From a virus: a stretch of 64,000 bases of DNA. The translations under genes were made by a program, and so were the position numbers. Shown in pieces: positions 1-64,000 of this stretch. The stretch covers positions 1-64,000 of IMG/VR virus record IMGVR_UViG_3300035698_012707; one strand, 5' to 3'. How positions within the stretch are numbered: the first letter of the stretch is position 1; each line of letters starts with the position of its first letter. The notes under the pieces are model-generated. The model was given only the letters and a program-made list of their open reading frames with translations, did no database searches and was not told the origin of the DNA.

Positions 1-2
1 AA

Positions 3-122
3 TACTTTTATGGGGGTTTTTGTTTGGATAGACCATCTTGCCGAGTACAGTTAGATTATTGTTGCAAGAATTATAAAATTAAAGCAGAAACTTGGGCGGA
101 TGGGTCTGTTTGTGCAGACTAA
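3..122 (+). CDS. 5'-truncated Cys-rich small protein
   Basis: An open frame runs from the left edge to a TAA at 120-122 and its start lies outside the window. The visible 39 residues contain four cysteines, including a CC pair, spaced like the small Cys-rich proteins at 1211 and 1667, so a zinc-binding fold is possible. The next gene follows after 13 nt with its own ribosome site. No function is recognised. Confidence 0.5.
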   Translation, partial: YFYGGFCLDRPSCRVQLDYCCKNYKIKAETWADGSVCAD

Positions 123-135
123 AGGAGAAAAACCA

Positions 136-258
136 ATGAACAATGAAGTGAGGGTAAATATAGATATTGTTTCAGGAGTAGAAGGACTTTCAATATACAT
201 AGATGTACTAGGATTTGCAGTGCATTACAAGAGAAGGGCTTTGCTTCAACCAATATAG
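136..258 (+). CDS. small protein of unknown function
   Basis: This is a 40-residue frame starting with ATG after AAAGGAG (123-128). It is short and hydrophobic and resembles no family I know. It overlaps, in another frame, the upstream open part of the nicotinamide phosphoribosyltransferase fragment, so it may be a chance ORF created when that gene decayed. Low confidence. Confidence 0.35.
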   Translation: MNNEVRVNIDIVSGVEGLSIYIDVLGFAVHYKRRALLQPI

Positions 259-560
259 TATTTGGTATAGGATCATATACATATCAGTATACAACAAGAG
301 ATACTTTTGGTTTCGCCATGAAAGCTACCTATGGTGAAGTAAATGGAGAACCTAAAGATATATACAAAGATCCTAAGACAGACGATGGTCTTAAAAAGTC
401 AGCAAAAGGATTATTAAGAGTCACGGATGATCTTAAGTTAGAAGAATGTGTATCGTGGGAAGAAGAAAAAACTGGAGCTTTAGTTACTTATTTCCGCGAT
501 GGTAAAGTAGTAAGAGAAGACACTTTAGAAGAAATACGCCAGAAACTCTTAGCTCAATAA
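207..560 (+). pseudogene. nadV: C-terminal fragment of nicotinamide phosphoribosyltransferase
   Basis: NadV/NAMPT makes nicotinamide mononucleotide from nicotinamide and PRPP; large phages use it in NAD salvage. The frame (open from 147, no good start codon) matches the family's C-terminal region closely: GFASTNIVFGIGSYTYQY, then RDTFGFAMKATYGEVNG, KDPKTDDG and KKSAKGLL. The family is about 460-490 residues and only about 115 are present. The region upstream of about 207 does not continue the homology in any frame. The first ATG (318) has no ribosome site. I call it a decayed or rearranged remnant. A separate N-terminal half outside the window cannot be excluded. Confidence 0.75.
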
Positions 561-570
561 GGAGACAGTA

Positions 571-780
571 ATGTGGGATGAAGAAAACAATGATAACAAC
601 ATAATAAGACCTTGTCCATTCTGTGGAGGAGAAGCAGAAGAAGATAGGTCTTGCACTGAAGAACTAGAATACTCCTTAGAATGCAAAGATTGTGGAGCTT
701 GTCTATATAGAGATAATGACGGAAGTGAGGATTTTAAACTTCAAGTAATTAAAGCATGGAACAGGAGGACAGATGGTTAA
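571..780 (+). CDS. Lar-like zinc-finger protein with N-terminal WDxxxN tag
   Basis: Sixty-nine residues. After the leading tag MWDEENN comes a Lar-type zinc ribbon: CPFCGG near the N-terminus, a second pair CKDCGA, and the characteristic AWNRR near the end. Lar (restriction alleviation) proteins are small phage/prophage proteins that modify type I restriction; many relatives have only the fold in common. The start is set by AAGGAGACAG just upstream. The end overlaps the next start by 8 nt. Fold assignment is good, restriction role is inference. Confidence 0.7.
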   Translation: MWDEENNDNNIIRPCPFCGGEAEEDRSCTEELEYSLECKDCGACLYRDNDGSEDFKLQVIKAWNRRTDG

Positions 781-1201
781 GACAATAGCTGAAGAGATAG
801 CAAGAGAAGCACATAAAGGTCAGCATAGATGGGGCGGAGAACCATATATATCTCATCCTGAAGCCATTGTTGAACAACTAAAGTTAGAGAACTGGGACTG
901 TGTTAACAACGATGACCTTATCGCAACAGCATGGTTGCATGATGTAATGGAAGATGTTGGAATCACTGGCTTAGAGTTATTACATAAGAAGATACCATTA
1001 GATGTAATCATTGCTGTTATAGCAATGACTAAATTGCCATATGAAGACTATTTAGACTATATATTAAGAGTAAGGCTTAATGAAATAGCAAGAATAGTAA
1101 AATTAGGTGATATTACACATAATTTATCAACACTAAGAGGCGACCAAAAAGATAGAGCAGCGAAATATAAATTAGCTAAATATATATTAGTTCAACTGTA
1201 G
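773..1201 (+). CDS. HD-domain hydrolase, SpoT/MESH1-like
   Basis: A 142-residue metal-dependent HD hydrolase. His28 (YISHP), the His56-Asp57 pair in WLHDVMED and a distal KLGDITHNLS motif match the catalytic layout of SpoT/MESH1 (p)ppGpp hydrolases, and the length fits a stand-alone small alarmone hydrolase. It could degrade the host alarmone (p)ppGpp during infection, or act on another nucleotide. The start follows AACAGGAGGACAG. It overlaps the Lar-like gene, so the two are probably co-translated. Substrate is inferred. Confidence 0.75.
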   Translation: MVKTIAEEIAREAHKGQHRWGGEPYISHPEAIVEQLKLENWDCVNNDDLIATAWLHDVMEDVGITGLELLHKKIPLDVIIAVIAMTKLPYEDYLDYILRVRLNEIARIVKLGDITHNLSTLRGDQKDRAAKYKLAKYILVQL

Positions 1202-1210
1202 GAGAACATA

Positions 1211-1423
1211 ATGAATAAGGTTTTTTGTGGAAATTGTAAATATTATGTACCAATGACTTGTAATTACGGCGGAGATTATTGTGACAAGAAAATAGGATCA
1301 CACTATGAAGCGTACGGTGAAGAATTTGATAGAATAATAGATTATAAAGAAGCCAACGCTGAAAATAATTGCAAACATTATAAACGCATATGGTGGTTAT
1401 TTTGGAATAAGGAGGTAAAGTGA
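1211..1423 (+). CDS. Cys-rich small protein
   Basis: Seventy residues with an N-terminal CGNCKYY pair and further Cys residues (C17, C24 region, and NNCKHY), suggesting a metal-binding domain, followed by a Trp-rich basic tail. The ribosome site is TAGGAGAACATA. It is followed with a 4 nt overlap by the next gene. Family not recognised. Confidence 0.6.
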   Translation: MNKVFCGNCKYYVPMTCNYGGDYCDKKIGSHYEAYGEEFDRIIDYKEANAENNCKHYKRIWWLFWNKEVK

Positions 1424-1680
1424 GCGAAAGAACAGAGTATTTTAAAAGATTAATGAAAAAAGCTTTAATAATATACGATAGTCTTGGTCCTAATGAATCA
1501 GAAGACGCAAAGGAATACATAGATAGTATGGACGTTAAACATGATCATAGACCATTTTATACAGACGATGCTGTTCCTTGCAAATGTGGAGAAAGATCTG
1601 ATGTAGTAGCATTTAGCGATAAGAACTATTGTTGCGATTGCTTACACTTCATAGAGAAGGAGAAAAATGTGGAAAGATAA
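1420..1680 (+). CDS. small Cys-containing protein, GTG start
   Basis: Eighty-six residues starting with GTG, chosen because AAGGAGG lies 7 nt upstream. The C-terminal half has two pairs, PCKCGE and YCCDC, consistent with a small zinc ribbon; the N-terminal half is predicted helical. No known family. It overlaps its neighbours by 4 and 14 nt. Confidence 0.6.
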   Translation: MSERTEYFKRLMKKALIIYDSLGPNESEDAKEYIDSMDVKHDHRPFYTDDAVPCKCGERSDVVAFSDKNYCCDCLHFIEKEKNVER

Positions 1681-1855
1681 AACGTGTGAATTGTGTATGT
1701 ACAACATAGATACAAGATGTAGAAAATTCCCAATAAGTACAACCGAATGGGAAATTGTAAGTTACTTAAGAACATATATAATAGAACACACTGTAAATGA
1801 AGGAGTTAGAATGACTTCATCAAAAGCTTGTGCAGAATATAAAGAGAGTAACTAA
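1667..1855 (+). CDS. small Cys-rich protein
   Basis: Sixty-two residues with an N-terminal CELCMYNIDTRC cluster and a C-terminal Cys, similar in layout to the proteins at 3 and 1211. Its start has AGAAGGAGAAAA upstream. Likely a small metal-binding protein; no function can be assigned. Confidence 0.6.
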   Translation: MWKDKTCELCMYNIDTRCRKFPISTTEWEIVSYLRTYIIEHTVNEGVRMTSSKACAEYKESN

Positions 1856-2031
1856 TGAAATACATAGAACAGTTAACAAAATACGTAGAACGATTGGTTA
1901 ATACAATTTTAGTACTTATGATGCTTTGTCTAGTGTACAGTATTTTTGCAAGTTATATAATACCAGAACTTAAAGAAGGAGATGTGTCGCTAATATCCAA
2001 GGGATGGAGGAACAATAATGAACAGAGATAA
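1855..2031 (+). CDS. small single-pass membrane protein
   Basis: Fifty-eight residues; ATG overlaps the preceding stop region. Residues about 17-36 form one hydrophobic segment flanked by charged ends. The C-terminal codons contain the GGAGG ribosome site of the next gene, giving the tail GWRNNNEQ. No family recognised. Confidence 0.55.
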   Translation: MKYIEQLTKYVERLVNTILVLMMLCLVYSIFASYIIPELKEGDVSLISKGWRNNNEQR

Positions 2032-2242
2032 ATTTGAAAAATATTGCTTAGAACACGATTGGACTGTAGAGGGCCTAGAAGGACAAATAGTTGTAAGCAA
2101 AGGTAAAGAGTCATTTAAAGAACATCTTCATGTAGGAATGAGGCTAGGAGAACTAGTAGACAAAATGAAACACGCAGACTACGGGAAAGATGAAGTGCAG
2201 GGAAAGTTTCCTTTCACAAAATCCGATGAGTTACAAATGTAA
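2018..2242 (+). CDS. small hypothetical protein
   Basis: Seventy-four residues, predicted alpha/beta with mixed charge and no recognisable motif. Translation starts after GGATGGAGGAACAATA, embedded in the end of the preceding gene. It is followed after 11 nt by the next gene with AAGGAGG. Confidence 0.55.
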   Translation: MNRDKFEKYCLEHDWTVEGLEGQIVVSKGKESFKEHLHVGMRLGELVDKMKHADYGKDEVQGKFPFTKSDELQM

Positions 2243-2253
2243 GGAGGAGTTTT

Positions 2254-2532
2254 ATGGTATCAAGAGTAAGAATAAACAGCAGAGTGCTGCCAAGGGATGA
2301 ACATGTATCAAGAGGTGTAACAGCAAGTCTTAATCCGACGCACAGACCATGGACATACAAGCTTAATTATAAGTCAGGCACATCAAGAACAAGAATTATG
2401 GATGTTATGGCCCACAATAGGCTAGAGATGTTTGCCAAGATGATAACAGACCACGCAGAAGAAGGAAGAGACTTCTTTGTATGGAATGTATCAAGAACAT
2501 TGAGATATCAGTCAAAAGTAAGAGACTATTAA
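2254..2532 (+). CDS. basic hypothetical protein
   Basis: Ninety-two residues, rich in Arg and beta-prone at the N-terminus, helical in the second half. The ribosome site AAGGAGGAG is strong. No family recognised. It is the last gene before the structured element at 2539-2657. Confidence 0.6.
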   Translation: MVSRVRINSRVLPRDEHVSRGVTASLNPTHRPWTYKLNYKSGTSRTRIMDVMAHNRLEMFAKMITDHAEEGRDFFVWNVSRTLRYQSKVRDY

Positions 2533-2538
2533 CAAAAT

Positions 2539-2657
2539 AGAGAAAATAACGTTCTAGCGTTAGGTAAGATAGGTTGTGTTAATCGAAATGGACACCTGAA
2601 TAAGGAACTAGAAAGTCCATCTTAGATGGTGCAGGGTGGGGAATCCTGCTTTTCTCT
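2539..2657 (+). ncRNA. structured leader or small RNA candidate
   Basis: This 119 nt gene-free element is closed by a perfect 8 bp stem (AGAGAAAA 2539-2546 with TTTTCTCT 2650-2657). Inside are AACG/CGTT, ATGGAC/GTCCAT (2588-2593 with 2615-2620) and GCAGG/CCTGC (2631-2635 with 2645-2649), the last followed by a T run. It sits just upstream of the membrane gene at 2680 and could be a leader regulating it, a terminator, or a free RNA. Confidence 0.45.
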
Positions 2658-2679
2658 GTTAAAATATTGGAGGTATGCC

Positions 2680-2889
2680 ATGCGAATAACATTGTTAGTA
2701 TTTTTACCGTGGGTTGTGTTTGGACTATTGTCTTTAGTGCAATGGTGGAGCACATGGATAAATGTAACTATATCGTTTTTAATGCAAGTAATTTATTTTT
2801 TATCATTATATATTATAGGTTTATTTACAGATTATGATGAGGTAGAAAAAGAGACGGCTATTGAAAGAGCCAAAAAAGTAATAGGATAG
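2680..2889 (+). CDS. small membrane protein
   Basis: Sixty-nine residues with two hydrophobic segments (about 3-22 and 28-48) and a charged cytoplasmic-type tail. I chose the ATG at 2680 rather than the in-frame ATG at 2626 because TTGGAGG lies directly upstream and the 2626 start falls within the structured element. Function unknown. Confidence 0.6.
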   Translation: MRITLLVFLPWVVFGLLSLVQWWSTWINVTISFLMQVIYFLSLYIIGLFTDYDEVEKETAIERAKKVIG

Positions 2890-2898
2890 GAGGAAACA

Positions 2899-3123
2899 AT
2901 GTTAAAACTATTTAAAATAGAATTAGAATTATGTGGTCCAGAAGAGACCAACAGTGAAGATGTATATGAATACATTAAGTCATTAACTAGAGAGAGCGAT
3001 ATCTCAGATATGAATGACATATTTGCTGTCGGCGGCATAGAAGTAGTGGAAGAAGGCGAAACAACTGTTGAGCAATGGAATGGTGATCCCGTTGACGAAA
3101 TAGATGTAGAGGATTTGACATAA
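2899..3123 (+). CDS. acidic hypothetical protein
   Basis: Seventy-four residues, strongly acidic, especially the last third. The start follows AGGAGGAAACA. No motif is recognised. The stop overlaps the next ATG. Acidic small phage proteins often mimic DNA or bind host factors, but nothing here proves that. Confidence 0.55.
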   Translation: MLKLFKIELELCGPEETNSEDVYEYIKSLTRESDISDMNDIFAVGGIEVVEEGETTVEQWNGDPVDEIDVEDLT

Positions 3124-3521
3124 TGGATACAGAAGATCATGCAGACATAATGTCTCTTTTAAATATGCACCAAGATACTATAATACCCGTAACGCTACGC
3201 GAAGGTAGCATAGTTCCTGAAGATATGCAAAATGATTCAGATGGTCCTTATGTTCATGCAGATGAAAGAACATGTAACCATTGCGTAAGGCTAAGTTCAT
3301 GTTGGAGCGATGTAAACGTAGGTAGTATTCCGTTCAATTTTAGATATCGTTCAGGATGGGATGAAGACAGATATTTACATCATATGCGTGGTGTTACTGG
3401 GCAAATATGTGGTAACTTTCAACATAGAAATGGAGAAATTAATACACGACACGTACAGGCTGAACGCCGACGAAGAGAAGAAAATGGTGAAGGTAATGAA
3501 TGGGATGAAGAACAAAACTAA
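3123..3521 (+). CDS. Cys-containing protein with C-terminal WDxxxN tag
   Basis: One hundred thirty-two residues. CNHCVRLSSCW in the middle plus a later CGNF suggest a metal site. The protein ends EWDEEQN, the window's recurring tag. The next gene starts inside the tag codons (ATG at 3505). No family recognised. Confidence 0.6.
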   Translation: MDTEDHADIMSLLNMHQDTIIPVTLREGSIVPEDMQNDSDGPYVHADERTCNHCVRLSSCWSDVNVGSIPFNFRYRSGWDEDRYLHHMRGVTGQICGNFQHRNGEINTRHVQAERRRREENGEGNEWDEEQN

Positions 3522-3774
3522 AGTAAAAATTGGAGATAGAATAAAAATATTGGCAGCCTCCGATGGTGCAACAGGAGCAAATGATTGTATTGGTACAATT
3601 TTATCGTTGTTTCCTGATCCAGACATAAAAACACCACACGGTACCGGAAGAAATGATACTGGAATAATAGTACGAATAAAAGATTGCAAATATGGAGGCG
3701 GTATCTGGAATATCGGACCAAACCCTACATTTGAATTAATTGAAACAGAGTGGGACGAGGAGAACAATGTATAA
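3505..3774 (+). CDS. SH3-like small protein with C-terminal WDxxxN tag
   Basis: Eighty-nine residues. The opening VKIGDRIKIL and alternating beta pattern match a small SH3/KOW-like barrel shared with the genes at 3767, 4005, 4246, 4835, 5070, 14727 and 14946. It ends EWDEENNV. I chose ATG 3505 because the barrel begins there; the longer frame overlaps the previous gene. The tag codons hold GAGGAG, the ribosome site of the next gene. Confidence 0.6.
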   Translation: MKNKTKVKIGDRIKILAASDGATGANDCIGTILSLFPDPDIKTPHGTGRNDTGIIVRIKDCKYGGGIWNIGPNPTFELIETEWDEENNV

Positions 3775-4015
3775 TATAGGAGACAGAGTAAAGTCTAAAT
3801 TAGATGGTGACGTATCAATGAATGAATGGTATTCTGGTAAAATAATACAAATAATAAAAGATGAACTTGAAACTACAGTATTTATAATGCGAGATGATGG
3901 CGAAAAAGGAAGTGGACCAAAGGGATCTTGGAAATGTAATATGCTGTCTAATAACAAAAACTCGATACAATTGTTAGATCAAGACTGGGATCCGGAGGAG
4001 AATAATGACAATTAG
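3767..4015 (+). CDS. SH3-like small protein with C-terminal WDxxxN tag
   Basis: Eighty-two residues starting MYNIGDRVKS, another barrel of the local family, ending DWDPEENNDN. Start at 3767 is fixed by GAGGAGAACA in the previous gene's tag. The protein probably folds as a five-strand barrel; partner unknown. Part of a run of seven tandem tag-bearing genes. Confidence 0.6.
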   Translation: MYNIGDRVKSKLDGDVSMNEWYSGKIIQIIKDELETTVFIMRDDGEKGSGPKGSWKCNMLSNNKNSIQLLDQDWDPEENNDN

Positions 4016-4253
4016 AGTAGGAGATATAATAAAAAAAAGAACAAACTCCAGGATTCAGCCAGAAGAAACAACAATAGTTAGACATGTCGGTATACTTAAT
4101 GGGTGTGGACATCCTGATAGTATATGGTCAGAATTTGATTCAAAGTGGAATGGGGATAGGAAAGCAGCAAGCAATGGTGGTTGTCTTACTTATAGAAACT
4201 TAAGCCGTGTTGTGTTAGTTACGGATTGGGACGCGGAGGACAATAATGTTTAA
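4005..4253 (+). CDS. small beta-rich protein with C-terminal WDxxxN tag
   Basis: Eighty-two residues beginning TIRVGDIIKKR, related in its first strand to the neighbouring barrels but with a divergent middle. It ends DWDAEDNNV, whose codons contain GGAGGAC upstream of the next ATG. Function unknown. Confidence 0.6.
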   Translation: MTIRVGDIIKKRTNSRIQPEETTIVRHVGILNGCGHPDSIWSEFDSKWNGDRKAASNGGCLTYRNLSRVVLVTDWDAEDNNV

Positions 4254-4491
4254 AGTTGGAGATACAGTAAAAATAAATATGAAAAGAATAAAAGCTTCTG
4301 ATTGGCATGGTTTTGGTAGTTGTGTACGTGACCAAATAATAAAATGGGAAGAAGAAAAAGTAAAACTTAAAGTAACTCGTGCTCAAAGAACTATAAGTAT
4401 AGTAAACGAAGACGGGAAAAGTTGTGGAGCTAGTTTTTATGAACATGAACTAACTTTAGTACAAGAAGACTGGGACAAGGAGAATAACTAA
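4246..4491 (+). CDS. SH3-like small protein with C-terminal WDxxxN tag
   Basis: Eighty-one residues, MFKVGDTVKI start, ending DWDKENN. The tail codons provide AAGGAG for the next gene, whose ATG overlaps the stop (TAATG). Family as for 3505. Confidence 0.6.
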   Translation: MFKVGDTVKINMKRIKASDWHGFGSCVRDQIIKWEEEKVKLKVTRAQRTISIVNEDGKSCGASFYEHELTLVQEDWDKENN

Positions 4492-4835
4492 TGAAATTAA
4501 TTATAGCAAGAACAAGTAAATGCGTTCATCTACTATGGAGAGATACTTGGTCATTCTTGGAATACTACTATTGGGGCATACTAGCACTAACGTTTGCATT
4601 TGGTATATGTACATGTGGTATTTGTGCAGCAGGAATTAGTTCTCCAGATGGTTTTGCTTCATTAAAACCTTGGGTCAGTAAAACATTTAGTATTGCATCA
4701 TTTATGGTATTATCTTCTCTGGCAATATCCTTCATGATTTGGAGTTCATATCCACTTAGATGGATAAGAGATAGCTGGAGAAAAGCGTGTCAATTTATAC
4801 CAAAACCAGACGTCTGGGATAGAGAAGATAACTAA
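4491..4835 (+). CDS. membrane protein with C-terminal WDxxxN tag
   Basis: One hundred fourteen residues with two hydrophobic segments (about 27-50 and 67-88), a Cys-rich patch between 38 and 45, and a basic linker before the tail VWDREDN. This is important because a protein quite unlike its soluble barrel neighbours carries the same tag. Function unknown. Confidence 0.6.
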   Translation: MKLIIARTSKCVHLLWRDTWSFLEYYYWGILALTFAFGICTCGICAAGISSPDGFASLKPWVSKTFSIASFMVLSSLAISFMIWSSYPLRWIRDSWRKACQFIPKPDVWDREDN

Positions 4836-5053
4836 TGACTAATTTTAAAGTAGGTCAAACGGTAAGATGTATTGTTAATGAAGATGCTCAACATGAAAGA
4901 CCTGGATCTGGATGGACAGAAGGATATAAATTTATAATAAAAAAAGTTACAAATGGATCTCCTAAAATATATTGGCCGGGAGAAAATCTTAACGGAATAT
5001 TCGAAGAACACGTAGAATTAGTAAACACAGACTGGGATAATGAGACAAACTAG
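4835..5053 (+). CDS. SH3-like small protein with C-terminal WDxxxN tag
   Basis: Seventy-two residues: FKVGQTVRCIV at the start, a FEEHVELV strand near the end and the tail DWDNETN. It is a clear paralogue of the next gene (shared FKVGQ/FRVGQ, GGW/SGW-EG and VELV). Start ATG overlaps the previous stop. Confidence 0.6.
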   Translation: MTNFKVGQTVRCIVNEDAQHERPGSGWTEGYKFIIKKVTNGSPKIYWPGENLNGIFEEHVELVNTDWDNETN

Positions 5054-5069
5054 TGGAGGTATTGTTGGT

Positions 5070-5321
5070 ATGGCTAAGTTTAGAGTAGGTCAAATAGTAA
5101 AATGTATTGATCCAATTAACCCCCGAGATAACGGAGAAAACGGTGGTGGAGGCGGATGGAAAGAAGGACGTAGATTTAAAATCGGACGTATAACTAATAC
5201 CGGAGATGATCGCGTACCAATTGTGTGGCCTTTTGACGAAAGAACTGGTATTGTAACGGCTGGTGTTTGGGAAGATTACGTAGAATTAGTAAGTACAGAA
5301 TGGGACGAAGAAACTAACTAA
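5070..5321 (+). CDS. SH3-like small protein with C-terminal WDxxxN tag
   Basis: Eighty-three residues, paralogue of the preceding gene (FRVGQIVKCID, WEDYVELV), ending EWDEETN. I preferred ATG 5070 to 5040 because TGGAGGT lies upstream and the family alignment starts there. An Asn/Gly-rich loop replaces part of the barrel. Function unknown. Confidence 0.6.
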   Translation: MAKFRVGQIVKCIDPINPRDNGENGGGGGWKEGRRFKIGRITNTGDDRVPIVWPFDERTGIVTAGVWEDYVELVSTEWDEETN

Positions 5322-5330
5322 GGAGGACTA

Positions 5331-5501
5331 ATGGATATTCTTAATAGCCTGAGAGCAGAATTTGATGTGCTCAATGATAAGCTAGATTTCATTGTAATCG
5401 CAATCAAAGAAAAAGAAATCAACAAACATCAATTTGATAAGTATATCAGTATTGATGCGAAGAGAGAAGACATTGATTACAACGAAGAAGGAGAGAAATA
5501 A
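5331..5501 (+). CDS. small helical protein
   Basis: Fifty-six residues, mostly amphipathic helix with alternating charges, likely a short coiled coil. It follows AAGGAGGACTA. No family recognised. Confidence 0.5.
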   Translation: MDILNSLRAEFDVLNDKLDFIVIAIKEKEINKHQFDKYISIDAKREDIDYNEEGEK

Positions 5502-5503
5502 AC

Positions 5504-5650
5504 ATGAAGATAAAAAGAAGAATAAACAAAGGTCAAAAAGAGGTAGTAGAAACTGTAGAACTAGTAAAGAAAAGCGCAAACAGTGTTCTAGTGAAACTTA
5601 AAAATGGAGACGTGATCAAAAGAAAGCTTAAGGATATTGTGGAGCAATAA
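5504..5650 (+). CDS. small basic beta protein
   Basis: Forty-eight residues, strongly basic, with a strand pattern (VETVELV, SVLVKLKNGDVIKRKL) resembling a minimal Sm/SH3-type barrel. Its own stop overlaps the next ATG. GAAGGAGAG upstream supports the start. Nucleic-acid binding is possible but unproven. Confidence 0.5.
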   Translation: MKIKRRINKGQKEVVETVELVKKSANSVLVKLKNGDVIKRKLKDIVEQ

Positions 5651-5868
5651 TGGAATATACAATAAACTCTGTTGAGATTATGATAACAATACCAAAAAAA
5701 GAAAATTCTTACCAAGAGGCTAAAGAAAAGCTAAGGAAAGAATTAAATGATCCTGATTTTGGTGATGGCTTAGGATACGGATTAATTAAAAACTATAATC
5801 TAGACGAAATAGATTATGACGATGAAGATGAAAATAATTATCAGCTTAGAATAGTATATACCTATTAA
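5650..5868 (+). CDS. small acidic hypothetical protein
   Basis: Seventy-two residues, beta strand then helix then an Asp/Glu-rich segment before a final strand. It resembles a small ferredoxin-like fold. No family recognised. Confidence 0.5.
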   Translation: MEYTINSVEIMITIPKKENSYQEAKEKLRKELNDPDFGDGLGYGLIKNYNLDEIDYDDEDENNYQLRIVYTY

Positions 5869-5897
5869 CTTTAAGGGGATATTGGTAATGAAAGTAT

Positions 5898-6323
5898 TTG
5901 AAGGTAAAGGAACCCATAGACATACATCATAACTATGCTGCTATGGAACATCACTTCGGTAAGAATGTAATGGTTCATCGCAAGGGTGCTACATCAGCAA
6001 GACTTGATGAGCTTGGAATTATTCCCGGGTCACAAGGAACCTCGTCTTATATTGTTAAAGGTAAGGGTGAAGCGGAAAGCTTTACGTCTTGTTCTCATGG
6101 AGCAGGCAGAAGAATGGGGAGAAAACAGGCGTGCCGGGAGTTGAGCTTTAAAAACGAAGTTAAGAAGCTTGAAGATCAAAATATATTGCATAGTATAAGA
6201 ACTGAAAAGCAGCTCGATGAAGCAAGCGGAGCATACAAAGACATAGACGTAGTAATGGAAGAACAAAATGACTTGGTTGACATAGTTGTTAAATTACAAC
6301 CATTGGCTTGTATTAAGGGATAA
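5898..6323 (+). pseudogene. rtcB: C-terminal fragment of RNA ligase RtcB
   Basis: RtcB joins 2',3'-cyclic phosphate and 5'-OH RNA ends using GTP and Mn, repairing cut tRNAs. The frame matches its C-terminal third: IDIHHNYAAMEHHFGKNVMVH, RKGATSAR, GIIPGSQGTSSY, CSHGAGR (the His of this motif is the guanylylated residue) and SAYKDID-like. Full RtcB is about 380-480 residues; only about 140 are here, and the Cys/His metal ligands of the N-terminal part are absent. A 14-codon ORF starting at 5888 with its own ribosome site runs into the junction. I infer a truncated remnant. Confidence 0.8.
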
Positions 6324-6333
6324 TGGAGGAATA

Positions 6334-6486
6334 ATGATTAAATGTGCTTTTTGTAAAGATAGCGGTAAGTGTTGTTTAGGTTGTGATTTTAGATATACTT
6401 ATGGAAAATTCTGGAAATATACATGGTATCGCATAGCCGATAACTGGAATAGTTTTTTAGATAATAATCTTAAGCTTCACTGGTAA
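6334..6486 (+). CDS. small Cys-rich protein
   Basis: Fifty residues with CAFCKDSGKCCLGC at the N-terminus, a compact metal-binding candidate, then an aromatic C-terminal half. The ATG at 6334 is supported by TGGAGGAATA. No function recognised. Confidence 0.5.
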   Translation: MIKCAFCKDSGKCCLGCDFRYTYGKFWKYTWYRIADNWNSFLDNNLKLHW

Positions 6487-6499
6487 CTTGGAGTATAAA

Positions 6500-6736
6500 A
6501 TGACAAAGAAAAAAATATTATGCAAATGCGGAAAAGATTACTACGGAAAAAACAAAAAAGTAAGATTAGATATGGGTGGTTCTACCATTTCTAATGGAAA
6601 GTATTATTATAACGATTTCCATGGATATGTAATAGAACAAATGTGTTCGACATGCAATCGTACTGATTATGTAAAATGGAAAAGAGATGGTGAAAAATGG
6701 AGCAATACATATCCCGAAAATAGGATGGTACAATGA
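6500..6736 (+). CDS. zinc-ribbon-like protein
   Basis: Seventy-eight residues with CKCG near the start and CSTC about 45 residues later, the usual four-cysteine zinc ribbon. ATG 6500 is used because GGAG lies 7 nt upstream. Function unknown. Confidence 0.55.
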   Translation: MTKKKILCKCGKDYYGKNKKVRLDMGGSTISNGKYYYNDFHGYVIEQMCSTCNRTDYVKWKRDGEKWSNTYPENRMVQ

Positions 6737-6903
6737 GAAAAACTATGATTGCAATATGTATGTTAATATCGCTAGCAATCCTTTTAAACTCTAGCGGATG
6801 TTGTTATTTTGCCGGCGTTGGAATGGAGAATGCGAAGATAAAGAACCAAGCAAAATCGGATGCATGGCACAAAAGAGCATGTGATACAATGAGTAATTTT
6901 TAA
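6733..6903 (+). CDS. small putative lipoprotein
   Basis: Fifty-six residues. A basic start, hydrophobic stretch (about 5-18) and a lipobox-like LNSSGC suggest export and lipid attachment at Cys23, leaving a short soluble tail. Phage lipoproteins of this size include lysis spanins and superinfection-exclusion proteins; no lysis genes are nearby, so the role is open. Confidence 0.55.
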   Translation: MRKTMIAICMLISLAILLNSSGCCYFAGVGMENAKIKNQAKSDAWHKRACDTMSNF

Positions 6904-6920
6904 AATTAGGAGAAAGAATC

Positions 6921-7118
6921 ATGAATTATAAAACGGAAAAAGAATATGATGATTTTTGTGAAAATATAGTATCAAAATTTGAATACTTATACACAAGATT
7001 ACCAAAAAAAGTAATATCAGTTATAGTAACTATTTGTTTTCGCACTATGATTGTATTATTAAAAATACATACATTTTTAAATAACATTATTAAGAAGATA
7101 AACGTAAACAAAAAATGA
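6921..7118 (+). CDS. small membrane protein
   Basis: Sixty-five residues, acidic N-terminus, one or two hydrophobic helices (about 29-52) and a very basic tail. The ribosome site TTAGGAGAAAGAATC supports the start. Function unknown. Confidence 0.5.
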   Translation: MNYKTEKEYDDFCENIVSKFEYLYTRLPKKVISVIVTICFRTMIVLLKIHTFLNNIIKKINVNKK

Positions 7119-7152
7119 AGACAGTAATTCTCATTAGAGGAAATGAATTTAT

Positions 7153-7323
7153 ATGAGCAATAAAACGGAAAATGTAAAAATGTTTTTCACAGTAATATGG
7201 TTATTAGTTTTTATGTTGTTAACGTTTATAAGTTTCTTTGCATATATTATATTCGTATTTCCAATATTGATAATAATTCAATTAATAAAAAACATTAAAA
7301 ATACAATAAAGAAGGAAAAATGA
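7153..7323 (+). CDS. small membrane protein
   Basis: Fifty-six residues. A long hydrophobic stretch (about 11-44) forms one or two membrane passes, followed by a Lys-rich tail. The preceding AGAGGAAATG provides a ribosome site. The stop overlaps the next ATG. It sits in a cluster of three membrane or exported small proteins. Confidence 0.5.
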   Translation: MSNKTENVKMFFTVIWLLVFMLLTFISFFAYIIFVFPILIIIQLIKNIKNTIKKEK

Positions 7324-7589
7324 GCCTTAAAGAAATATCAAACAATGATGAACCAGGATTTTGTCCTAGATGTAATCGACTACTAGAGTACGGTAGCACC
7401 AGGAATATAGGTGATAGCTATTCATATGAATGTTGGTGTACGTGGAAAGGATGTGATTGGCGGGGATACGAAGTGTATGATCTGCTATTTAATTGTTTTA
7501 TGGAGAACGATAACGAGGAGGTACGAAATGAGAGAAGAACTGATAATAGGAGCAAGAGTTATCCACAATGGGATAGCAAAGGTAATTGA
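7320..7589 (+). CDS. zinc-ribbon protein with C-terminal WDxxxN-like tail
   Basis: Eighty-nine residues with CPRC and a CWCTWKGCDW segment forming a zinc ribbon. It ends PQWDSKGN, a weaker match to the tag. The last 62 nt overlap the next gene in another frame, so this tail could be coincidence or a tag that evolved by overprinting. Confidence 0.5.
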   Translation: MSLKEISNNDEPGFCPRCNRLLEYGSTRNIGDSYSYECWCTWKGCDWRGYEVYDLLFNCFMENDNEEVRNERRTDNRSKSYPQWDSKGN

Positions 7590-7950
7590 TGAAATACATG
7601 GTGATGTTATAATTCTTAATGATAAAAGTGTTGTTAGGTCATCAGATATTAGTATCGAGGCATCACAACCAGAAGAGACAGAACCTCAAGAACCAGCAAA
7701 TGAAGAGTTTGAAAATGCACAAGCTACAGTGAAAATTGAATTAAGACGACATATAGAAGAACTTAATGAAGATTCTCCAGCTATTGCTGTATTTGCATTG
7801 ATTCAAGAAGTTGATCCAAGCATTACTATTGCTACACTTGAAGCTATGACAGTAGCTGCTATGCAGAAAAAATTACTACACATAGCTGTAACAACTGGAA
7901 AAATAAATCGTAAAAGATGTGGTGAATGTGGTCAGACAGTTCCAGAATAA
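7528..7950 (+). CDS. hypothetical protein with C-terminal zinc knuckle
   Basis: One hundred forty residues. An N-terminal small beta domain (IIGARVIHNG..VIILNDKSVV) is joined by a Glu/Pro linker to a helical domain, and the end has a CGECG pair. ATG 7528 follows GAGGAGGTACGAA. The N-terminal part could be another SH3-like unit. No family recognised. Confidence 0.55.
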   Translation: MREELIIGARVIHNGIAKVIDEIHGDVIILNDKSVVRSSDISIEASQPEETEPQEPANEEFENAQATVKIELRRHIEELNEDSPAIAVFALIQEVDPSITIATLEAMTVAAMQKKLLHIAVTTGKINRKRCGECGQTVPE

Positions 7951-7959
7951 GGAGAAATT

Positions 7960-8163
7960 ATGTCAGCACAGGATGGAAATAAGCTTTCAAAAGCATTGGA
8001 TAGGCTAATAGACTATTTCAGCGAGAAACATGAGATAACGTATGCTGAAACTATTGGTGTATTGCAAATGAAGATTATGGACTTATGGGATATCGCTCCA
8101 AAAGAAAACGAAGAATGTGAAGAGGACAATTGTGAGGAGGACAATGATGAGCGATTGGGATAA
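7960..8163 (+). CDS. small helical acidic-tailed protein
   Basis: Sixty-seven residues, two or three helices and a Cys/Glu/Asp-rich tail (ECEEDNCEEDNDE). It follows AAGGAGAAATT and overlaps the next start by 17 nt. No family recognised. Confidence 0.5.
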   Translation: MSAQDGNKLSKALDRLIDYFSEKHEITYAETIGVLQMKIMDLWDIAPKENEECEEDNCEEDNDERLG

Positions 8164-8731
8164 ACCAGACAATCATACAAACACAATAGGATATCTAACA
8201 TTATATCAATCAAATTACGATGATGGTTTATCGGATTTTGTTTATAAATTTGATTGGGAAGACATGAAAAATGTAACACATGATCTTAATGCTTACATAG
8301 AAAGTATGTTAGAATCTCACAGTGGAGAAGATATAACTGACGAGTGTGATTTGATAGGAATAAATTCAAACAGCTTTCAGGAACACCAAAAAGCATACAA
8401 TCGAAAACATCATACGTTTTTAGAATGGGATAGTGAACACCATATTCCAGAAATGAGCGTTCTTGAACAAATGGATGGAATGATAATAGAAACAGGCGGA
8501 GGGATACACTTTATAAAAGAAAACAAATTATTATCCGGAGATTTAATAACACAAATGCGTGAATGGAAATGTTGTGATGGATTTATTGAATACTCACGCA
8601 GAAAGGGACATGCTACGTTAAGAGTATCACCAAAAGAAAATAACAACAGATTGAAGATAATAAAAAATAAAGAAGGCTTTATATACTCTGTATACAGAGA
8701 ACTTATAGAAAGCTTAAATGATTCTATATAA
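8147..8731 (+). CDS. hypothetical protein with N-terminal WDxxxN tag
   Basis: One hundred ninety-four residues starting MSDWDKPDN. ATG 8147 is preferred to 8144 because of spacing from GGAGG. The rest is a mixed alpha/beta protein; HATLRVSPKEN near residue 165 and a GFIEYSRR strand are its most distinctive segments. An internal EWDSEH is not counted as a tag. No family recognised. Confidence 0.6.
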   Translation: MSDWDKPDNHTNTIGYLTLYQSNYDDGLSDFVYKFDWEDMKNVTHDLNAYIESMLESHSGEDITDECDLIGINSNSFQEHQKAYNRKHHTFLEWDSEHHIPEMSVLEQMDGMIIETGGGIHFIKENKLLSGDLITQMREWKCCDGFIEYSRRKGHATLRVSPKENNNRLKIIKNKEGFIYSVYRELIESLNDSI

Positions 8732-8748
8732 AAAGAGGAGATTCGCTT

Positions 8749-9453
8749 ATGTCATTGTTAGACAAGAAAGATATTAATATTCTTTTAGAAGCAGGATTCG
8801 ATGAATCCGATTTAGGATTAGTTTCCGGCGGGAAGAGAGGAATAGAATTATATGCTTCCCCTGAAGATTATTTTGCAAAAGAGCTTATAGAGAATGCGTG
8901 TGAACAAGGCGAATGTGATTTATATGATGAAGTTATTCCAAACGAGCCCACAGAACCATACGACAATAACAGAATGGGGCTATATGAGGATCAAGAGTAT
9001 CCAGGCAATGAAGATCCAACGATAGATGTTCCAATCGACTTAAGAAACCAAGTAGAGTGGTTGGGAACTATAAATATAGGTAAGATGACATTATGGAAGA
9101 CTCGTAAAAATAACTTTTTTAATGACCAAGTAAAAAGAGTTATTCTAGACATATCTCAAGAAGAAAAGAGAAAAATGAATAGAATACCATGGGCTAACAG
9201 AAAAGAAGCATGGAAAGCACACGCTAGAGATGCTTGGGGTGAATTGTGGAAGAATGCTGTTAGCACATTATATAGTAAGCATTGTGAGAGGATAGTTATC
9301 GGCGGGAAAAAGAAATACAATTTAATAATAATAGAAACTGCTGATATGAGAGATATAGGTCATAAAGTACCAGAAGAATGTAAGTGGATAACTATGCTAT
9401 ATTTTGAAAAACAAAAGATGAAACCGTTAATACGACCTAGGAGTAGTTTATGA
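8749..9453 (+). CDS. hypothetical protein
   Basis: Two hundred thirty-four residues. An acidic linker-like region (about 55-95) separates an N-terminal part from a basic, Trp-containing C-terminal domain with RKEAWKAHARDAWGELW and a hydrophobic strand KYNLIIIET. AAAGAGGAG precedes the start. No known family. Confidence 0.6.
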   Translation: MSLLDKKDINILLEAGFDESDLGLVSGGKRGIELYASPEDYFAKELIENACEQGECDLYDEVIPNEPTEPYDNNRMGLYEDQEYPGNEDPTIDVPIDLRNQVEWLGTINIGKMTLWKTRKNNFFNDQVKRVILDISQEEKRKMNRIPWANRKEAWKAHARDAWGELWKNAVSTLYSKHCERIVIGGKKKYNLIIIETADMRDIGHKVPEECKWITMLYFEKQKMKPLIRPRSSL

Positions 9454-9665
9454 GTGATACAAAAAGAATAGCACAAAGACATGGCTATGTTGATCATAAG
9501 TCATCTTGCAACGGGGCTACGGTTTGTGTAAAATGCGGTCGTAGAGGATGCCCAGTATGTATATTCGATCGTGGAATGTGTGTAGTTTGTACTGGTAAGT
9601 GGGATGAAAGAGATATTAGTTTATTTACTGTTGGGAGTGGAGACTGGGATGACGAGACAAATTAG
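9450..9665 (+). CDS. zinc-finger protein with C-terminal WDxxxN tag
   Basis: Seventy-one residues. Three CxxC pairs (VKCGRRGCPVC, then CVVC) form a zinc-binding core, followed by GKWDERD and a final GDWDDETN. The doubled WD segment is unusual in the family. No function recognised. Confidence 0.6.
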   Translation: MSDTKRIAQRHGYVDHKSSCNGATVCVKCGRRGCPVCIFDRGMCVVCTGKWDERDISLFTVGSGDWDDETN

Positions 9666-9677
9666 GAATAATTCATA

Positions 9678-9839
9678 ATGTTAACTAAAATAGAAATGGA
9701 TCAATTAGAATGGTCTATCAAGACAATGGGTGGTACTATAATTAATGATGATAAACATATACCAATGATTAATGTAATTGGTTTATTACAAAGATATACC
9801 GAAGGCACAAAGGAGAATAAAAATGGCACTAAAATCTAA
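9678..9839 (+). CDS. small hypothetical protein
   Basis: Fifty-three residues. ATG 9678 has a weak AGGAATA site. It is helical at both ends. The last codons include the AAGGAG site of the next gene. No family recognised. Confidence 0.45.
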   Translation: MLTKIEMDQLEWSIKTMGGTIINDDKHIPMINVIGLLQRYTEGTKENKNGTKI

Positions 9840-10158
9840 GAAAGCAATGAAAAAATTATGGAGAGATAAATTTAAAGAAGTAAATGGAGAGTACCCTGAA
9901 CCAAGATTTATGTCAAACAATGGTGTTGGTAAAATGCAAAAGTTCTCTCTTAAGAAGAATGTTTACAAAATATCAAACCAAAAAGGTGCCTTTGGAGACA
10001 GAACTAGAGACAATGATGGTATGGTTTACCAGACATTTAGTGAAACTAATCATGAAAGACATTTAAAACGAAGAAAACGAAGGGAAGAAAGCAAAATAGT
10101 CCCACAATCTGTTGTAGAAGGTGCAAAAGGATTGTTAGCTAGAACATTAGGAGCATAG
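9823..10158 (+). CDS. basic hypothetical protein
   Basis: One hundred eleven residues, very Lys/Arg-rich, with KRRKRREE near residue 85. ATG 9823 follows AAGGAGAATAAA. Likely binds nucleic acid or is packaged, by composition only. Confidence 0.55.
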   Translation: MALKSKKAMKKLWRDKFKEVNGEYPEPRFMSNNGVGKMQKFSLKKNVYKISNQKGAFGDRTRDNDGMVYQTFSETNHERHLKRRKRREESKIVPQSVVEGAKGLLARTLGA

Positions 10159-10159
10159 A

Positions 10160-10429
10160 ATGAGCAATGGGTGGGACAACCAAGACAATAGAGGAGAAAG
10201 AATGTTCATATTAAGTGAGAATAATAAAAATAACATAATTATATGTATTGCTGGAGTTATTGCGGTTGCGTTTGTGTGTGCATGCTTTTATGGTACGACA
10301 TTACAAATTCAAGAAACAAATAGAAAATTTATTGCAGAAGGATACGAATATAAGCCAATAATAGAAAAAGAAATAGACACCGAAATAGACACTACTATGT
10401 CATGGGTTAAGACAGCTGGAGAAAAATAA
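10160..10429 (+). CDS. membrane protein with N-terminal WDxxxN tag
   Basis: Eighty-nine residues. MSNGWDNQDN is followed by GGAGAAAGA and an internal in-frame ATG (10202), so two products, tagged and untagged, could be made. After the tag comes one membrane helix (about 24-44) and a soluble tail. The next gene is a paralogue in layout. Confidence 0.6.
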   Translation: MSNGWDNQDNRGERMFILSENNKNNIIICIAGVIAVAFVCACFYGTTLQIQETNRKFIAEGYEYKPIIEKEIDTEIDTTMSWVKTAGEK

Positions 10430-10821
10430 TGACTGACGCAGGATGGGATAACAGAGATAATAGGGAGCAAATTATGATTTTAAGTGATGAAGCAAAACAA
10501 GTTTTGATTGTTGTGTTAGGTGTAATAATATTCACAGCTACTATATTTGCTGGGATATGGACACTAACTAAATGCGGTAATGTATATAAAGAAAACTTAT
10601 ACAGTAAAGGGTATTCTAATACTTATGTTATGAGAAAAAATGGTAGCTTTCTTGGTACTACGTGGATAAAGGGAAATGGAACACCAGTTGTTGTTGGGAA
10701 TAAAATAACAAGAACAACAAAAAATACTGCAGCAATAAAAGCAGAAGAAGAATCTACTATAACTCATGATGAAGCAATAGAGTTTTTAAGAAATGAAGTA
10801 AAGGAGAATAAAAATGACTAA
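10429..10821 (+). CDS. membrane protein with N-terminal WDxxxN tag
   Basis: One hundred thirty residues. MTDAGWDNRDN is followed by AGGGAGC and an internal ATG (10474), the same two-start arrangement as its neighbour. ILSDEAKQ matches ILSENNKN in the previous protein, showing duplication. One membrane helix (about 22-44), then a soluble domain. Function unknown. Confidence 0.6.
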   Translation: MTDAGWDNRDNREQIMILSDEAKQVLIVVLGVIIFTATIFAGIWTLTKCGNVYKENLYSKGYSNTYVMRKNGSFLGTTWIKGNGTPVVVGNKITRTTKNTAAIKAEEESTITHDEAIEFLRNEVKENKND

Positions 10822-11044
10822 AGATGATCTAAGAACAGCTATACATAATAATTTTACCACAGAATATTATGGATCTAATCTATGTCAATTAGCCGATAAC
10901 GCTGATCGTGAAATGTGTCAGAACGGAAGAATAAACATAGAAGATGCTGTATGGGATTTGTTAGACGATCTAGCAGATTCAGTTATGGAGACAATGGAAG
11001 AAAACAACGTACTCAAAGCTAAAAAGCAAGAGTGCGAAATCTAA
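10814..11044 (+). CDS. small acidic hypothetical protein
   Basis: Seventy-six residues, all-helical and acidic. AAGGAGAATAAA precedes the start. No family recognised. It lies directly before an SSB gene. Confidence 0.5.
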   Translation: MTKDDLRTAIHNNFTTEYYGSNLCQLADNADREMCQNGRINIEDAVWDLLDDLADSVMETMEENNVLKAKKQECEI

Positions 11045-11062
11045 GTACAAGGGAGGTGTAAT

Positions 11063-11428
11063 ATGAATAGAACAAATCTAATAGGTAGACTTACGAAAGA
11101 CCCTGTTACTTTTGATTCCGCGAACGGTAAGGTAGCTAAGTTTAACGTTGCTACTAAGGTTGGATACGATCCGGAAAAGAAAGAGGATAGGATGGAGTTT
11201 GTGCCTGTGACAGCTTTTGGTCTTAAAGATGCTTTTCTTGAGTATCTTTATAAAGGTCGCTTGGTGTCCGTCGAAGGTAGAGTGTCAACAGACAGCTACG
11301 AGAAAGATGGCGCGACAGTATGGCAGACTACCGTAAAGTGTCACAATGGTGGCCTACAGCTTCAAGGTGCTGGCAAAAAGGATGAGGAAACGACTCCAGA
11401 AGCCGCAACAGAAGAAGTAGCAGCTTAA
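11063..11428 (+). CDS. ssb: single-stranded DNA-binding protein
   Basis: One hundred twenty-one residues of SSB-type OB fold: NRTNLIGRLTKDPV at the start, WQTTVKCHNGG-like strand near residue 90 and a short acidic tail. It coats single-stranded DNA in replication and recombination. The usual C-terminal DDDIPF tip is absent. GC content and codon choice are higher than in neighbours, suggesting strong expression or separate origin. A long hairpin follows at 11443-11498. A second SSB lies at 24237. Confidence 0.85.
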   Translation: MNRTNLIGRLTKDPVTFDSANGKVAKFNVATKVGYDPEKKEDRMEFVPVTAFGLKDAFLEYLYKGRLVSVEGRVSTDSYEKDGATVWQTTVKCHNGGLQLQGAGKKDEETTPEAATEEVAA

Positions 11429-11442
11429 AGAAATACTAATTT

Positions 11443-11498
11443 GGTAGTAGGCTAGCGGGCATGCGGATAATACCATGGAGCCAAGCTAGTCTGCTGCC
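11443..11498 (+). promoter_or_regulatory. 14 bp hairpin after ssb
   Basis: Positions 11443-11456 pair with 11485-11498 over 14 consecutive base pairs (some G-U), with a 28 nt loop that has its own CCATGG. It ends 12 nt before the ribosome site of the next gene and lacks a T tract, so it reads more like an RNA stability or translational control element than a terminator. Confidence 0.55.
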
Positions 11499-11520
11499 AT
11501 TTTAAAAAATGGAGGATATT

Positions 11521-11829
11521 GTGGCAATCAAGCATGGTCTTGACTTAAGTATAAAACAGGTTGGAAAGACATACAGATGCCTCTGGCATGGACATAATGA
11601 TGTGGAAATGAAAGTAACTGAAAGATTTGATGCTAAAGAATACAATCATTTACTAGACGAAGCCTTTGAGCCAGAAGAACAAGTGTGGGTATCAAGACTT
11701 GATGGTAAGCCCTTTGAGAGAACAGCAGGCAATGAAACTCGCAGGTTTAATAATACTGAAGAGTTATTAAACGAAGCGTGGTTAACACCAATACTAGGTG
11801 GATGGGATCCGGAGGAAAACGATGAGTGA
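11521..11829 (+). CDS. hypothetical protein with C-terminal WDxxxN tag, GTG start
   Basis: One hundred two residues. GTG 11521 is chosen because ATGGAGGATATT precedes it; the ATG at 11509 overlaps that ribosome site. Beta-rich N-terminal half, then a linker, ending GWDPEENDE. The tag codons carry the GGAGGA site for the next gene. Confidence 0.6.
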   Translation: MAIKHGLDLSIKQVGKTYRCLWHGHNDVEMKVTERFDAKEYNHLLDEAFEPEEQVWVSRLDGKPFERTAGNETRRFNNTEELLNEAWLTPILGGWDPEENDE

Positions 11830-12046
11830 ATGGGATGCAAAAGACAATATAGTACAACAAAAAGAAAAACATAAATATAAAATATGTGAAGACTGCGGCG
11901 TTGAAGTTCATTGTGTCTCGTCGGACGAGATGGAATTCCAAGGAAGAGAAGGGTCGCTTGTTTGTAATCATTGTTATGACCTTGTGTCTGGAAATAATGA
12001 ATGCAATCCAAGTCCGTCATGTGGTAATTGTATACATCATAGATGA
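11822..12046 (+). CDS. zinc-ribbon protein with N-terminal WDxxxN tag
   Basis: Seventy-four residues. MSEWDAKDN is followed by CEDCGVEVHC, a CNHCYD pair and a final CGNC, a four- to six-Cys zinc-binding protein. Notably the preceding gene ends with the tag and this one begins with it, within 30 nt. Function unknown. Confidence 0.6.
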   Translation: MSEWDAKDNIVQQKEKHKYKICEDCGVEVHCVSSDEMEFQGREGSLVCNHCYDLVSGNNECNPSPSCGNCIHHR

Positions 12047-12059
12047 ATGGGAGAATATA

Positions 12060-12230
12060 ATGGATGATTTTCGTGAAAAAGATTATGAACCCACGAAAGA
12101 AGAATGGGATGAAATAGAAGAACTTATTATGCAAGAAGAAGATGAAGAACGTATGGAATACGCAGAAGAAAAAGTAGCATCGTTAGAAGAATTTAAAGAA
12201 TGGTGCAGGGAGAATGGTATATTATGGTAA
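12060..12230 (+). CDS. small acidic helical protein
   Basis: Fifty-six residues, about 40 percent Glu/Asp, predicted as a single charged helix pair. An internal EEWDEIEE resembles the tag but lacks the Asn. The start follows GGGAGAATATA. No family recognised. Confidence 0.45.
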   Translation: MDDFREKDYEPTKEEWDEIEELIMQEEDEERMEYAEEKVASLEEFKEWCRENGILW

Positions 12231-12406
12231 ATAGAAAAAAAGAAGAAAAAAAGATATTAAAAGAATCAATAAATAAACTTTCAGAGGACATTGGTGGCAT
12301 GGTAAAAGGATTTTTAGAAATATACAGTAAAATAGATGTTGGGCAAACAGCGACTATGGATATCACAAACACTGGTAGACAATATGTGGTGGTGAGAACA
12401 AAATGA
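12224..12406 (+). CDS. small basic helical protein
   Basis: Sixty residues: Lys-rich helix then a strand pair. ATG 12224 follows CAGGGAGA. It overlaps the next gene by 4 nt. No family recognised. Confidence 0.45.
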   Translation: MVNRKKEEKKILKESINKLSEDIGGMVKGFLEIYSKIDVGQTATMDITNTGRQYVVVRTK

Positions 12407-12705
12407 TTGCCAGATGTTGGAAATGCGAAGGAAAGAAAAGAAAAGTTACTAAACACCATATCTATGGTAAAAAAGGACTTTGTGGATTAAGACATGACTC
12501 TGATCTTCCTCTTGTTATCTTTCTAACATGGTTAGGTCGTCCTTGGGATGACATAGATTTAATCTTTTGGAGTGAACATATTGTACCATTATGCAGAGAT
12601 TGTCACGATGAGTTTCATATATTGTTTACTAAACTTCTTAGAAAATGTGATAATATAGAATCAGAGGAACCGTTAAGAGAATTTATGGAGGTGAATAAGA
12701 AATGA
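12403..12705 (+). CDS. HNH-type nuclease-like protein
   Basis: One hundred residues. CWKCEG, KHHIYGK and IVPLCRDCHDEFH give the paired Cys ligands and the HH..N/H core of an HNH nuclease. Such small HNH proteins in phages act as free-standing homing endonucleases or packaging nicking enzymes. The overlap with its neighbours suggests it is a resident operon gene rather than a recent insertion. Confidence 0.65.
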   Translation: MIARCWKCEGKKRKVTKHHIYGKKGLCGLRHDSDLPLVIFLTWLGRPWDDIDLIFWSEHIVPLCRDCHDEFHILFTKLLRKCDNIESEEPLREFMEVNKK

Positions 12706-13226
12706 ACAATGACTGGGATTTAGAAGACAATAGCATGGCAGTTGCACAAACGGATCAACGAAGACGTAGTGCTGATTTTTATGAAAATCTTAGACGTCAA
12801 CGATTAATAGACGAAGCTGCAAGAACTGAACGTAGACGTTTACAAGGTAACTTTATTCCACACTCTCTAACTACAGATGAATTAGTTGACAATTTTGCTT
12901 CTTGTGCTCACGATAGGATAAGTGGAGCAGAAATATATGAAAATAGTCAAGGTATTTCTTATCCTTGGAATGCTAATAAGATATATATTATATGCCATGA
13001 TTGTGGAGGAATTAGCCACAAACTAACAGACGATATAAGCGAATTACAAAAATGCCCAGGATATAACTGTACAAGTAGAAATATAACAATTTTAAGAGCA
13101 GCAGAAGTATCCTTAGCAATTAGAGACAGTAGCTACGGAGTAAACATGACGGAGGTATATAATGCCAGACGCGAAAGGTTTCGAGAACAAAGAGCGCAAA
13201 GAGTTGCCGAAAGACGCAACAGCTAA
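12702..13226 (+). CDS. zinc-finger protein with N-terminal WDxxxN tag
   Basis: One hundred seventy-four residues. MNNDWDLEDN leads into a basic region, a helical part, and then CHDCGG plus CPGYNC, a probable zinc site near residues 98-125. The Arg-rich C-terminal tail overlaps the next gene by 65 nt. No family recognised. Confidence 0.6.
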   Translation: MNNDWDLEDNSMAVAQTDQRRRSADFYENLRRQRLIDEAARTERRRLQGNFIPHSLTTDELVDNFASCAHDRISGAEIYENSQGISYPWNANKIYIICHDCGGISHKLTDDISELQKCPGYNCTSRNITILRAAEVSLAIRDSSYGVNMTEVYNARRERFREQRAQRVAERRNS

Positions 13227-13344
13227 AGAACGTTTAAAATATGTTAAAAATCTTGCAATATTTGGTAAATCGATGTTTGGTGACATGAGTCACAATGATA
13301 TTCAATCTATGCTAGATAAAATTATAGAGGTTAGTAATGTTTAG
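13162..13344 (+). CDS. small helical protein
   Basis: Sixty residues with a basic N-terminus and two amphipathic helices. GGAGGTATA lies directly upstream of the ATG inside the previous gene. No family recognised. Confidence 0.5.
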   Translation: MPDAKGFENKERKELPKDATAKERLKYVKNLAIFGKSMFGDMSHNDIQSMLDKIIEVSNV

Positions 13345-13621
13345 AAAAGAAGACATAAAAAGAGGAATTGAAATAACATGCAGGATATCAGATACTGTTG
13401 TTAATTCAGCTAAAATACAAATACAAAATGATATGATATATATATGTCAAGACATGCTCGATGGTGACCAATGTATGGATAAATTTGGATATAGATATTC
13501 ATGGAGTGTAGGAATACTTGAAAATTTTAAAAATAGAACTGTTAAAGACTTCTTTTTAAATACAAACGTTAGCAACGTTAAGCTTAAGGAAGAACCAGAA
13601 TGGGATACGGAGAAAAATTAA
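13337..13621 (+). CDS. hypothetical protein with C-terminal WDxxxN tag
   Basis: Ninety-four residues, beta-rich, with three cysteines and the tail EWDTEKN. The tail codons carry GGAG, and the stop overlaps the next ATG. No family recognised. Confidence 0.55.
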   Translation: MFRKEDIKRGIEITCRISDTVVNSAKIQIQNDMIYICQDMLDGDQCMDKFGYRYSWSVGILENFKNRTVKDFFLNTNVSNVKLKEEPEWDTEKN

Positions 13622-13995
13622 TGAAAGAGCACATACATGACATCAAAGAGATGAAAGAATGGATGGATGCTAAGCCATATGGTGGTAATCTCGATTACGC
13701 TATTGAAAGAGTTGAATATTTTAGAGATGAGTTATTTAAATATTCTAAGTTTGACATTGGAGATGAAATAGAAATAGCAAAAGATATGGAGTTAACCTTA
13801 GAAACATCTCCAGGATATATGGCCTATTTTGATAGACTACAGGTTGGGTGTTGTGGTATAGTCGTAGAAGTAGACCATTATAAAGGTGTATTTAGATACT
13901 CTGTTACAATGGATCCTCAAAAAAAGGACGAGGGTTACTTTACTATACGTGAGGAAACTCTAAAGTTAAAGGGATGGGATCAAGAAGGAAATTAA
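13621..13995 (+). CDS. SH3-like protein with C-terminal WDxxxN tag
   Basis: One hundred twenty-four residues. A helical N-terminal part (about 1-42) precedes a barrel beginning FDIGDEIEIAK, related to the 3505-5321 group, and the protein ends GWDQEGN. It extends the tag family to a two-domain architecture. Function unknown. Confidence 0.55.
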   Translation: MKEHIHDIKEMKEWMDAKPYGGNLDYAIERVEYFRDELFKYSKFDIGDEIEIAKDMELTLETSPGYMAYFDRLQVGCCGIVVEVDHYKGVFRYSVTMDPQKKDEGYFTIREETLKLKGWDQEGN

Positions 13996-14004
13996 GGAGT
14001 TATC

Positions 14005-14157
14005 ATGGGAAAAGACATAAGAGACATGGAAGGCATAGAAGTTATGGCAGCATTTGCTGCTGCTTGGGTTAAGTATTTAATATTGATGATATTTGTTGTG
14101 TGTTCGTCTGTAGCTCATATAGCCAAAAAGTTTAAAAGGAGCGATAAAGATGTCTAA
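14005..14157 (+). CDS. small membrane protein
   Basis: Fifty residues with one hydrophobic helix (about 14-40) and a basic tail, starting after AAGGAGTTATC. No family recognised. Confidence 0.5.
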   Translation: MGKDIRDMEGIEVMAAFAAAWVKYLILMIFVVCSSVAHIAKKFKRSDKDV

Positions 14158-14362
14158 AGATATACATTTAATGCGTATTGATAAGATTTGTTCTAAATGT
14201 AATTATAAAAATAAAGGCGAATACAAATTAGACGAACCGATGGATATAATATGTTGCGGTAATTGTGGCTCAATTCTTTCAAAGCCAGATGATATGACTA
14301 AAGATGAACAAGAAAAGGTATCTCTGTGCGTTAAGCAAGCACTAGAAGATGGGGAGGAATAG
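14150..14362 (+). CDS. zinc-ribbon protein
   Basis: Seventy residues with CSKC and CGNCG pairs about 20 residues apart, a rubredoxin-like zinc ribbon, then a helical tail. AAAGGAGCGATAAAG precedes the start. Function unknown. Confidence 0.55.
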   Translation: MSKDIHLMRIDKICSKCNYKNKGEYKLDEPMDIICCGNCGSILSKPDDMTKDEQEKVSLCVKQALEDGEE

Positions 14363-14363
14363 A

Positions 14364-14732
14364 ATGTTTTATTGTAATGAGTGTGGTCAATGTAGCTTTA
14401 TCAATGATGATGATTTTTATGAAAATAGAAATACATGGGGCTGGGAAAAAAATTCAATAGACTGTAACGACGGAGAATATATGGATCATATAGACTCAGA
14501 AACAACAGACTCAGAACAAACTAGCTACGAATGTCCTCATTGTTGTGGAGAAGACATAGAATCTGATTGGAGCGGTTCGGAAAACGAAGCACTTGAACAA
14601 AGAACAGCATATGAAGAATATGTAAGACTTAACGAACAAACAATCCGATTAGCTAGAGAACGACTACATAAAGAACAAAAAGCAAAAGATCCACAAAGAG
14701 AATGGGATGTGGCAAAAAATGTTAATGTTTAA
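14364..14732 (+). CDS. zinc-ribbon protein with C-terminal WDxxxN tag
   Basis: One hundred twenty-two residues. CNECGQC and CPHCCG flank a long acidic insert; a charged helix follows and the protein ends EWDVAKNVNV. ATG 14364 is chosen over 14349 for its GGGGAGGAATAG site. The tag overlaps the next start. Function unknown. Confidence 0.6.
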   Translation: MFYCNECGQCSFINDDDFYENRNTWGWEKNSIDCNDGEYMDHIDSETTDSEQTSYECPHCCGEDIESDWSGSENEALEQRTAYEEYVRLNEQTIRLARERLHKEQKAKDPQREWDVAKNVNV

Positions 14733-14958
14733 GATAGACGATAAAATAAAATTAAAAACCTATGAAGAATGGGGAGATCATAAAATCCACAGAGGGAAAA
14801 CAGCAAGAATAATTAGAAGATCAAGTTCTTCAACGTTTGATTGGAGAATAGTGTGGAGAGACGGAAAAGAATCTCAAGCTAAAGAATACAATATGGTAAA
14901 AATAAATATGGATTGGGATGAAGAGTTTAACGAATCGGATGAAAAATGTTTAATATAG
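14727..14958 (+). CDS. SH3-like protein with WDxxxN tag near the C-terminus
   Basis: Seventy-seven residues beginning MFKIDDKIKL, paralogous to the next gene. DWDEEFN is followed by nine further residues produced because the stop lies inside the overlapping next gene, so here the tag is subterminal. Function unknown. Confidence 0.6.
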
Positions 14959-15164
14959 GAGACGAAGTAAAACTTAATAGCTATGAAGGATTTGGTGATT
15001 ATACACGTCATAAAGATCAAATTGCAACAATAATAGATTTTATTAATGTTGATGATGATAGTATGCCCTATCAACTTAGATGGAATGACGGTTACGTTTC
15101 TTTTGCGTCGCCTAAAAATATAGTAATAGTAAACCAGGAGTGGGATGATGAAGTTAACGGATAA
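14946..15164 (+). CDS. SH3-like protein with C-terminal WDxxxN tag
   Basis: Seventy-two residues beginning MFNIGDEVKL, with strands that mirror the preceding gene (YEGFGD vs YEEWGD, YQLRWNDG vs WRIVWRDG). It ends EWDDEVNG. Start inside the previous gene's tail. Confidence 0.6.
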   Translation: MFNIGDEVKLNSYEGFGDYTRHKDQIATIIDFINVDDDSMPYQLRWNDGYVSFASPKNIVIVNQEWDDEVNG

Positions 15165-15273
15165 AATATTAAATAAAATAGCTGATGTTCTTCTTACAAA
15201 AGTTGTGAAAGAAGATTATGAATTGACTATAACAGTAAAAGCAAAAAAAGGAGCAAGAAATGAAAACAGTTAA
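15148..15273 (+). CDS. small basic protein
   Basis: Forty-one residues starting in the preceding tag codons (GAGTGGGATGATG). Helix then strand, basic end. It overlaps both neighbours. Coding status is uncertain. Confidence 0.4.
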   Translation: MKLTDKILNKIADVLLTKVVKEDYELTITVKAKKGARNENS

Positions 15274-15628
15274 GGTAGCAAGAGTAGGCAGTAAAGTGCA
15301 AGAAGTAGCAGTACGAATAGAAGCAACAATAGAAGAATGTTTAGAAGCAGCTAATATACAGCTGGGGGCTAATGAAGATGTGTATGAAAACCATGTAAAG
15401 CGTTGCATTGGAACAAACGCTCTCATTGGGTCAACTTTAGTTGTTGAACCGCAGAAAATAGTTCCTTTATCAAGTAAAGTAATGGGAATAATAGACATAC
15501 TATCAGAAGAAGAATGTATAGATGCTGATGATTATTATGACGATTACGATAATACAGATTATAATTGGATATACAGTGAATATGGAAAAATGATAAATGA
15601 TATAATTAAAGTAGCTAGGGAGGGTTAG
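15260..15628 (+). CDS. ubiquitin-like (beta-grasp) domain protein
   Basis: One hundred twenty-two residues. The first about 70 residues (VKVARVGSKVQEVAV, then ATIEECLEAANI) align with each half of the tandem ubiquitin-like protein at 17596. Unlike that protein it lacks a Gly-Gly terminus and instead has an acidic, Tyr-rich extension ending AREG, so it may be a non-conjugated binding partner or a degenerate modifier. It stands directly before the E1 gene (1 nt gap) after AAAAGGAGCAAGA. Confidence 0.65.
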   Translation: MKTVKVARVGSKVQEVAVRIEATIEECLEAANIQLGANEDVYENHVKRCIGTNALIGSTLVVEPQKIVPLSSKVMGIIDILSEEECIDADDYYDDYDNTDYNWIYSEYGKMINDIIKVAREG

Positions 15629-15629
15629 C

Positions 15630-16310
15630 ATGGACTTTGATGACCGAGACGGAGTAGTCGAGGAAAGATATTCTAGACATTGGGATATGTTAGATGTTGA
15701 AAGACTTCATACATTGCCGATTAGAATAGTTGGAGCTGGAAGCGTAGGCAGTTTTACTTGCTTAAGCTTAAGCAAAATGGGTGCTAAGAACATAAAAATA
15801 TATGATGATGATATGGTTGATGAACACAACATTTCAAATCAGTTTTATAGAACTCAAGACGTTGGTGAGTTTAAGGTTGATGCACTACAAAGTATGATAA
15901 TGGATTTTGAAGGCGTTCCTATTCAAATAGAGAACGAACGATGGTATGGTAATGATGATTGTAACGGTGTAATAATAGCAGCCGTTGATAATATGGATGC
16001 CAGGAAGAGGATATGGGAGAAAGTCAAAGGAAACAATGATGTATCTCTTTTTATTGACCCTCGGATGGGAGGAAAAACCGCAAGAATATATTATGTAAAT
16101 CCTCTTTCTGGTTCTAAAAAATACGAAGAAACATTATATGACGATGATGAAGCAGCGCAAGAAAGATGTACGGAAAGAACTATAATATATAACGTATTAG
16201 GAATAGCAAGCTTTATATCAAAAGGTATAGCAGATTGGATGGCGGATGGAGTAGAAGATTGCAAGGAATTAATATTAGACTATGCAACTTTTACTCTTAT
16301 GGTTAGATAA
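15630..16310 (+). CDS. E1/ThiF-like ubiquitin-activating enzyme
   Basis: Two hundred twenty-six residues. E1/ThiF enzymes adenylate the C-terminal Gly of a ubiquitin-like protein and pass it to a Cys. Seen: YSRH near the start, Rossmann loop GAGSVG (35-40), acidic strand end IYDDD, DNMDARKR (120-127) and a candidate catalytic Cys180 in ERCTER. The length suits the compact bacterial E1s. The C-terminal 39 residues recur as an orphan piece at 17449-17568. Neighbours (Ubl, E2-like, JAMM) support a conjugation role. Confidence 0.8.
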   Translation: MDFDDRDGVVEERYSRHWDMLDVERLHTLPIRIVGAGSVGSFTCLSLSKMGAKNIKIYDDDMVDEHNISNQFYRTQDVGEFKVDALQSMIMDFEGVPIQIENERWYGNDDCNGVIIAAVDNMDARKRIWEKVKGNNDVSLFIDPRMGGKTARIYYVNPLSGSKKYEETLYDDDEAAQERCTERTIIYNVLGIASFISKGIADWMADGVEDCKELILDYATFTLMVR

Positions 16311-16328
16311 AATAATCGTAATAACTAG

Positions 16329-16357
16329 TTGAAAAATGTAGTATTTTGTGGTATTAT
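16329..16357 (+). promoter_or_regulatory. sigma70-type promoter
   Basis: TTGAAA (16329-16334), 17 bp spacer, TATTAT (16352-16357). It lies 19 nt downstream of the E1 stop and would transcribe the small genes at 16379 onward, so the insertion cassette within the ubiquitin-like cluster has its own promoter. Confidence 0.65.
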
Positions 16358-16378
16358 AGGTATATAGGGAGGTGAAGA

Positions 16379-16540
16379 ATGAAGAAAAAAACTAAAGCAA
16401 TAAGAATAGCAGAGAATAGTTATGACTATCTAGTTGCAGTATCTCTCAAAGATAGAAGAGGTATGGGAGTTACCCTAGACCTAATTTTAGAGGAGCATAA
16501 AAATGCCACAAAAAAGCGAAAAAGAAAGAAAAAAGTATAA
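16379..16540 (+). CDS. small ribbon-helix-helix-like protein
   Basis: Fifty-three residues: strand KAIRIAENSYDYL then two short helices, compatible with an RHH DNA-binding fold, and a Lys/Arg tail. Start after GGGAGGTGAAG. If correct it could repress its own promoter 22 nt upstream. The tail overlaps the HNH gene by 38 nt. Confidence 0.5.
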   Translation: MKKKTKAIRIAENSYDYLVAVSLKDRRGMGVTLDLILEEHKNATKKRKRKKKV

Positions 16541-16970
16541 TATGCTAAGACAACGAAAACATCGTAAGTCTAATAAAGAAAAGAACTTACAATATCGAAG
16601 AGAATATTATGAAAACAATAAAGATCACATATTATTGCTAAAAAAAATATGGAGAATTAATAACAAAGAAAAAGAAAGAGAATACAAAGTTTGGTATAGA
16701 ATAAATCATCCATGGAGTGTTACTTTAGAAAACGTAAAAGCAAGGGTTAGCGGTAGGAATACAAGACATGATTACACTAGTATAAAAAATACGCTAACAT
16801 TAAAACAATTAGAATATCTATGGAAAAGAGACAAAGCTGACCATATGCTTAAATCAGCATTACATAGAAAAAACAATAATGGAGATTACACAGTGAGAAA
16901 TTGTGAGTATGTTGAGAGCGGATGGCACTCTTCATACCACAATAAACAAAGAAAAAAGGACATTAAATGA
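16503..16970 (+). CDS. HNH-like homing endonuclease candidate
   Basis: One hundred fifty-five residues. An N-terminal highly basic repeat (YRREYYENNKDHI, then WRINNKEKERE) is of the type found in DNA-binding parts of phage HNH enzymes; the C-terminal part has LWKRDKADHMLK, HRKNNNGDYT and NCEYVE, matching the HNH variant with RDKA...DRxxxxGxYTxxNC. It sits between the E1 gene and a duplicate E1 tail, as expected for a mobile insert. Confidence 0.65.
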   Translation: MPQKSEKERKKYNMLRQRKHRKSNKEKNLQYRREYYENNKDHILLLKKIWRINNKEKEREYKVWYRINHPWSVTLENVKARVSGRNTRHDYTSIKNTLTLKQLEYLWKRDKADHMLKSALHRKNNNGDYTVRNCEYVESGWHSSYHNKQRKKDIK

Positions 16971-17098
16971 CAGCAGGGAAAAATAATCCAAATTATGATG
17001 AATGGAAAATAAAACATCCTTCATTATGGCTTAAGGGAGCAAAAGAACTATTTTATAAAATTGTGTCAAAAATAAACAATAAAGGCAAATTAAAATGA
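16967..17098 (+). CDS. small basic protein
   Basis: Forty-three residues, overlapping the HNH gene by 4 nt after AAAAAAGGACATTAA. Trp-containing and basic, no family recognised. Probably cargo of the inserted cassette. Confidence 0.45.
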   Translation: MTAGKNNPNYDEWKIKHPSLWLKGAKELFYKIVSKINNKGKLK

Positions 17099-17448
17099 AT
17101 AAGAAAATAATAATATTTGTATTAATGATACTATTTTTTACGCAAAATTTTAGTCATGCTGGCGGTAATCCATTCACTAAATATTATATGACTAATGGAT
17201 ATTCAAATGGTAGATATCTTATTGATTTTACTAATACATCAGCAGATACTGCAGATGTTTGTGGAACAATACATTATACTCGTGGTATAATAGATACTTT
17301 TTTTAGATATAATCCAGAAATATATAACAAACACTATAAGAATATGTCGTCAAATGAGATAAGTATTATGGTACAAAGATTCTATAAAAATAATCCAGAT
17401 AAAAGATATTTACCAATAGTAGATGTTGTTTTTGACGGATGTAAATAG
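17095..17448 (+). CDS. small exported protein
   Basis: One hundred seventeen residues with a clear Sec signal peptide: basic NKK, hydrophobic core (4-16), cleavage likely after SHA at about residue 22. The mature part has two Cys that could form a disulfide (C61, C116). No family recognised. It lies between the HNH gene and the orphan E1 tail. Confidence 0.6.
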   Translation: MNKKIIIFVLMILFFTQNFSHAGGNPFTKYYMTNGYSNGRYLIDFTNTSADTADVCGTIHYTRGIIDTFFRYNPEIYNKHYKNMSSNEISIMVQRFYKNNPDKRYLPIVDVVFDGCK

Positions 17449-17568
17449 AACAATTTAGGTATAAGTTCTTTTATTTGCAAAATAATAGAAGATTATATGA
17501 AAAATGGTGTAGAAAGTAATCGAGAGCTGGTTCTTGATTACGCAACATACACCTTGTTAACAAGGTAA
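17449..17568 (+). pseudogene. orphan duplicate of the E1 C-terminus
   Basis: Translated from 17449 this reads NNLGISSFICKIIEDYM and ends LVLDYATYTLLTR before TAA. It aligns without gaps over 39 residues with the last 39 of the E1 at 15630 (NVLGIASFISKGIADWM, LILDYATFTLMVR). It has no start codon or ribosome site. It shows that E1 sequence once extended up to the di-Ubl gene and that the 1.1 kb HNH cassette now lies between two diverged copies of the 3' end. Confidence 0.8.
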
Positions 17569-17595
17569 GACCCAAAAAACAAAAGGAGGTAGACA

Positions 17596-18009
17596 ATGAT
17601 TACAGTCAAAGTCGCTCGTTTGGGAAACACAGTGCAGGAAGTTGCACTCAATGAAGGTTCATCCGTTCAGGATGCTCTAACAGCTGCTGATCTCGCAGTA
17701 GACGGTGAGGATATTCGTATCAACTCATCAAACTCTAACCTTACAGATGTAGTACGTAATGGAGACATTATTACTCTTGTACCAAAGGTAAAGGGTGGAC
17801 AAAAGCTCGTTAAGGTCGCAAGACTAGGTTCAACAGTGGAAGAAGTTGCTGTTCCTAACGACGCTACAATTGAGTATGCTCTTGAAGCAGCCGATGTTGT
17901 AGTAGACAACGAAGACATCCGTTTGGATGGCCGCTCTGCAAGTTTATCAGATAGTATTGGCAACGCGTCAATGATCACTATCGTTCCAAAGGTAAAAGGT
18001 GGTAAGTAA
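17596..18009 (+). CDS. tandem ubiquitin-like protein (di-Ubl) with Gly-Gly ends
   Basis: One hundred thirty-seven residues made of two beta-grasp repeats, 1-68 and about 71-136, sharing VKVARLG, the LxAADxxVDxEDIR centre and VPKVKGG. The first ends KGG at 66-68 before QK, the second KGG at 134-136 with one trailing Lys. This is the layout of a polyubiquitin-type precursor: a JAMM protease could cut after each Gly-Gly to release conjugatable modifiers. Strong AAAAGGAGG start site and higher GC suggest high expression. E1 precedes it; E2-like and JAMM genes follow. Confidence 0.8.
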   Translation: MITVKVARLGNTVQEVALNEGSSVQDALTAADLAVDGEDIRINSSNSNLTDVVRNGDIITLVPKVKGGQKLVKVARLGSTVEEVAVPNDATIEYALEAADVVVDNEDIRLDGRSASLSDSIGNASMITIVPKVKGGK

Positions 18010-18032
18010 TATCCCCCCACAGTAAAAAATCC

Positions 18033-18063
18033 GAGGGCGGTATGTGCAATGCATATCGTCCTC
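18033..18063 (+). terminator. hairpin terminator after di-Ubl
   Basis: GAGGGCGGTATG (18033-18044) pairs with CATATCGTCCTC (18052-18063), 12 bp with two G-U, followed by ATTTT. It may partly end transcription so that the abundant Ubl is made in excess over the E2-like gene. Confidence 0.6.
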
Positions 18064-18079
18064 ATTTTAAAGGAGTGTG

Positions 18080-18124
18080 ATGCAAACAAAAATACATGTT
18101 GTATTAATGTTTTCAATATTTTAA
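18080..18124 (+). CDS. possible 14-residue leader peptide
   Basis: ATG follows AAAGGAGTGTG at good spacing and the frame stops 11 nt before the E2-like ATG, just ahead of its AAGGAGGAG site. It could couple translation to the E2-like gene. Too short to judge by composition. Confidence 0.3.
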   Translation: MQTKIHVVLMFSIF

Positions 18125-18135
18125 AAGGAGGAGTA

Positions 18136-19290
18136 ATGAGCGAAAAGAAAAAGTATCAAATAAAATACAGTGGAGATGGTACACCGTCAACAAAGGTGAA
18201 ATCATCATATGATAAGTTGTTGCAAGAGCTTGCTAATGACTTTGAAATAGACATAGAAGTTGTTACATGTCATGGAAAATATGACTATATACCCGCAGAA
18301 TTAGACTTTGAAAAGTTCTACATATTTGCACAGTTAGTACCAGACGTTATAGCTTATAAGGGTAAAAAGTTGTCTAAACTTATGTTGGGCGATAAGGAAG
18401 TAACTGTAACTGGTGGTCAAACAGATAGCATGAAAATAGTCGGAGCTATGCCAAAAGATGCTACAGTTATAAATGATTCAAAAGGTGAAGCCTTAGCAAT
18501 TGTATACGACGCATCCTTGTACATATTAAATGATTTTATTCATTGTCATTCAAAGGATGAATTAGACAATAGTTTAGAAATATTTAAGTATATCGTTAAC
18601 GAAGCAACTAAAACACCAGAACTATTGAAAGCACTTAAGTATGGCACGGAAGAAAAAGGACGTAAGTCTTTAGAAATAGCGTTAAAGAAACAATACAAAG
18701 AAAGACTTAAGAAAGAAAAAGTATTACTTGATAGTTCAGAGAAACTTATAGATAATTATACTCAGGAACTTACAAAAGCAAGTAGAAAAATAATATCTAC
18801 ACAAAATATTATTAAAGCAATTCACAGCAATCTAGAAGATATTCCAGAATCTCTTGAAAAGAAATGGAATTCTGCAAAAAAGCTAGAGAGTACACCAATA
18901 TTTGAATCTGTTAGTTTCCAGAGAAATTCTGTAAAAGCTGTTACGACTGAAATATTTGTAACAGAAAAGAAAGTAACATATCAAATGGGAAAATTTGAGA
19001 TTGTCCTAGAATTCAATGGTAATATAAGAATAATGTCAATGTGGCCACAAAGAGGACCTTCGCAACAGCATCCTCACGTAAGTGCTGAAGGTCGTCCATG
19101 CTGGGGAAACCTCAGTGGAGAGTTACCAAAAAGGATAGCAGAAAGTGAATTTGACGTTGCATTTGTAGAGATACATACATTTCTATGTCATTATTCACAA
19201 GAAGGCGGTCCATATGCTAATATTAATCACTGGCCACAAGCAACAGCAAAACAAATAGCTATGCTTAAAGCTGACAAAGTTAGAACGTAA
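18136..19290 (+). CDS. E2-like ubiquitin-conjugating protein
   Basis: Three hundred eighty-four residues. The C-terminal domain (about 265-375) has an E2/UBC-like core: beta strands FEIVLEFNGNIRIMSMWP, then HPHVSAEGRPCWGNL with candidate catalytic Cys322, and a helix region. The N-terminal about 120 residues are a separate alpha/beta domain (CHGKYDYIPAELDFE) and a long charged coiled segment lies between. Such E2-like proteins accept the modifier from E1. Start ATG 18136 has AAGGAGGAG. Neighbour JAMM gene follows after 10 nt. Family assignment is by motif and context. Confidence 0.7.
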   Translation: MSEKKKYQIKYSGDGTPSTKVKSSYDKLLQELANDFEIDIEVVTCHGKYDYIPAELDFEKFYIFAQLVPDVIAYKGKKLSKLMLGDKEVTVTGGQTDSMKIVGAMPKDATVINDSKGEALAIVYDASLYILNDFIHCHSKDELDNSLEIFKYIVNEATKTPELLKALKYGTEEKGRKSLEIALKKQYKERLKKEKVLLDSSEKLIDNYTQELTKASRKIISTQNIIKAIHSNLEDIPESLEKKWNSAKKLESTPIFESVSFQRNSVKAVTTEIFVTEKKVTYQMGKFEIVLEFNGNIRIMSMWPQRGPSQQHPHVSAEGRPCWGNLSGELPKRIAESEFDVAFVEIHTFLCHYSQEGGPYANINHWPQATAKQIAMLKADKVRT

Positions 19291-19300
19291 GGGGGAAGTA

Positions 19301-20281
19301 ATGGGAGAAATAACTACAAAAACAAAGTTCCAAGCTCTATATATTGACCCAGAATGTAAGAAAAAATTACAATACTGGGCAGATGCAGCCGTTGGAGAAG
19401 TTAGTGGTCTTGGTCTTGTAGACAATGAAGACGGAAGAATGGTGGTAAGAGAGGTCTACATCTTAGAACAGGAATGTTCAGGAGCAGACACAGAGCTTGA
19501 TCCAGAGGCTATATCTAAGCTTATGATGGAAATTTTGCAAGCTGATAAAGATCCAGCCAAGTTAAAGTTCTGGTGGCATAGTCATGTTAATATGGGTTGT
19601 TTTTGGAGTGGAACTGATGATGAATGTGCTGAAACGTTAAGCAAAGAATTTGCATTCAGTACCGTAGTCAACAAGAAAGGCGAATCTAAAACAAGGCTTG
19701 ATTTATATGAGCCGTTTAGAATAACTGTAGACAATATTCGTCTTATCGAGATAACTGCAGAAGATGAAAATCTTAAAAAACAATGCGAACAAGACGTAAA
19801 AGAAAAAGTAAAAACAAAATCATGGACAAGAAATTATAATCAACATAATAATGGAAAAGGATACTATGATCAGAAAAAGTGGGATAACTTTGGAAGGTGT
19901 GGAAGCCCATATGAGGATCCATATGATTATGCTGAAACATCCAAAGTAAAGTTAAAAGACGACATAGTTGAAGACATTAAACTTCTTAGTGATCTTATAT
20001 TTGATAACGGATTTTCAGCCATTGCGTTGAATAGCTTTATTTATGATATAACAAATCAGGCCATAGAGAAGATATATGGTGATAAAGCAGAATGTAAGGA
20101 TGGAATAGGAACATATTCCGAAAATGAAAAACTTTGTAAAAAATGCAAGATATCAAAACAGTGTGAATTGTTGACAGATAAACTAAAGGAGCCATTGGAT
20201 GAAAATGATACTTGTAGCGAACATAATAAGGAAGACATTTCCGAAGATAGTGTTGAAGTTATCGTCGATCCTGATAATTGA
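19301..20281 (+). CDS. JAMM/MPN metalloprotease (deubiquitinase-like)
   Basis: Three hundred twenty-six residues. The N-terminal about 150 form a JAB domain with Glu33 and the full zinc signature His93-x-His95, seven residues, Ser103-x-x-Asp106 (HSHVNMGCFWSGTDD). These enzymes hydrolyse isopeptide or Gly-Gly bonds, so it can process the di-Ubl precursor or remove the modifier. The C-terminal part has a Cys cluster (CKKCKISKQC) and an acidic end. It closes the conjugation cluster. Confidence 0.85.
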   Translation: MGEITTKTKFQALYIDPECKKKLQYWADAAVGEVSGLGLVDNEDGRMVVREVYILEQECSGADTELDPEAISKLMMEILQADKDPAKLKFWWHSHVNMGCFWSGTDDECAETLSKEFAFSTVVNKKGESKTRLDLYEPFRITVDNIRLIEITAEDENLKKQCEQDVKEKVKTKSWTRNYNQHNNGKGYYDQKKWDNFGRCGSPYEDPYDYAETSKVKLKDDIVEDIKLLSDLIFDNGFSAIALNSFIYDITNQAIEKIYGDKAECKDGIGTYSENEKLCKKCKISKQCELLTDKLKEPLDENDTCSEHNKEDISEDSVEVIVDPDN

Positions 20282-20339
20282 GGGTCTTTTTTTAGCAATA
20301 GATAAATATTTATTTCAACGGTTACGTAAGGAGCCAGAA

Positions 20340-20621
20340 ATGACAAAGAAAACAGAAAAAAATGAAAACGTATATTGTCAAATATGTTACTTGCAAAGTG
20401 ACAATAGTCCAGATGTAAAGTTTCATTTATATGAAGAGGGTACATTTTCATATCCAACCGAAATGCATATATGTCAAAAATGCTTAGACTGGGTAAATTT
20501 TATGAGAAAAATGGCATCTGAACAAGCAAAGTTTCCAGAAAAGGATTCATTTGAGAATTCTAATTGGTGGTGGCAACCTAAAAAAGAGGGTCATTCTGCA
20601 GCCGAAATGTGTGTAAAATAG
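20340..20621 (+). CDS. zinc-finger protein beside the Ubl cluster
   Basis: Ninety-three residues with CQICYLQ and CQKCLDW pairs separated by about 30 residues, a RING-like or treble-clef spacing, then a Trp-rich tail. Start ATG 20340 after AAGGAGCCAGAA. Given the neighbours an E3-like role is tempting but only four zinc ligands are evident. Confidence 0.5.
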   Translation: MTKKTEKNENVYCQICYLQSDNSPDVKFHLYEEGTFSYPTEMHICQKCLDWVNFMRKMASEQAKFPEKDSFENSNWWWQPKKEGHSAAEMCVK

Positions 20622-20622
20622 G

Positions 20623-20651
20623 TTGAAAAAAAAATCCGTTTATGGTATAAT
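20623..20651 (+). promoter_or_regulatory. sigma70-type promoter
   Basis: TTGAAA (20623-20628), 17 bp spacer, TATAAT (20646-20651), a near-consensus promoter 27 nt before the ATG at 20678. Confidence 0.75.
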
Positions 20652-20677
20652 ATTAATATAACCGGAGGAGGAATTTC

Positions 20678-20869
20678 ATGGTTAAAAGACCAAAAGAAAA
20701 GGTAGTTGGATGCGGAACATGTTTGTTTCGTGGAGGAGAACCTTATACAGATGAAACGTTAGATAAGGTTGAGAGAGTTTATTGCAAAGCTAGGAAGGTT
20801 GCAGTTGATGTCGAAATAATGAACAAGTTTTGCGACCACTTTCAGGTCAAACCGCAGGAGACGGAATGA
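20678..20869 (+). CDS. small Cys-rich protein
   Basis: Sixty-three residues, first gene after a strong promoter, with CGTCLF, YCKAR and FCDHF cysteines, layout similar to the proteins at 1211 and 1667. Start after CCGGAGGAGG. Its end carries CAGGAGACGG, the ribosome site for the endonuclease gene. Confidence 0.6.
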   Translation: MVKRPKEKVVGCGTCLFRGGEPYTDETLDKVERVYCKARKVAVDVEIMNKFCDHFQVKPQETE

Positions 20870-21540
20870 TAAAAGAATGTAAAAAATGTGGAGAAAATAA
20901 ATCTCTTGACAGTTTTTACGTAGATAATTCGAAAAAAAACAATATTTCGTCTTATTGTAAACTATGTGTGTTAGAGAAGCAAAAAACATATTATCACTAT
21001 AAAAAAGGTAATATTGTGTTAAAAGAAAAAAGATGTAGTACCTGTGGTATTACAAAAAATACAACAGAGTTTCCAAAGAAAGCTAACGGAAAGTATGGAG
21101 TAGCATCAATTTGTCTTGTATGTCAGAGAAACTGGATGTCAGAATATTACAAGACTCCGGGCGCTAAGATTAAACAAAGAACAAGAGATGCCAAGAAGTT
21201 CTTAAAAAACATAGAATCATTATCAGAAAAAGAAAAAAGACGTAGATATAATAAAAATTTAAGCCTTAAACATCTTTATGGAATAACTTTATCTGAGTAT
21301 GAGGGTATGTTAATAGAACAAAAGTTTAAATGTGCTATTTGTGGCACCAAAGTATCAGAGATACCATATAATGATCACTCAACTAAGAGAAAAGACACCT
21401 TATACGTAGACCATAATCACAAAACTGGTGAAATACGAGGTCTATTATGTGGCTCATGTAACGGCGGAATTGGGCAGCTTGGAGATAGCATATCAATACT
21501 TAGAAAAGCTATAAAATATTTAAGGAGAAATACATGTTGA
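20866..21540 (+). CDS. recombination endonuclease VII-like
   Basis: Two hundred twenty-four residues. Two N-terminal zinc ribbons (CKKCGENK, CSTCGITK) precede an endonuclease VII HNH domain: CAICGTK, then LYVDHNHKTGEIRGLLCG and CNGGIG. The family resolves branched DNA (T4 gp49) and many phage versions are short nicking or homing nucleases. ATG 20866 is chosen for its ribosome site. The extra zinc ribbons suggest sequence-specific homing rather than junction resolution. Confidence 0.8.
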   Translation: MIKECKKCGENKSLDSFYVDNSKKNNISSYCKLCVLEKQKTYYHYKKGNIVLKEKRCSTCGITKNTTEFPKKANGKYGVASICLVCQRNWMSEYYKTPGAKIKQRTRDAKKFLKNIESLSEKEKRRRYNKNLSLKHLYGITLSEYEGMLIEQKFKCAICGTKVSEIPYNDHSTKRKDTLYVDHNHKTGEIRGLLCGSCNGGIGQLGDSISILRKAIKYLRRNTC

Positions 21541-22097
21541 AGGACACGAACACTGTAAATGTGTCAGGTAAGATATTCTGGTCAAAGCTAGACAAAAAAG
21601 AGAAGTTTTCTATGTTACGACTTGGAGTCGACATAGGGGAAGGACGCTATAATAGGGTTTTTGTTACTATTTCTAATCCACATGAAAAATCTTACAAATT
21701 TGTTAAGAATGATAACCAGGTTATTATCTTTGGCGGATGGTTAGATGTGTGGAAAAAGAATGATGGTGAGTTAGAGCTTCAATTGAAGGCTTATGATTCT
21801 AACGCTCAGTTTTATGTGCCGGAAAAGGTAATACCACACTTAAATGAGGTTACTATATACGGTAATGTCACTAATTTTAGCGATGGTGAAGCAATAATAG
21901 ACTGTATAGGTGGTAAAAACCCAAAAACTGGTGAATATACACATAGAACAATACCCATTCAAGTCGGAGACGAACTAGGTGACATTAGTAATAAGAAAAT
22001 TATGATTAGAGGAACTCTTGGAACAGAGGAAATCGACGAAAAGAAATCAAAACTAAAGGTTTTTGTTGATTACGATAGAATTAACATATTAGGATAA
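21534..22097 (+). CDS. tandem OB-fold protein, SSB-like
   Basis: One hundred eighty-seven residues. Two OB-like halves: VNVSGKIFWSKL to about residue 93, and EVTIYGNVTNFS onward. The pattern resembles SSB-like proteins, suggesting ssDNA or RNA binding, but signature residues are weak. Start after TAAGGAGAAATAC, overlapping the endonuclease gene by 7 nt. Confidence 0.6.
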   Translation: MLKDTNTVNVSGKIFWSKLDKKEKFSMLRLGVDIGEGRYNRVFVTISNPHEKSYKFVKNDNQVIIFGGWLDVWKKNDGELELQLKAYDSNAQFYVPEKVIPHLNEVTIYGNVTNFSDGEAIIDCIGGKNPKTGEYTHRTIPIQVGDELGDISNKKIMIRGTLGTEEIDEKKSKLKVFVDYDRINILG

Positions 22098-22099
22098 TT

Positions 22100-22504
22100 A
22101 TGAGACTTGAATCAAAAACAAAAATAGGCGATGGAACGGTAGATAGAATAATCTATGATGATATTTATGGTGCTAGTGAATTTTTTGAGCCTAAGATATG
22201 GATAGACACTTGGTCTAAAGATAAATTTTGGCTAAAAACAGCAGCAGGAGAAAAAATATCAGTTTCTAAGTTAGAATTAAAGCAATTGAACTTTAAAATA
22301 ATAACTAGAAACGTAGGAACGCGGTCTAATAGGCTCTACAAGCATTTTATGACAGTAAATAGTCCAAGAAAAGCTTCAGAGAGAATACCACTACTTAGTA
22401 TCGCAAGAAAACTTAATAAAGTATGGAAAAGGAGTATTAATGTCGAAGAACAATACAGACGAAGGTATCAATATGGATTCAGATTCTGGAATCCCGAAAA
22501 GTGA
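22100..22504 (+). CDS. basic hypothetical protein
   Basis: One hundred thirty-four residues, beta-rich start then a basic tail with several Arg runs. The last 65 nt overlap the next gene, and the final RYQYGFRFWNPEK is likely run-on. No family recognised. Confidence 0.55.
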   Translation: MRLESKTKIGDGTVDRIIYDDIYGASEFFEPKIWIDTWSKDKFWLKTAAGEKISVSKLELKQLNFKIITRNVGTRSNRLYKHFMTVNSPRKASERIPLLSIARKLNKVWKRSINVEEQYRRRYQYGFRFWNPEK

Positions 22505-22844
22505 GAACTTAACAACAGATCAAAAGTTAGAGAATTTAGCTAGGAATTTATTTATATTACTTAAGAAGCAAGATGATATTAGCTTGGCTTTAGACAATGT
22601 ATATATACAAGTAGCAACTCTGATAGAAATTCTCGCAGAACATGAAAACATACTTAACCCTGATTTATGGGAAAAGAAGTTAAAAGAAGTAACAAAAAAT
22701 ATAAAAGACACCATGGAGGCAATGGAGAATGAAGCAGCAAATGCTGGACAAGATAATGTCACAAATCCCGACGGGGCAGATGCGTCACAGGGAAGTGGAA
22801 AAATTATTACTCAAGATCATACAATCATTATACCAGGTCAGTAA
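22440..22844 (+). CDS. helical hypothetical protein
   Basis: One hundred thirty-four residues, a central coiled-coil-like region (about 26-100) and a disordered Gly/Asp/Ser end. Start after AAGGAGTATTA. Overlaps both neighbours. No family recognised. Confidence 0.55.
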   Translation: MSKNNTDEGINMDSDSGIPKSENLTTDQKLENLARNLFILLKKQDDISLALDNVYIQVATLIEILAEHENILNPDLWEKKLKEVTKNIKDTMEAMENEAANAGQDNVTNPDGADASQGSGKIITQDHTIIIPGQ

Positions 22845-23019
22845 AGAAGAAGGATATGCTTGGAGTGGTAATTTAATTGATGTCGGAGGAAGAATTGGTC
22901 TTTTAACCGAAACAGGGGAAATTGTAGAACTTGACTCTGTACTTCCAAAAGGAGAAACCGGAAGGTTTATGCTGATATGGACACAAGATGATAGTGAAAA
23001 ACTTAAAAGAGAAGTATAA
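22729..23019 (+). CDS. hypothetical protein
   Basis: Ninety-six residues: an N-terminal helical part and a beta-rich half (NLIDVGGRIGLLTETGEIVEL). Start after AATGGAGA. It overlaps the preceding gene by 116 nt in another frame, so the true start may be later. No family recognised. Confidence 0.5.
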   Translation: MKQQMLDKIMSQIPTGQMRHREVEKLLLKIIQSLYQVSKEEGYAWSGNLIDVGGRIGLLTETGEIVELDSVLPKGETGRFMLIWTQDDSEKLKREV

Positions 23020-23590
23020 TACATGCAATACGTGTGATAAATGTATAAATGATTGCAAAGTATTTGGTTATGGAAATACAAACGCAGATTTAATGATAAT
23101 AGGAGAGAGCCCCGGAAAAGATGAAGCAGAAGCTGGTGTTCCATTTATTGGTCAGGCAGGTCAGCTGCTTGATAAAATATTAGCAGCAATAAACATAAAA
23201 CGTGAAGATGTTTATTTTTCGAATACCATTCTATGTAGAACAAACGAAAAGGATCGAACCCCATCTTGGGATGAGATACAAAATTGTGCTGAAAGGTTGG
23301 ACGAGGAGATAAATATCGTAAAACCTAACGTTATACTAATGGTCGGCAGCCAAAGCTTAAAGCGCTTTTTTGGCAAAGATTCCAAGGTGACTGAATGTCA
23401 TGGGCGATGGTTTCTTGACTTCAAGCCTCCTTACGCACGATACTTTTCGATAATGCATCCTTCTTGGGCTCTCCATAGTTCTACCCCTGGAGAGTTAAAG
23501 GCAAAGAAAAGAACTCTATGGGAAGATATTAAGCGTTTTTCTAACGATTTAGAAGTAGTTAACTTTGAACTAAGGAGAGAAAATGTATAG
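22988..23590 (+). CDS. uracil-DNA glycosylase, family 4-like (Fe-S)
   Basis: Two hundred residues. Removes uracil from DNA. Cysteines CNTCDKC near residues 13-19, plus CRTNEKD and NCAERL further on, can hold the 4Fe-4S cluster; GESPGKDEAEAGVPFIGQAG is motif A with the family-4 Glu; HPSW is motif B. The length is typical. It fits a phage making uracil-containing intermediates or repairing deamination, and ThyX is also encoded. Overlaps the upstream gene by 32 nt. Confidence 0.85.
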   Translation: MIVKNLKEKYNTCNTCDKCINDCKVFGYGNTNADLMIIGESPGKDEAEAGVPFIGQAGQLLDKILAAINIKREDVYFSNTILCRTNEKDRTPSWDEIQNCAERLDEEINIVKPNVILMVGSQSLKRFFGKDSKVTECHGRWFLDFKPPYARYFSIMHPSWALHSSTPGELKAKKRTLWEDIKRFSNDLEVVNFELRRENV

Positions 23591-24038
23591 AGCAGGAGAG
23601 ATAGTAACTTTAAATGTTGATAAGACAGAAGGAGCAGGAGAGAACTCTCTCAATGTGTCAGCAGGAATAACTGGAATGGTATTGAGCTATAGCAGAGCAA
23701 GCGGTTCATCAGATTATTCATATATAGTTGATTTTGGCCCGGAGGGTCAATGGAACTGTTATCATAATGAATTAGATGGATTAACACCTCATCAAGAATA
23801 TGAAGAAGTATATGATGAAGACGAAGAAGAAGAAGAAGAAGAAGAAGACAACGAAGAAGTTGACATGCCTTCTCCGCGTGCAGAAGCTGCTGAAATTGAC
23901 TGGGAAGCACCACCACCAGCGCCAGGATGGGACAATCCGCAACCAAAAGCAAAAAAGAAAGTATCCTTTGAAGAGGATCTTAAAAGAATGATGAAAGATG
24001 CAGAGAAAAAGGAGAAAGCAAACAATGCCCCGTTTTAA
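23583..24038 (+). CDS. SH3-like protein with acidic tract
   Basis: One hundred fifty-one residues. An N-terminal barrel (YRAGEIVTLNV...YSYIVDFGPEGQW) resembles the KOW/SH3-like family of the window; it is followed by a run of about nine Glu, a Pro-rich segment containing PGWDNPQ, and a basic helix ending NAPF. It could bind SSB partners or DNA; function unknown. Confidence 0.6.
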   Translation: MYRAGEIVTLNVDKTEGAGENSLNVSAGITGMVLSYSRASGSSDYSYIVDFGPEGQWNCYHNELDGLTPHQEYEEVYDEDEEEEEEEEDNEEVDMPSPRAEAAEIDWEAPPPAPGWDNPQPKAKKKVSFEEDLKRMMKDAEKKEKANNAPF

Positions 24039-24240
24039 CAAATCAAAAATGAAACACACAGTAAATGATCTAAAAACTGACGTAGAATCAGGAGAATTAA
24101 CCTCTCCATCATGGTTATGGATATTAGCAGGAGGATGTTTAGGATTACTTGTATCTTGTATAGATTTTACAAAAAAGAACACAAAACCAATATTGGCTAA
24201 ATTTAATAGGTCAAATAAACATGTGGGAGGAAATAAATGA
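24025..24240 (+). CDS. small membrane protein
   Basis: Seventy-one residues with one membrane helix (about 29-48), basic at both ends. ATG 24025 follows AAGGAGAAAGCAAAC. No family recognised. Confidence 0.5.
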   Translation: MPRFNKSKMKHTVNDLKTDVESGELTSPSWLWILAGGCLGLLVSCIDFTKKNTKPILAKFNRSNKHVGGNK

Positions 24241-24686
24241 GTATAAGAATTACTGGCATTGGTACGCTTACTAGAGATGCTGAAATGAACAAAACTGCAA
24301 AAGGTGCATGGGTCAAGTTTGGCTTAGCAACAAAAAGAAAGAATACACCAGAAGGAATGCAAGATGTTGATTTCTTTGAAGCAAACTATTTCTTGAAAAA
24401 CCCAGAATCTACTTTAATGAACTATCTTAAAAAAGGTACTAGTATATACATAGATAATGGAGAAATGCGTGCAGACCAATACGAAAAAGATGGTCAAAAA
24501 AGAACTATGAATAAAGTAATGATATTCGCGTTTGACTTGCTAAGCACTAATGCAAGCAGAAAAGCAGATAGAGAAGCAAACAAAGAAGAAAAAGCTGCTC
24601 CACTAGGTGCTCCACAGAAAAAAGAGCCACCTTTAACAGTTCAAGAAGATGCAGATGAAAACTATCCAGATGAAGTACCATTCTAA
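24237..24686 (+). CDS. ssb: single-stranded DNA-binding protein
   Basis: One hundred forty-nine residues with the SSB OB fold (IRITGIGTLTRDAEM, VKFGLATKR, FEANYF, YIDNGEMRADQYEKDG) and an acidic C-terminal tip DEVPF that recruits replication partners in the family. It is the canonical SSB of the window, in contrast to the tip-less paralogue at 11063. It follows the glycosylase gene group. Confidence 0.88.
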   Translation: MSIRITGIGTLTRDAEMNKTAKGAWVKFGLATKRKNTPEGMQDVDFFEANYFLKNPESTLMNYLKKGTSIYIDNGEMRADQYEKDGQKRTMNKVMIFAFDLLSTNASRKADREANKEEKAAPLGAPQKKEPPLTVQEDADENYPDEVPF

Positions 24687-24713
24687 CAGTATCACAGTGT
24701 GTAAGGAGATTAA

Positions 24714-25121
24714 ATGTTTCACGCATCAGAAGAAAACAGATTGTATAATTTTACAAAAGGAACTCAAACAGACATAGACTTAAAATCAGGGAAAGATGCT
24801 GTAGATTTAAACATATTCCTAGATGATGTTAGCGAATGGATGGAGAAACACAAAGATGTTATAGTTGATAAATATCTTCCATTCTCATGTCTGGCTGTTG
24901 GGTTAGTGCCCTCTTATGCAAGTGCCTTTGTTTATGGTTGTTTTGTCGGCCGAGCTATGGAAAAGAAAAACATAATTGTCGAAGCAAAAAATGGTCCAAT
25001 AGACCAAAAAAACATGACTAAGCAAATAAAAAACGATATAGAAAATCAAATGGGATGGTTAGAGGACGTTCTTAAGCATATAGAGAAAAGAGAAAAAGAG
25101 GATGATGTAAAAGATGACTAG
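24714..25121 (+). CDS. hypothetical protein with hydrophobic segment
   Basis: One hundred thirty-five residues. A central hydrophobic region with small residues (SCLAVGLVPSYASAFVYGCFVG, seen in two pieces) suggests membrane contact or a helical core; charged helices flank it. The next gene has a similar layout and is probably a diverged paralogue. Start after AAGGAGATTAA. Confidence 0.55.
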   Translation: MFHASEENRLYNFTKGTQTDIDLKSGKDAVDLNIFLDDVSEWMEKHKDVIVDKYLPFSCLAVGLVPSYASAFVYGCFVGRAMEKKNIIVEAKNGPIDQKNMTKQIKNDIENQMGWLEDVLKHIEKREKEDDVKDD

Positions 25122-25623
25122 ATTTAATAACACCGTAACGCAAAAAATAATACGAAAGATTCATGTTATGCTTGGTGATGTTAAGACTGGTGAAGAAATC
25201 ATAGATCACTTAAGGTCAACCGAACCAATATTTATGGAAGAAGTCGGAAGATTTGTTACAATAGAGTTAGATAAACTTAAAGATGATTCAGATAACGATG
25301 AGGAATTTCTTATGTATATAGGTTCTATAATTGGAGCTGCATACATAATGGGATTTCTTATTGCAAAAGAAATGGACCATCAAGTATACGATGGTCTTAT
25401 AGACTTTAAGAGTTTGTTTGATGAACCTTCGAAAGAACCAAAAAATATTGACAAAATAATTGACACAAATCTTTCAAAGGGTAAAAAGCATAAGGAAATA
25501 GGTAACTTGCTTAAGAAGTATATTTCTAAAGAAACAAGAAAAGAGAAAAAAGAAGCTAAAAAACCTAAGAAACATAAAAAAACCAAAAGAATAGATATAG
25601 ACTTTAATGAAGGAGAGTTATAA
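25114..25623 (+). CDS. hypothetical protein, Lys-rich tail
   Basis: One hundred sixty-nine residues. It has a hydrophobic IGAAYIMGFLIAKEM segment comparable with YGCFVGRAMEKK in the preceding protein, and a C-terminal stretch of about 40 residues dominated by Lys. Overlaps by 8 nt. Function unknown. Confidence 0.55.
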   Translation: MTRFNNTVTQKIIRKIHVMLGDVKTGEEIIDHLRSTEPIFMEEVGRFVTIELDKLKDDSDNDEEFLMYIGSIIGAAYIMGFLIAKEMDHQVYDGLIDFKSLFDEPSKEPKNIDKIIDTNLSKGKKHKEIGNLLKKYISKETRKEKKEAKKPKKHKKTKRIDIDFNEGEL

Positions 25624-25919
25624 TGGTTGAAAAAAGAGATACAATTAGCGAAGAACAAGCGATTGCAAAAGCAAACACGTGGTTAGATCAAAAGAGATTT
25701 AATGAAGTTAAAGAAGAGGTTTACCAACGTGGTACGTTTACGGTTTATATAATTCATGCTGCTGCTGACGGTAAAGAATATGAAGGTGTTGGATTTTCTA
25801 AAGCACGTCCAGATATAACAATTGCGCAATATAAATCAGAGGTAGGCATAGATGTCGCCAAAGGAAGATCTATATATGATTTGTTTCAAGAATATCATAA
25901 AGAAAAAGGAGCAAAGTAA
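25623..25919 (+). CDS. hypothetical protein
   Basis: Ninety-eight residues, alpha/beta, with a central antiparallel sheet (FTVYIIHAAADGKEYEGVGFS) between helices. The start overlaps the previous stop. No family recognised. Confidence 0.55.
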   Translation: MVEKRDTISEEQAIAKANTWLDQKRFNEVKEEVYQRGTFTVYIIHAAADGKEYEGVGFSKARPDITIAQYKSEVGIDVAKGRSIYDLFQEYHKEKGAK

Positions 25920-26215
25920 TGGCAAGCTTTAAGAAAGGCGTAGAAGTTTATTTACGAGATCAATATAATTCTCCATTTATTCCTGTTAGAAGGAGAAGGT
26001 ATAAAGTAAGATCGTGTGGTAAAAAACAAGCAGTAGTAGATTATATACCAGAAGACGGTCATCCAGCATACGGACGAGGTCAAGCATACTTCATCACACC
26101 AGTAGAAGAAGCAAGATCTAGATATGGCGACAGTGTTCCTAGGTATATTAAAACAAATTGGAACGAACATTTTGTATTGGCTGGAATGGATGGCTGGGAC
26201 GCAGAGGAAAACTAA
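25919..26215 (+). CDS. SH3-like protein with C-terminal WDxxxN tag
   Basis: Ninety-eight residues beginning FKKGVEVYLRD, basic, beta-rich, ending DGWDAEEN. It follows AAAGGAGCAAAG and its tag codons supply AGAGGA for the next gene, whose ATG overlaps the stop. Confidence 0.6.
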   Translation: MASFKKGVEVYLRDQYNSPFIPVRRRRYKVRSCGKKQAVVDYIPEDGHPAYGRGQAYFITPVEEARSRYGDSVPRYIKTNWNEHFVLAGMDGWDAEEN

Positions 26216-26415
26216 TGAATGAATTAATAAGTACATTTAATATACACGATTACCATTTTATATGGTATATACTATGTTTTATTGTCTGTCCACGAGTAGC
26301 ATTAGCAGTATTGCTTTCAATATACTGTCCAATAGCTTTATTGTGGAAAGTAATAGCCTGGACAATCGTAGTGCTATCAGGCGTTAAAATAAACATATTA
26401 AGAGACAAATCTTAA
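26215..26415 (+). CDS. small membrane protein
   Basis: Sixty-six residues with two adjacent hydrophobic helices (about 14-32 and 35-57). Start overlaps the previous stop (TAATG). Function unknown. Confidence 0.5.
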   Translation: MNELISTFNIHDYHFIWYILCFIVCPRVALAVLLSIYCPIALLWKVIAWTIVVLSGVKINILRDKS

Positions 26416-26424
26416 GGAGAAATA

Positions 26425-26751
26425 ATGGAAAATAGCATACTAGCAAATAATATATATGAAAGTGCAGTTATAGCATATGATGAAAACTCTGGTGGTTTTA
26501 ATATAGACACTGGTAGCATGAATAGTTTGGGAGACACAAATAAATGGGACAATAATCCAATGACTATAGATAATTATTATCATAATTACTGGTATCCATA
26601 TGTATACCCAACAGTTACGCTAATACCAGAAAAGAGTAAAATAGAGGTAGCTTTTCAAATTCTTAATAAACTAATGAAAAAAGGAGTAGTCACAGTAAAT
26701 AAAGTTAAAACTTTTGTTGACTTAGTTACTGAGATTGCAGACTGTATATGA
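26425..26751 (+). CDS. hypothetical protein
   Basis: One hundred eight residues, Asn- and Tyr-rich first half, helical second half. An internal NKWDNNP partly resembles the tag. Start after TTAAGGAGAAATA. No family recognised. Confidence 0.5.
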   Translation: MENSILANNIYESAVIAYDENSGGFNIDTGSMNSLGDTNKWDNNPMTIDNYYHNYWYPYVYPTVTLIPEKSKIEVAFQILNKLMKKGVVTVNKVKTFVDLVTEIADCI

Positions 26752-27275
26752 GTAAATATAATAGGTCCTATTATTGCAAAAAGCTTACCTGTGCTGTAAA
26801 TCATTCTAACAAGGGCAAGAAAATGCATGGTAATGAAATTAACTTTCATGACGACCTAGACTGGGAAGTTGTGAAAGATCAGGGGGTGTGGACGGATGTC
26901 TATTTCCAGTGCGGAGGTAGCTCCGTCTTCGCTTTTACTATTAATAGTTCATTTGCTGCCCGGGGATACATGACGGGATCTGTGCCGGAAGCCATAAGAA
27001 ACAACGAGACAGGCTTATGGGACTTATATATTCACAAGAAATACATATCGCATGACGACGTTTGTAGAGCATGTAAAAAATGGATAGAATTACAGGCCCC
27101 TATTAAAGGTATAGTATGTGGCTGCAATGTTAATTTTAATGGTAAGAGATGTGGACATGTGTGGGCTCATGAACAGTATCCAAGAGAAGAGTATCTCTTT
27201 GATTTATATGATGATTATAAGGTGGCAGCCTTCTGTAATCCAGTTAAATTACATGAGGGAGGTATCTGCGGATGA
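26748..27275 (+). CDS. Cys-rich hypothetical protein
   Basis: One hundred seventy-five residues with many Cys (CKKLTC, VCRACKKW, VCGCN, RCGHVW) able to hold one or two zinc ions. The middle is a beta-rich domain. GC content is somewhat raised compared with neighbours. No family recognised. Confidence 0.55.
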   Translation: MSKYNRSYYCKKLTCAVNHSNKGKKMHGNEINFHDDLDWEVVKDQGVWTDVYFQCGGSSVFAFTINSSFAARGYMTGSVPEAIRNNETGLWDLYIHKKYISHDDVCRACKKWIELQAPIKGIVCGCNVNFNGKRCGHVWAHEQYPREEYLFDLYDDYKVAAFCNPVKLHEGGICG

Positions 27276-27457
27276 AGATTATGGTAGAGATAGATATTAA
27301 AGCTGGTGATAATAAAAGCATAGCATCTGCTATGATTAGTGAGATTATAGCGGAAGGGTTAGACCATTCTGAAATAGACCCACTTATTACTAGGAATATT
27401 TCATGGATTTTTCCACATCAACAGACACAAAAAGGGGACTGCGATGGCAATATATGA
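27272..27457 (+). CDS. small hypothetical protein
   Basis: Sixty-one residues, strand-helix pattern. Start after GAGGGAGGTATC. It overlaps the FmdB-like gene by 14 nt. No family recognised. Confidence 0.5.
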   Translation: MKIMVEIDIKAGDNKSIASAMISEIIAEGLDHSEIDPLITRNISWIFPHQQTQKGDCDGNI

Positions 27458-27644
27458 TTATGAATGCGAACGATGCGGCAAAGTATTTCAACAAAACAGA
27501 CCTATGTCAGAATCAAGTTTTTCAAGTAAGTGCCCGGTATGTGAAGTAGAGTGTAAAAGGATATTCACAGCGGCACCAGGTTTTATATTAAAAGGGAAGG
27601 GTTGGCCCGGAAAAGCAATTAAGGAGAAGAATGGAAATAAGTAA
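27444..27644 (+). CDS. FmdB-type zinc-ribbon protein
   Basis: Sixty-six residues: YDYECERCGKVF, then CPVCEVECKRIF and FILKGKGWPGK, the standard order of FmdB-family zinc ribbons (YEYxCxxCG...CPxC...RxFxxPGFxxKGxGW). The family is thought to regulate or bind nucleic acid; its role in phages is not known. Directly upstream of GroES, overlapping by 14 nt. Confidence 0.85.
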   Translation: MAIYDYECERCGKVFQQNRPMSESSFSSKCPVCEVECKRIFTAAPGFILKGKGWPGKAIKEKNGNK

Positions 27645-27939
27645 AGTTAAACCACTAAATGGTTACATTATTGTTAAGGATAACAAAAGAAAGGAACAAA
27701 CTACTGGAGGTATTTATATCCCAAAAAAAGCCAAGGATGACCACATTGTCCATGGTACCATAGTTGAGACTAGCTCTTGGCGACTCAAGGATGGTACAAT
27801 AATGAAACAAGAAGACGTCGCACCAGACGATCAAGTACTTTATACTTTCACTGCAGGTGCAGGAAACGCGTGGGATGAGGAAGGAATTACCTACAGAGTT
27901 ATTAAAACTGTAGAAATTCTTGCAAAACTAGTTGAATAA
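27631..27939 (+). CDS. groES: GroES-like co-chaperonin
   Basis: One hundred two residues. VKPLNGYIIVKDNKRKEQTTGGIYIP matches the GroES N-terminal strand and mobile-loop region; the length is typical. Like T4 gp31, it may cap the host GroEL ring to fold a phage protein. No GroEL is seen. Starts inside the FmdB gene after AAGGAGAAG. Confidence 0.85.
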   Translation: MEISKVKPLNGYIIVKDNKRKEQTTGGIYIPKKAKDDHIVHGTIVETSSWRLKDGTIMKQEDVAPDDQVLYTFTAGAGNAWDEEGITYRVIKTVEILAKLVE

Positions 27940-27960
27940 ACACGTTACACGTGTTATAAT
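27932..27960 (+). promoter_or_regulatory. sigma70-type promoter with palindromic operator
   Basis: TTGAAT (27932-27937), 17 bp, TATAAT (27955-27960). The spacer contains ACACG TTACA CGTGT (27940-27954), an inverted repeat placed where a repressor would block polymerase. Confidence 0.65.
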
Positions 27961-28004
27961 GTAAGAGACTAGTAAAGAAAATACTTGTCATAGGGAGGCC
28001 ACAT

Positions 28005-28283
28005 ATGACAAATGCAATAATCGCACTACTACGCAACAGGGTAGTGAGAACATTTATTACGGAGCTCTTCGTAGGGCTTGCCGTAGGCGTGGTCACTACA
28101 CTTAAATGCAAGGATAAGAATGAAAAGCGCAAACGAGTTTTACTACATATGCAAGAAGGGTCATCTGACAGTAGGTCAGACAGATCGGAAACAGAAATGC
28201 GAACACAAAATACAAGAAGTACGACTTGTGAAAAAAGGGAAAGCTGGAGTAGAGAAAGAAGTAACGAAAGAGACTACCTGTAG
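28005..28283 (+). CDS. small protein with membrane helix; overlaps next gene
   Basis: Ninety-two residues. The first about 35 (FITELFVGLAVGVVTTLKC) form a membrane helix; the remaining Ser/Arg/Glu-rich part overlaps the next gene by 164 nt in another frame and looks like run-on. Start after GGGAGGCCACAT, served by the promoter at 27932. Confidence 0.5.
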   Translation: MTNAIIALLRNRVVRTFITELFVGLAVGVVTTLKCKDKNEKRKRVLLHMQEGSSDSRSDRSETEMRTQNTRSTTCEKRESWSRERSNERDYL

Positions 28284-28497
28284 TGAGGAGTTAATAGAAT
28301 TCCACCCAATGCCAGAAGAACTAGATTATTTTAATATCTGGGAACCACAAGTAATTAAAGCATTTCTAACCGGGCAGGACCAGTACGCGCTAAGAGAAGG
28401 ATTTCTTATCGATATGCAGCGGGTGTTTATCGCGCTAAGGACTAAGATAGATGATCTTGAAAGACAGATCAAGGATGTTAAGGAGTTGAAGAAATGA
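28120..28497 (+). CDS. hypothetical protein with zinc-like N-terminus
   Basis: One hundred twenty-five residues. YYICKKGHLTVGQTD and a following CEH are consistent with a small zinc finger; the C-terminal 45 residues form a coiled coil. No clear family. Start with weak GGATAAGA. Confidence 0.55.
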   Translation: MKSANEFYYICKKGHLTVGQTDRKQKCEHKIQEVRLVKKGKAGVEKEVTKETTCSEELIEFHPMPEELDYFNIWEPQVIKAFLTGQDQYALREGFLIDMQRVFIALRTKIDDLERQIKDVKELKK

Positions 28498-28691
28498 ACG
28501 ATGAAATGGTAGGAAAGATACAAGCATCGCAACACAGAAGACAAGCAACATGGTCACTAAATGAGCATACGCTACTTATGGAAGATGCCAAGAAAAACGC
28601 ATTATCTAGATTCTTTATAGTAATAAAGAAGTATGAAATGACTGAAGACGATGTAGCTGAATTGATAGAGATATCTCAGTTCTTAATATAA
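28494..28691 (+). CDS. small helical protein
   Basis: Sixty-five residues, helical throughout, overlapping the previous gene by 4 nt after AAGGAGTTGAAGAA. No family recognised. Confidence 0.5.
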   Translation: MNDEMVGKIQASQHRRQATWSLNEHTLLMEDAKKNALSRFFIVIKKYEMTEDDVAELIEISQFLI

Positions 28692-28700
28692 AGGAGAGTT

Positions 28701-29261
28701 ATGCGTAAATCAAATATTGGTATAGACTTAGACGGCGTAATATGTAATCTCTATAAAGAAGCAAGACCATTATTTAAAGAAATGTATGATATAGAAGTAA
28801 CTGAAAGTTGCTTAGACGTAGAAAAAGAATATGGTCTAACTAAGAAACAAGTATCAGATCTATTCATTGAAGCAGGAAAAAGGGGTATGTACAGAAACTC
28901 TAGCGTATACGATAAGACGAGGAGTCATCTAGTAAACATATCTAGACAGTATAACATATTCTATGTTACAGTAAGAGATTTCTATCATCAAATAAAGAAG
29001 GACACTTTTTATTGGCTGGACAAGAACAAGCTGCCATACTTCAGAGTTGTTTTCTCTCGGTCGAAGCATAAGATTGCAGAACGAGAAGATTTTCAATTCT
29101 TTGTGGACGATGATCCTTTTATTTGCAATAGAGTAGCAAAGACTAACACACCAACATATCTATTCAAACAACCATGGAACACTAAGGCACCATTAGATCC
29201 TTTGGTAAAAGTAATAGATAGCTGGCAGGAAATAGAAGATATATTAATAGTTGAAAAGTAA
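28701..29261 (+). CDS. HAD-family phosphatase (5'-nucleotidase-like)
   Basis: One hundred eighty-six residues. Motif I is IDLDGVICN (nucleophile Asp and second Asp), motif II VTVRDF region, motif III Lys near SRSKHKI, motif IV VDDDP. The order and size fit the NT5C-like deoxyribonucleotidase group of HAD phosphatases often carried by phages, which dephosphorylate nucleotides. Substrate inferred. Start after AAAGGAGAGTT. Confidence 0.75.
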   Translation: MRKSNIGIDLDGVICNLYKEARPLFKEMYDIEVTESCLDVEKEYGLTKKQVSDLFIEAGKRGMYRNSSVYDKTRSHLVNISRQYNIFYVTVRDFYHQIKKDTFYWLDKNKLPYFRVVFSRSKHKIAEREDFQFFVDDDPFICNRVAKTNTPTYLFKQPWNTKAPLDPLVKVIDSWQEIEDILIVEK

Positions 29262-29279
29262 AGAGATCTATGCTATAAT
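29251..29279 (+). promoter_or_regulatory. sigma70-type promoter
   Basis: TTGAAA (29251-29256), 17 bp, TATAAT (29274-29279). Transcription would start near 29286, only a few bases before the ATG pair at 29292/29295, so the first gene would be nearly leaderless. Confidence 0.7.
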
Positions 29280-29291
29280 ATAAGTATAATA

Positions 29292-29465
29292 ATGATGACT
29301 AACATAATAAATTGTAATTGCGATATAGCTGAAAGATTAAAGATCTTAGGGAATCAAATGCATTCCATAAGTTATCATATTGATGATATAATGGCTATAT
29401 GCTATAAAAAGTATGACAACCCAAAAGAAAACCTTGAATGGGATCCGAAGGAGAACATTAAATGA
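29292..29465 (+). CDS. small protein with C-terminal WDxxxN tag
   Basis: Fifty-seven residues with a CNCD segment, helical middle and the tail EWDPKENIK. No ribosome site precedes it. The tag codons CCGAAGGAGAAC give the ribosome site of the phosphoesterase gene, whose ATG overlaps the stop. Confidence 0.55.
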   Translation: MMTNIINCNCDIAERLKILGNQMHSISYHIDDIMAICYKKYDNPKENLEWDPKENIK

Positions 29466-30571
29466 AATATCGGCAATGGACTGATGAAGATAGGGATGAA
29501 TTGACGACTCTTCTTGACGAAGATTTAAATATTGATGAAATAGCAGAAAGATTAGACAGAACTTCTAGATCTGTAGAATATGAAATGGGAAGATCAAAGC
29601 TACAAGCAACCGTTCGAGCTAAGTCTATGTCAGCAAAAGCTGATACTCCTACAAAGAAAACAAAAGAACGAAAAAATGCGATAACAGAAGCATCTGTTGA
29701 GTTTATTGATCAAAAATCATGTAAAAAGAATTATGACAATATCTGGGATACTATAATTAAGTTTCAGACAGAATTACATTCGGTTGATATAGAACAAACA
29801 GATGCACATTTAGCTATAGATACACCTAAGTGGGTAGGTATTGCATTTCAAGGTGACCTTCATCTTGGTAACATAGCAACAGATTACATAACATTGTTAC
29901 AACATAAAAAAATGATACTAGATACAAAAAACTTGTATTTAGTTATAAATGGAGATTATTGTGATAATTATATATCAGGGTCTCATGCTGGTGGATCATT
30001 TGAAGCATTATTTCCTCCTGCTACGCAGAAAACCCTTGCTAAGAACTACATTGAAGACCTTGAAGACAAGGTTCTCGCATTAGTAGCAGGATGTCATGAT
30101 TTGTGGTCGTTAAAGATTGATGACTTTGATATTACTGAGTATCTTGCTAAGCACGGTAACGCAGTTTATCTTGGTTCCGGCGGAAACTTATACTTAAAGG
30201 TAGGAAAAGTAACTTATAAAATAAGAATGCGTCATAAATATAGGTTTAACTCTCAAGACAATCCATGTCATACGGTTAAGAAGATGTTTGAGAAAGATGG
30301 CGGATTTGATGTTGGTGTGGTTAGCCATAATCATATCTCTGCAATGGAAGAAAGTCAAAAAACAGGCTTAGATGGTAACCTTAAGCGTATTTTCTTACGA
30401 GCAGGTTCTTACAAAGCTAAAGACAGATATTCCAAGCAATTAGGATTTTCAGATGGTGGATTAACTGTTCCTGTTGTGTTGTTTAATCCGGAAACAAGGG
30501 ATATGAGAGGTTTTCAGGATTTAGGAGAAGGGATCGACTATCTGAATTTTCTCAATGGCGAAGTAGAATAA
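29462..30571 (+). CDS. metallophosphoesterase with N-terminal helix-turn-helix
   Basis: Three hundred sixty-nine residues. Residues 1-45 (RQWTDEDRDELTTLLDE, IDEIAERLDR) resemble a SANT/GcrA-like DNA-binding helix-turn-helix. The rest is a calcineurin-like phosphoesterase: GDLHLG, NGDYCDN, GCHD (in place of GNHD) and SHNH metal-binding motifs in order. The family hydrolyses phosphodiesters or monoesters; DNA as target would fit the N-terminal domain. Likely co-expressed from the promoter at 29251. Confidence 0.75.
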   Translation: MKYRQWTDEDRDELTTLLDEDLNIDEIAERLDRTSRSVEYEMGRSKLQATVRAKSMSAKADTPTKKTKERKNAITEASVEFIDQKSCKKNYDNIWDTIIKFQTELHSVDIEQTDAHLAIDTPKWVGIAFQGDLHLGNIATDYITLLQHKKMILDTKNLYLVINGDYCDNYISGSHAGGSFEALFPPATQKTLAKNYIEDLEDKVLALVAGCHDLWSLKIDDFDITEYLAKHGNAVYLGSGGNLYLKVGKVTYKIRMRHKYRFNSQDNPCHTVKKMFEKDGGFDVGVVSHNHISAMEESQKTGLDGNLKRIFLRAGSYKAKDRYSKQLGFSDGGLTVPVVLFNPETRDMRGFQDLGEGIDYLNFLNGEVE

Positions 30572-30573
30572 TA

Positions 30574-30996
30574 ATGTCTTTAAGAAACCTATACTTTAAT
30601 AAACGCATAAGTAAGAAGAAAAAAGACGTTTGGTATTATTTAGAGCTTCTTAATATAACAAAACAAAAAGTTTATATAGAGAAGATAAGATATAGGGATA
30701 AGAAGGAAAAAGTTACAACAGTACTAACTGAGAGAAATGTAAAGAAATCAATTAATAAAGCGATACTTGCTGATACTAGGAGTATATCTGATTTTATTGA
30801 TCTTCTGCCTGCTGGAATGCCTGAAGGTGAGCTCATAAATAAGTATGTACATCAAACTTACGATGCTGATCTTAGAATTTCTTCAAGTATGGAAAGATCT
30901 GAAACAATAAGAATATTTAATAAATATAGAGTTTTAAATTCTGACAGAAAAAGATTAATAGCTTCTATACTTAACACTAGAATAGACCTAGGATAA
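30574..30996 (+). CDS. basic hypothetical protein
   Basis: One hundred forty residues, very basic first half (YFNKRISKKKKDVWYYLELL) and a helical second half. It starts 2 nt after the phosphoesterase stop and is likely co-translated. No family recognised. Confidence 0.55.
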   Translation: MSLRNLYFNKRISKKKKDVWYYLELLNITKQKVYIEKIRYRDKKEKVTTVLTERNVKKSINKAILADTRSISDFIDLLPAGMPEGELINKYVHQTYDADLRISSSMERSETIRIFNKYRVLNSDRKRLIASILNTRIDLG

Positions 30997-31011
30997 ACGA
31001 AAGAGGTGGTT

Positions 31012-31353
31012 ATGAGCGATAAGTTTACTAAAGTTCCATACAACAATCCATCTTTACTACCTTTAGGTAGTTATAATATAGATGTAAAAGAACCAATAGA
31101 GATAGAATTAAAGAACAATGGTTCCTACGGTAGCGAAGAAGAAGGTAAATGGTCTATTATTAATAGATTTGATCTGGCCGACGGCAAAGAGATCACAATA
31201 GTAGATCTAGTTACACTTAAGAAAGTTTTAGATAAAAAAGGATTATACCCTGAATTGAAGGAAGACGAGACAGCTTCTTTATGTCAGTTATCATTGGTTG
31301 ATAATGACCTTACAATAAAGGGTGACGTAGTCAAAGTTACAAAAAGTAAGTAG
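31012..31353 (+). CDS. hypothetical protein
   Basis: One hundred thirteen residues, beta-rich, with a central WSIINRFDLADGKEI strand pair. ATG 31012 follows AAGAGGTGGTT. It is the last gene before the structured RNA region. No family recognised. Confidence 0.55.
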   Translation: MSDKFTKVPYNNPSLLPLGSYNIDVKEPIEIELKNNGSYGSEEEGKWSIINRFDLADGKEITIVDLVTLKKVLDKKGLYPELKEDETASLCQLSLVDNDLTIKGDVVKVTKSK

Positions 31354-31381
31354 TTAACACGTTTGCTGCTCATTTACAAAT

Positions 31382-31437
31382 AAGGCTGTAATAAGTATTA
31401 GTCCATAATTGGCAATATTTCTTACGGCCTTTTTGTG
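31382..31437 (+). terminator. hairpin terminator-like element
   Basis: AAGGCTGTAA (31382-31391) pairs with TTACGGCCTT (31422-31431), with inner pairing TAAG/CTTA and ATT/AAT, followed by TTTGTGT. It could end the 20.6-31.4 kb transcript or be the first domain of the RNA described next. Confidence 0.5.
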
Positions 31438-31441
31438 TCTT

Positions 31442-31820
31442 AAACCCAAGTAGGTAGGGGTTAGATGCCTCGCGGCGTTTAGCCCCGTCCGAAAATAAGC
31501 CAAAAGGGCGCGTCCATCAGCAAAGATGGACTTGAACGAGAATTACTCCTAATTCGAGTTCAAAATGTCCCGCAGTGTAGAAATTTGTGTTATATTTACT
31601 TTTCGATATTTTTGAGATAGAGCGACTTCCCAAAAAAGTAGGTTGCGACGGGAGCTGGGTAACCCCGGTTCTCGTCCCTCCGAAAAGGTTAAGTGACAGT
31701 AGGTTAGTTAACCTAAATAACAAGTGAAGCGATCTAGATCCAGCAGTGTATCCTGCTATTAGCCTTAGAGCACAAAAAGTGCTCATGGGCTAATTTGCGC
31801 AACAAATAGATTACCGTTAT
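31442..31820 (+). ncRNA. large structured RNA candidate
   Basis: A 0.5 kb gap with no credible gene holds many closely spaced perfect stems: GTCCATC/GATGGAC (31512-31518 with 31525-31531), GAAC..GAATT/AATTC..GTTC around 31534-31562, an ACGGGAGC..GGGT/ACCC..GGTTCTCGT arm near 31648-31677, TAGGTTA/TAACCTA near 31700, AGCAG/CTGCT, and TTAGCC-GAGCAC/GTGCTC-GGCTAA (31759-31793). GGCGTTTAGCCCCG (31474-31487) recurs at 51831. Size and phage context recall ornate phage RNAs such as GOLLD and ROOL, but I cannot assign a class. Confidence 0.6.
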
Positions 31821-31901
31821 TTTACCAAAAATTTCGCAGGCGATTTCGAGAAAATGATATTTTCAAACATATTTTCGTTTTTTAAGTCGAAAAGGAGCAC
31901 C

Positions 31902-32159
31902 ATGGACAAGAAAGAAAAAAATGGTTCGACAGGAAATAAAAATATACTTACAAGAGAGTACCTTCATTCTATAAGCAGAATAGGAGATAGATTGAAAATG
32001 CTAAGGCGTGATATGAATAAACAAAAGAAAGAAATAGAGTATATGGAAGAAGATGTGCAACTTTTAGCTGATGCTTTTGATTCTCTTTTTCAAGATTTAG
32101 TACAAGAGCTCGAAAAAAGATTTAATAAAAACGATGACCATAAGGTGGAAAAAGTATGA
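31902..32159 (+). CDS. small coiled-coil protein
   Basis: Eighty-five residues; after a polar start nearly all is amphipathic helix with heptad spacing. ATG 31902 follows AAAAGGAGCACC and excludes the upstream in-frame ATG at 31854, which lies in the gap. No family recognised. Confidence 0.5.
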   Translation: MDKKEKNGSTGNKNILTREYLHSISRIGDRLKMLRRDMNKQKKEIEYMEEDVQLLADAFDSLFQDLVQELEKRFNKNDDHKVEKV

Positions 32160-32887
32160 GTAAAAAGAAAACATGTGCCACATGTGGCAAAGAAATATCA
32201 ATTAATGCAAAAAAATGTAAATCTTGCTCAAGAAAAGGTAAATACAATCCAGCATATAAACATGGTTTAAAAATAAAAGACAAAAAAGAACGAAGATATA
32301 AATTTTGTGTTGATTGCGGAGAAAAAATAGACCATACAGCCATTAGATGTATAAGGTGTAGTAATATTTACAGAAGCGAAGAACGAAGTGCAACATGGAA
32401 AGGTGGTGTTGATGCAGAGGGATATATAAGATCTAAGTTTAATAATAAACTTAAAGAATATATTAGAAAAAGAGATGAAAATACTTGTCAAGAGTGCGGC
32501 AAAGTATATGTACATAAAGGAAAAGCTCTAGACGTTCATCATATAGATTATGATAAAATCAATAATATTCCAAGTAATCTTATTACGCTCTGCAATAAAT
32601 GTCACACAAGAACAAGCATTAAGGATAGAGAATACTGGTATGTTCATTTTATGGATAAAGTAAACACAAGCGATAAATGGCTTAAAGTTACTTGGGAAGA
32701 CGCTTGTACTTATGCTAGCGAAAGTATAGAAGATATGAGCGAAAAGAAACCAGAATTAGTAGATACTTTTGGTAAAATTGTAATATATAATAAAGAATAT
32801 TGCTTAATAATAACACATGATAGTAGAGGAATATCTAATGATTATTTAAGAATTCCAATTTCTTTAGTAAGGAAAATTGAAATATAA
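32156..32887 (+). CDS. HNH endonuclease with two zinc ribbons
   Basis: Two hundred forty-three residues. CATCGKE/CKSCSRK and CVDCGEK/CIRCSN are two zinc ribbons; CQECGKVYVHKGKALDVHHIDYDK and LITLCNKCHTRTS give the HNH core with its Cys pairs. This is typical of phage free-standing homing endonucleases. A strong promoter follows it, and the large RNA precedes it. Confidence 0.8.
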   Translation: MSKKKTCATCGKEISINAKKCKSCSRKGKYNPAYKHGLKIKDKKERRYKFCVDCGEKIDHTAIRCIRCSNIYRSEERSATWKGGVDAEGYIRSKFNNKLKEYIRKRDENTCQECGKVYVHKGKALDVHHIDYDKINNIPSNLITLCNKCHTRTSIKDREYWYVHFMDKVNTSDKWLKVTWEDACTYASESIEDMSEKKPELVDTFGKIVIYNKEYCLIITHDSRGISNDYLRIPISLVRKIEI

Positions 32888-32903
32888 AAACTTAAAATAA
32901 AGC

Positions 32904-32932
32904 TTGACAAAATATTTTGAAAATGGTATAAT
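32904..32932 (+). promoter_or_regulatory. consensus sigma70 promoter
   Basis: TTGACA (32904-32909), 17 bp, TATAAT (32927-32932), the only promoter in the window with both hexamers perfect, besides the one at 40138. It drives the 32955-36442 group including the tubulin-like gene. Confidence 0.8.
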
Positions 32933-32954
32933 AAGAAATACAAAGGAGATTTAA

Positions 32955-33260
32955 ATGTCTTATACAGTTAGTCGTAATGACGGGTACATAAGGATGGAAG
33001 GGGAACCTGACTTACCATACCCAGTAATAGACACAGAGAAATTAGCAAAGGTCAGCATATCTCATGAACTATTACATCAACTTCTTGATCTACCTGATGA
33101 TGTTAGAATCACTTCTATGCATACGTCACGAGGTGAACAATACACTGGTATGTATATGATATGTGATAGGTTTGATAGAGTACCAGACGGAGCTGTAGCT
33201 CCTGAAATATCTATTGAAAATGTAAAGTCTGTTGGTTTGTGGGATTCAGAAGGAAACTAA
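32955..33260 (+). CDS. hypothetical protein with C-terminal WDxxxN tag
   Basis: One hundred one residues, beta-rich, ending LWDSEGN. First gene after a consensus promoter. Start after AAAGGAGATTTAA. The tail codons AGAAGGAAAC serve the next ATG, which overlaps the stop. Confidence 0.6.
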   Translation: MSYTVSRNDGYIRMEGEPDLPYPVIDTEKLAKVSISHELLHQLLDLPDDVRITSMHTSRGEQYTGMYMICDRFDRVPDGAVAPEISIENVKSVGLWDSEGN

Positions 33261-33517
33261 TGGAATCAGAAATAGGAATTATATATTGTGATCATTGTAA
33301 TTCTCCAGCACTAACATATGATCTTGATTTTATGAAAAACGCACCAGCACAACAGCTAATAGAGGCTAAACATTTTCAATATATAGGAATGGATGGTCCA
33401 TTTCCTTACGAAGAAGCGAGATGTCCAAGATGCGAAGAGAATATTATTGTATGCATAATGAAAGAGTGGGAAAAATTAAAAGAAACAAGGGAGTGGGACT
33501 TATCATACAATGAGTGA
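33260..33517 (+). CDS. zinc-ribbon protein with C-terminal WDxxxN tag
   Basis: Eighty-five residues with CDHCNS and CPRCEE pairs and the tail EWDLSYNE, a looser tag. Overlaps both neighbours. Function unknown. Confidence 0.6.
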   Translation: MESEIGIIYCDHCNSPALTYDLDFMKNAPAQQLIEAKHFQYIGMDGPFPYEEARCPRCEENIIVCIMKEWEKLKETREWDLSYNE

Positions 33518-33863
33518 TTTTAAAAATAGTCTTGAACTATATGTTGCAGACAAGATGACAGAAGTATATAAGTATTGCAGACCAACAATAGCGTCTGGTG
33601 CAACACCAGCAGAAAAGGGAGACATTAAAAATCCCTGGTTTAATATAGAGTGCAAGCAAAAGCGCACAAGTAAAGCATTTACGATACCATATAAAGAATG
33701 GTATAAGAATTGCGGCGAGGCAGACTCACAGTACAAAGATCCGGTTTTTGTTGTTGAAAACGAACTGGGTGAGAAAATAGCTGCAATGAGATTGGATGAA
33801 TGGTTCCAGTTAATTAACGAATTAATGGACCTTAGAAAAATATTGGAGGAGAAAAATGACTGA
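33510..33863 (+). CDS. PD-(D/E)xK nuclease-like protein
   Basis: One hundred seventeen residues. GDIKNPWFNIECKQKR has the Asp...Glu-x-Lys spacing of restriction-like nucleases, after an N-terminal helix and before strand PVFVVENELGEK. Small phage proteins of this type act as resolvases or nicking enzymes. No flanking domain. Assignment is by motif only. Confidence 0.55.
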   Translation: MSDFKNSLELYVADKMTEVYKYCRPTIASGATPAEKGDIKNPWFNIECKQKRTSKAFTIPYKEWYKNCGEADSQYKDPVFVVENELGEKIAAMRLDEWFQLINELMDLRKILEEKND

Positions 33864-35040
33864 AGAAAATAATTTACCAGAAATAGAAACTAGAGACGAC
33901 ATGGACCTAGAAGGAAAGCGCAAAGAGGTTGAAGATCTATTGCCAAAAGCTACGGGTGGAGTAGAAATACCGATGATACCACTAGAAGATTTTGAAATAC
34001 CTGATTCAGAAATAAAGTCAGAGATTGGTGCAGTTAATTCATACGTAGGGTCAGTAGAGTATGGTGTTATTGGCTGTGGTCAAGCAGGTGGAAGAATAGC
34101 TAAGAGTTTCTTTGATCAAGGATATAAGAAATGTTTAGCTATCAATACAGCTAAGGCTGACTTAAATCCATTAGACATACCTGAAGAACAGAAGCTTAAG
34201 ATAGGTGACGCAGAAGGGTCCGGAAAAGATATGAATAAGGGACACGAGGCTGCTAAAGATTCCTATCAAAGAATATTGGACAGAATTAAGAGTACCTTTG
34301 GTACTGTTGAAAAGATAGTAATAACTGTTGGTTTCGGCGGCGGCACAGGAGCGGGATCACTAAACGTATTAGTGAAGATAGCACAGAGCTATCTAGAGAT
34401 GTTAGGAAACAAAAATTATCTTACCGATGTAATAGTTATAGCAGCACTTCCAACAAACGGTGAGAAAAAGAGTAAGACTATCTCTACGAATCTCCTCCTA
34501 GTTAAAGATCGTATAAAAGAGATGGTAGATCAAGGTCAAGTGGGTCCTCTATTTATAATTGACAACAGCAAGATAGAGACACTATACAGAGGAATTACGC
34601 CCGCTAAGTTCTGGAGTACAGTAAACGATACTATTACTGGACTGTTCCAGACATATAATTACCTTTCTACTCAAGAAAGTAGTTATACATCATTCGATGC
34701 AGAAGACTATAAGACAGTACTTTCTGCTCCTGGTTACGCCGTGTTAGGTGTTACAAAGGTAGACACAAAAGGATCTGATATGAGCATAGCTCTTCAAGAG
34801 AACTTTAAGAAGACTATTCTTGCTGCGGGTCTAGACTTTAAGACAGCGCGTCAAGCTGGTTGTATACTAGCTGTTAACAATGGTGATCTAGAGGTTATTA
34901 CTATGGATGATCTTAGTTATGCTTTCGATGCGTTCAATACTCTAGTTGGCGGAGCAGATGTTCATCGCGGCCTGTACGGTACAGAAGCTGCTGGAACACG
35001 TGCATACACACTAGTAACAGGATTAAAATCAAATGGGTAG
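33856..35040 (+). CDS. tubulin/FtsZ-superfamily GTPase
   Basis: Three hundred ninety-four residues. A 65-residue acidic extension precedes a tubulin-type GTPase: GVIGCGQAGGR (70-80) binds nucleotide, and GFGGGTGAGS (159-168) is the tubulin signature loop; the T7-side helix and C-terminal domain follow. Phage tubulins (PhuZ, TubZ-like) polymerise to position DNA or the phage nucleus; FtsZ-like versions could interfere with host division. Which type this is cannot be told by eye. Higher-GC codons suggest strong expression. Confidence 0.8.
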   Translation: MTEENNLPEIETRDDMDLEGKRKEVEDLLPKATGGVEIPMIPLEDFEIPDSEIKSEIGAVNSYVGSVEYGVIGCGQAGGRIAKSFFDQGYKKCLAINTAKADLNPLDIPEEQKLKIGDAEGSGKDMNKGHEAAKDSYQRILDRIKSTFGTVEKIVITVGFGGGTGAGSLNVLVKIAQSYLEMLGNKNYLTDVIVIAALPTNGEKKSKTISTNLLLVKDRIKEMVDQGQVGPLFIIDNSKIETLYRGITPAKFWSTVNDTITGLFQTYNYLSTQESSYTSFDAEDYKTVLSAPGYAVLGVTKVDTKGSDMSIALQENFKKTILAAGLDFKTARQAGCILAVNNGDLEVITMDDLSYAFDAFNTLVGGADVHRGLYGTEAAGTRAYTLVTGLKSNG

Positions 35041-35584
35041 AGGAATAATTGGTTTGCCAATAAATGAAACTACTACCAGTGTAATAATTGATTTAGAATA
35101 TTGTGAAAACGTTACATTCAATGACTGTCAGCGCGAGATAATAAGACTTATTGTTCAAGATTCAGATAAACATTCAATTATGGCTTGTCCAAGGAGGTCT
35201 GGTAAATCTTTTATAGTAAGAACTATAGTTGCAAGGTTTAGTAACGATGTTCATGTTGTTTTTCCAAGCAGAAATATAGCACGTTATTCTATTAACGATG
35301 GGCTATGTCCCGACAATGTACATTATATGGACAGTATTTATACGTTGTCTCATGCTAGACCAGCACCAGAGATTATTATTTGTGAAGAATGTTCTGCAAC
35401 TGATAATATTTTATCTATACCTGGTGTTCATAAGGTTTTATCTCTTTACACACCACCAGAGATGGCGATGAACGAATACGAAGAGAGTGGGGTTATAAGC
35501 GGACGTGTTACTGAGGATGACTTTTGGGATAATGTATATCCATGTAATAAAAAAGAAAGGGAGTGGGATGACGAAACAAACTAA
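35033..35584 (+). CDS. P-loop NTPase fragment with C-terminal WDxxxN tag
   Basis: One hundred eighty-three residues. CPRRSGKSF (52-60) is a Walker A and EIIICEECS a Walker B, as in the first RecA-like half of helicases or terminase ATPases. No second lobe is present, so it is either a minimal ATPase or a truncated helicase. It ends EWDDETN and the next gene starts within the tag codons (GGGATG). Confidence 0.65.
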   Translation: MGRGIIGLPINETTTSVIIDLEYCENVTFNDCQREIIRLIVQDSDKHSIMACPRRSGKSFIVRTIVARFSNDVHVVFPSRNIARYSINDGLCPDNVHYMDSIYTLSHARPAPEIIICEECSATDNILSIPGVHKVLSLYTPPEMAMNEYEESGVISGRVTEDDFWDNVYPCNKKEREWDDETN

Positions 35585-35888
35585 AGAGATGCCTATAATT
35601 CCAATAGAAACTGGAGAGGTGTTCTTACAAGACAAAGTAATAGATGAGTCTCACTGTTACATATGTAAGAAAGAGTTTGATAAATTTACCGACAGAGATA
35701 TGTTGTTGCTTAGAATTAAGCCACATGAGATGGGTTTTTGTTGCCCGAGTCATAGAGGAATAGTTGCTGAGTTTATGAAGCAGTATAGAATATTACCGGG
35801 AGGTTGGGAAGAGCATGTGGAAAAAGATGATAATGATTCTGTTGTTGATGACATTAATAGCAGCGCCAGCATCAGCTCAAAGCCGTAG
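35568..35888 (+). CDS. Cys-containing hypothetical protein
   Basis: One hundred six residues. The ATG lies in the previous gene's tag codons after AAGGGAGTGG. CYICKKEF and FCCPSHRG form a probable zinc site. An acidic Ser-rich tail overlaps the next gene by 74 nt. Function unknown. Confidence 0.55.
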   Translation: MTKQTKEMPIIPIETGEVFLQDKVIDESHCYICKKEFDKFTDRDMLLLRIKPHEMGFCCPSHRGIVAEFMKQYRILPGGWEEHVEKDDNDSVVDDINSSASISSKP

Positions 35889-36255
35889 CAAAAAGCTAGC
35901 TAGAGGTACTGTAAATTTTCTAACTGGATGGGTAGAAATACCTAAGAATATATATGACAAAACAATAGAAGAAGATGCATTATCCGGACTAACCCTAGGG
36001 TTAAGCGGAGGAATAGGAATGTTTTTAATCAGAACAGGTACTGGATTATACGAAATTGTTACGTTCCCAATACCTGTCCCAGAGAACTACCAGGCTATAC
36101 TAGAGCCTGAGTTTGTTTTCAACAACGAAGATAAACGTGTAACAAGGAGGAGTAATGACGGTAAACGAAGCAATAAGCCTACAGAAAGCAGTACGAGGAA
36201 GAGTTCAAGAGTTGAAAGCTTTGAGGTCGGAGGTATCAGCGTCGAAGGAGACTAA
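35815..36255 (+). CDS. exported protein, exosortase-associated TIGR04073-like
   Basis: One hundred forty-six residues. Signal peptide with cleavage after ASA near residue 21, then ARGTVNFLTGWVEIPKNIYD, GLTLGLSGGIGM, and GLYEIVTFPIPVPENY, matching the layout of the small exported TIGR04073 family. The C-terminal Ser/Arg-rich part is in the 101 nt overlap with the next gene. The family is known from Gram-negative hosts, a weak hint of host type. Confidence 0.6.
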   Translation: MWKKMIMILLLMTLIAAPASAQSRSKKLARGTVNFLTGWVEIPKNIYDKTIEEDALSGLTLGLSGGIGMFLIRTGTGLYEIVTFPIPVPENYQAILEPEFVFNNEDKRVTRRSNDGKRSNKPTESSTRKSSRVESFEVGGISVEGD

Positions 36256-36442
36256 TTGGTATGGAGAGAGAGACAAGACCGAAAAGATTGAGCCTCAGTT
36301 CGATGTTAAGGTAGTAGATACCAAGATCGTAGAGATAGAACTGTTCCTGTATAAGATAGACGCTGCAATAAAGCAGTCTAACGCGGCAACAACGCTAGCT
36401 TTAGATGCAAATCTAGAGTCATTGTTAGCGCCACTGCAGTAA
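36155..36442 (+). CDS. helical hypothetical protein
   Basis: Ninety-five residues, helical with a central EKIEPQFDVKVVDTKIVEIE segment. Start after AAGGAGGAGTA inside the preceding gene. Resembles small phage proteins with a tubulin-binding or coiled layout but no family is recognised. Confidence 0.6.
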   Translation: MTVNEAISLQKAVRGRVQELKALRSEVSASKETNWYGERDKTEKIEPQFDVKVVDTKIVEIELFLYKIDAAIKQSNAATTLALDANLESLLAPLQ

Positions 36443-36481
36443 CATAGAATTGTAGATGTAGGTCTATTTATTCTGTACAAC

Positions 36482-36545
36482 GGAGTGAATAGTTTAAGAG
36501 AATAACTTGTAGCTTACAGTGGGCTTAGGTCCGTTGATTCGCTCC
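36482..36545 (+). ncRNA. structured element in intergenic region 36443-36719
   Basis: GGAGTGAAT (36482-36490) pairs with ATTCGCTCC (36537-36545), enclosing AGTT/AACT and TGTA/TACA arms. It is the size of a tRNA but lacks a canonical anticodon loop, T arm and CCA. The remaining gap to 36719 is TTG/TTA-rich with no ORF; a weak TTGTCA (36664) 17 bp from TACTAC could be a promoter for the next gene. Confidence 0.4.
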
Positions 36546-36719
36546 TAACATGGCTGAATTTAAACCTTGTTGATACGACAAAAATAAATAACTTATTTAA
36601 TTAAGTGTTGTTGATTGTTGGTCGTGTCCGGGGCTTTGAGTTGTTGTTAATTGTAGTTAATTATTGTCAACTAGCAATTTATTTCCTACTACATCTGCAC
36701 AATACATAACGGAGGTATA

Positions 36720-37268
36720 ATGATAATACTATTAAGTATCTTGATAGTAATAGGTACGCTTGTTCTCAGTGGTAAGCTATGGAGAATGGGTGGAGATGGA
36801 CAGGGTTGGGCTAGAGCCTTCGCCTTTCCTTCTCTTTGTGCGCTTGCAAAACTAGCGTTACTTGCACTAAACCTACCATGGTCATGGTGGTTTTTACTAA
36901 CCTTTTTATATATACCCGCACTGTGGGGTCTTATGTCATTAATTAGCTACGGAGTAACAGCACCACCACATAAATTTTGGATGTGGGTGGTAGGCCATTG
37001 GACTGGTAATTATAGTGATCCTGTTTGGCGTGCGCTTGCTAACGACGGAAAGATAGCAGCAATAGAAATAGCAACACGCTGTACGTGTGGATTCTTTTGG
37101 TCACTAGCCGCAGCAATCTTTGCATACTTAACAGGTGCATGGATATTGTTTGGAGTGTATGTACTATTTCTTACAATAGCTAACGGTTTGATCTGGAAAT
37201 ATATAAAAGACGTAGAAAAAAACGAGAGGTTGGTTGGAGCATGTGTAGCTACAAGCACAATGATTTAG
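36720..37268 (+). CDS. polytopic membrane protein
   Basis: One hundred eighty-two residues with about five hydrophobic segments (2-18, 36-52, 57-80, 117-137 and 139-160), many Trp and a GGDGQGWARA loop. Such Trp-rich four- to six-helix proteins occur in phages with unknown role. Start after ACGGAGGTATA. Confidence 0.6.
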   Translation: MIILLSILIVIGTLVLSGKLWRMGGDGQGWARAFAFPSLCALAKLALLALNLPWSWWFLLTFLYIPALWGLMSLISYGVTAPPHKFWMWVVGHWTGNYSDPVWRALANDGKIAAIEIATRCTCGFFWSLAAAIFAYLTGAWILFGVYVLFLTIANGLIWKYIKDVEKNERLVGACVATSTMI

Positions 37269-37399
37269 AACAGCAAGCAAAATACATAAGAAAACTTAGC
37301 AAGAAACTTGTTAAGCAAGGGCCTGAAGCTTGTAGAAAATTTTTAATATCAACAGGTGCTTACAATGAAGATGGAACCCTAAAGGATACATACAAATGA
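37241..37399 (+). CDS. small basic protein
   Basis: Fifty-two residues, helical and Lys-rich, starting inside the preceding gene after GGTTGGAGC. No family recognised. Confidence 0.45.
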   Translation: MCSYKHNDLEQQAKYIRKLSKKLVKQGPEACRKFLISTGAYNEDGTLKDTYK

Positions 37400-37566
37400 G
37401 TATAAATATAATAAAAGCATTAGAAAGAGCTGGATTTAAATCTGAATGTCATGAGATAATCCTGACTAAAGAGATGAGAAAAATGTCCAAAGATGTTCAC
37501 AACTTTCTTAAAGAAAAGAGAAAACTAGAAATAAAATCAAGAGATATAAATATGATGTTTGATTAA
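37396..37566 (+). CDS. small basic protein
   Basis: Fifty-six residues, helical. ATG overlaps the previous stop. It ends 4 nt before the first tRNA. No family recognised. Confidence 0.45.
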   Translation: MSINIIKALERAGFKSECHEIILTKEMRKMSKDVHNFLKEKRKLEIKSRDINMMFD

Positions 37567-37570
37567 TTAT

Positions 37571-37646
37571 TGCGGGATGGAGCAGTGGTCAGCTCGAGTG
37601 TCTCATAAGCACTAGGTCGTGGATTCGAATTCCGCTCCCGCAACCA
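37571..37646 (+). tRNA. tRNA-Met (CAT) or Ile2
   Basis: TGCGGGA/TCCCGCA acceptor, GAGC/GCTC D stem, anticodon loop CTCATAA, GTGGA-TTCGAAT-TCCGC T arm, encoded CCA. The anticodon stem lacks the three G-C pairs of initiators, so it is elongator Met, or Ile2 if the C34 becomes lysidine. Confidence 0.9.
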
Positions 37647-37716
37647 TATAATAATAACTATTTATACTCTTAACCTAGTGACTATTTGAAAGTAAAAATT
37701 TCGCAGAGAGTTATTA

Positions 37717-37803
37717 GCGGGTGTGGTGAAATTGGCAAACACGCTAGATTTAGAATCTAGTGTCAGAGATGACATGGGAGTTCAAGTCTCTCCACCCGCA
37801 CCA
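37717..37803 (+). tRNA. tRNA-Leu (TAG)
   Basis: GCGGGTG/CACCCGC acceptor, stem CTAGA-TTTAGAA-TCTAG with anticodon TAG, class II variable arm TGTCAGAGATGACA, T arm GGGAG-TTCAAGT-CTCTC-like, CCA encoded. Confidence 0.92.
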
Positions 37804-37817
37804 AGTTTAAATTATAT

Positions 37818-37895
37818 GGTGGTTGTAGCTTAATTAGATAAAGCACTTGACTGTGAATCAGGAAGATGGCAGTGCAACTCTGCTCGATCACCCCA
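37818..37895 (+). tRNA. tRNA-His (GTG) with G-1
   Basis: Acceptor GTGGTTG/CGATCAC with an extra 5' G opposite discriminator C, the hallmark of tRNA-His. Anticodon loop CTGTGAA. CCA encoded. Confidence 0.9.
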
Positions 37896-37932
37896 AAAAT
37901 TATAAGTAAGAAGAATTAAACGGAGGAATAAG

Positions 37933-38097
37933 ATGAAATATGTTTATCTTGTAGAACTTGAAAAAGAAGACGAAGAAAGATTTAAAAAACTTATTCAAAA
38001 AGATTTTAAAAATTCTATAGTAAAATTAAAAAGCTTTGGAGATATTGAATCAGTGGAAAACCAAGAAGAATATGACGCTTGGATGGCAGCTGGATAA
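37933..38097 (+). CDS. small protein inside the tRNA cluster
   Basis: Fifty-four residues, strand then charged helix, ending DAWMAAG. Start after CGGAGGAATAAG. It lies between tRNA genes. No family recognised. Confidence 0.55.
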   Translation: MKYVYLVELEKEDEERFKKLIQKDFKNSIVKLKSFGDIESVENQEEYDAWMAAG

Positions 38098-38113
38098 CAA
38101 AAGGAGGAATACA

Positions 38114-38218
38114 ATGGGATTAATAGTATTAGCAGCTAATTTCTGGTATTTGTATGGTGTTGCTTGCGGCCAGGTAGTAGGCGCAGCAGCCATTCAAAAA
38201 ATGATCTTAGGTGCATAG
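38114..38218 (+). CDS. very small membrane peptide
   Basis: Thirty-four residues, almost entirely one hydrophobic helix with GxxxG-like spacing. Start after AAAGGAGGAATACA. Could be a holin-like or regulatory peptide; nothing decides. Confidence 0.5.
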   Translation: MGLIVLAANFWYLYGVACGQVVGAAAIQKMILGA

Positions 38219-38226
38219 AGTGTGAT

Positions 38227-38314
38227 GGGGTGCGGCATGCTAACATGTCCATGATACAGCGGGTGTGATAACATACCCGTGCTGTAGCAGGTGTAGGAAT
38301 TAACCTACCGCCCC
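38227..38314 (+). ncRNA. structured RNA element 1 in the tRNA cluster
   Basis: Closed by GGGGTG/CGCCCC, with CATG-CTAA-CATG, TACAGC-GGGTGT/ATACCC..GCTGTA and GTAGG-AATTAA-CCTAC arms. The four-arm, 88 nt layout imitates a tRNA, but the second arm is too long and loop sizes are wrong. It ends in a T run. Function unknown. Confidence 0.5.
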
Positions 38315-38327
38315 TCCAATTTTTTAT

Positions 38328-38364
38328 GGAGACGTGGTGTAATTGGTAACACAGCATATTTTAG
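38328..38364 (+). pseudogene. truncated tRNA (5' half)
   Basis: GGAGACG, TG and a perfect D arm (GTGT-AATTGGTA-ACAC) followed by the start of an anticodon arm, then directly the tRNA-Gln acceptor. The 3' half is missing, so it is a tRNA remnant, identity unknown. Confidence 0.6.
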
Positions 38365-38441
38365 AGAGGAGTAGTTCAGTTGGTCAGAACATCAGGTTTT
38401 GATCCTGTCGGTCGCTGGTTCGAATCCGGCCTCCTCTTCCA
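38365..38441 (+). tRNA. tRNA-Gln (TTG)
   Basis: AGAGGAG/CTCCTCT acceptor, anticodon loop TTTTGAT in a TCAGG/CCTGT stem, T arm GCTGG-TTCGAAT-CCGGC, encoded CCA. Discriminator T is unusual for Gln. Confidence 0.9.
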
Positions 38442-38518
38442 TCAGGGAGTAACTCAGTCTGGTCAGAGTCCTCGCTTTGGAAGCGAGTTGTCAGAAGTTC
38501 AAATCTTCTCTTCCTGAC
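38442..38518 (+). tRNA. tRNA-Pro (TGG)
   Basis: Begins immediately after tRNA-Gln. TCAGGGA/TTCCTGA acceptor, anticodon stem CTCGC-TTTGGAA-GCGAG. CCA is not encoded, so it needs host CCA addition. Confidence 0.88.
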
Positions 38519-38530
38519 TCTTTTAAATTA

Positions 38531-38719
38531 TAACGAGTGGCGAAAAGAGACGCATGTCAAGCATGAGACTGTGGTTAGCAAATGCAATCAACTTAAGATG
38601 ATTACCGCTCCACATATGTAGGGTGACTATACGAGTAGAATCAACCATTTCAACGGTCTACGAAACTGTTGTAAAATTGTTGGCTAACAACCAATGTCTC
38701 GTCAAAGCCTACCTCGTTA
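38531..38719 (+). ncRNA. structured RNA element 2 in the tRNA cluster
   Basis: A 189 nt gap closed by TAACGAG (38531-38537) and CTCGTTA (38713-38719). Inside: ATGTC..GAGAC-like arm, GGTTAGC, GTAGA..TCTAC and GTTGG-CTAA-CAAC hairpins. No ORF and no tRNA. Not recognised as RNase P, tmRNA or a group I intron. Confidence 0.5.
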
Positions 38720-38727
38720 CATAATAT

Positions 38728-38803
38728 TGCCTTGTAGCTCAGTTGGCAGAGCAGTGGCTCGATAAGCCATTGGTCAATGGTTCGAACCCATTCGAGGCAA
38801 CCA
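38728..38803 (+). tRNA. tRNA-Ile (GAT) with C33
   Basis: TGCCTTG/CGAGGCA acceptor, GCTC/GAGC D stem, anticodon stem GTGGC/GCCAT with loop TCGATAA, AATGG-TTCGAAC-CCATT T arm, CCA encoded. Position 33 is C instead of the near-universal T. Confidence 0.82.
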
Positions 38804-38877
38804 GTCCAAGTAACCGAATGGCTAGGTAGTGGATTGCAAACCCATTTATGCTGGTTCGAATCCAGTCTTGGACTCCA
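38804..38877 (+). tRNA. tRNA-Cys (GCA)
   Basis: GTCCAAG/CTTGGAC acceptor abuts the previous CCA. Anticodon loop TTGCAAA; an A-C mismatch closes the anticodon stem. CCA encoded. Confidence 0.88.
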
Positions 38878-38879
38878 GT

Positions 38880-38953
38880 GGGGGTATGGTGTAGTGGTAA
38901 CATGAGTGGCTCCAGACCACTTGACATGGGTCCGATTCCTATTGCCCCTGCCA
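38880..38953 (+). tRNA. tRNA-Trp (CCA)
   Basis: GGGGGTA/TGCCCCT acceptor with a terminal G-U, anticodon stem AGTGG-CTCCAGA-CCACT, discriminator G, CCA encoded. The window's proteins are notably Trp-rich through the WDxxxN tag, for which this tRNA would be useful. Confidence 0.88.
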
Positions 38954-38973
38954 AAAAATCTGACAACAATTTA

Positions 38974-39060
38974 AGGGCTTGGAACATGAAGGTCTATAGA
39001 CTGTACCGGATCGTTGAGAAACGTAAAGAGACTCGTTAAAACCGCGAGCGGTCAAGCCCT
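38974..39060 (+). ncRNA. structured RNA element 3 with internal 17-residue ORF
   Basis: AGGGCTTG (38974-38981) pairs with CAAGCCCT (39053-39060); CCGC/GCGG lies near the 3' side. The loop contains an ATG-to-TAA frame, 38986-39039, for a basic 17-residue peptide without a clear ribosome site. The tmRNA-like idea of an RNA enclosing a small reading frame is only an analogy. Confidence 0.45.
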
Positions 39061-39077
39061 AACTAAAAAGGATTAAT

Positions 39078-39173
39078 ATGGTTTATTTTAAAATCATAAC
39101 TATGCTATTCATAATACTTTATGCGTTGATGAATAGTGGTTGTATGATTACTTTATACACACAAAAATTCTAG
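39078..39173 (+). CDS. very small membrane or lipoprotein-like peptide
   Basis: Thirty-one residues: hydrophobic stretch then NSGCMI, a possible lipobox. Start after AAAAAGGATTAAT. Very short, so moderate confidence. Confidence 0.45.
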   Translation: MVYFKIITMLFIILYALMNSGCMITLYTQKF

Positions 39174-39181
39174 GAGAGAAC

Positions 39182-39958
39182 GTGAAGACTTACGTAATGA
39201 GTGACATACATGGTGGATACAAAGCAATGATACAGTGCTGGGAGAGGGCTAACTTTAACCCAGAAGAAGACGAACTCATTGTTCTTGGTGATACCTGTGA
39301 TGGTTGGCCGGAGACAAAGGAATGCGTAGAAGCATTGATGAAGGTTAAGAACTTAGTATACATACTAGGCAACCATGACCTATGGGCCCTTGATTGGGCT
39401 AAGGATGACGAGAGGAACGAGATGTGGGTAACGCAGGGTGGTTGGAACACCTTGTTATCATATGACTTTAAAATGCCAAAGAAACACATTAAATTCTTCG
39501 AAGATGCTCACCTATGGATGGAAGATGAAGATAAAGGAATTCTCTTTGTTCACGGTGGTATTAATCCTTCCATGTCGGTAGAGGCACACAAGATACATAC
39601 ATTGTTGTGGGACAGAGATCTATTACAATACGTCAGGAAGATACACACAAGAGAAGAACTTAGAGCTAAGGATACTGGTAAAGAGTTTATTAGACCAAAG
39701 ATAAGTCAATACAACGAGATATTTATAGGACACACTTCATCTTCGTTCTATGGTAAGTCTGAACCACTACACTATTGTAATGTGTGGCTTCTTGATACCG
39801 GCGGTGGATGGGAAGGCAAGCTAACCATAATGGACTTAGAGACAAGAGAATATTGGCAGTCAGACTATGTAGATGATTTATATAAGGACAACAAAGGAAG
39901 ACGAGAAGTAAGCAAAAACAACGAGGAAGTACATAGGTGGTTAGAAAATGAGGATTAG
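39182..39958 (+). CDS. PPP-type metallophosphatase
   Basis: Two hundred fifty-eight residues starting with GTG after GGAGAGAAC. MSDIHGG, VLGDTCDGW, LGNHD and later LFVHGG/IGHTS are the metal- and phosphate-binding motifs of the PPP (serine/threonine or bis-nucleoside tetraphosphate) phosphatases, as in phage lambda phosphatase. Target unknown; may act on proteins, RNA ends or dinucleotides. Confidence 0.85.
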   Translation: MKTYVMSDIHGGYKAMIQCWERANFNPEEDELIVLGDTCDGWPETKECVEALMKVKNLVYILGNHDLWALDWAKDDERNEMWVTQGGWNTLLSYDFKMPKKHIKFFEDAHLWMEDEDKGILFVHGGINPSMSVEAHKIHTLLWDRDLLQYVRKIHTREELRAKDTGKEFIRPKISQYNEIFIGHTSSSFYGKSEPLHYCNVWLLDTGGGWEGKLTIMDLETREYWQSDYVDDLYKDNKGRREVSKNNEEVHRWLENED

Positions 39959-40160
39959 AAATATAATAGCATATAAGATATGGCAAATTCGTCAAGAGAT
40001 TGGGACAGCCGGAAGTAACACTCATGACTGGTATCTTGCGGAACAATTTTTGCAAACAAATCCAGACCGATATGATGACGATGATATATACGTTTGGTTT
40101 GTGCAGCTAGAAGAAAATATGATTTCAGAAAAAAGACTTGACAACTATCCGGAGATATGA
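39948..40160 (+). CDS. small hypothetical protein
   Basis: Seventy residues, helical, with a DDDDIYVWF strand. Overlaps the phosphatase by 11 nt. The promoter at 40138 lies in its last codons. No family recognised. Confidence 0.5.
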   Translation: MRIRNIIAYKIWQIRQEIGTAGSNTHDWYLAEQFLQTNPDRYDDDDIYVWFVQLEENMISEKRLDNYPEI

Positions 40161-40166
40161 TATAAT
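40138..40166 (+). promoter_or_regulatory. consensus sigma70 promoter
   Basis: TTGACA (40138-40143), 17 bp, TATAAT (40161-40166). The -10 box overlaps the ATG at 40165, so transcripts from here start downstream of that codon and must use a later start, for example ATG 40204 or the recA-like gene. Confidence 0.75.
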
Positions 40167-40509
40167 GGAAAGTAGTTACAAGAGTTTTATTGAAGTAGAA
40201 AAGATGCTCAATAATATAAGAAACACAGAAGCCTGGATAGGTGACTGCTGTGTTGATTTTCTAGTTAACCTAGAAGGTGGTACAGAATTTTACGAACACG
40301 TGAAGTGTGGTATATGTGGTAGAGAACTATACTTTGCAGACAGGAGGAAGAATGGTAAAGAAGACAGTCGAAGACAAACCCTTGACTCCCGAAGAGAAGA
40401 GGAAACGTCTGAAGCAAAAGATAACCATGATAAACAAAAAAGCAGGAAAAACAGTAATACAGATGGCTACGGAGAGTTCGCCCCGGGAGAGGGTCCCGTT
40501 TTCGTCTGA
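40165..40509 (+). CDS. small Cys-containing protein overlapping recA-like gene
   Basis: One hundred fourteen residues. The first about 60 carry CCVDF and CGICGREL, a plausible zinc site; the polar remainder overlaps the RecA-like gene by 158 nt in another frame and is probably run-on. An alternative in-frame ATG at 40204 fits the promoter position. Confidence 0.45.
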   Translation: MESSYKSFIEVEKMLNNIRNTEAWIGDCCVDFLVNLEGGTEFYEHVKCGICGRELYFADRRKNGKEDSRRQTLDSRREEETSEAKDNHDKQKSRKNSNTDGYGEFAPGEGPVFV

Positions 40510-41278
40510 TGAACTAAATGAAATTAGCGGAGGAGGTCCTCCAAGAGGAGCTTTTTCTGTTATGTGGGGTGGTAAGGCTGCAGGTAAAACATCTTCATGT
40601 TATAGCCTTATAGCTAACGCACAAAAAGAAGGTATACTATGTATGCTCTATGATTTTGAGCGATCTTTTGACCCTGTATGGGCTAAGACGTTTGGAGTAG
40701 ATCCAGAGTTATTGTTAATTGCTAAGTTCAAAGATGCTGAAGCAGGCCTAGATAATATAATAGATATATGTAAAGAAGATCTAGTAGGCCTCATAGTCGT
40801 AGACTCTATTCAGGGCTTGTGTCCACGCGGGGAATACGAAACAAAGAAAGGTAAAGAAAAATCAATAGCTGATGATACCATGGCATTGATACCAAGAAAG
40901 CTTAGTAAATTCTTTCCTAAAGCTGCACCTTTTGTTGACGATTCAAACTGTGCTGTTGTTCTAATAGGACAGACTCGTAAGGGTCTTGGTAGTTTTATTG
41001 TACTTGATGAGTTGACTGGCGGTAATGCTCTGCTACATTGGAGTGCTTTAACAATGCATTGTAGACGCGGCAAGAAAGACAACGCACCATCTATCAAGGT
41101 AGACAACGGTAAGAAGGATAAGAGTGGTAAAACAAAACTAGACACAGTACTCATAGGATATGAGATGGTTGTTAAGGTAAACAAGTCTAAAGTTGGCCCT
41201 GATGAGGGTAAAGAGGCTCGTTTGCCTTTTTATTTCGGCAGTGGCTTTTTAAAACTGGAGGAAGAGAAAGATGATTAA
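40352..41278 (+). CDS. RecA/UvsX-like recombinase
   Basis: Three hundred eight residues. GGKAAGKTS (73-81) is the Walker A, preceded by a linker SGGGPPRGAFSVMWGG typical of RecA; LIVVDSIQG is Walker B and VVLIGQTRKG is the L1/L2-side strand. It forms filaments on ssDNA for strand exchange and recombination-dependent replication. ATG 40352 follows CAGGAGGAAG. Some shortening relative to bacterial RecA suggests a phage type. Confidence 0.85.
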   Translation: MVKKTVEDKPLTPEEKRKRLKQKITMINKKAGKTVIQMATESSPRERVPFSSDELNEISGGGPPRGAFSVMWGGKAAGKTSSCYSLIANAQKEGILCMLYDFERSFDPVWAKTFGVDPELLLIAKFKDAEAGLDNIIDICKEDLVGLIVVDSIQGLCPRGEYETKKGKEKSIADDTMALIPRKLSKFFPKAAPFVDDSNCAVVLIGQTRKGLGSFIVLDELTGGNALLHWSALTMHCRRGKKDNAPSIKVDNGKKDKSGKTKLDTVLIGYEMVVKVNKSKVGPDEGKEARLPFYFGSGFLKLEEEKDD

Positions 41279-41471
41279 AGATAATATACTATATGAATTC
41301 TGTAAGGATCATTACTATTGTGATCCAAAAGGCAATGGAAGAGAGCCATGGGAACCATTTGAGAACTATGAAACAGATCACATAGAAAGTATGATACAAA
41401 ACGATGTGATTGCTTTAAAGGAGTTTTTAAAACATAACCTAAATAAGGGGTGGGACGATGAAAGCAATTAA
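41271..41471 (+). CDS. small protein with C-terminal WDxxxN tag
   Basis: Sixty-six residues, acidic, helical, ending GWDDESN. Overlaps the recombinase gene by 8 nt after GGAGGAAGAGAAAG. The next ATG (41458) lies in the tag codons GGGACGATG. Confidence 0.6.
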   Translation: MIKDNILYEFCKDHYYCDPKGNGREPWEPFENYETDHIESMIQNDVIALKEFLKHNLNKGWDDESN

Positions 41472-41661
41472 GATTACGGTAGAATATGAAGATGGATCAA
41501 AGCACATAATAGGAGGAAAAGCAGCAGCGCTTATGCAGGGTAGAATTAATTCAGCAGGCATCATGGCTGGAATAGAAGTAAAAGAAGAAGAACCAATAGA
41601 TCAACCACCAGATATCAAGGGTGAAATAAAAATAATAAAATCATCACCAGAAAAGGAATAA
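41458..41661 (+). CDS. small hypothetical protein
   Basis: Sixty-seven residues: strand IKITVEYEDGSKHII, helix, then an acidic Pro-rich tail. Start after AAGGGGTGGGACG, inside the preceding tag. No family recognised. Confidence 0.5.
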   Translation: MKAIKITVEYEDGSKHIIGGKAAALMQGRINSAGIMAGIEVKEEEPIDQPPDIKGEIKIIKSSPEKE

Positions 41662-41663
41662 AA

Positions 41664-41996
41664 ATGTCAGAAGAATTTATAAAACTAGATGGCAGAGATG
41701 GTGAAGATCCTAAGTTAATGTACGATCTTGTAGATGTATTTGCTTTGGAAGACTTAGTTAAAGTACTTACAATGGGAGCAAAAAAATACAGTCCCAACAA
41801 TTGGCATAAATGTAAAGGTAGATTGAGGTACTATGCTGCTGCAATGAGACACATGGAAGCCTGGAGAAAAGGAGAAGATCTAGATCCAGAATCTGGTCTT
41901 CCTCATATTAGTCATGCAATGTGTTGTCTAAAGTTTATTCATGGTATATCAAGGCTCCATCCAATGCACGACGATAGGAGTGTTAAGGATGAATAG
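41664..41996 (+). CDS. MazZ-like dATP/dGTP diphosphohydrolase (DUF5664)
   Basis: One hundred ten residues. GAKKYSPNNW, RHMEAWRKGEDLDPESGLPH and SHAMCCLKF match the all-alpha phage family DUF5664, whose member MazZ hydrolyses dATP and dGTP. In 2-aminoadenine phages it supplies precursors, but no PurZ or DpoZ is visible here, so a general nucleotide-pool role is more likely. Start 2 nt after the previous stop. Confidence 0.75.
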   Translation: MSEEFIKLDGRDGEDPKLMYDLVDVFALEDLVKVLTMGAKKYSPNNWHKCKGRLRYYAAAMRHMEAWRKGEDLDPESGLPHISHAMCCLKFIHGISRLHPMHDDRSVKDE

Positions 41997-42600
41997 ATTT
42001 ATGTCATCAGTAACTAACTTTTTAGAAAGGCATGGAGTAATAGAAACGCAACGTCCATTCTACACGTCAGTAGTTAATACACCACCTATTGCAGAAGAAT
42101 GGGATTCTGTAAGCAATGAAGAACGTCAAGAACATACACTATATAGTCTTGAAAACGGTACGACTATAAGAATGGCAGAAAGCGTGAACAATGCAGTCGC
42201 TGGTAGCTCCATAGGTGCTAGTCCTATGAGCTGGGCTGTAGATGCTACTACTTTTCAAGGATTAACTTCTAGCATAGAGGCTGTCCCCATGAACACACAC
42301 CCAACGATAAGTCTTTCTTCTGCGCATTCTGATTACACTAATGTTTGGTTTGAATTGGGAAACAATCATACTGCAGAAATTAAAATTCTAGATAACAACG
42401 AAGGACTAGAGATAGCAATAGATACAAATATATTTGAACCAATTATTGAAGACGGAAAGATTAGGTTTATAAGAATGTATGACGAGGAGAATAATGCAAG
42501 TCAAGATACTAGAACACACGAAACATCCATTGAAAACAGTGTACACGGCAGCCCGAACATGTTACTCGGCAGACACACCGTCATCAATACACAGACGTAG
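41989..42600 (+). CDS. hypothetical protein with internal tag-like segments
   Basis: Two hundred three residues. EEWDSVSNEE near residue 38 and MYDEENNAS near residue 163 are tag-like; the second lies just where the ThyX ribosome site is coded (GAGGAGAATA) and the following 36 residues overlap thyX by 107 nt. I infer the protein once ended at a tag and now reads through. No family recognised. Confidence 0.5.
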   Translation: MNRFMSSVTNFLERHGVIETQRPFYTSVVNTPPIAEEWDSVSNEERQEHTLYSLENGTTIRMAESVNNAVAGSSIGASPMSWAVDATTFQGLTSSIEAVPMNTHPTISLSSAHSDYTNVWFELGNNHTAEIKILDNNEGLEIAIDTNIFEPIIEDGKIRFIRMYDEENNASQDTRTHETSIENSVHGSPNMLLGRHTVINTQT

Positions 42601-43180
42601 AGAAGTAAATGACAAGCTTGTTAAATCTGTAATAAAGATGGGCCATCACTCAGTACTAGAACATATAAATATAACGTTTGCTATAGATAATATTTCTAGG
42701 GCCTGCTCACATCAATTAGTTAGGCATAGAATAGCTAGTTATTCACAACAATCTCAAAGGTATGTTAATTTTAAGAAGGGATTTGGCTATGTTATCCCGC
42801 CGACAATAGGAGTCAACAAAGAACTAGAACAAGAGTACATAGACATGATGGATAATTTATCTGGTTTCTATAAATATATGGTTGATGTGTATGATATGCC
42901 AGCAGAAGATGCAAGATATCTTATTCCTAATGCATGCTGTACTAACATAACGATGACAGTTAACGCTAGAGAGCTTATAGAAATGTGTAAGCTTAGGCTA
43001 TGCGATACAGCACAGTGGGAGATAAGAACGATGTTTGAATCAATAAAAGCATGTGTTTCCAGTAACAGGCATCTAAGGTTCCTTTCTGAATATTTGTCTC
43101 CAAAGTGTGAATGGATTAAGTATTGTCCAGAAGGAAAAAAATCATGCGGCAAAATTGCAACATTAAAAGATGGAGAATAG
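42494..43180 (+). CDS. thyX: flavin-dependent thymidylate synthase ThyX
   Basis: Two hundred twenty-eight residues. Makes dTMP from dUMP with methylene-tetrahydrofolate, NADPH and FAD. The ThyX motif RHRxxSxxxxSxR is present as RHRIASYSQQSQR (77-89); GHHSVLEH supports folate/FAD binding. Start after GAGGAGAATA. The Cys-rich end (CPEGKKSCG) is an extra. It matches the nucleotide enzymes elsewhere in the window. Confidence 0.92.
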   Translation: MQVKILEHTKHPLKTVYTAARTCYSADTPSSIHRRREVNDKLVKSVIKMGHHSVLEHINITFAIDNISRACSHQLVRHRIASYSQQSQRYVNFKKGFGYVIPPTIGVNKELEQEYIDMMDNLSGFYKYMVDVYDMPAEDARYLIPNACCTNITMTVNARELIEMCKLRLCDTAQWEIRTMFESIKACVSSNRHLRFLSEYLSPKCEWIKYCPEGKKSCGKIATLKDGE

Positions 43181-43188
43181 CATATAAT

Positions 43189-43491
43189 ATGGATGACATA
43201 GCAACGTATAAACAAGACAACGTAAACATGGTGTCAACTGAATCTACTAGATCTGGGTGGGGATTTTTCTCAGAAGAAATTAGTTGGTTCTTGTGTGATT
43301 TTTTTACAAAAAGACTTAACTATGAATTAAAGCTTATATTTTATAGCTATTATGTAACAGGTATGTCGTTAAAAGACATAGGGGAAAGGTTTGATTGCAG
43401 CCATCAAGCAATACACAAAAAACTGTTGAGTATAAACAAAATGCTTAGCCACGCTTGGCAATACTCTGATAGGTGGAGGGAAGAAGAATGA
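43189..43491 (+). CDS. sigma region-4-like HTH protein
   Basis: One hundred residues. LNYELKLIFYSYYVTGMSLKDIGERFDCSHQAIHKKL fits a sigma factor region 4 helix-turn-helix (seen in pieces; the recognition helix is near CSHQAIHKKL). It lacks regions 2-3, so it may be an anti-sigma-like or late-transcription helper. Start has a distant TGGAGA. Confidence 0.6.
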   Translation: MDDIATYKQDNVNMVSTESTRSGWGFFSEEISWFLCDFFTKRLNYELKLIFYSYYVTGMSLKDIGERFDCSHQAIHKKLLSINKMLSHAWQYSDRWREEE

Positions 43492-44030
43492 CAGCACTAG
43501 AAAGAGAACTAGAAGTTATCACGAATGAAATAGCTGTAGAGATGTTGGTTGAACCAGAGAGTTTAGCTATGGGGTCTCACGATACAGCATCACAAGCTGT
43601 TCCTGTTCTTATGGAGAGAATGGATAAGGTTTGTGGGCTTATGGATTGGCAGGCAACATTAATAGAGAAAGCAAAAGTAGAACTAGAAGAGAAAAAATAC
43701 ATTCATAAGAAAGCAGAGAAAGACTACAAGCACGAACACAACAAAGCCTATCTTGGATACAAGCAAGCAGACAGAGAGAAATACGGAGCAGACTTCAAGA
43801 AGAACGCGAGGACTGACCCGGAGTATAAAGCTATGTCTGACATGGAGGTAGATGAAGATCTTAACTTTGCTCTACAGAAGGAACGAGATTATTTGGCCGC
43901 GCAGCATGCTCTTGAAGACGCCAAACATAAATATGAAACATTAAACAATCACTTTCTAAGTTATAGAAAGAGCTGTGATCTACTTAAGATAGAATTTGAG
44001 AAGCTAGGGAAGTATGGGAGCGGTGTATAA
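43488..44030 (+). CDS. coiled-coil hypothetical protein
   Basis: One hundred eighty residues, almost wholly helical with a long charged coiled coil (about 57-175). Its place near recA, thyX and exonuclease genes suggests a recombination mediator but sequence gives no family. Start after AGGGAAGAAGA, overlapping by 4 nt. Confidence 0.55.
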   Translation: MTALERELEVITNEIAVEMLVEPESLAMGSHDTASQAVPVLMERMDKVCGLMDWQATLIEKAKVELEEKKYIHKKAEKDYKHEHNKAYLGYKQADREKYGADFKKNARTDPEYKAMSDMEVDEDLNFALQKERDYLAAQHALEDAKHKYETLNNHFLSYRKSCDLLKIEFEKLGKYGSGV

Positions 44031-44197
44031 TGGCTAACAATAATGGTTATGAACGTTACACTACTACAGCTACAGATTCAACTTGGATGCCAGGAACTAC
44101 TGGAACTGGATACTATACTTCTGAATGGATTACTACTTCTTTCGAAGTAAAAGAAGCTTACGATGGATGGGATTCACCAGACAATGAGGGGCAATAA
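44030..44197 (+). CDS. small Thr-rich protein with C-terminal WDxxxN tag
   Basis: Fifty-five residues, Thr/Gly/Tyr-rich low-complexity middle and the tail GWDSPDNEGQ. The stop overlaps the next ATG. The composition is unlike the other tagged proteins. Confidence 0.55.
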   Translation: MANNNGYERYTTTATDSTWMPGTTGTGYYTSEWITTSFEVKEAYDGWDSPDNEGQ

Positions 44198-44511
44198 TGA
44201 TTTCTTTTCATGGAGACAGAAGTTATAAATGTAAGGTATGTGGAAAAATAGAAGAAGATTCTTTTGTTGATGGCGTATGTTCTGCCTGTCTATACAAAGA
44301 GAAAGTTAGTAAAACAAACAGCCTGTGTGAAGAGTGTAAAAAGAAATGTAAGCAGAGTTCCTTAGTATCAATACAATACTGTCCAGAATATGTATACAGT
44401 AGGCCTAAAATCACACAGAAACAAGGCATAGCGACACGATCTCGTGACTTAGGTGAAAAGACCAGCAAGAAGCCTAAAGAGGCTTTAAAACGCAAGAAAA
44501 GGAAGAAATAA
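44197..44511 (+). CDS. zinc-ribbon protein
   Basis: One hundred four residues with CKVCGK/CSACLY and CEECKKKC, a probable double zinc site, and a very basic C-terminus. Start after GAGGGGCAATA. Function unknown. Confidence 0.55.
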   Translation: MISFHGDRSYKCKVCGKIEEDSFVDGVCSACLYKEKVSKTNSLCEECKKKCKQSSLVSIQYCPEYVYSRPKITQKQGIATRSRDLGEKTSKKPKEALKRKKRKK

Positions 44512-44747
44512 TGGAGTGGAAAGAAGATAAGATAAAACATATGATAATATCTTTATTGCTTGTAGTTATCTCGTGGTTATTTACTCAGAATATACTATAT
44601 GCAATGATTATATCGTTATCTATTGGTATTTTAAAAGAAGTATATGATGAGTTCTTTTCTGGTCCGAAAAGTCATTGGGATCCAGAAGATATCTTTGCAG
44701 ATCTAGTTGGTATATTAATAGGTGCTGGAATATGCAATTTAATCTAG
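44511..44747 (+). CDS. small membrane protein
   Basis: Seventy-eight residues with two or three hydrophobic helices (10-30, 33-46, 60-77) and a polar loop KEVYDEFFSGPKSHWDPED, seen also in small phage and bacterial membrane proteins. HWDPED resembles the tag core but is internal. Confidence 0.6.
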   Translation: MEWKEDKIKHMIISLLLVVISWLFTQNILYAMIISLSIGILKEVYDEFFSGPKSHWDPEDIFADLVGILIGAGICNLI

Positions 44748-45259
44748 CTAATAGTTCTCTTAACCATATACCAGGTATCTTTAGAAAAATCCACTGGGAG
44801 ACCGGGCAGCTAAACTTTGATGTAGGTGGAGGACGTTTCGATAAGGCAACAGAATTTTTATTCGACAAAGGTATAATGAATGTTATCTTTGATCAATACG
44901 CTAGGACTGCTGAACATAACTTTAGATCCATAGAATATATGGAAGAACATGAAGCTGATACTGTTACGTTATCTAATGTACTCTGCGTGATAAGAGAAAA
45001 GAGCGAGAGATTAAACTTACTATCACTTGCTAAAGATTATCTTAAGCTAGGAGGTAATGTATATATTAGTATCTATGCTGGAGATGGAACAAGACGAGGT
45101 AGATCAACAAAGAGTAAGACATGGCAAAACAACAGACCACTCAAGACATACTTAAGGGAGATACAATCTATTTTCCCCGGCGCACATCTTGAGAAAGGAT
45201 ATATTGCTGCAACGAAGGGAGAAAAAGATGAAAAAAGAACTGGAAAAGAAACTCTTTGA
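44732..45259 (+). CDS. SAM-dependent methyltransferase-like protein
   Basis: One hundred seventy-five residues. FDVGGGRFDKA is a motif I-type SAM loop, and TLSNVLCVIRE with LKLGGNVYISIY gives the later strands of the class I fold. Substrate unknown. ATG 44732 overlaps the previous gene by 16 nt. Confidence 0.65.
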   Translation: MQFNLANSSLNHIPGIFRKIHWETGQLNFDVGGGRFDKATEFLFDKGIMNVIFDQYARTAEHNFRSIEYMEEHEADTVTLSNVLCVIREKSERLNLLSLAKDYLKLGGNVYISIYAGDGTRRGRSTKSKTWQNNRPLKTYLREIQSIFPGAHLEKGYIAATKGEKDEKRTGKETL

Positions 45260-45623
45260 AGCATACCCTAAGATTTTCGCACAAAAAGATATGAGACCAC
45301 AAGAAACATGTCTTTGTTGGGGCATATCTACGGGAAATGGATGGTATAAAATAATAGATAAACTGTGTAGTAAGATACAAAAATACGTAGACAGCAACGA
45401 AGTAAAACAAGTACAAACAGTACAAGTTAAAGAGAAATTTGGTGGGCTTAGGTTCTATGTTGACGGAGCACCAGAGGAAGTATATAAATATATATATGAA
45501 GCAGAAGGAGAGAGCCTAGTTACTTGTGAGGAATGTGGATCTAAGGATAGAGTAAAACAAAGTGTAGCTGGATGGACATCAACTCTTTGTCATAAGTGTA
45601 TGGAGGGAAGAAATGCGAAGTAA
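45228..45623 (+). CDS. conserved phage protein with zinc ribbon
   Basis: One hundred thirty-one residues. CWGISTGNGWYKIIDKLCSKI, the phrase VQVKEKFGGLRFY and a C-terminal CEECGS/CHKCME zinc ribbon match a hypothetical protein family I recognise from many phages, of unknown function. Start after AAGGGAGAAAAAG. Confidence 0.65.
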   Translation: MKKELEKKLFEAYPKIFAQKDMRPQETCLCWGISTGNGWYKIIDKLCSKIQKYVDSNEVKQVQTVQVKEKFGGLRFYVDGAPEEVYKYIYEAEGESLVTCEECGSKDRVKQSVAGWTSTLCHKCMEGRNAK

Positions 45624-45909
45624 TGAATATTTGTGGGACAAAGTTGTAATGGATATGTATAGAGAAATGTATACTAAGTCAGATCCGTCTGCAGACATAG
45701 ATAGATTGGTTGAAAATGGAACTACAAAAAAACCTAATTGGTTTAGTGATTATTATCTTCCAAAGGAAGAGTTCGTAAAAATATTTAATAAAGTATCCAA
45801 AAAACATAGACTAACAAGAAAAGAAAAAGAAAAAGTTTCTTTCGAAGTTTATCTTGGAGCTGGACCAACAAGCGTTAGACCACCCGACTGGGACAAAGAG
45901 GAGAACTAA
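45613..45909 (+). CDS. small protein with C-terminal WDxxxN tag
   Basis: Ninety-eight residues, mostly helical, basic middle, ending PDWDKEEN. The tag codons AAAGAGGAGAAC are the ribosome site of the next gene. Start after TGGAGGGAAGAA. Confidence 0.6.
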   Translation: MRSNEYLWDKVVMDMYREMYTKSDPSADIDRLVENGTTKKPNWFSDYYLPKEEFVKIFNKVSKKHRLTRKEKEKVSFEVYLGAGPTSVRPPDWDKEEN

Positions 45910-46097
45910 TGGATATAGCTATACAAATTGATGGCAGCAACTTAAAGACCGTTAAGGTCGACGAAAATATAAAGGATCAAAAATTATGGTTGTTCACTAT
46001 ACTTTACACGGATGTGGATGTGATGGCAAGAGTGGGAAAGAAGCTGAAGGAAGTAATACATGTGCCGAACAAGCTTGTGAACCTAGTAACGAAATAG
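45909..46097 (+). CDS. small protein overlapping NusG-like gene
   Basis: Sixty-two residues, beta-rich then basic. It has a strong ribosome site but 112 of its 189 nt overlap the NusG-like gene. It may have evolved by overprinting, or the NusG start may be later than I placed it. Confidence 0.4.
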   Translation: MDIAIQIDGSNLKTVKVDENIKDQKLWLFTILYTDVDVMARVGKKLKEVIHVPNKLVNLVTK

Positions 46098-46573
46098 ATA
46101 ACAACTGGTGGGCAGCTCAAGTAGCAAGCAACAAAGAATATGACACCAAGAGAGAGATAGTAAACATGTGTTCTCTTAAGGAAGATGATGTTCTTATCCC
46201 GCGGCGAATGGTTTATGATGTGAAGGACGATAAGGTAGACAAGAAGACAGAGGTAGTATTGCCTGGATATATATTATTACGATTAGGTAATCAAAAGATG
46301 CTGCGCGGTCTTGAGTCGATGATAAACTATATAAATATACTAGGAAAAATAAGCATGGAAGAAATGGAAATAGTAAAAGAGTTTGAGAACATACCAAAAG
46401 AAACTAACGCCAATGAAGGCGACAAAGTTATAATAACTAAGGGTCCATTTGCAGGAGTCAAAGGAGTCATCGTTGAAAAACTTGATAATACTTACTGTAA
46501 GTGTAGGTTACTTTTTCAAGGCAATGAGATAGTAACATCCATGGACCCAAGAATTGTAGAGAGGATAACATGA
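45986..46573 (+). CDS. NusG/RfaH-like transcription factor
   Basis: One hundred ninety-five residues. After a 38-residue Cys-rich extension (HGCGCDGKSG), NNWWAAQVASNKEYDTK and EVVLPGYILLRL form the NGN domain, and GDKVIITKGPFAGVKGVIVE is a KOW motif near residue 140. NusG proteins bind RNA polymerase and promote elongation or antitermination. A phage copy could redirect host polymerase to phage genes. The start after AAAGGATC is the only candidate ATG. Confidence 0.8.
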   Translation: MVVHYTLHGCGCDGKSGKEAEGSNTCAEQACEPSNEIDNNWWAAQVASNKEYDTKREIVNMCSLKEDDVLIPRRMVYDVKDDKVDKKTEVVLPGYILLRLGNQKMLRGLESMINYINILGKISMEEMEIVKEFENIPKETNANEGDKVIITKGPFAGVKGVIVEKLDNTYCKCRLLFQGNEIVTSMDPRIVERIT

Positions 46574-46821
46574 GCAATGGATGGGATAGAGAAGATAATG
46601 AACTGATTGTTGCAGAAAGAAACAACAATCCAGCAGGCGAAATACAATCAAGACCCGACATTTTAATACCAGGTGCTTTCTATAGTTGTCCTACACACGG
46701 AGAAATACGAGAAGTTATTGTATTCTCACTCGATGGAACATCATACTCATATTGTACTAGATGTTTACATGAACTACTAGGCCAACACTTTACGCCACTG
46801 GAGATGGTTACTAATGCATGA
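46570..46821 (+). CDS. zinc-ribbon protein with N-terminal WDxxxN tag
   Basis: Eighty-three residues. MSNGWDREDN, nearly identical to the start of the protein at 10160, precedes a zinc ribbon (SCPTHGE, CTRCLHE). The following gene has the same architecture. Start inside the NusG-like end after GAGAGGATAAC. Confidence 0.6.
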   Translation: MSNGWDREDNELIVAERNNNPAGEIQSRPDILIPGAFYSCPTHGEIREVIVFSLDGTSYSYCTRCLHELLGQHFTPLEMVTNA

Positions 46822-47191
46822 ATGGGATAGCATAGACAACGAACAAGAAGCAGTAGAGTATGGAGTAAGTCCTGCGTTTGAATTTATGAATGCTAGCCTT
46901 AATTACCATGTTGATACATCGTTTAATGCGGGCGGCTTGTCTTTAGCGATGAATAATGATGTCAGTCATGGCTGCGACAGACATGGACCAGTTAATAGCA
47001 TAACAATAAAAACAGACGTAGAACAAGACGCACATCCAAGAGAGGTAACGGTATGTACTCATTGCCTTATGGACATGCTTGTACGCGAGTGTGGTGCTCA
47101 TGACTCAGATACGCAAAGAAGAATAAATACAGAAAGACAACAGTTACGATACTACGAAGGTGCAGTTATGGCACGGGAGGAACGAATATGA
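46814..47191 (+). CDS. zinc-ribbon protein with N-terminal WDxxxN tag
   Basis: One hundred twenty-five residues. MHEWDSIDN, then a domain with GCDRHGPV and CTHCLMDML, paralogous to the previous protein. Arg-rich helical end. Function unknown. Confidence 0.6.
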   Translation: MHEWDSIDNEQEAVEYGVSPAFEFMNASLNYHVDTSFNAGGLSLAMNNDVSHGCDRHGPVNSITIKTDVEQDAHPREVTVCTHCLMDMLVRECGAHDSDTQRRINTERQQLRYYEGAVMAREERI

Positions 47192-47418
47192 TAATAACTA
47201 AGATGTGTTATGATTGTGAAGACAGCTTTGATATGCCAGAGTCAGAATTATACGATGGGCTAGTTGCTAGACCTATAGACGGAAACAAAAAGAAGTGTGT
47301 AAAGATATGGTTATGCGAAGAGTGCAGACAAGACGCTGAAGATGGTGGAGAAGTAGACGAAGAAGATGTCGACATAGTAGAAGACTTTGATGATAATTCT
47401 ACGGAGATAGATCCGTGA
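47188..47418 (+). CDS. zinc-ribbon protein, acidic tail
   Basis: Seventy-six residues with CYDCEDSF and CEECRQD, then a Glu/Asp-rich tail. Start after CGGGAGGAACGA, overlapping by 4 nt. Function unknown. Confidence 0.55.
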   Translation: MIITKMCYDCEDSFDMPESELYDGLVARPIDGNKKKCVKIWLCEECRQDAEDGGEVDEEDVDIVEDFDDNSTEIDP

Positions 47419-47603
47419 TCAATATGTCTTTAGAATATAAAAAAAAATGTCTTTGGCACTTGGAAGGTTTCTGTTGTAAGTATGCACCAGATATAAAAGC
47501 AGCGCATAAGATATGGCAATGCTTTGAAGTCGATGATTATTGCAAAGAATATGAGGAGAGACGTCTTGGAGTATTCAAAAAAGAAAGCAAAGAGAAGACA
47601 TAA
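47415..47603 (+). CDS. small Cys-rich protein
   Basis: Sixty-two residues with CLWHLEGFCCKY and CFEVDDYCKEY, layout like the proteins at 1667 and 20678. GTG 47415 or ATG 47424 both fit the upstream ACGGAG. Function unknown. Confidence 0.5.
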   Translation: MINMSLEYKKKCLWHLEGFCCKYAPDIKAAHKIWQCFEVDDYCKEYEERRLGVFKKESKEKT

Positions 47604-47616
47604 AACTATAACAATA

Positions 47617-47826
47617 ATGAAGAAGAGGTTGAATGATGTTAAAAAAATTGATAAAGGGTATTACGAAGATATTATCAAACGCCAACGTAAGGGCCATTTT
47701 CGCAAGTCTAGCAGTTTTGATTGTGGAAATCCTAGTTGTTGGATGTGTCACTTTGATAAGCTAATAGGTAAAAGACCAATTAAAGAACAACCACACGAAG
47801 AAGAGGTAGAATATGAACAGAGCTGA
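47617..47826 (+). CDS. small zinc-knuckle protein
   Basis: Sixty-nine residues, basic, with CGNPSCWMCHFDK, an unusually compact C-x4-C-x2-C-H motif. Start has no strong ribosome site. Function unknown. Confidence 0.5.
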   Translation: MKKRLNDVKKIDKGYYEDIIKRQRKGHFRKSSSFDCGNPSCWMCHFDKLIGKRPIKEQPHEEEVEYEQS

Positions 47827-48082
47827 AGAAATGGAACAGGTATGCTTAGACGTACTAAGTAAGAACGGAGTAAACGAAGACGATAGAGTAACGTGTTCAG
47901 AAAACATAACCACAGAACTATTAAAGAAGGGTTACGTTAGGTATGATAGCATAGGATTAGACCCACAGAAATGTGTACAACTACTTGCTACTATCCTCAA
48001 TGGTTTTAAGGCCGAGCACCCGTTTGTTGTAATAGAAACAAGCGAAGAAGAAAAAGAAGAGGTCGTTGATGAAGACAAGTAA
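47813..48082 (+). CDS. acidic helical protein
   Basis: Eighty-nine residues, alpha/beta, with an acidic tail. Start after AAGAGGTAGAAT inside the previous gene. No family recognised. Confidence 0.5.
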   Translation: MNRAEEMEQVCLDVLSKNGVNEDDRVTCSENITTELLKKGYVRYDSIGLDPQKCVQLLATILNGFKAEHPFVVIETSEEEKEEVVDEDK

Positions 48083-48257
48083 GTCTGTTATAAGAAGGAA
48101 GTCTATACAAATGGAACTAACTGACGTACAGAAAGAACTGTCTATGTTCTTCAATGAATGCTTCTTAAAAAGTAATAGCAACCCTATTACAATGGCTAAA
48201 CAATTGACTAAAAAATTTGACGTTGCATTAAAAGCAAAGAAAAGGAGTAAAAGTTGA
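48069..48257 (+). CDS. small basic helical protein
   Basis: Sixty-two residues, basic, helical. ATG 48069 follows AAGAGGTCG. Overlaps neighbours by 14 and 4 nt. No family recognised. Confidence 0.5.
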   Translation: MKTSKSVIRRKSIQMELTDVQKELSMFFNECFLKSNSNPITMAKQLTKKFDVALKAKKRSKS

Positions 48258-48718
48258 AAGAAATAACAGACAATGAAACAAGAAAGCACATATTAAAAGT
48301 AAACGCATTAATAAGTCTTATGATATGTAGCCTAATAGAACGTAGCCTAAAACATGACAGCAGTAAATTGGGAGATGTAGAGGGACCTATCTTTGATGAG
48401 TTTACTCCTAAGCTATCTGGTTCTACTTATGGTTCGGATGAGTACAAGAGCTTTCTAAAAGAAATGAGCGTAGCATTAGACCATCACTATAAGGAAAACA
48501 GACATCATCCAGAGCATTTCGATAACGGAATAAAGGGTATGTCTTTAATCGACTTAGTGGAAATGCTATGTGATTGGAAAGCCGCAACCCTAAGACATGA
48601 TAATGGTGACATAATCAAGAGCATCAATGTGAATCAGGAAAGATTTGGATACTCAGACGAACTAAAGGGAATACTTTTAAACACAATAAAAGATTTAGGA
48701 TGGGAAGAAAGAGAATGA
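48254..48718 (+). CDS. DUF5662 protein, TTG start
   Basis: One hundred fifty-four residues. LKHDSSKLGD, FTPKLSGSTYGSDEY, ALDHHYKENRHHPEHF and LVEMLCDWKAA match the DUF5662 family found in phages and bacteria. Its many paired His and Asp look like an HD-type metal hydrolase. Substrate unknown. TTG is preferred because of AAAGGAGTAAAAG. The end GWEERE is coded over the next ribosome site. Confidence 0.75.
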   Translation: MKEITDNETRKHILKVNALISLMICSLIERSLKHDSSKLGDVEGPIFDEFTPKLSGSTYGSDEYKSFLKEMSVALDHHYKENRHHPEHFDNGIKGMSLIDLVEMLCDWKAATLRHDNGDIIKSINVNQERFGYSDELKGILLNTIKDLGWEERE

Positions 48719-48942
48719 ACAACAAACTATATGTAGATGGTAAATTAAATCCAGAGTTTGATGTACCTATTATTTATTGGTGTCAATGTGAAACAAGAGA
48801 CAAAGGATACACTGCTGGAACATTGGTTTCTAGAGATGAATCCATGAAATCAGACGTTGTTGTATGTAATATATGCAAAGGCCTGGTAAGCCAGGAGCCG
48901 TGGATTGACCAACCTAAAGAGTGGGACGACGAGGAGAATTAG
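48715..48942 (+). CDS. small zinc-binding protein with C-terminal WDxxxN tag
   Basis: Seventy-five residues with CQCE and CNIC pairs and the tail EWDDEEN. Start after GGGAAGAAAGAGA. A 33 nt gap with no good promoter follows. Confidence 0.6.
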   Translation: MNNKLYVDGKLNPEFDVPIIYWCQCETRDKGYTAGTLVSRDESMKSDVVVCNICKGLVSQEPWIDQPKEWDDEEN

Positions 48943-48975
48943 TTAACACAACTTATAATATAACATAGGAGGAAA

Positions 48976-49248
48976 ATGACTAAAGAATCTACGCATCTTA
49001 GAGCTCTCGAAGTGAATAAGATAATTGATATATTACGCAAGGTAGATAAGTCTTATGCTTTTTTTTATGTTAGACCATACATACTGGCTGAACTTCTAGT
49101 AGACGGGGGAGTTAGAACGTCTAAAGGTTTTACTATGGACGCCAGCAGTGAGTATGGAGATAGCTTTATGCATCCAGATATAGTTAACCCTACGGTACTA
49201 TCTATATCACCAACAAATTACGGGAGTAATGATGACTACGAAAGATAG
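48976..49248 (+). CDS. hypothetical protein
   Basis: Ninety residues, helix then beta. Start after ATAGGAGGAAA. Overlaps the next gene by 17 nt. No family recognised. Confidence 0.55.
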   Translation: MTKESTHLRALEVNKIIDILRKVDKSYAFFYVRPYILAELLVDGGVRTSKGFTMDASSEYGDSFMHPDIVNPTVLSISPTNYGSNDDYER

Positions 49249-49798
49249 AGTACAAGAAGCATTAAAAATATCAAAAGAAGAACCAAACTATCCAGACAGA
49301 AGTAAGATGATATCTACTGGACAGAGCTTTACTGCATTCTTATACAACTTAACTAAGTTAATGAAGCCTCAGACTATATTTGAGTGGGGTCCAGGACAAT
49401 CTACTCATGCTTTTCTTCTCGGCGACAAAGATGCATGCGTAGTATCTTATGAACATGATAGTAAGTGGGCTGTGAAGTATGAGAAAGACTTGCTGCAGTA
49501 TAAAGAACTTAGATCTAACGTACGTCTTGTGTCAAACACTTTTCCAGGGTCTACCTTAGACTACCTCAACGTACAGAAATATCCGAATGAATCTATGAAC
49601 ATTGTACTAGTTGACGGAGATAAGAGAAGGCTATGCTTTACTACAGCAGAGAGACTAGTCAAAAATGGTGGAGTTGTTCTTGTACATGACTCTAATTCCT
49701 CTGTGCTTTGGAGCAAGCCAGAAACTAACCTTACCTACATAGGAGAGCACGAAGATCCTATCCAAGGTGAAACAACATCAATATACATTAAGGAATAG
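49232..49798 (+). CDS. SAM-fold protein, paralogue of 54617
   Basis: One hundred eighty-eight residues. IFEWGPGQSTHAFL is a motif I-like loop; IVLVDGDKRR and GGVVLVHDSNSS give later strands. The protein aligns throughout with the one at 54617 on the other strand (FEWGMGQST, IVLVDGGGR, GGVIFAHD), so the rightward block contains a relative of the methyl/sugar cluster. The GD/WG loop is not canonical, so catalysis is uncertain. Confidence 0.65.
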   Translation: MTTKDRVQEALKISKEEPNYPDRSKMISTGQSFTAFLYNLTKLMKPQTIFEWGPGQSTHAFLLGDKDACVVSYEHDSKWAVKYEKDLLQYKELRSNVRLVSNTFPGSTLDYLNVQKYPNESMNIVLVDGDKRRLCFTTAERLVKNGGVVLVHDSNSSVLWSKPETNLTYIGEHEDPIQGETTSIYIKE

Positions 49799-49799
49799 A

Positions 49800-50210
49800 A
49801 TGAAAGATACAATGTGGTTTGAGTTTGTGGCGCCGCTTAAGGTGACAAAGACAAAGACTAAAGACTTTATATTAAACCTAAACAACTACAGGAACGCTCA
49901 CTATCAGGTGTTAAATAAAACCAAGGTAGAGTTCTGTAAGGTTATGGATGAGAGATACCCTGAAGAGTTTGAACCAGCCCCAGGTGAGGTAATGACAACC
50001 TATACAGTATACAGTGGTTCTAAGAGAAAGTTTGACCTACCTAATGTGTGCTCTATAGTACAGAAGTATTTCGAAGACTGGATGACACACAAGGGTATCA
50101 TACCTACAGATGACATCACTGTAATAACAGAGTGTGAGTACAAGTACGGCGGAATAGATAAAGATAATCCAAGAGTAGAAATAACAATAGCATGGGAGGA
50201 TAACAAGTGA
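49800..50210 (+). CDS. RusA-like Holliday junction resolvase
   Basis: One hundred thirty-six residues. KFDLPNVCSIVQKYFEDWMTHKGIIPTDD contains, in pieces, the RusA pattern (D-x-x-N...K...D...GIIxDD). The fold cuts four-way junctions; DDIT Asp residues would hold the metal. With the RecA-like protein and exonuclease it suggests recombination-dependent replication. Confidence 0.75.
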   Translation: MKDTMWFEFVAPLKVTKTKTKDFILNLNNYRNAHYQVLNKTKVEFCKVMDERYPEEFEPAPGEVMTTYTVYSGSKRKFDLPNVCSIVQKYFEDWMTHKGIIPTDDITVITECEYKYGGIDKDNPRVEITIAWEDNK

Positions 50211-50554
50211 AGAGAAAAATAAAAGATTTTGTTCTTGTAGCTGACGCATTTGGACCATTACCAATGTGGTCTTTGCAACATCCGACAAAAGAAATTAAAG
50301 ATTGCTTTATGATATATCAGGTATTAGACACGCCAAAGAAAAAGTGGCCTAAGTGGATGAAAAAACTAGCAGAAATAGAAAAGTATTGCAATAAGTTGAC
50401 TAAAGATTTGATGGACGTAGAAGCATATGTTTCTGGGGAAGTTGTGTACAGCAACAAATACGACGGAAAAAAGAGTAGACACATACTAGATCTAAAAATA
50501 GGTTTTGTAGACATAAGAGGATGGTATCCTACGGGGGGCGATAGCAGTGAATGA
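50207..50554 (+). CDS. hypothetical protein, GTG start
   Basis: One hundred fifteen residues, basic and Trp-rich, alpha/beta. GTG 50207 follows TGGGAGGATAACAA. No family recognised. Confidence 0.55.
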   Translation: MKRKIKDFVLVADAFGPLPMWSLQHPTKEIKDCFMIYQVLDTPKKKWPKWMKKLAEIEKYCNKLTKDLMDVEAYVSGEVVYSNKYDGKKSRHILDLKIGFVDIRGWYPTGGDSSE

Positions 50555-51074
50555 TATAATGGTAGACATAGAAACGCTTGGGACAAAAGTTGACTCAGTT
50601 ATAACACAGATAGGTGCATGTTATTTCGATAGATACTCAGGTAAGATAGGTAAAAGGTTTTTAGCTAACGTGGAGATAAATAGTTGTTTAGAGAGAGGGT
50701 TCTCTGTTACTGGTGGATCAATTAAGTTTTGGCTCGAGCGAAAAGAAAACGCTACGTTCCTTAAGAAGCCCATACCTATATCAAAAGCTTTAGCAGAGTT
50801 TGGTAACTTCATAAATAAGAAGGCTATGCTATGGTCTCACGTTACCTTTGATATGGTCTTGTTGAAATCAGCATACCAACTAGTAGGACAAGGCGCACCC
50901 TTCTCTTATAGGAACACCTTAGACATAAGAACACTAGTCAATATCTCAGGGGTAAAGCCGGAGAAAAAAGAAGGCGAGGATCCTAAGAGTCATGATGCCC
51001 TAGAGGATTGTTTATATCAAGTAGAGTATTGTACTAAGTGCTTTAATGCACTCAAGGAGAATGATGGCAAGTAA
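50547..51074 (+). CDS. DEDDh 3'-5' exonuclease
   Basis: One hundred seventy-five residues. MVDIETLG holds the first Asp-x-Glu, WSHVTFDMVLL the second Asp and SHDALEDCLYQ the His-x4-Asp, i.e. the full DEDDh set. Similar to the short exonucleases of T4 (DexA-like) and to Rv2179c-type RNases. Likely trims DNA or RNA ends. Confidence 0.8.
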   Translation: MNDIMVDIETLGTKVDSVITQIGACYFDRYSGKIGKRFLANVEINSCLERGFSVTGGSIKFWLERKENATFLKKPIPISKALAEFGNFINKKAMLWSHVTFDMVLLKSAYQLVGQGAPFSYRNTLDIRTLVNISGVKPEKKEGEDPKSHDALEDCLYQVEYCTKCFNALKENDGK

Positions 51075-51282
51075 ATGGTGGTATATAAAACAATGGTGGA
51101 AAGAAGATATGTTGTTATGCAGTATTTGGGAATGGATTAAAGACACGTTTGCTTTCCTATTATGGTTAATTTTATTCTTCCCAACTAAATTATTAATTTA
51201 TATTTTAAATTGGTGTAACGAGACTCTATCAGGACAATCAGTAGAACTTAAATATTACTGGAAACACGGAGGGAAACGATGA
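51064..51282 (+). CDS. small membrane protein
   Basis: Seventy-two residues, Trp-rich basic start and one or two hydrophobic helices (about 28-50). ATG 51064 follows AAGGAGA. Function unknown. Confidence 0.5.
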   Translation: MASKWWYIKQWWKEDMLLCSIWEWIKDTFAFLLWLILFFPTKLLIYILNWCNETLSGQSVELKYYWKHGGKR

Positions 51283-51404
51283 AACTTATATTAATAACTT
51301 TAGCAAGCTATCTATTCTGTGACGACCCAACACCTAACCCAGAGTTTGATAACCTCACCTTCATAGGTAGGTTTAATTACTTTAAAAATCAACTAGATGA
51401 GTAG
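51279..51404 (+). CDS. very small possibly exported protein
   Basis: Forty-one residues with a short hydrophobic start ending in FCDD, polar afterwards. Start after GGAGGGAAACG, overlapping by 4 nt. Coding status moderate. Confidence 0.45.
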   Translation: MKLILITLASYLFCDDPTPNPEFDNLTFIGRFNYFKNQLDE

Positions 51405-51414
51405 GAGAAAACCA

Positions 51415-51585
51415 ATGAACAAAGAAAGAATATACAGTATAGGTGAAGGCGTAGTAGGTTGGATAGATAGACCTCATGTGGATATATCCTATGAACCTGC
51501 TTTAGTGACGCCAGAATACAAGAACTATATAGACACAGAAAATTTCACATGTTCAGACGGATGGGATCCGGCAAAGAATAAATAA
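51415..51585 (+). CDS. small protein with C-terminal WDxxxN tag
   Basis: Fifty-six residues, mostly polar with a GVVGWID segment, ending GWDPAKNK. Start after TAGGAGAAAACCA. It is the last gene of the rightward block and the last tag-bearing protein, and no gene follows its tail for 0.3 kb, so there the tag does not serve a next gene. Confidence 0.6.
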   Translation: MNKERIYSIGEGVVGWIDRPHVDISYEPALVTPEYKNYIDTENFTCSDGWDPAKNK

Positions 51586-51776
51586 TAAATTTGTACAACA
51601 TATCAGTTAAGCCTCTGATTACGCGCAACACGCCTCTCTTTAGAAGCGCTTCTCGCCTATGTTCATGCTAAAACGAACTGTTCTATGTTGGTACAGTTAC
51701 AGGTCTTGGAAGATGAGCAGTATGCAACGCGGAGTATACTACGATCACCCTTTAAATCCTGTGACACAACCCCGGA

Positions 51777-51800
51777 AAGATGTATTCGCGAAAGCATCTT
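51777..51800. promoter_or_regulatory. hairpin in intergenic region 51586-51882
   Basis: AAGATG/CATCTT flanks a TTCGCGAA palindrome. The 51586-51776 stretch before it has no ORF and no stem that I find convincing. Part of the structured gap between the two convergent gene blocks. Confidence 0.4.
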
Positions 51801-51812
51801 AGGGGCAAAAAA

Positions 51813-51866
51813 GTAGGGTAGTTTATCGGAGGCGTTTAGTCCCCGACGAGCTACCCTATTTTTATT
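51813..51866. terminator. bidirectional terminator
   Basis: GGGTAG (51816-51821) pairs with CTACCC (51851-51856), with A tract on the left and TATTTTTATT on the right, so it can end the converging transcripts of 51415 and the cold-shock gene. The loop contains GGCGTTTAGTCCCCG (51831-51845), nearly the same motif as in the structured RNA at 31474. Confidence 0.7.
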
Positions 51867-51882
51867 AGACTTTACAATCTAC

Positions 51883-52086
51883 TTACAGTTTAACTACATT
51901 CTGTGCTTGTGGACCCTTTTCGCCTTCCTCTATATCGAATGTCACTTCTTGGCCTTCGTCTAGTGTCTTGTATCCCTCGTCCTGTATCGCTGAGAAGTGT
52001 ACAAATACATCTGTTTCGCCGTCTTCTGGGGTAATAAATCCAAACGCTTTCTGATTGCTAAACCATTTTACTTTTCCTTTTGCCAT
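51883..52086 (-). CDS. csp: cold-shock protein
   Basis: Sixty-seven residues with the RNA-binding motifs [13 protein letters not shown] (RNP1-like KAFGFI) and VFVHFSAI (RNP2). Typical CspA-family size. It melts RNA structure or stabilises transcripts. Start after AAGGAGAACGTAGAAAC. Higher GC than average suggests good expression. Confidence 0.93.
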
Positions 52087-52116
52087 GTTTCTACGTTCTC
52101 CTTTTGTTAAGCTATG

Positions 52117-52719
52117 TTATATATTAAGCACTAGCTCGTTGTTGTTGTGTATAAGTTTGTATCTCTTTGACGCGCAGAAAAGCTCGTCTCCAACATAAAA
52201 CCTACACCTATGAGTCGGTTCTCCCGACCATGCTTCTTCGTAAGGTACAACTGCATAAATAGATTTGAATGCAGCGTCCTTCATTCTAGGTATTACTTTT
52301 CCTAGTAGTTCTTCTCTAGTGAAATGCTCTAGCATATGAGACGAGAATACATATTCATACTCTCTTGGTAGAGAATTTACTAGTATATCTAACTTATAGA
52401 AGTCTATATCATAATCTTTAAGTCCTATAGATGCTTCTTCTATCCTGTCTACACAACCAATTCTTCCGAGGTTCTTACACTTCTCTCTTATCATCTTAGC
52501 TAGATCAGGGTGTCCACTACCTATTATAAGCAATGAAGAACCCTTTCTAAGACCATTAAATATTTCATCAGCGTATCTCTGGATCTTTAGGTCATCTATT
52601 TCTGGCAAAGGATTAGAGTATCTATCTATATAAATCTTATCCAGTGTGCTCTCACTCTTTGAGTCAGGCACTTCATATGTCTTTCTCTGTGTTATGTTTG
52701 GGGTCTTTATCCAGTCCAT
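52117..52719 (-). CDS. SAM-dependent methyltransferase-like protein
   Basis: Two hundred residues. LLIIGSGHPDLAK is a motif I-like loop, GCVDRI the acidic strand, and FSSHMLEHFTRE a late motif of class I methyltransferases. HMLEH is typical of Methyltransf_11-type enzymes. Substrate may be a sugar or peptide in the cluster. Start after TAGGAGAGTA. Confidence 0.65.
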   Translation of the reverse strand: MDWIKTPNITQRKTYEVPDSKSESTLDKIYIDRYSNPLPEIDDLKIQRYADEIFNGLRKGSSLLIIGSGHPDLAKMIREKCKNLGRIGCVDRIEEASIGLKDYDIDFYKLDILVNSLPREYEYVFSSHMLEHFTREELLGKVIPRMKDAAFKSIYAVVPYEEAWSGEPTHRCRFYVGDELFCASKRYKLIHNNNELVLNI

Positions 52720-52731
52720 TACTCTCCTAAA

Positions 52732-52839
52732 TTAAACATTTGCAAACTCCTCACCACAAGTCTGACACTTCCATATCTCAGTTGAATCTTTAACCTTAAA
52801 GTAAACTATATCTCCGCTACCGCATTCAGGACAAATCAT
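52732..52839 (-). CDS. very small zinc-ribbon protein
   Basis: Thirty-five residues, MICPECGS and CQTCGEEF, a minimal zinc ribbon. Start after GGGAGGTCAC on the minus strand and it overlaps the sigma-like gene by 14 nt. Too short to be obvious, but codon use and ribosome site support it. Confidence 0.65.
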   Translation of the reverse strand: MICPECGSGDIVYFKVKDSTEIWKCQTCGEEFANV

Positions 52840-53650
52840 GTGACCTCCCAAGCTTTGCTTTAATCTTCTTTAGTTTGTATATTATACTTCTCTCATGATA
52901 CCCTGTAGTTAAGGCCATCTCTCTGGTAGATATCTTCTTACCATTAGGATCACACTCGTACCGTAACCACAATAGATATCTCTCCATCTCTGATAGTTCT
53001 GAGAAGGGAGCAGTTGCTGTGTCTCCCCACACCCAGTCCTTTAAGTCAATCCCTATTCCCACACCTAGTGGATCGTTGTCATAATTAGGTTCATCCGCAC
53101 AAATCTCGTCCTTGAACTCGAGGCAAACCTGTCCAGTAACAACGTCTTGGCTCTTCTTAATCACCCACTTACATAGCTTATACCTGATGTTAACCTGAAC
53201 ATAATGAGCGAATGAGATTCTATGGTTTTCTTCATTCCTATTGTATGTTACTGTCTCATACTTCTCTAGTAGCTCAAGAAAAGATACTATGAGATCATGA
53301 TGTATGTCCTCTGGTTCAAATCTAAGGAGAGCTCTTCTTATCATGTGTATATATGATCCAACCTTACCTAAATAGACCTTGTTGTTCATGCGGTCTTCTT
53401 TCTTCATGAAGAGCCTGAGGAAACTTTTAGTGTCGCTGTTATTCACATCAACACCGTTCCCTCGACCCGTCATGATTGAAACATACTTTCTAAAGTAAGC
53501 ATGAAATGAATCAAGAAGCGCATCTCTATACACTATGTCCCCGGTCTGTTTGAAAGCATCCACTAAATAGTTTATATATTCAACAGAAGCATTAAGACCT
53601 GGATCATCCTTTCTTATGTATTTCTCCACTGTTATCTCTTTCTCTTGCAT
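52826..53650 (-). CDS. sigma70-like factor
   Basis: Two hundred seventy-four residues. The C-terminal segment with LSEMERYLLWLRYE and ISTREMALTTGYHERSIIYKLKKIK fits region 4, which reads the -35 box; upstream IHHDLIVSFLELLEKYE and SFAHYVQVNIRYKLCKWV resemble region 2. So it may direct host polymerase to phage late promoters. ATG 53650 is chosen for GTGAGGAATGCT. The gap between regions is longer than usual. Confidence 0.65.
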   Translation of the reverse strand: MQEKEITVEKYIRKDDPGLNASVEYINYLVDAFKQTGDIVYRDALLDSFHAYFRKYVSIMTGRGNGVDVNNSDTKSFLRLFMKKEDRMNNKVYLGKVGSYIHMIRRALLRFEPEDIHHDLIVSFLELLEKYETVTYNRNEENHRISFAHYVQVNIRYKLCKWVIKKSQDVVTGQVCLEFKDEICADEPNYDNDPLGVGIGIDLKDWVWGDTATAPFSELSEMERYLLWLRYECDPNGKKISTREMALTTGYHERSIIYKLKKIKAKLGRSHDLS

Positions 53651-53804
53651 AGCATTCCTCACATATACATCTTGAAGAAACCTGGGAATCAGTATCCTTT
53701 ATGAGAGAGGCGCATCGCTTCCCACACTCAGGACATTGAAATTGATCAGGCTTATTTTTTTCCACTGGTTCTCCGTGTTTTTCGAGTTGGTCGTTTAACT
53801 CCAC
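53604..53804 (-). CDS. small zinc-ribbon protein, GTG start
   Basis: Sixty-six residues with CPECGKRC and CICEECYARE. GTG start after GGAGGAAAC. Its end overlaps the sigma-like start by 47 nt. Function unknown. Confidence 0.6.
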   Translation of the reverse strand: MELNDQLEKHGEPVEKNKPDQFQCPECGKRCASLIKDTDSQVSSRCICEECYARERDNSGEIHKKG

Positions 53805-54096
53805 GTTTCCTCCGAGTTGGTTTTTTGGTAGCTTTCTTCTTGCTTGCTACCTTTTTCTTTGGCTTCTTCAATGGGAAAGCTAGATGTTTATAGTCTTTAA
53901 CAAACTGTTGTAAAGCTACTATCAAACCTTTACTTATGTATCTTCTCCACTGAAGTTGCGTTAGGATATAGTGCTCACTTTTATAGACAAGCACAGTCCT
54001 CTCAGGAGCATACGTTATGTGATGTTCCTGGATAACAGGTTTTAAAGGCGTACCCTTTACCTTATTAGTTACTATCTTTGGTTTCTTTTTAGGCAT
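53752..54096 (-). CDS. basic protein with Lys/Arg-rich tail
   Basis: One hundred fourteen residues starting MPKKKPK; an alpha/beta core (TVLVYKSEHYILTQLQWRRYI) and a C-terminal 40 residues very rich in Lys, Arg and Thr, like histone H1 tails. ATG 54096 follows GGAAGAGGAA. It may bind DNA. Overlaps the next minus gene by 53 nt. Confidence 0.6.
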   Translation of the reverse strand: MPKKKPKIVTNKVKGTPLKPVIQEHHITYAPERTVLVYKSEHYILTQLQWRRYISKGLIVALQQFVKDYKHLAFPLKKPKKKVASKKKATKKPTRRKRGVKRPTRKTRRTSGKK

Positions 54097-54205
54097 TTCC
54101 TCTTCCTTTTCCGCGACCTTTTCCTTTGCCTTTTCCTGGTTTTGCATCGCCCTTCTTGCCTACTCGTGGTGTTCCACCACAAGAACCTTTTTTAGCTGTA
54201 GCCAT
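54089..54205 (-). CDS. very small Gly/Lys-rich protein
   Basis: Thirty-eight residues, starting MATAKKGSCGG and ending with a run of alternating Gly and Lys/Arg. Start after AAGGAGGACAC. Its 3' part also codes the N-terminal extension of another frame. Likely a small nucleic-acid or structural peptide. Confidence 0.55.
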   Translation of the reverse strand: MATAKKGSCGGTPRVGKKGDAKPGKGKGKGRGKGRGNA

Positions 54206-54214
54206 GTGTCCTCC

Positions 54215-54592
54215 TTAAACTAGTGTGTTTACGTTTTCTCCAGCCTTATCGTCCGTAGGTGCTTCAGGCTGAGTTGGAATAGCATCTAAATCTACTGGAA
54301 CTTTTACTTTTGGTGCTGCAGGGGCTGCGGGTTGTCCTGGTTGCTGAGGTCTGTCAACCTGGTTGATTGCTCCATCCTTATCCACATAGTAGTCTTTCCC
54401 GCCGTCAAGTTTATATTCTGCAGCAATTCCATTCCACCATGTCTTAAGATTAACGTCTATCTCTTCTCTCTGTTTCTTTAGTTTGTATACCCTGTAGTCA
54501 GAAGATCCTATAGATTGTTCTATCTGCTGCGCTGTTAATACAAGATCAGTGTACAATTTCTTTTGTTCGTCTTTGATTTGAATCTGTTCCAT
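54215..54592 (-). CDS. coiled-coil protein with Pro/Ala linker
   Basis: One hundred twenty-five residues: helical first half, then YYVDKDGAINQV, a Pro/Ala/Gln-rich stretch and an acidic end. Start after AAAGGAGTAATAAG. Family unknown. Confidence 0.55.
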   Translation of the reverse strand: MEQIQIKDEQKKLYTDLVLTAQQIEQSIGSSDYRVYKLKKQREEIDVNLKTWWNGIAAEYKLDGGKDYYVDKDGAINQVDRPQQPGQPAAPAAPKVKVPVDLDAIPTQPEAPTDDKAGENVNTLV

Positions 54593-54616
54593 TTTTCTTA
54601 TTACTCCTTTGTTAAA

Positions 54617-55198
54617 TTAATTATCTTTCCTTACCCAGATTGACGTATCACATCTGTTTCTCGTATGTGTTCCAACGAAATCTACGATGTCTGGGTTCAA
54701 TGCTCCGTTTAAACTGTCAAAATAATTGGGGTACTGCGTATCGTGCGCAAATATAACCCCTCCTTTCTTGACTATTCTTTCTGCCTGGGGCATACAGTTT
54801 GCCCTTCCGCCTCCGTCTACTAAAACTATATCATATGTTTCATCAGGATCAGTAGGATTCATATACTCTTTTGCTAGTGCTGGGTTATGAGGCCACACGC
54901 GAGCGTCTAGTCTGTTCAACCACTGTGGATCCTTTTCTTTTATTAATTTTAAGAATTTGTCAGCCCACATCTGATGTTCCTCGTGCACTGTTACTAGTAC
55001 ATTTGGGTCAGAGAAGAGCCACACCGAAGTTGACTGTCCCATACCCCACTCAAATACTTTCTCAGGTTTCATCATCTGGACTATAGTATAAAAGAATGGA
55101 GTAAAACTCTGCTCTGAAGATATCAGTTTTTCATAGCTTGGTATGCTATTATTTTCTAGAGCTTTGCTTATCATGTTTTTTGTGTCAGTATATTTCAT
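54617..55198 (-). CDS. SAM-fold protein, paralogue of 49232
   Basis: One hundred ninety-three residues. VFEWGMGQSTSVWL, DIVLVDGGGRANC and KKGGVIFAHDTQY align with the protein at 49232. Such small class I folds in glycan clusters often methylate sugars or act as dehydrogenase-like folds without catalysis. Start after AAGGAGAAGA. Confidence 0.65.
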   Translation of the reverse strand: MKYTDTKNMISKALENNSIPSYEKLISSEQSFTPFFYTIVQMMKPEKVFEWGMGQSTSVWLFSDPNVLVTVHEEHQMWADKFLKLIKEKDPQWLNRLDARVWPHNPALAKEYMNPTDPDETYDIVLVDGGGRANCMPQAERIVKKGGVIFAHDTQYPNYFDSLNGALNPDIVDFVGTHTRNRCDTSIWVRKDN

Positions 55199-55206
55199 TC
55201 TTCTCC

Positions 55207-55902
55207 TTAATTTAAAAACTTACCCTCTACTATATCATTGAAGTGATTATTGTGATCACCAGCTCCTACCTTTTCTCCATATATAACCATCATATCATCT
55301 CTCTTGACGGTTGTTATGTTTTCAAATCCACTCATAGCTAACTGAGCTTTTGCTTGCCAGTCCTCAATTACGTTCACGTGGTGGGGACTTGACTGCACTG
55401 GCATATGTTTCTCTCCTATAGGAACCTCTAGCAGTATTTTACCGCCGTTCTTAAGCACTCTATTCATCTCTAGACCTAATAGTATCGGTGCCGGAGAGTG
55501 TTCATAGGTTTGGAACCCTATGACTGCATCAAAAGTACGTGTTGGAAAATCCATAAAGTGCATGTCCATATAATATAAGTCTACCTTATGCAATTCTTTG
55601 CCTCTGCTTAGATTCATCTGTCCAACAGTAACGCCAGTCACATCTTTCCATCCAGCATCCATAAGTAGCCTCGTCTCTGATCCATCCCCTGCCCCAAGCT
55701 CTAAGATCCTTATGTTCTTGTCTGGCAAGTATGTTTCTAGATGTTCTACGTATTTATGCTTATGCTGTGGTTGTACCGGACTTAATTCATCCCAGTTGTC
55801 TCCGTCTTGACTTCGCATATAAGAAGCCCATGTGTTTCCTATTCTCTTCCGGAGTGCGTCCGTGTAGTACCTATTCATATTCCCATGACCGCTTTCACTC
55901 AT
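55207..55902 (-). CDS. SAM-dependent methyltransferase
   Basis: Two hundred thirty-one residues. IRILELGAGDGSETRLLMDAG is motif I, with VTGVTVGQMNLSRG, FDAVIGFQTYEHS and LKNGGKILLEVPIG following in order, the Methyltransf_11/25 pattern. Glycan or nucleotide-sugar methylation is the likely role from context. Start after AAGGAGAAGTA. Confidence 0.8.
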   Translation of the reverse strand: MSESGHGNMNRYYTDALRKRIGNTWASYMRSQDGDNWDELSPVQPQHKHKYVEHLETYLPDKNIRILELGAGDGSETRLLMDAGWKDVTGVTVGQMNLSRGKELHKVDLYYMDMHFMDFPTRTFDAVIGFQTYEHSPAPILLGLEMNRVLKNGGKILLEVPIGEKHMPVQSSPHHVNVIEDWQAKAQLAMSGFENITTVKRDDMMVIYGEKVGAGDHNNHFNDIVEGKFLN

Positions 55903-56501
55903 TACTTCTCCTTTGCGAATAGGTAGTGGTCTTCAAGTCCTATGCTATTCTTGTGCCAAAACTTAATAAGTTTAAATCCATGTCTTTGACATAGGTCTAC
56001 CCATCCCTGCTGTGTTCTACCAGTAGCAACATTCTCTTTATTAGTGCTCTCAGTTATGAACATTACTCCGCCTGGCTTTAATGCATCGTACATCTTAGGC
56101 ATTATCTTTTCCTGCTCGGCATGAAGGTTATGTTGCAACACAGCTACAGTAAATACCATGTCGTATTCTTCTTTGTAATCCATATCCCAAAGAGCAGAAT
56201 GAACCCACTCGTTGTCTGGTTTATTTTTTCTACACTGCACCAAAGCTTTCTCGCATTGGTCTACTCCGGTATACTTAAACCCATAATTTTTTAATACATC
56301 TGCCCATCTACCTACGTGGCATCCACAGTCAAGTGCTTTCCATTTTGAAGGTTCTGTATCTGTTTTAATAGATTCCTTAGAATCTTCAAACATAGAGCTG
56401 CCATCGCTTCCATAGTAAATCTCATGATCACCCTCCATTACCTGGTCAACATGTACTCCCCAACTTATATTGTCTCCAAACATTCCATCAATATCACTCA
56501 T
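55902..56501 (-). CDS. SAM-dependent methyltransferase
   Basis: One hundred ninety-nine residues. ALDCGCHVGRWADVL is motif I, GVDQCEKAL motif II-like, VFTVAVLQHN and LKPGGVMFITES the later strands. ATG 56501 follows GGTGGAGGAAGAA. The end overlaps the previous minus gene by 1 nt, so an operon with translational coupling. Confidence 0.8.
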   Translation of the reverse strand: MSDIDGMFGDNISWGVHVDQVMEGDHEIYYGSDGSSMFEDSKESIKTDTEPSKWKALDCGCHVGRWADVLKNYGFKYTGVDQCEKALVQCRKNKPDNEWVHSALWDMDYKEEYDMVFTVAVLQHNLHAEQEKIMPKMYDALKPGGVMFITESTNKENVATGRTQQGWVDLCQRHGFKLIKFWHKNSIGLEDHYLFAKEK

Positions 56502-57016
56502 TTCTTCCTCCACCCTTGTAAGTTTGTTTTCTTTTCGTCGCACAGCTCTTTCTCTACAGACTCAAATTCATCTGTTCCAACTGCTTCTTTAATATCGTCC
56601 CATCCAAATTGGTCATTCCAATCATGACAGAATACATAATCTCCTGACTTTAAGTGAGGTGCATATAACTTAACCTCTTCAGCCTTTGACTCACCGTCGC
56701 ACATAAGAAAAACTTTTCCTGAGTGCTCTATTAAGTACATTATTTCATTAACAGTTGATGGATCAAAACAATCTTTAAGCCTAAGGTCTATGTTTGGCAT
56801 ACCCATAAGCTTTCTAGAAGTCCTATCTAATATGTCGTATGTAATAATGGGGGCAAACTCTGAAAAGAATACAGTGCACCCACCCATACCGGTACCTATC
56901 TCAATTATCTTGTCTGGCTTATGATCTTTTAGTATCTTGTCCAGCACAGCAAATGCTGGTTCAGTCTGTTGATGCTCAACTTCTTTATAAAAATGTGACC
57001 CTTCTCTGTATAGCAT
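56498..57016 (-). CDS. SAM-fold (cephalosporin hydroxylase-like) protein
   Basis: One hundred seventy-two residues. IIEIGTGMGGCTVFFSEF is motif I, FLMCDGESKAEE and GDYVFCHDW resemble the CmcI/Methyltransf_24 group. Overlaps the previous minus gene by 4 nt. Start after AAGGGAGGAGATTA. Confidence 0.65.
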   Translation of the reverse strand: MLYREGSHFYKEVEHQQTEPAFAVLDKILKDHKPDKIIEIGTGMGGCTVFFSEFAPIITYDILDRTSRKLMGMPNIDLRLKDCFDPSTVNEIMYLIEHSGKVFLMCDGESKAEEVKLYAPHLKSGDYVFCHDWNDQFGWDDIKEAVGTDEFESVEKELCDEKKTNLQGWRKK

Positions 57017-57028
57017 TAATCTCCTCCC

Positions 57029-57275
57029 TTAAACCAAAACATTTACGTCGCCAGAAGAAAGATCATCTTCTAATAGACTATTTGTAATTTTACCCTCTGG
57101 GTTTCCCTCACCAGTCTTATAATATATTGTGGAGGGAAAAGAAGTATTCCTCTCCTCCTACAGCCTTTATCTCAACATATCTGTCTTTTACGGACACTTG
57201 GTCTTTGTTTTTTATACCTATGTTAACAACGTCTCCATCGCCCCTAGACTCTTTTAGTACTATTCTTATATACAT
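57029..57275 (-). pseudogene. small protein gene with frameshift
   Basis: On the minus strand, MYIRIVLKESRGDG begins at 57275 and reads GGEEYFF before meeting a T run (AAAA at 57137-57140 on the plus strand). In that frame it stops at 57117. One frame over, coding continues as PSTIYYKTGEGN and ends DVNVLV at 57029. The combined reading gives one coherent protein of about 81 residues. Either one extra base (sequencing or mutation) or programmed +1 shifting. Confidence 0.6.
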
Positions 57276-58072
57276 TATACATCCCACTCCTCGTCTGATA
57301 TTTCTGTTACTCTATTGTCTTGATAGTGAACTACTACGGTATCATCTGATAACTTTTTATCGTGCAGTGTATAGAAGTAATGGTACTTCTCAGGGATAAG
57401 ATCGTAGCTCAAATTGCCAGCATGAACTGCCATGCCAAGGCCTGTCTGTGTAAAGTTCTCTTTAAAAGGGCCACCCAAACCAATAATAGCAGAAGCACAC
57501 CCCTGGTACAGCTGAGGGAAGCCAATCCCTGTCTTGAACATAAATATTCCAGAACAAAAGTAAAAGTTTCCTAGCCCACCATCTATGTGACATGGTATTT
57601 TAATCTCGGGCTTAACGAGATGCAAGGTTTCGTATATCTGTTCCCAAAGTGCATCTTCATCTGGTCTTGACCACTTGTGTATTGCTTTCTGGTCGGGGGA
57701 AACAACTACGTCCTTATTAGTCTCAAGTATCTCACTCAAGTCACCCCTTACGTATAGATCTGAGTCCATCCACATAGCATACTCGGTATCAAACTGCATT
57801 CCACATGCTGTTACTTTATTATATACTGGGTGTTGGGTGAATAGGCAATGGCCTGCCTGTAGATCACACCCCATGTCAGTAAGTCTTAACATTGACTCTT
57901 TGCTAGGAGGCGCATCTTCTCCATACCACATCTTTATCTTGACATCTTTATATTTCCCACCGTTTTTTCTTATGGATCTAGCAAGTCTAATCGCATATGA
58001 TTCATAGTTCTTCGGATGAGGATAAACATTTCTTTCTGATTCGCATATTGAAAATATTGTATATTTATTCAT
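57275..58072 (-). CDS. GT8-like glycosyltransferase
   Basis: Two hundred sixty-five residues. Start MNKYTIFSICESERN then RLARSIRKNG; AMWMDSDLYVRGDL holds the Asp-x-Asp metal motif; CHIDGGLGNFYFCSGIF is the acceptor region. The layout fits nucleotide-sugar transferases of GT-A fold with GT8-like order. It ends EEWDV, partly like the tag but with no Asn. Probably decorates phage or host glycan. Confidence 0.7.
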   Translation of the reverse strand: MNKYTIFSICESERNVYPHPKNYESYAIRLARSIRKNGGKYKDVKIKMWYGEDAPPSKESMLRLTDMGCDLQAGHCLFTQHPVYNKVTACGMQFDTEYAMWMDSDLYVRGDLSEILETNKDVVVSPDQKAIHKWSRPDEDALWEQIYETLHLVKPEIKIPCHIDGGLGNFYFCSGIFMFKTGIGFPQLYQGCASAIIGLGGPFKENFTQTGLGMAVHAGNLSYDLIPEKYHYFYTLHDKKLSDDTVVVHYQDNRVTEISDEEWDV

Positions 58073-58081
58073 TTGTCTCCA

Positions 58082-58735
58082 TTAGTAATCTAGATACGAG
58101 GTCTTATATCCTAGTCTTTGTTTCCAAAATTCAGTACAAGCATCATTATTTTTGTTTATTTCGTACCTTTCTATTGTTCTTTTGCTAGCACCCATCTGAT
58201 AGTTGTGATAGTCTATGCCTTCCATGGGTACCTTCCAATCCTCTTTCCCATAGTACATTTCTAGATATCTTTCTGTCTGAGCCGGAGCAAAGAATTTTCT
58301 ATCAGATAGCTTCTCTAATTTTATTTCTACAAACTCGTCAAGCATGCCAGAAGGCACACAAAATGGTAATCTTACTCCCCAACAAGTCCTAATGCCTCCG
58401 CTAGGAGCTGGAGCACTATGCCATTGTATAACGTCACAATGTAATTTTGATCCCGGAAGATCATCAATGCTAATGGTGTGGTATAATTTGGTATGACTAA
58501 TTCTCCATTGAATCCCATGTCTTAGTTCCTCAGATAGCGACACTATCTTGTCATAGTCCTCGCCGTATACGCCTATATCTATGTCGTGTTCATTCGAAAG
58601 ATCCCCGTCCCTATAGGCACATAAAAGAGTTCCAGCGTCTAACCAGTACTGTACGTTATGTTTTCTAAACACTTCGTCTATTCTTTCTAGAGCTCTTATA
58701 TAGTGTTCTTGTTCTTTTTGAATCATGGGAGACAT
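58082..58735 (-). CDS. LicD-family nucleotidyl/phosphotransferase
   Basis: Two hundred seventeen residues. YWLDAGTLLCAYRDGD and HDIDIGVYGED are the LicD signature (G-T-L-L...D-x-D). The family adds phosphocholine or similar groups to glycans. Start after AGGAGGAAAAAATAA. Fits with the neighbouring cytidylyltransferase, which could make the CDP-activated donor. Confidence 0.8.
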   Translation of the reverse strand: MSPMIQKEQEHYIRALERIDEVFRKHNVQYWLDAGTLLCAYRDGDLSNEHDIDIGVYGEDYDKIVSLSEELRHGIQWRISHTKLYHTISIDDLPGSKLHCDVIQWHSAPAPSGGIRTCWGVRLPFCVPSGMLDEFVEIKLEKLSDRKFFAPAQTERYLEMYYGKEDWKVPMEGIDYHNYQMGASKRTIERYEINKNNDACTEFWKQRLGYKTSYLDY

Positions 58736-59752
58736 TTATTTTTTCCTCCTAGCTGTAAAGCTATAATTAGAGTTCTTAGTTAAAAATATATCATTGTCAT
58801 AGCATTCAAAGCCAAAGTCTTCAAAGAATTTTCTACTAAAATATATATGTTCAGGGAAAGGATTCATACCCAGCTTTCTTCGGTTGGCTTCGCGCTCTTG
58901 CTTCTTGCTCAGGTCTGGTATTTCCATTATTAATATGTTGTCAGACAGCTTAAGCATGTCTTCCACAACCACCCTGGCATGATCTATGCTCGGGAGGTAA
59001 TGAAGAACGCCCCAGCATATTGCTATATCAATGTTGCTGCACCTTATGTTTGGTCTATTGCTTACAAAGAATGTATGGTTAGGATTGTTTTTATAGGCTC
59101 TGTCTATCATCTCTCTGGAGACATCTATGCCTATCGATCCATCTTTAACATTAAGATTTTTTAGTATAACACCACTGCCGCATCCATAGTCAAGCACCTT
59201 GGAACTATGACATAGCCCAATCTGCCTGGCCATGTAGTCCGCCATAAGTTTAACGTCGTCCATGCTAGAGTAACCACAGATTTCATAGTCATTCTTTTCA
59301 CTATTACCAGCCACCCCATCCCAGATATTGTCCCATGATGCGTTCTTTATTGTGTCTTTTATGCTAGTAGATGACACCTCTTTGTCGTAGGGCACAAAGC
59401 GTATTGCAGCGTCCCCATAAGTATGTCTAACATAGTCATAGAGTTCTTTGAATCTTTCCCCATTCCTATGGTCCTCACACATAGCCAGAATACTAGCACC
59501 CGAACTTTTAAACTTCTCTAGATAATTAAACTGGTATAGTTCTGCTCTATCTACACACTTGAGGCTGGCAACTACATCTCTTCTTTGTTCCCCGCCTACA
59601 GAAGCTCCTATGTCTTTGCATTTTAATATAGACTCATCATCTTGCACTCCCACTACAAGAAGATCTCCAAAAGATCTGGCTTTCTCTAGGTAGTTTATGT
59701 GGCCCATATGTAATATATCCCAAGCTCCAAATGTATAAACTGTTTTAACCAT
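58736..59752 (-). CDS. cytidylyltransferase-methyltransferase fusion
   Basis: Three hundred thirty-eight residues. Residues 1-140 form a glycerol-3-phosphate cytidylyltransferase-like domain (FGAWDILHMGH with HMGH at 15-18, then SSTSIKDTI, the ISTS-like motif). From about 175 a class I methyltransferase follows: VLDYGCGSGVIL, GIDVSREMID, ICWGVLHYLP. The fusion suggests methylation and CTP activation of the same small molecule. ATG 59752 chosen for GTGGGG spacing. Confidence 0.8.
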   Translation of the reverse strand: MVKTVYTFGAWDILHMGHINYLEKARSFGDLLVVGVQDDESILKCKDIGASVGGEQRRDVVASLKCVDRAELYQFNYLEKFKSSGASILAMCEDHRNGERFKELYDYVRHTYGDAAIRFVPYDKEVSSTSIKDTIKNASWDNIWDGVAGNSEKNDYEICGYSSMDDVKLMADYMARQIGLCHSSKVLDYGCGSGVILKNLNVKDGSIGIDVSREMIDRAYKNNPNHTFFVSNRPNIRCSNIDIAICWGVLHYLPSIDHARVVVEDMLKLSDNILIMEIPDLSKKQEREANRRKLGMNPFPEHIYFSRKFFEDFGFECYDNDIFLTKNSNYSFTARRKK

Positions 59753-60293
59753 TATACCCCACAATCAGTCCAGTAGGAGTTTTATACGTTTTGTACTCCT
59801 TGAACGTGTCTTTTATTATTTGACTTATGCCCTGCCACTTGACGCTGTTAGGGCAGTCGTAGTCGTCTACGCATATGACATGCTTATCGCTCAGCATCGG
59901 TTTGATTGCTTCGTACTCAGCCATAGCATGATCTGCATCTTCAGAGCTATCTAACCACACGAAATTAACTTTAACCTTGTTAAGGATATATTTTTTGTGT
60001 GCACTAGCTAGCTTTTTTATGCTCTCTACACTGTCTCCCTCCATGCCAGTAAAGCGCCTGTCTAGGTCTCTTTCGTGCAGCTCTTCGAAGCACACTGTTA
60101 GATTGTCTCCATCGTTATCTAAACTATAGAGCTCCCCATCAGTAGGTTGCACAAGATGTTTCATAATGTTGAGGCTTGATATGTAAGGATCAAAACCTTC
60201 ACCCCACATAAACGAACACCCGGTTTCAATGGCTACAATAGGGTGATCTATCCTATCTTTCCACTCTGCAAATACTTCTTTAAGTTCTATCAT
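59745..60293 (-). CDS. SAM-fold (Methyltransf_24-like) protein
   Basis: One hundred eighty-two residues. AIETGCSFMWGEG replaces motif I, YSLDNDGDN the acidic strand, FVWLDSSEDADHA and VICVDDYD later strands, in the CmcI/Methyltransf_24 order. Overlaps its neighbours by 8 and 4 nt. Confidence 0.65.
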   Translation of the reverse strand: MIELKEVFAEWKDRIDHPIVAIETGCSFMWGEGFDPYISSLNIMKHLVQPTDGELYSLDNDGDNLTVCFEELHERDLDRRFTGMEGDSVESIKKLASAHKKYILNKVKVNFVWLDSSEDADHAMAEYEAIKPMLSDKHVICVDDYDCPNSVKWQGISQIIKDTFKEYKTYKTPTGLIVGYNG

Positions 60294-61141
60294 TCTATGT
60301 GTGTTCCTTTGAATTCTTCTGGTTCTTCTTCCGGATGGAAGATTCTAAAGTAAGTTTTGTATGCTTCCCTTACTTCGCTAGCGCCATCAAATCCTGTTAT
60401 ATCTTTAGCTTTATACATCCAATTCTTTATCTGTTGGCCTATCTCTCCGTCAAGTAGGATAGGTTCAAACTTGTGCCATGAAGGAAACTCTCCATATATG
60501 CCTGTAAGTATTGCCTTGTACTCGTTCCAATGTTCGTTCTTGTCTGCAAGATTTGGACCACCACCACCTATGTGAAAGTTTCTATAACCTCTATGCCAGC
60601 ACATGTTGTCTTGTTTTATATGATAGTAACGATAAGGGAGATTCTTGACTCTGTTCCCGCCATCTATTACAAGTGTCTCATGAGGGTTGCCAATGTAGTG
60701 TATGCCTTCGTTCCATTTGAAAAGAAGAGGCTTCCAGTATTTATCGTGAGCATGGTTAACGATCTTTTCTCCGCGCATGCTAATACTATTAGACTCAAAG
60801 GCCAACATGTTATAGGGTCCTGCATTATCTACTTCCTCTCTAATGTGTTCCAATGCTTCAGTAGAGAAGAGTTCGTCCGGATCTGACACAAGAACCCAAT
60901 CTGTACCCCCGTTATCTTCTCCAGCATGCTTAAGATAGTTGGTTCTTTGTGCTGAGAAATTATCTTTCCAAGGGTGTAGGTATAGCTCCACTCCTTCGTA
61001 ATTTCTTAATGTAAGAACAGTGTCATCTGTACTACCACCGTCTACCACGACAACCCTATCAACATAGGGCTTAACTCTTTCTATGGCCCTCATAGTATCG
61101 TATAGCCTATTCCACGTCATCATACAGTACGTTATTTTCAT
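60290..61141 (-). CDS. family 2 glycosyltransferase
   Basis: Two hundred eighty-three residues. KITYCMMTWNR, VVVVDGGSTDDT and WVLVSDPDELF give the GT2 nucleotide-binding and Asp-x-Asp-type metal motifs. A His-rich end (WHRGYRNFHIGGGG) is distinctive. Likely adds sugars in the cluster's glycan. Confidence 0.85.
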   Translation of the reverse strand: MKITYCMMTWNRLYDTMRAIERVKPYVDRVVVVDGGSTDDTVLTLRNYEGVELYLHPWKDNFSAQRTNYLKHAGEDNGGTDWVLVSDPDELFSTEALEHIREEVDNAGPYNMLAFESNSISMRGEKIVNHAHDKYWKPLLFKWNEGIHYIGNPHETLVIDGGNRVKNLPYRYYHIKQDNMCWHRGYRNFHIGGGGPNLADKNEHWNEYKAILTGIYGEFPSWHKFEPILLDGEIGQQIKNWMYKAKDITGFDGASEVREAYKTYFRIFHPEEEPEEFKGTHIE

Positions 61142-61320
61142 ATCAAACTTTCCTTCTTAGTTATTGAATCAATAAATTTCTGAAAACGTATTGGATGTTC
61201 AGCGTTTTCAATGTCAGCATAATCCATAGTGAGATATCCACACCCTTTCCATACGCACTGATAGAATCCACTGCATGCGTACTCTATCCCAAACCTGTGA
61301 CACTTAGGGCATCTATCCAT
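61138..61320 (-). CDS. small zinc-ribbon protein
   Basis: Sixty residues, CPKCHRFG and CVWKGCGYL. Overlaps both neighbours (4 and 8 nt). Function unknown. Confidence 0.6.
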   Translation of the reverse strand: MDRCPKCHRFGIEYACSGFYQCVWKGCGYLTMDYADIENAEHPIRFQKFIDSITKKESLI

Positions 61321-61513
61321 CGCTGGCTTCCTGTTTCTCTTCTAATTTACCTATGGCTTTTATTATTTCTTTACGATCATTAGCTTTTGTAGCTCTTGCA
61401 TTCTCCATTTCTTCAACGTGTTTTTTATAAGTAACTATTTGGGTATCATAGTATTTTATATTTTCGTCAATATTCACTATCATTTCATCTAAATAATTAG
61501 TTGCAATACTCAT
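61313..61513 (-). CDS. small coiled-coil protein
   Basis: Sixty-six residues with heptad-like hydrophobic spacing throughout. Start after GAGGAGAAGAAATGAG region. No family recognised. Confidence 0.55.
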   Translation of the reverse strand: MSIATNYLDEMIVNIDENIKYYDTQIVTYKKHVEEMENARATKANDRKEIIKAIGKLEEKQEASDG

Positions 61514-62496
61514 TTCTTCTCCTCAAGGCTCTTAAAAAAATCAACATACCAATCAACAGTCTTCTTAAGTCCAGAAGATAGGTCATATTTTGGCTCCCAC
61601 CCTGTGCTCTCTTTCATGAGGGTGCTGTCTAGATACTGCTCTGGTATTTCTTTAAACGTAGATTCTCTTTCGTTTATTTCTATGTCGGGCTCCTTGCCCA
61701 TGCAAGCAAAAATGTTCTTAACAAAATCCTCAACACTTATATGCTCACGAGTTCCAACATTGTAGGCTCTTCCTTTTGTTATATCTATGTTCTCTGCAAG
61801 TTTTATATAGGCGTCTACAACATCATCTATATATATAAATTCTCTTACCATAGCTGCACTGTCATCCCATAACATAGCAGGCTTCCCATCTACTACTCTC
61901 CGTATAGTATTTGGTATAATTCTGCTGAGGTTAAGGTCTCCTGGTCCATATATATTACAACACCGAGTGACAGTAACAGGCATATCGTAGTTATAAGCAA
62001 AAGACCTAGCAACAATGTCTGCGCACGCTTTTGTAGCGTCATATGTTGCCAATCCATTTAATCTATCTCCTTCTTTATAGGGGAGCTTCTCTGGCACCCC
62101 ATAACATTTATCTGTACTAGCTACTACTACCGCTTTGACCGTCTTAGCATTTCTACAAGCCTCAAGTACATTCCACGTACCTTCGACGTTAGTTCGAAAT
62201 GCGACGATAGGATCGCGGCTACATATCCTAACTGTAGACATAGCAGCCAGATGAAAGCAAACATCCACTTCATATTTATTTACCGTCCTTCTTACGGCAT
62301 GGGCATCAGTTATATCTCCAAAGGTAACAGTCACCTTGTCTTCTATCGCCAGCTCTTTGATAGCATTAAAGGTACTTATATCCTTAAGCATTCCTATAAC
62401 ATTTGCTCCCATGCTCACTAGTTGTTTTGCTATATTGGAAGCTACAAATCCATTTATTCCTGTTATCAATACATTCTTGTCTTTCCAAAAACTCAT
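61510..62496 (-). CDS. nucleotide-sugar 4,6-dehydratase/epimerase (SDR)
   Basis: Three hundred twenty-eight residues. NAD loop TGINGFVASNI, catalytic YDATK, and STDKCYG, a phrase seen in CDP-glucose and GDP-mannose dehydratases; the C-terminal substrate region is present. Extended short-chain dehydrogenase of normal length. It would feed activated deoxysugar to the glycosyltransferases nearby. Confidence 0.8.
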   Translation of the reverse strand: MSFWKDKNVLITGINGFVASNIAKQLVSMGANVIGMLKDISTFNAIKELAIEDKVTVTFGDITDAHAVRRTVNKYEVDVCFHLAAMSTVRICSRDPIVAFRTNVEGTWNVLEACRNAKTVKAVVVASTDKCYGVPEKLPYKEGDRLNGLATYDATKACADIVARSFAYNYDMPVTVTRCCNIYGPGDLNLSRIIPNTIRRVVDGKPAMLWDDSAAMVREFIYIDDVVDAYIKLAENIDITKGRAYNVGTREHISVEDFVKNIFACMGKEPDIEINERESTFKEIPEQYLDSTLMKESTGWEPKYDLSSGLKKTVDWYVDFFKSLEEKK

Positions 62497-63083
62497 ATCT
62501 TCTCCCTTATTTCGTGTCGGCTAGAACCAACCCATTTTAATATGTACTTTGTGTCTTTCTCTGTCAGTAAATCCTTGTCCCACACAGTTGTAAAAATATG
62601 ATCTACATCTGAAGATTTTAAGTACTCAACACTCTTCTTAACGCTATCCAAGTCTATATCGTCACCCGCTATTTTCTTATATTTATTAGGGGGTGCCTTA
62701 ACGTCCATGTCAACATAGTCGACTAGATTATTATCTATAAGATACTTTAGCCTGTAGAAGTAGCTTCCATTAGTGTTCAGCTTTACAAGAAGCCCCCTGT
62801 TCTTTATCTTTTTCATAAATACAGCGAGGTCATTCCATGTTAGCGGTTCCCCTCCTGAAATAGTTACGCCAGTAATTTTATCCTTTAGCTTTGAAATCTT
62901 ATCCAACACATCCTCTTCTTGCAGTAGCTCTCTGTATTCTTTGTCTGTGTTCGTGAGGAATTTTTGTAGCTCTGGATTGTGACAATATGGACACCTAAAG
63001 TTACATCCCTGCGTAAAAACAATAGCTGATATCTGTCCAGGGTATTCATTTAATGAAATAGATTGGAAGCCAGCTATATGCAT
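62493..63083 (-). CDS. nrdG: anaerobic ribonucleotide reductase activase NrdG
   Basis: One hundred ninety-six residues. Radical SAM motif CNFRCPYC (27-34), ISGGEPL and LNTNG follow. It makes the glycyl radical on the reductase. ATG 63083 is chosen (GGAAAAG upstream); longer frames overlap the split nrdD gene. Start overlaps the previous stop region by a few bases, so it is co-translated with it. Confidence 0.88.
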   Translation of the reverse strand: MHIAGFQSISLNEYPGQISAIVFTQGCNFRCPYCHNPELQKFLTNTDKEYRELLQEEDVLDKISKLKDKITGVTISGGEPLTWNDLAVFMKKIKNRGLLVKLNTNGSYFYRLKYLIDNNLVDYVDMDVKAPPNKYKKIAGDDIDLDSVKKSVEYLKSSDVDHIFTTVWDKDLLTEKDTKYILKWVGSSRHEIREKI

Positions 63084-63084
63084 A

Positions 63085-63255
63085 TTACTTTTCCTTTTCT
63101 GAGTTAAATTTAAACGTTTTTCTGTTGTTAAACTCTTCAGTCTTGCCTTTGTTCCAGCTCTTAACAGCCCTGAGGTATCCACATACTCTTGAAAATACTT
63201 CACAGCTTTGTCTCTTTATACCGCCCCATGTTTCTGCGTTTTGATCTCTTGTCAT
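63085..63255 (-). CDS. nrdD: separate glycyl-radical domain of NrdD
   Basis: Fifty-six residues: CEVFSRVCGYLRAVKSWNKGK then EEFNNRKTF. The RVCGY Gly is the glycyl radical site of anaerobic ribonucleotide reductase, and the rest matches the extreme C-terminus of NrdD. It is its own cistron, starting after AAGGAGGCAAA with ATG overlapping the stop of the catalytic gene. This resembles the separate radical domain GrcA that repairs pyruvate formate-lyase. Confidence 0.85.
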   Translation of the reverse strand: MTRDQNAETWGGIKRQSCEVFSRVCGYLRAVKSWNKGKTEEFNNRKTFKFNSEKEK

Positions 63256-64000
63256 TTTGCCTCCTTAGTTGTCTCCAGTTCTTTGATTATTCCTTCATCA
63301 CACTTAGGACAAAACTTATGTTCACCAAACAAGTATCCATGCTTAGGACATATGCTAAACGTTGGAGTTATTGTAAAGTACGGCAAGTGATATTTTTCAC
63401 ATATGAGTCTTACAAGTTTCTTAAGTGCCGTAGTATCCTCTATCTTTTCACCTATAAATAGATGTATTACCGTACCACCTGTGTATTTAACCTGCAAACT
63501 ATCCTGTGAGTCCAGCACTTCGAATAGATCATCCGTGTGCCCCACTGGGAGCTGCGTAGAGTTAGTATAGAAGGGTTCTGCACCCTCCTTGTAAGCCTCT
63601 TCGTTCGCACAGATTATACTTTTGTCTGTCTTCTTATCTTTAATTGCTAATCTATATGCAGTTCCTTCTGCAGGAGTAGCTTCAAGATTATAGTTATTAC
63701 CTGTTTCTTTCTGGTATTTTACAAGCCTATCTCTCATATAGTCTAGTACCTTTGATGCAAACTTGTGTCCCCTCTTTGTAGAGATATCTTCTCCTAAGAG
63801 ATTAATACAAGCCTCATTCATACCTACGAGACCTATGGTTGAGAAGTGGTTAAACCAATATTTATGAAATCTTTTCTTTACGCTCCTTAGATAGAACTTA
63901 GCGTACGGATATAGGTCATTGTCAGCAAACTCTTCTAGCACTTTTCTTTTTATCTCCAGGCTTTCTTTTGCCTGGTCCATGAGCTTACCAAGGTTCTTCA
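63252..64000 (-). CDS. nrdD: anaerobic ribonucleotide reductase NrdD, C-terminal part of catalytic subunit
   Basis: The frame runs off the right edge; 248 residues are visible. FSTIGLVGMNEACINLLGED, TPAEGTAYRLA, YTNSTQLPVG, YTGGTVIHLF and the C-terminal zinc finger CPKHGYLFGEH...CPKC match NrdD. It reduces NTPs to dNTPs without oxygen. It stops right after the zinc finger; the radical domain follows as a separate gene, so the enzyme is split. Confidence 0.9.
   Translation of the reverse strand, partial: KNLGKLMDQAKESLEIKRKVLEEFADNDLYPYAKFYLRSVKKRFHKYWFNHFSTIGLVGMNEACINLLGEDISTKRGHKFASKVLDYMRDRLVKYQKETGNNYNLEATPAEGTAYRLAIKDKKTDKSIICANEEAYKEGAEPFYTNSTQLPVGHTDDLFEVLDSQDSLQVKYTGGTVIHLFIGEKIEDTTALKKLVRLICEKYHLPYFTITPTFSICPKHGYLFGEHKFCPKCDEGIIKELETTKEAK

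Follow-up and report, generated by a model that had tools for sequence, protein, structure and literature searches.

The window analysed here comprises bases 1-64,000 of IMG/VR virus record IMGVR_UViG_3300035698_012707, an 81,342-base contig of a large, unclassified phage. Gene calling identified 137 densely packed and mostly tiny genes with strong Shine-Dalgarno sites in a rightward block spanning bases 1-51.6 kb, and the rest of the record to 81 kb holds mainly leftward genes, among them structural, glycosyltransferase, ribonucleotide reductase and primase-helicase genes. No near relative of the phage was found by megablast of a 24 kb query against 50,697 phages, and one structural protein had a single match of 24% identity, to Bacillus phage vB_BauM_KLEB27-3. 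The rightward block encodes a Cpn10/GroES-like co-chaperonin (27631-27939, +) and two SSB paralogues sharing 33% identity (11063-11428 and 24237-24686, +), only the second of which has the acidic DEVPF tail usual for SSB. It also encodes an FtsZ/TubZ-like phage tubulin (33856-35040, +; NCBIfam ftsZ at 5e-16, RepX/TubZ in the PDB) that lacks close kin among the same 50,697 phages, tblastn against them returning no match.

After gene calling, 34 of the 137 rightward genes were found to carry the motif WDxxxN at a terminus (hereafter the tag), 26 at the C-terminus and eight at the N-terminus, the same counts as claimed in an initial annotation of the sequence. All carriers are on the + strand. 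The N-terminal copies are found on a Lar-like restriction-alleviation protein (571-780, MWDEENN, preceding the Pfam Lar domain), an ORFan (8144-8731, MMSDWDKPDN), two membrane-protein paralogues beginning at 10160 and 10429 (10160-10821, MSNGWDNQDN and MTDAGWDNRDN), the second of two neighbouring genes at 11521-12046 (MSEWDAKDN, the other being C-tagged with GGWDPEENDE), a protein at 12702-13226 (MNNDWDLEDN) and two cysteine-bearing neighbours at 46570-47191 (MSNGWDREDN and MHEWDSIDN). Eight C-tagged genes lie in a row at 3123-5321 (3123, 3496, 3767, 4005, 4246, 4491, 4835 and 5070), most encoding SH3-like barrels and 4491 a membrane protein. The C-terminal copies further include a zinc-ribbon-like protein with no nearby downstream start (7320-7589, PQWDSKGN), a cysteine-rich protein (9450-9665, GDWDDETN), a pair at 13337 and 13600 (13337-13995), a trio at 14364, 14707 and 14946 (14364-15164), the latter two being SH3-like paralogues, a protein at 25919-26215 (DGWDAEEN), a very short carrier of uncertain start (29358-29465, LEWDPKENIK) and a pair at 32955 and 33260 (32955-33517). 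A P-loop (PRRSGKS) protein (35033-35584, REWDDETN) is encoded just downstream of the tubulin, so that the gene directly after the untagged tubulin is tagged. The remaining C-terminal carriers are a protein at 41271-41471 (KGWDDESN), a low-complexity protein (44030-44197, DGWDSPDNEGQ), a homologue of a small halovirus protein (45613-45909, PDWDKEEN), a zinc-ribbon-like protein (48700-48942, KEWDDEEN) and the product of the final rightward gene (51415-51585, DGWDPAKNK), which has no downstream start.

The tag is far more frequent than expected by chance. One thousand within-protein shuffles gave a mean of 0.17 terminal tags and 1000 shuffles of terminal composition a mean of 0.23, with a maximum of three in either case, placing the observed number about 150-fold above the composition expectation. 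The initial annotation would have been refuted by a count equal to that expected from composition, which was not met (~0.2 expected against 34). A six-frame scan found 38 occurrences of WDxxxN on the + strand and one on the - strand. An Asn at +5 from Trp accompanies all 34 terminal W-D pairs versus 2 of 20 internal pairs, these two belonging to an HD-domain protein and the uracil-DNA glycosylase. A protein-like open frame at 41941-42600 (+) has an internal EEWDSVSN about 37 residues in and was excluded from the terminal count. Tags were absent from all 45 leftward genes, those between 64 kb and the end of the record included, which extends the earlier observation that the leftward block has none. 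Tagged genes are also clustered along the rightward block (15 adjacent pairs versus 8.2 expected, P = 0.003).

Whichever terminus it occupies, the tag is always at the extreme end of the protein, with Trp at residue 2 to 6 in the eight N-terminal copies and zero to eight residues following Asn in the C-terminal copies, 15 of 26 of which stop exactly at Asn. The residue preceding Trp is Glu, Asp or Gly in 30 of 34 copies. The initial proposal of one shared pattern held with a correction, as the N-terminal class is WDxxDN (Asp at position 5 in 7 of 8) and the C-terminal class WDxExN (Glu at position 4 in 20 of 26, position 5 being free). Its description of the carriers as unrelated held only in part, because seven to nine of them form one SH3-like family and the proteins at 10160 and 10429 are a related pair, reducing the 34 carriers to about 25 separate lineages.

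A DNA-level reading had to be tested, since in many C-terminal copies the tag codons overlap with the signals that start translation of the next gene (its ribosome site or start). If the tag were a by-product of overlapping genes, TGGGAYNNNGAGGANAAY would supply the following gene with a ribosome site or start, and the encoded peptide would be incidental. In support of this explanation, the next Shine-Dalgarno site or start lies within ~15 of the 26 C-terminal copies or overlaps them, consistent with the earlier remark that these codons often include the next GGAGG or ATG. Against it, no such overlap is possible for any of the eight N-terminal copies or for ~11 C-terminal ones, the copy ending at 51585 among them, as had also been claimed; WDxxxN is nearly always in the gene frame; and the codons for Asp and Asn are free while Trp, Asp and Asn are nevertheless retained. 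Asp is encoded by GAT in 17 of 26 C-terminal copies (65%, versus a block average of 66%) and Asn by AAT in 13 of 26 (50%, versus 63%), and the same codon is used at matched residues of unrelated carriers at a frequency of 0.522, compared to 0.549 expected from codon usage. A possible exception is Pro: the four C-terminal WDP tags all use CCG, a codon of 11% usage, although three of these tags sit where a ribosome site needs G. Because Asp and Asn codons follow usual usage and codon sharing is not in excess, the constraint is on Trp, Asp and Asn as amino acids, and the by-product explanation is all but excluded. A translation-initiation artefact was likewise rejected, as it requires every copy to lie at a downstream start and the codons to be fixed, neither of which is met. 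Nor were the tags of unrelated carriers more alike in nucleotide sequence than expected, which rejects a recently spread DNA cassette and leaves the suggestion of a spreading intergenic module unsupported in its recent DNA-copy form.

Peptide-level selection is further apparent in the SH3-like family (3496-5321 and 14707-15164, +), a group of at least seven divergent small proteins with an FKVGDxVK start. An alignment of nine SH3-like paralogues has a mean column identity of 30%, and its only invariant columns are the Trp, Asp, Glu and Asn of the tag. Codon usage, codon identity and these invariant columns together give good support to the inference of the initial annotation that selection acts on the peptide. 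It would have been refuted had relatives kept the ribosome-site DNA but not the three residues; no such result appeared, and within this genome it is the residues rather than the DNA that are retained. When an SH3-like carrier was used in a fold search, no match was better than E = 0.09, and most of these weak matches were to SH3-like or ribosomal barrels and to SPbeta YorP, which the family may possibly resemble. An AlphaFold model of one member (4835-5053) is a small beta barrel of mean pLDDT 72.6, in which the tag follows the last predicted strand and the last residues fall below pLDDT 50; the tagged end is thus predicted to be flexible, on the basis of a single model of moderate confidence.

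Two carriers with recognizable homologues indicate that the tag is an added module. The protein at 45613-45909 (+) shares 31-33% identity with a small protein encoded by haloviruses HF1, HRTV-21, HGTV-1 and others, and the five homologues in the alignment all stop short of the tag. In the Lar-like protein the tag occupies residues 2-7 and precedes the Pfam Lar domain at residues 12-67. As an observation in its own right, an apparently bacterial phage encodes, at 45613, a relative of a small protein conserved in the tailed viruses of halophilic archaea.

Almost all carriers are ORFans. Only one of the 34, Lar, passes the Pfam cut-off, and strong PHROGs matches are limited to Lar and one other member (phrog_13954), which we take to be the carrier at 45613; phrog_13954 is likely the family of that protein. 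RecA, the two SSBs, uracil-DNA glycosylase, ThyX, endonuclease VII, RusA, RtcB, Cpn10, a cold-shock protein, an exonuclease and the FtsZ/TubZ-like protein are all untagged. With ORFans on one side and recognized enzymes on the other, the tag appears to mark an accessory set rather than replication or virion parts. We infer that the carriers behave like a phage accessory or host-takeover set, the term host takeover being based on a single Lar homologue and on the carriers being ORFans. The carriers are acidic on average, three have a transmembrane stretch, and 38% contain CxxC motifs versus 20% (no significance test).

Relatives of the tagged proteins are scarce. Only the protein at 45613 and Lar had matches in the phage collection, and related-locus searches with the tubulin, primase-helicase, structural protein and 45613 recovered no tagged relative; the tubulin search gave one relative of 26% identity, without tags, and a 45613 profile matched eight IMG/VR contigs. 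Three tag-DNA patterns were derived from the commonest tag forms, the two C-terminal ones matching three to four window sites each. No contig with several tags was recovered with these (three patterns against IMG/VR, one against GTDB), only isolated, chance-like single matches. An absence of kin is unproven, as records very close to the window may have lain outside these searches. As no related tagged phage was found, conservation across genomes could not serve as evidence. The literature searched, which left most subscription papers out of scope, contains no description of such a tag, consistent with the statement in the initial annotation that no described system was known.

The tag is terminal, selected at the peptide level, present on unrelated proteins and limited to the rightward block, and with few fixed positions it meets the criteria for a short linear motif. 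On balance we favour, with moderate confidence, the interpretation that WDxxxN is a docking motif recruiting accessory or host-takeover proteins to one receptor. Binding to a receptor, and the existence of a single common one, are inferred, and there are no partner data. According to this model, the tag would sit on the free end of many structurally unrelated small proteins, each carrier contributing its own host-directed domain and the tag bringing all of them to one shared location or machine. Among the conceivable receptors are a hub protein of the phage encoded beyond the contig, a prohead or ejection core, an early compartment, the ubiquitin-like ligases of the phage itself and an abundant complex of the host. 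By inference, the W-acidic pair and fixed Asn may form a one-turn helix, with Asp as N-cap, fitted into a receptor groove. A guide to a possible pocket is the W-acidic motif read by the TPR of kinesin light chain (PMC5450233, PMC6214655), in which Trp and an acidic residue likewise mark unrelated cargo for one adaptor, although that motif is eukaryotic, internal and lacks a fixed Asn. No TPR receptor was seen in the contig among the families shown. Encapsulin cargo-loading peptides and the C-terminal tip of bacterial SSB are also short terminal linear motifs recognized by one receptor. Both differ in sequence from the tag, the former occurring on one or few enzymes and the latter on the hub rather than on many partners.

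Loading into the virion is a possible alternative, whereby the tag would pack small proteins into the prohead for ejection with the DNA, as the capsid-targeting sequence (CTS) of T4 does for IPI-III and Alt. The CTS is a terminal peptide of ~10 residues with key residues at fixed spacing on divergent small proteins (IPI, IPII, IPIII and Alt), may let T4-like phages incorporate various proteins, and brings accessory host-directed proteins to a common destination (PMC9026906), as proposed here for the tag. The logic is the same, in that small, variable and mutually unrelated proteins, one of them anti-restriction (Lar here; T4 IPI, PMC9026906), share one short peptide at a terminus. However, the CTS lies at the N-terminus and is cleaved off by the prohead protease, whereas 26 of the 34 tags are C-terminal and no cleavage site was seen, a gp21-like site ([LIV]xE|[AGS]) lying beside the tag in only two of 34 carriers and in none of the N-terminal copies. 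The tag also differs in sequence, is on about 10 times more proteins and extends to membrane proteins, three carriers having a transmembrane segment, and T4-type IPs are described as basic (PMC9026906), whereas the average carrier is acidic. The tag was therefore rejected as a member of the T4-type CTS because of its position and the lack of a cleavage site, but the two remain alike in logic.

A degron, handing early proteins to a host or phage protease and making the set short-lived, appears unlikely. Compatible with it, the tag is short, terminal, exposed and found on either end, and the carriers are early-type small proteins. Against it, a strict W-D-N in an acidic context is unlike ssrA-like hydrophobic tails. 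Known bacterial degrons act at one particular end and seldom take the same form at both termini. A degron, or a signal for processing, would nonetheless leave much the same sequence pattern, which counts against docking, and both degradation and localization remain possible. The data do not single out one of the hypotheses raised initially (docking, localization, packaging or degron), and these rivals overlap, virion loading and the ubiquitin-like adaptor scheme below being special cases of docking.

The rightward block also contains a ubiquitin-like (Ubl) set at 15260-20281 (+). It comprises a Ubl-like protein (15260, +) related to a SAMP2-like di-Ubl polyprotein with two units ending VPKVKGG (17596-18009, +), an E1/ThiF (15630, +), a probable E2 (18136, +) recognized only by its motif HPHVSAEGRPCWGN without profile support, and a JAB/Rpn11-like protease (19301, +; HSHVNMGCFWSGTD). 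An AlphaFold model of the probable E2 was too poor for use (mean pLDDT 41.6). Iyer and colleagues have reported bacterial operons with this composition (PMC1779556), and ThiF/E1 homologues are present in Bacteroides and Flavobacterium phages. In a bolder reading, about 30 small adaptors would work with the Ubl conjugation set, each binding a different target and docking to E2 or E1 through the tag as an interchangeable substrate receptor, so that different host proteins could be modified. In its favour, di-Ubl, E1, probable E2 and JAB lie in the same rightward block as the carriers, which are rich in small Cys motifs (CxxC, see above). Against it, the co-occurrence is in one genome only, there is no physical evidence and the Ubl cluster holds no tagged gene. 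Some link between the Ubl set and the tag is conceivable, but the adaptor scheme itself is very unlikely, if not excluded; were it true, it would provide a viral counterpart, of bacterial type, to ubiquitin ligases that swap their receptors.

Being on a quarter of the rightward genes, the tag would offer a handle on what some 30 proteins, left unexplained by sequence comparison, are for. The general idea is that common terminal peptides can sort ORFans into functional sets where homology fails.
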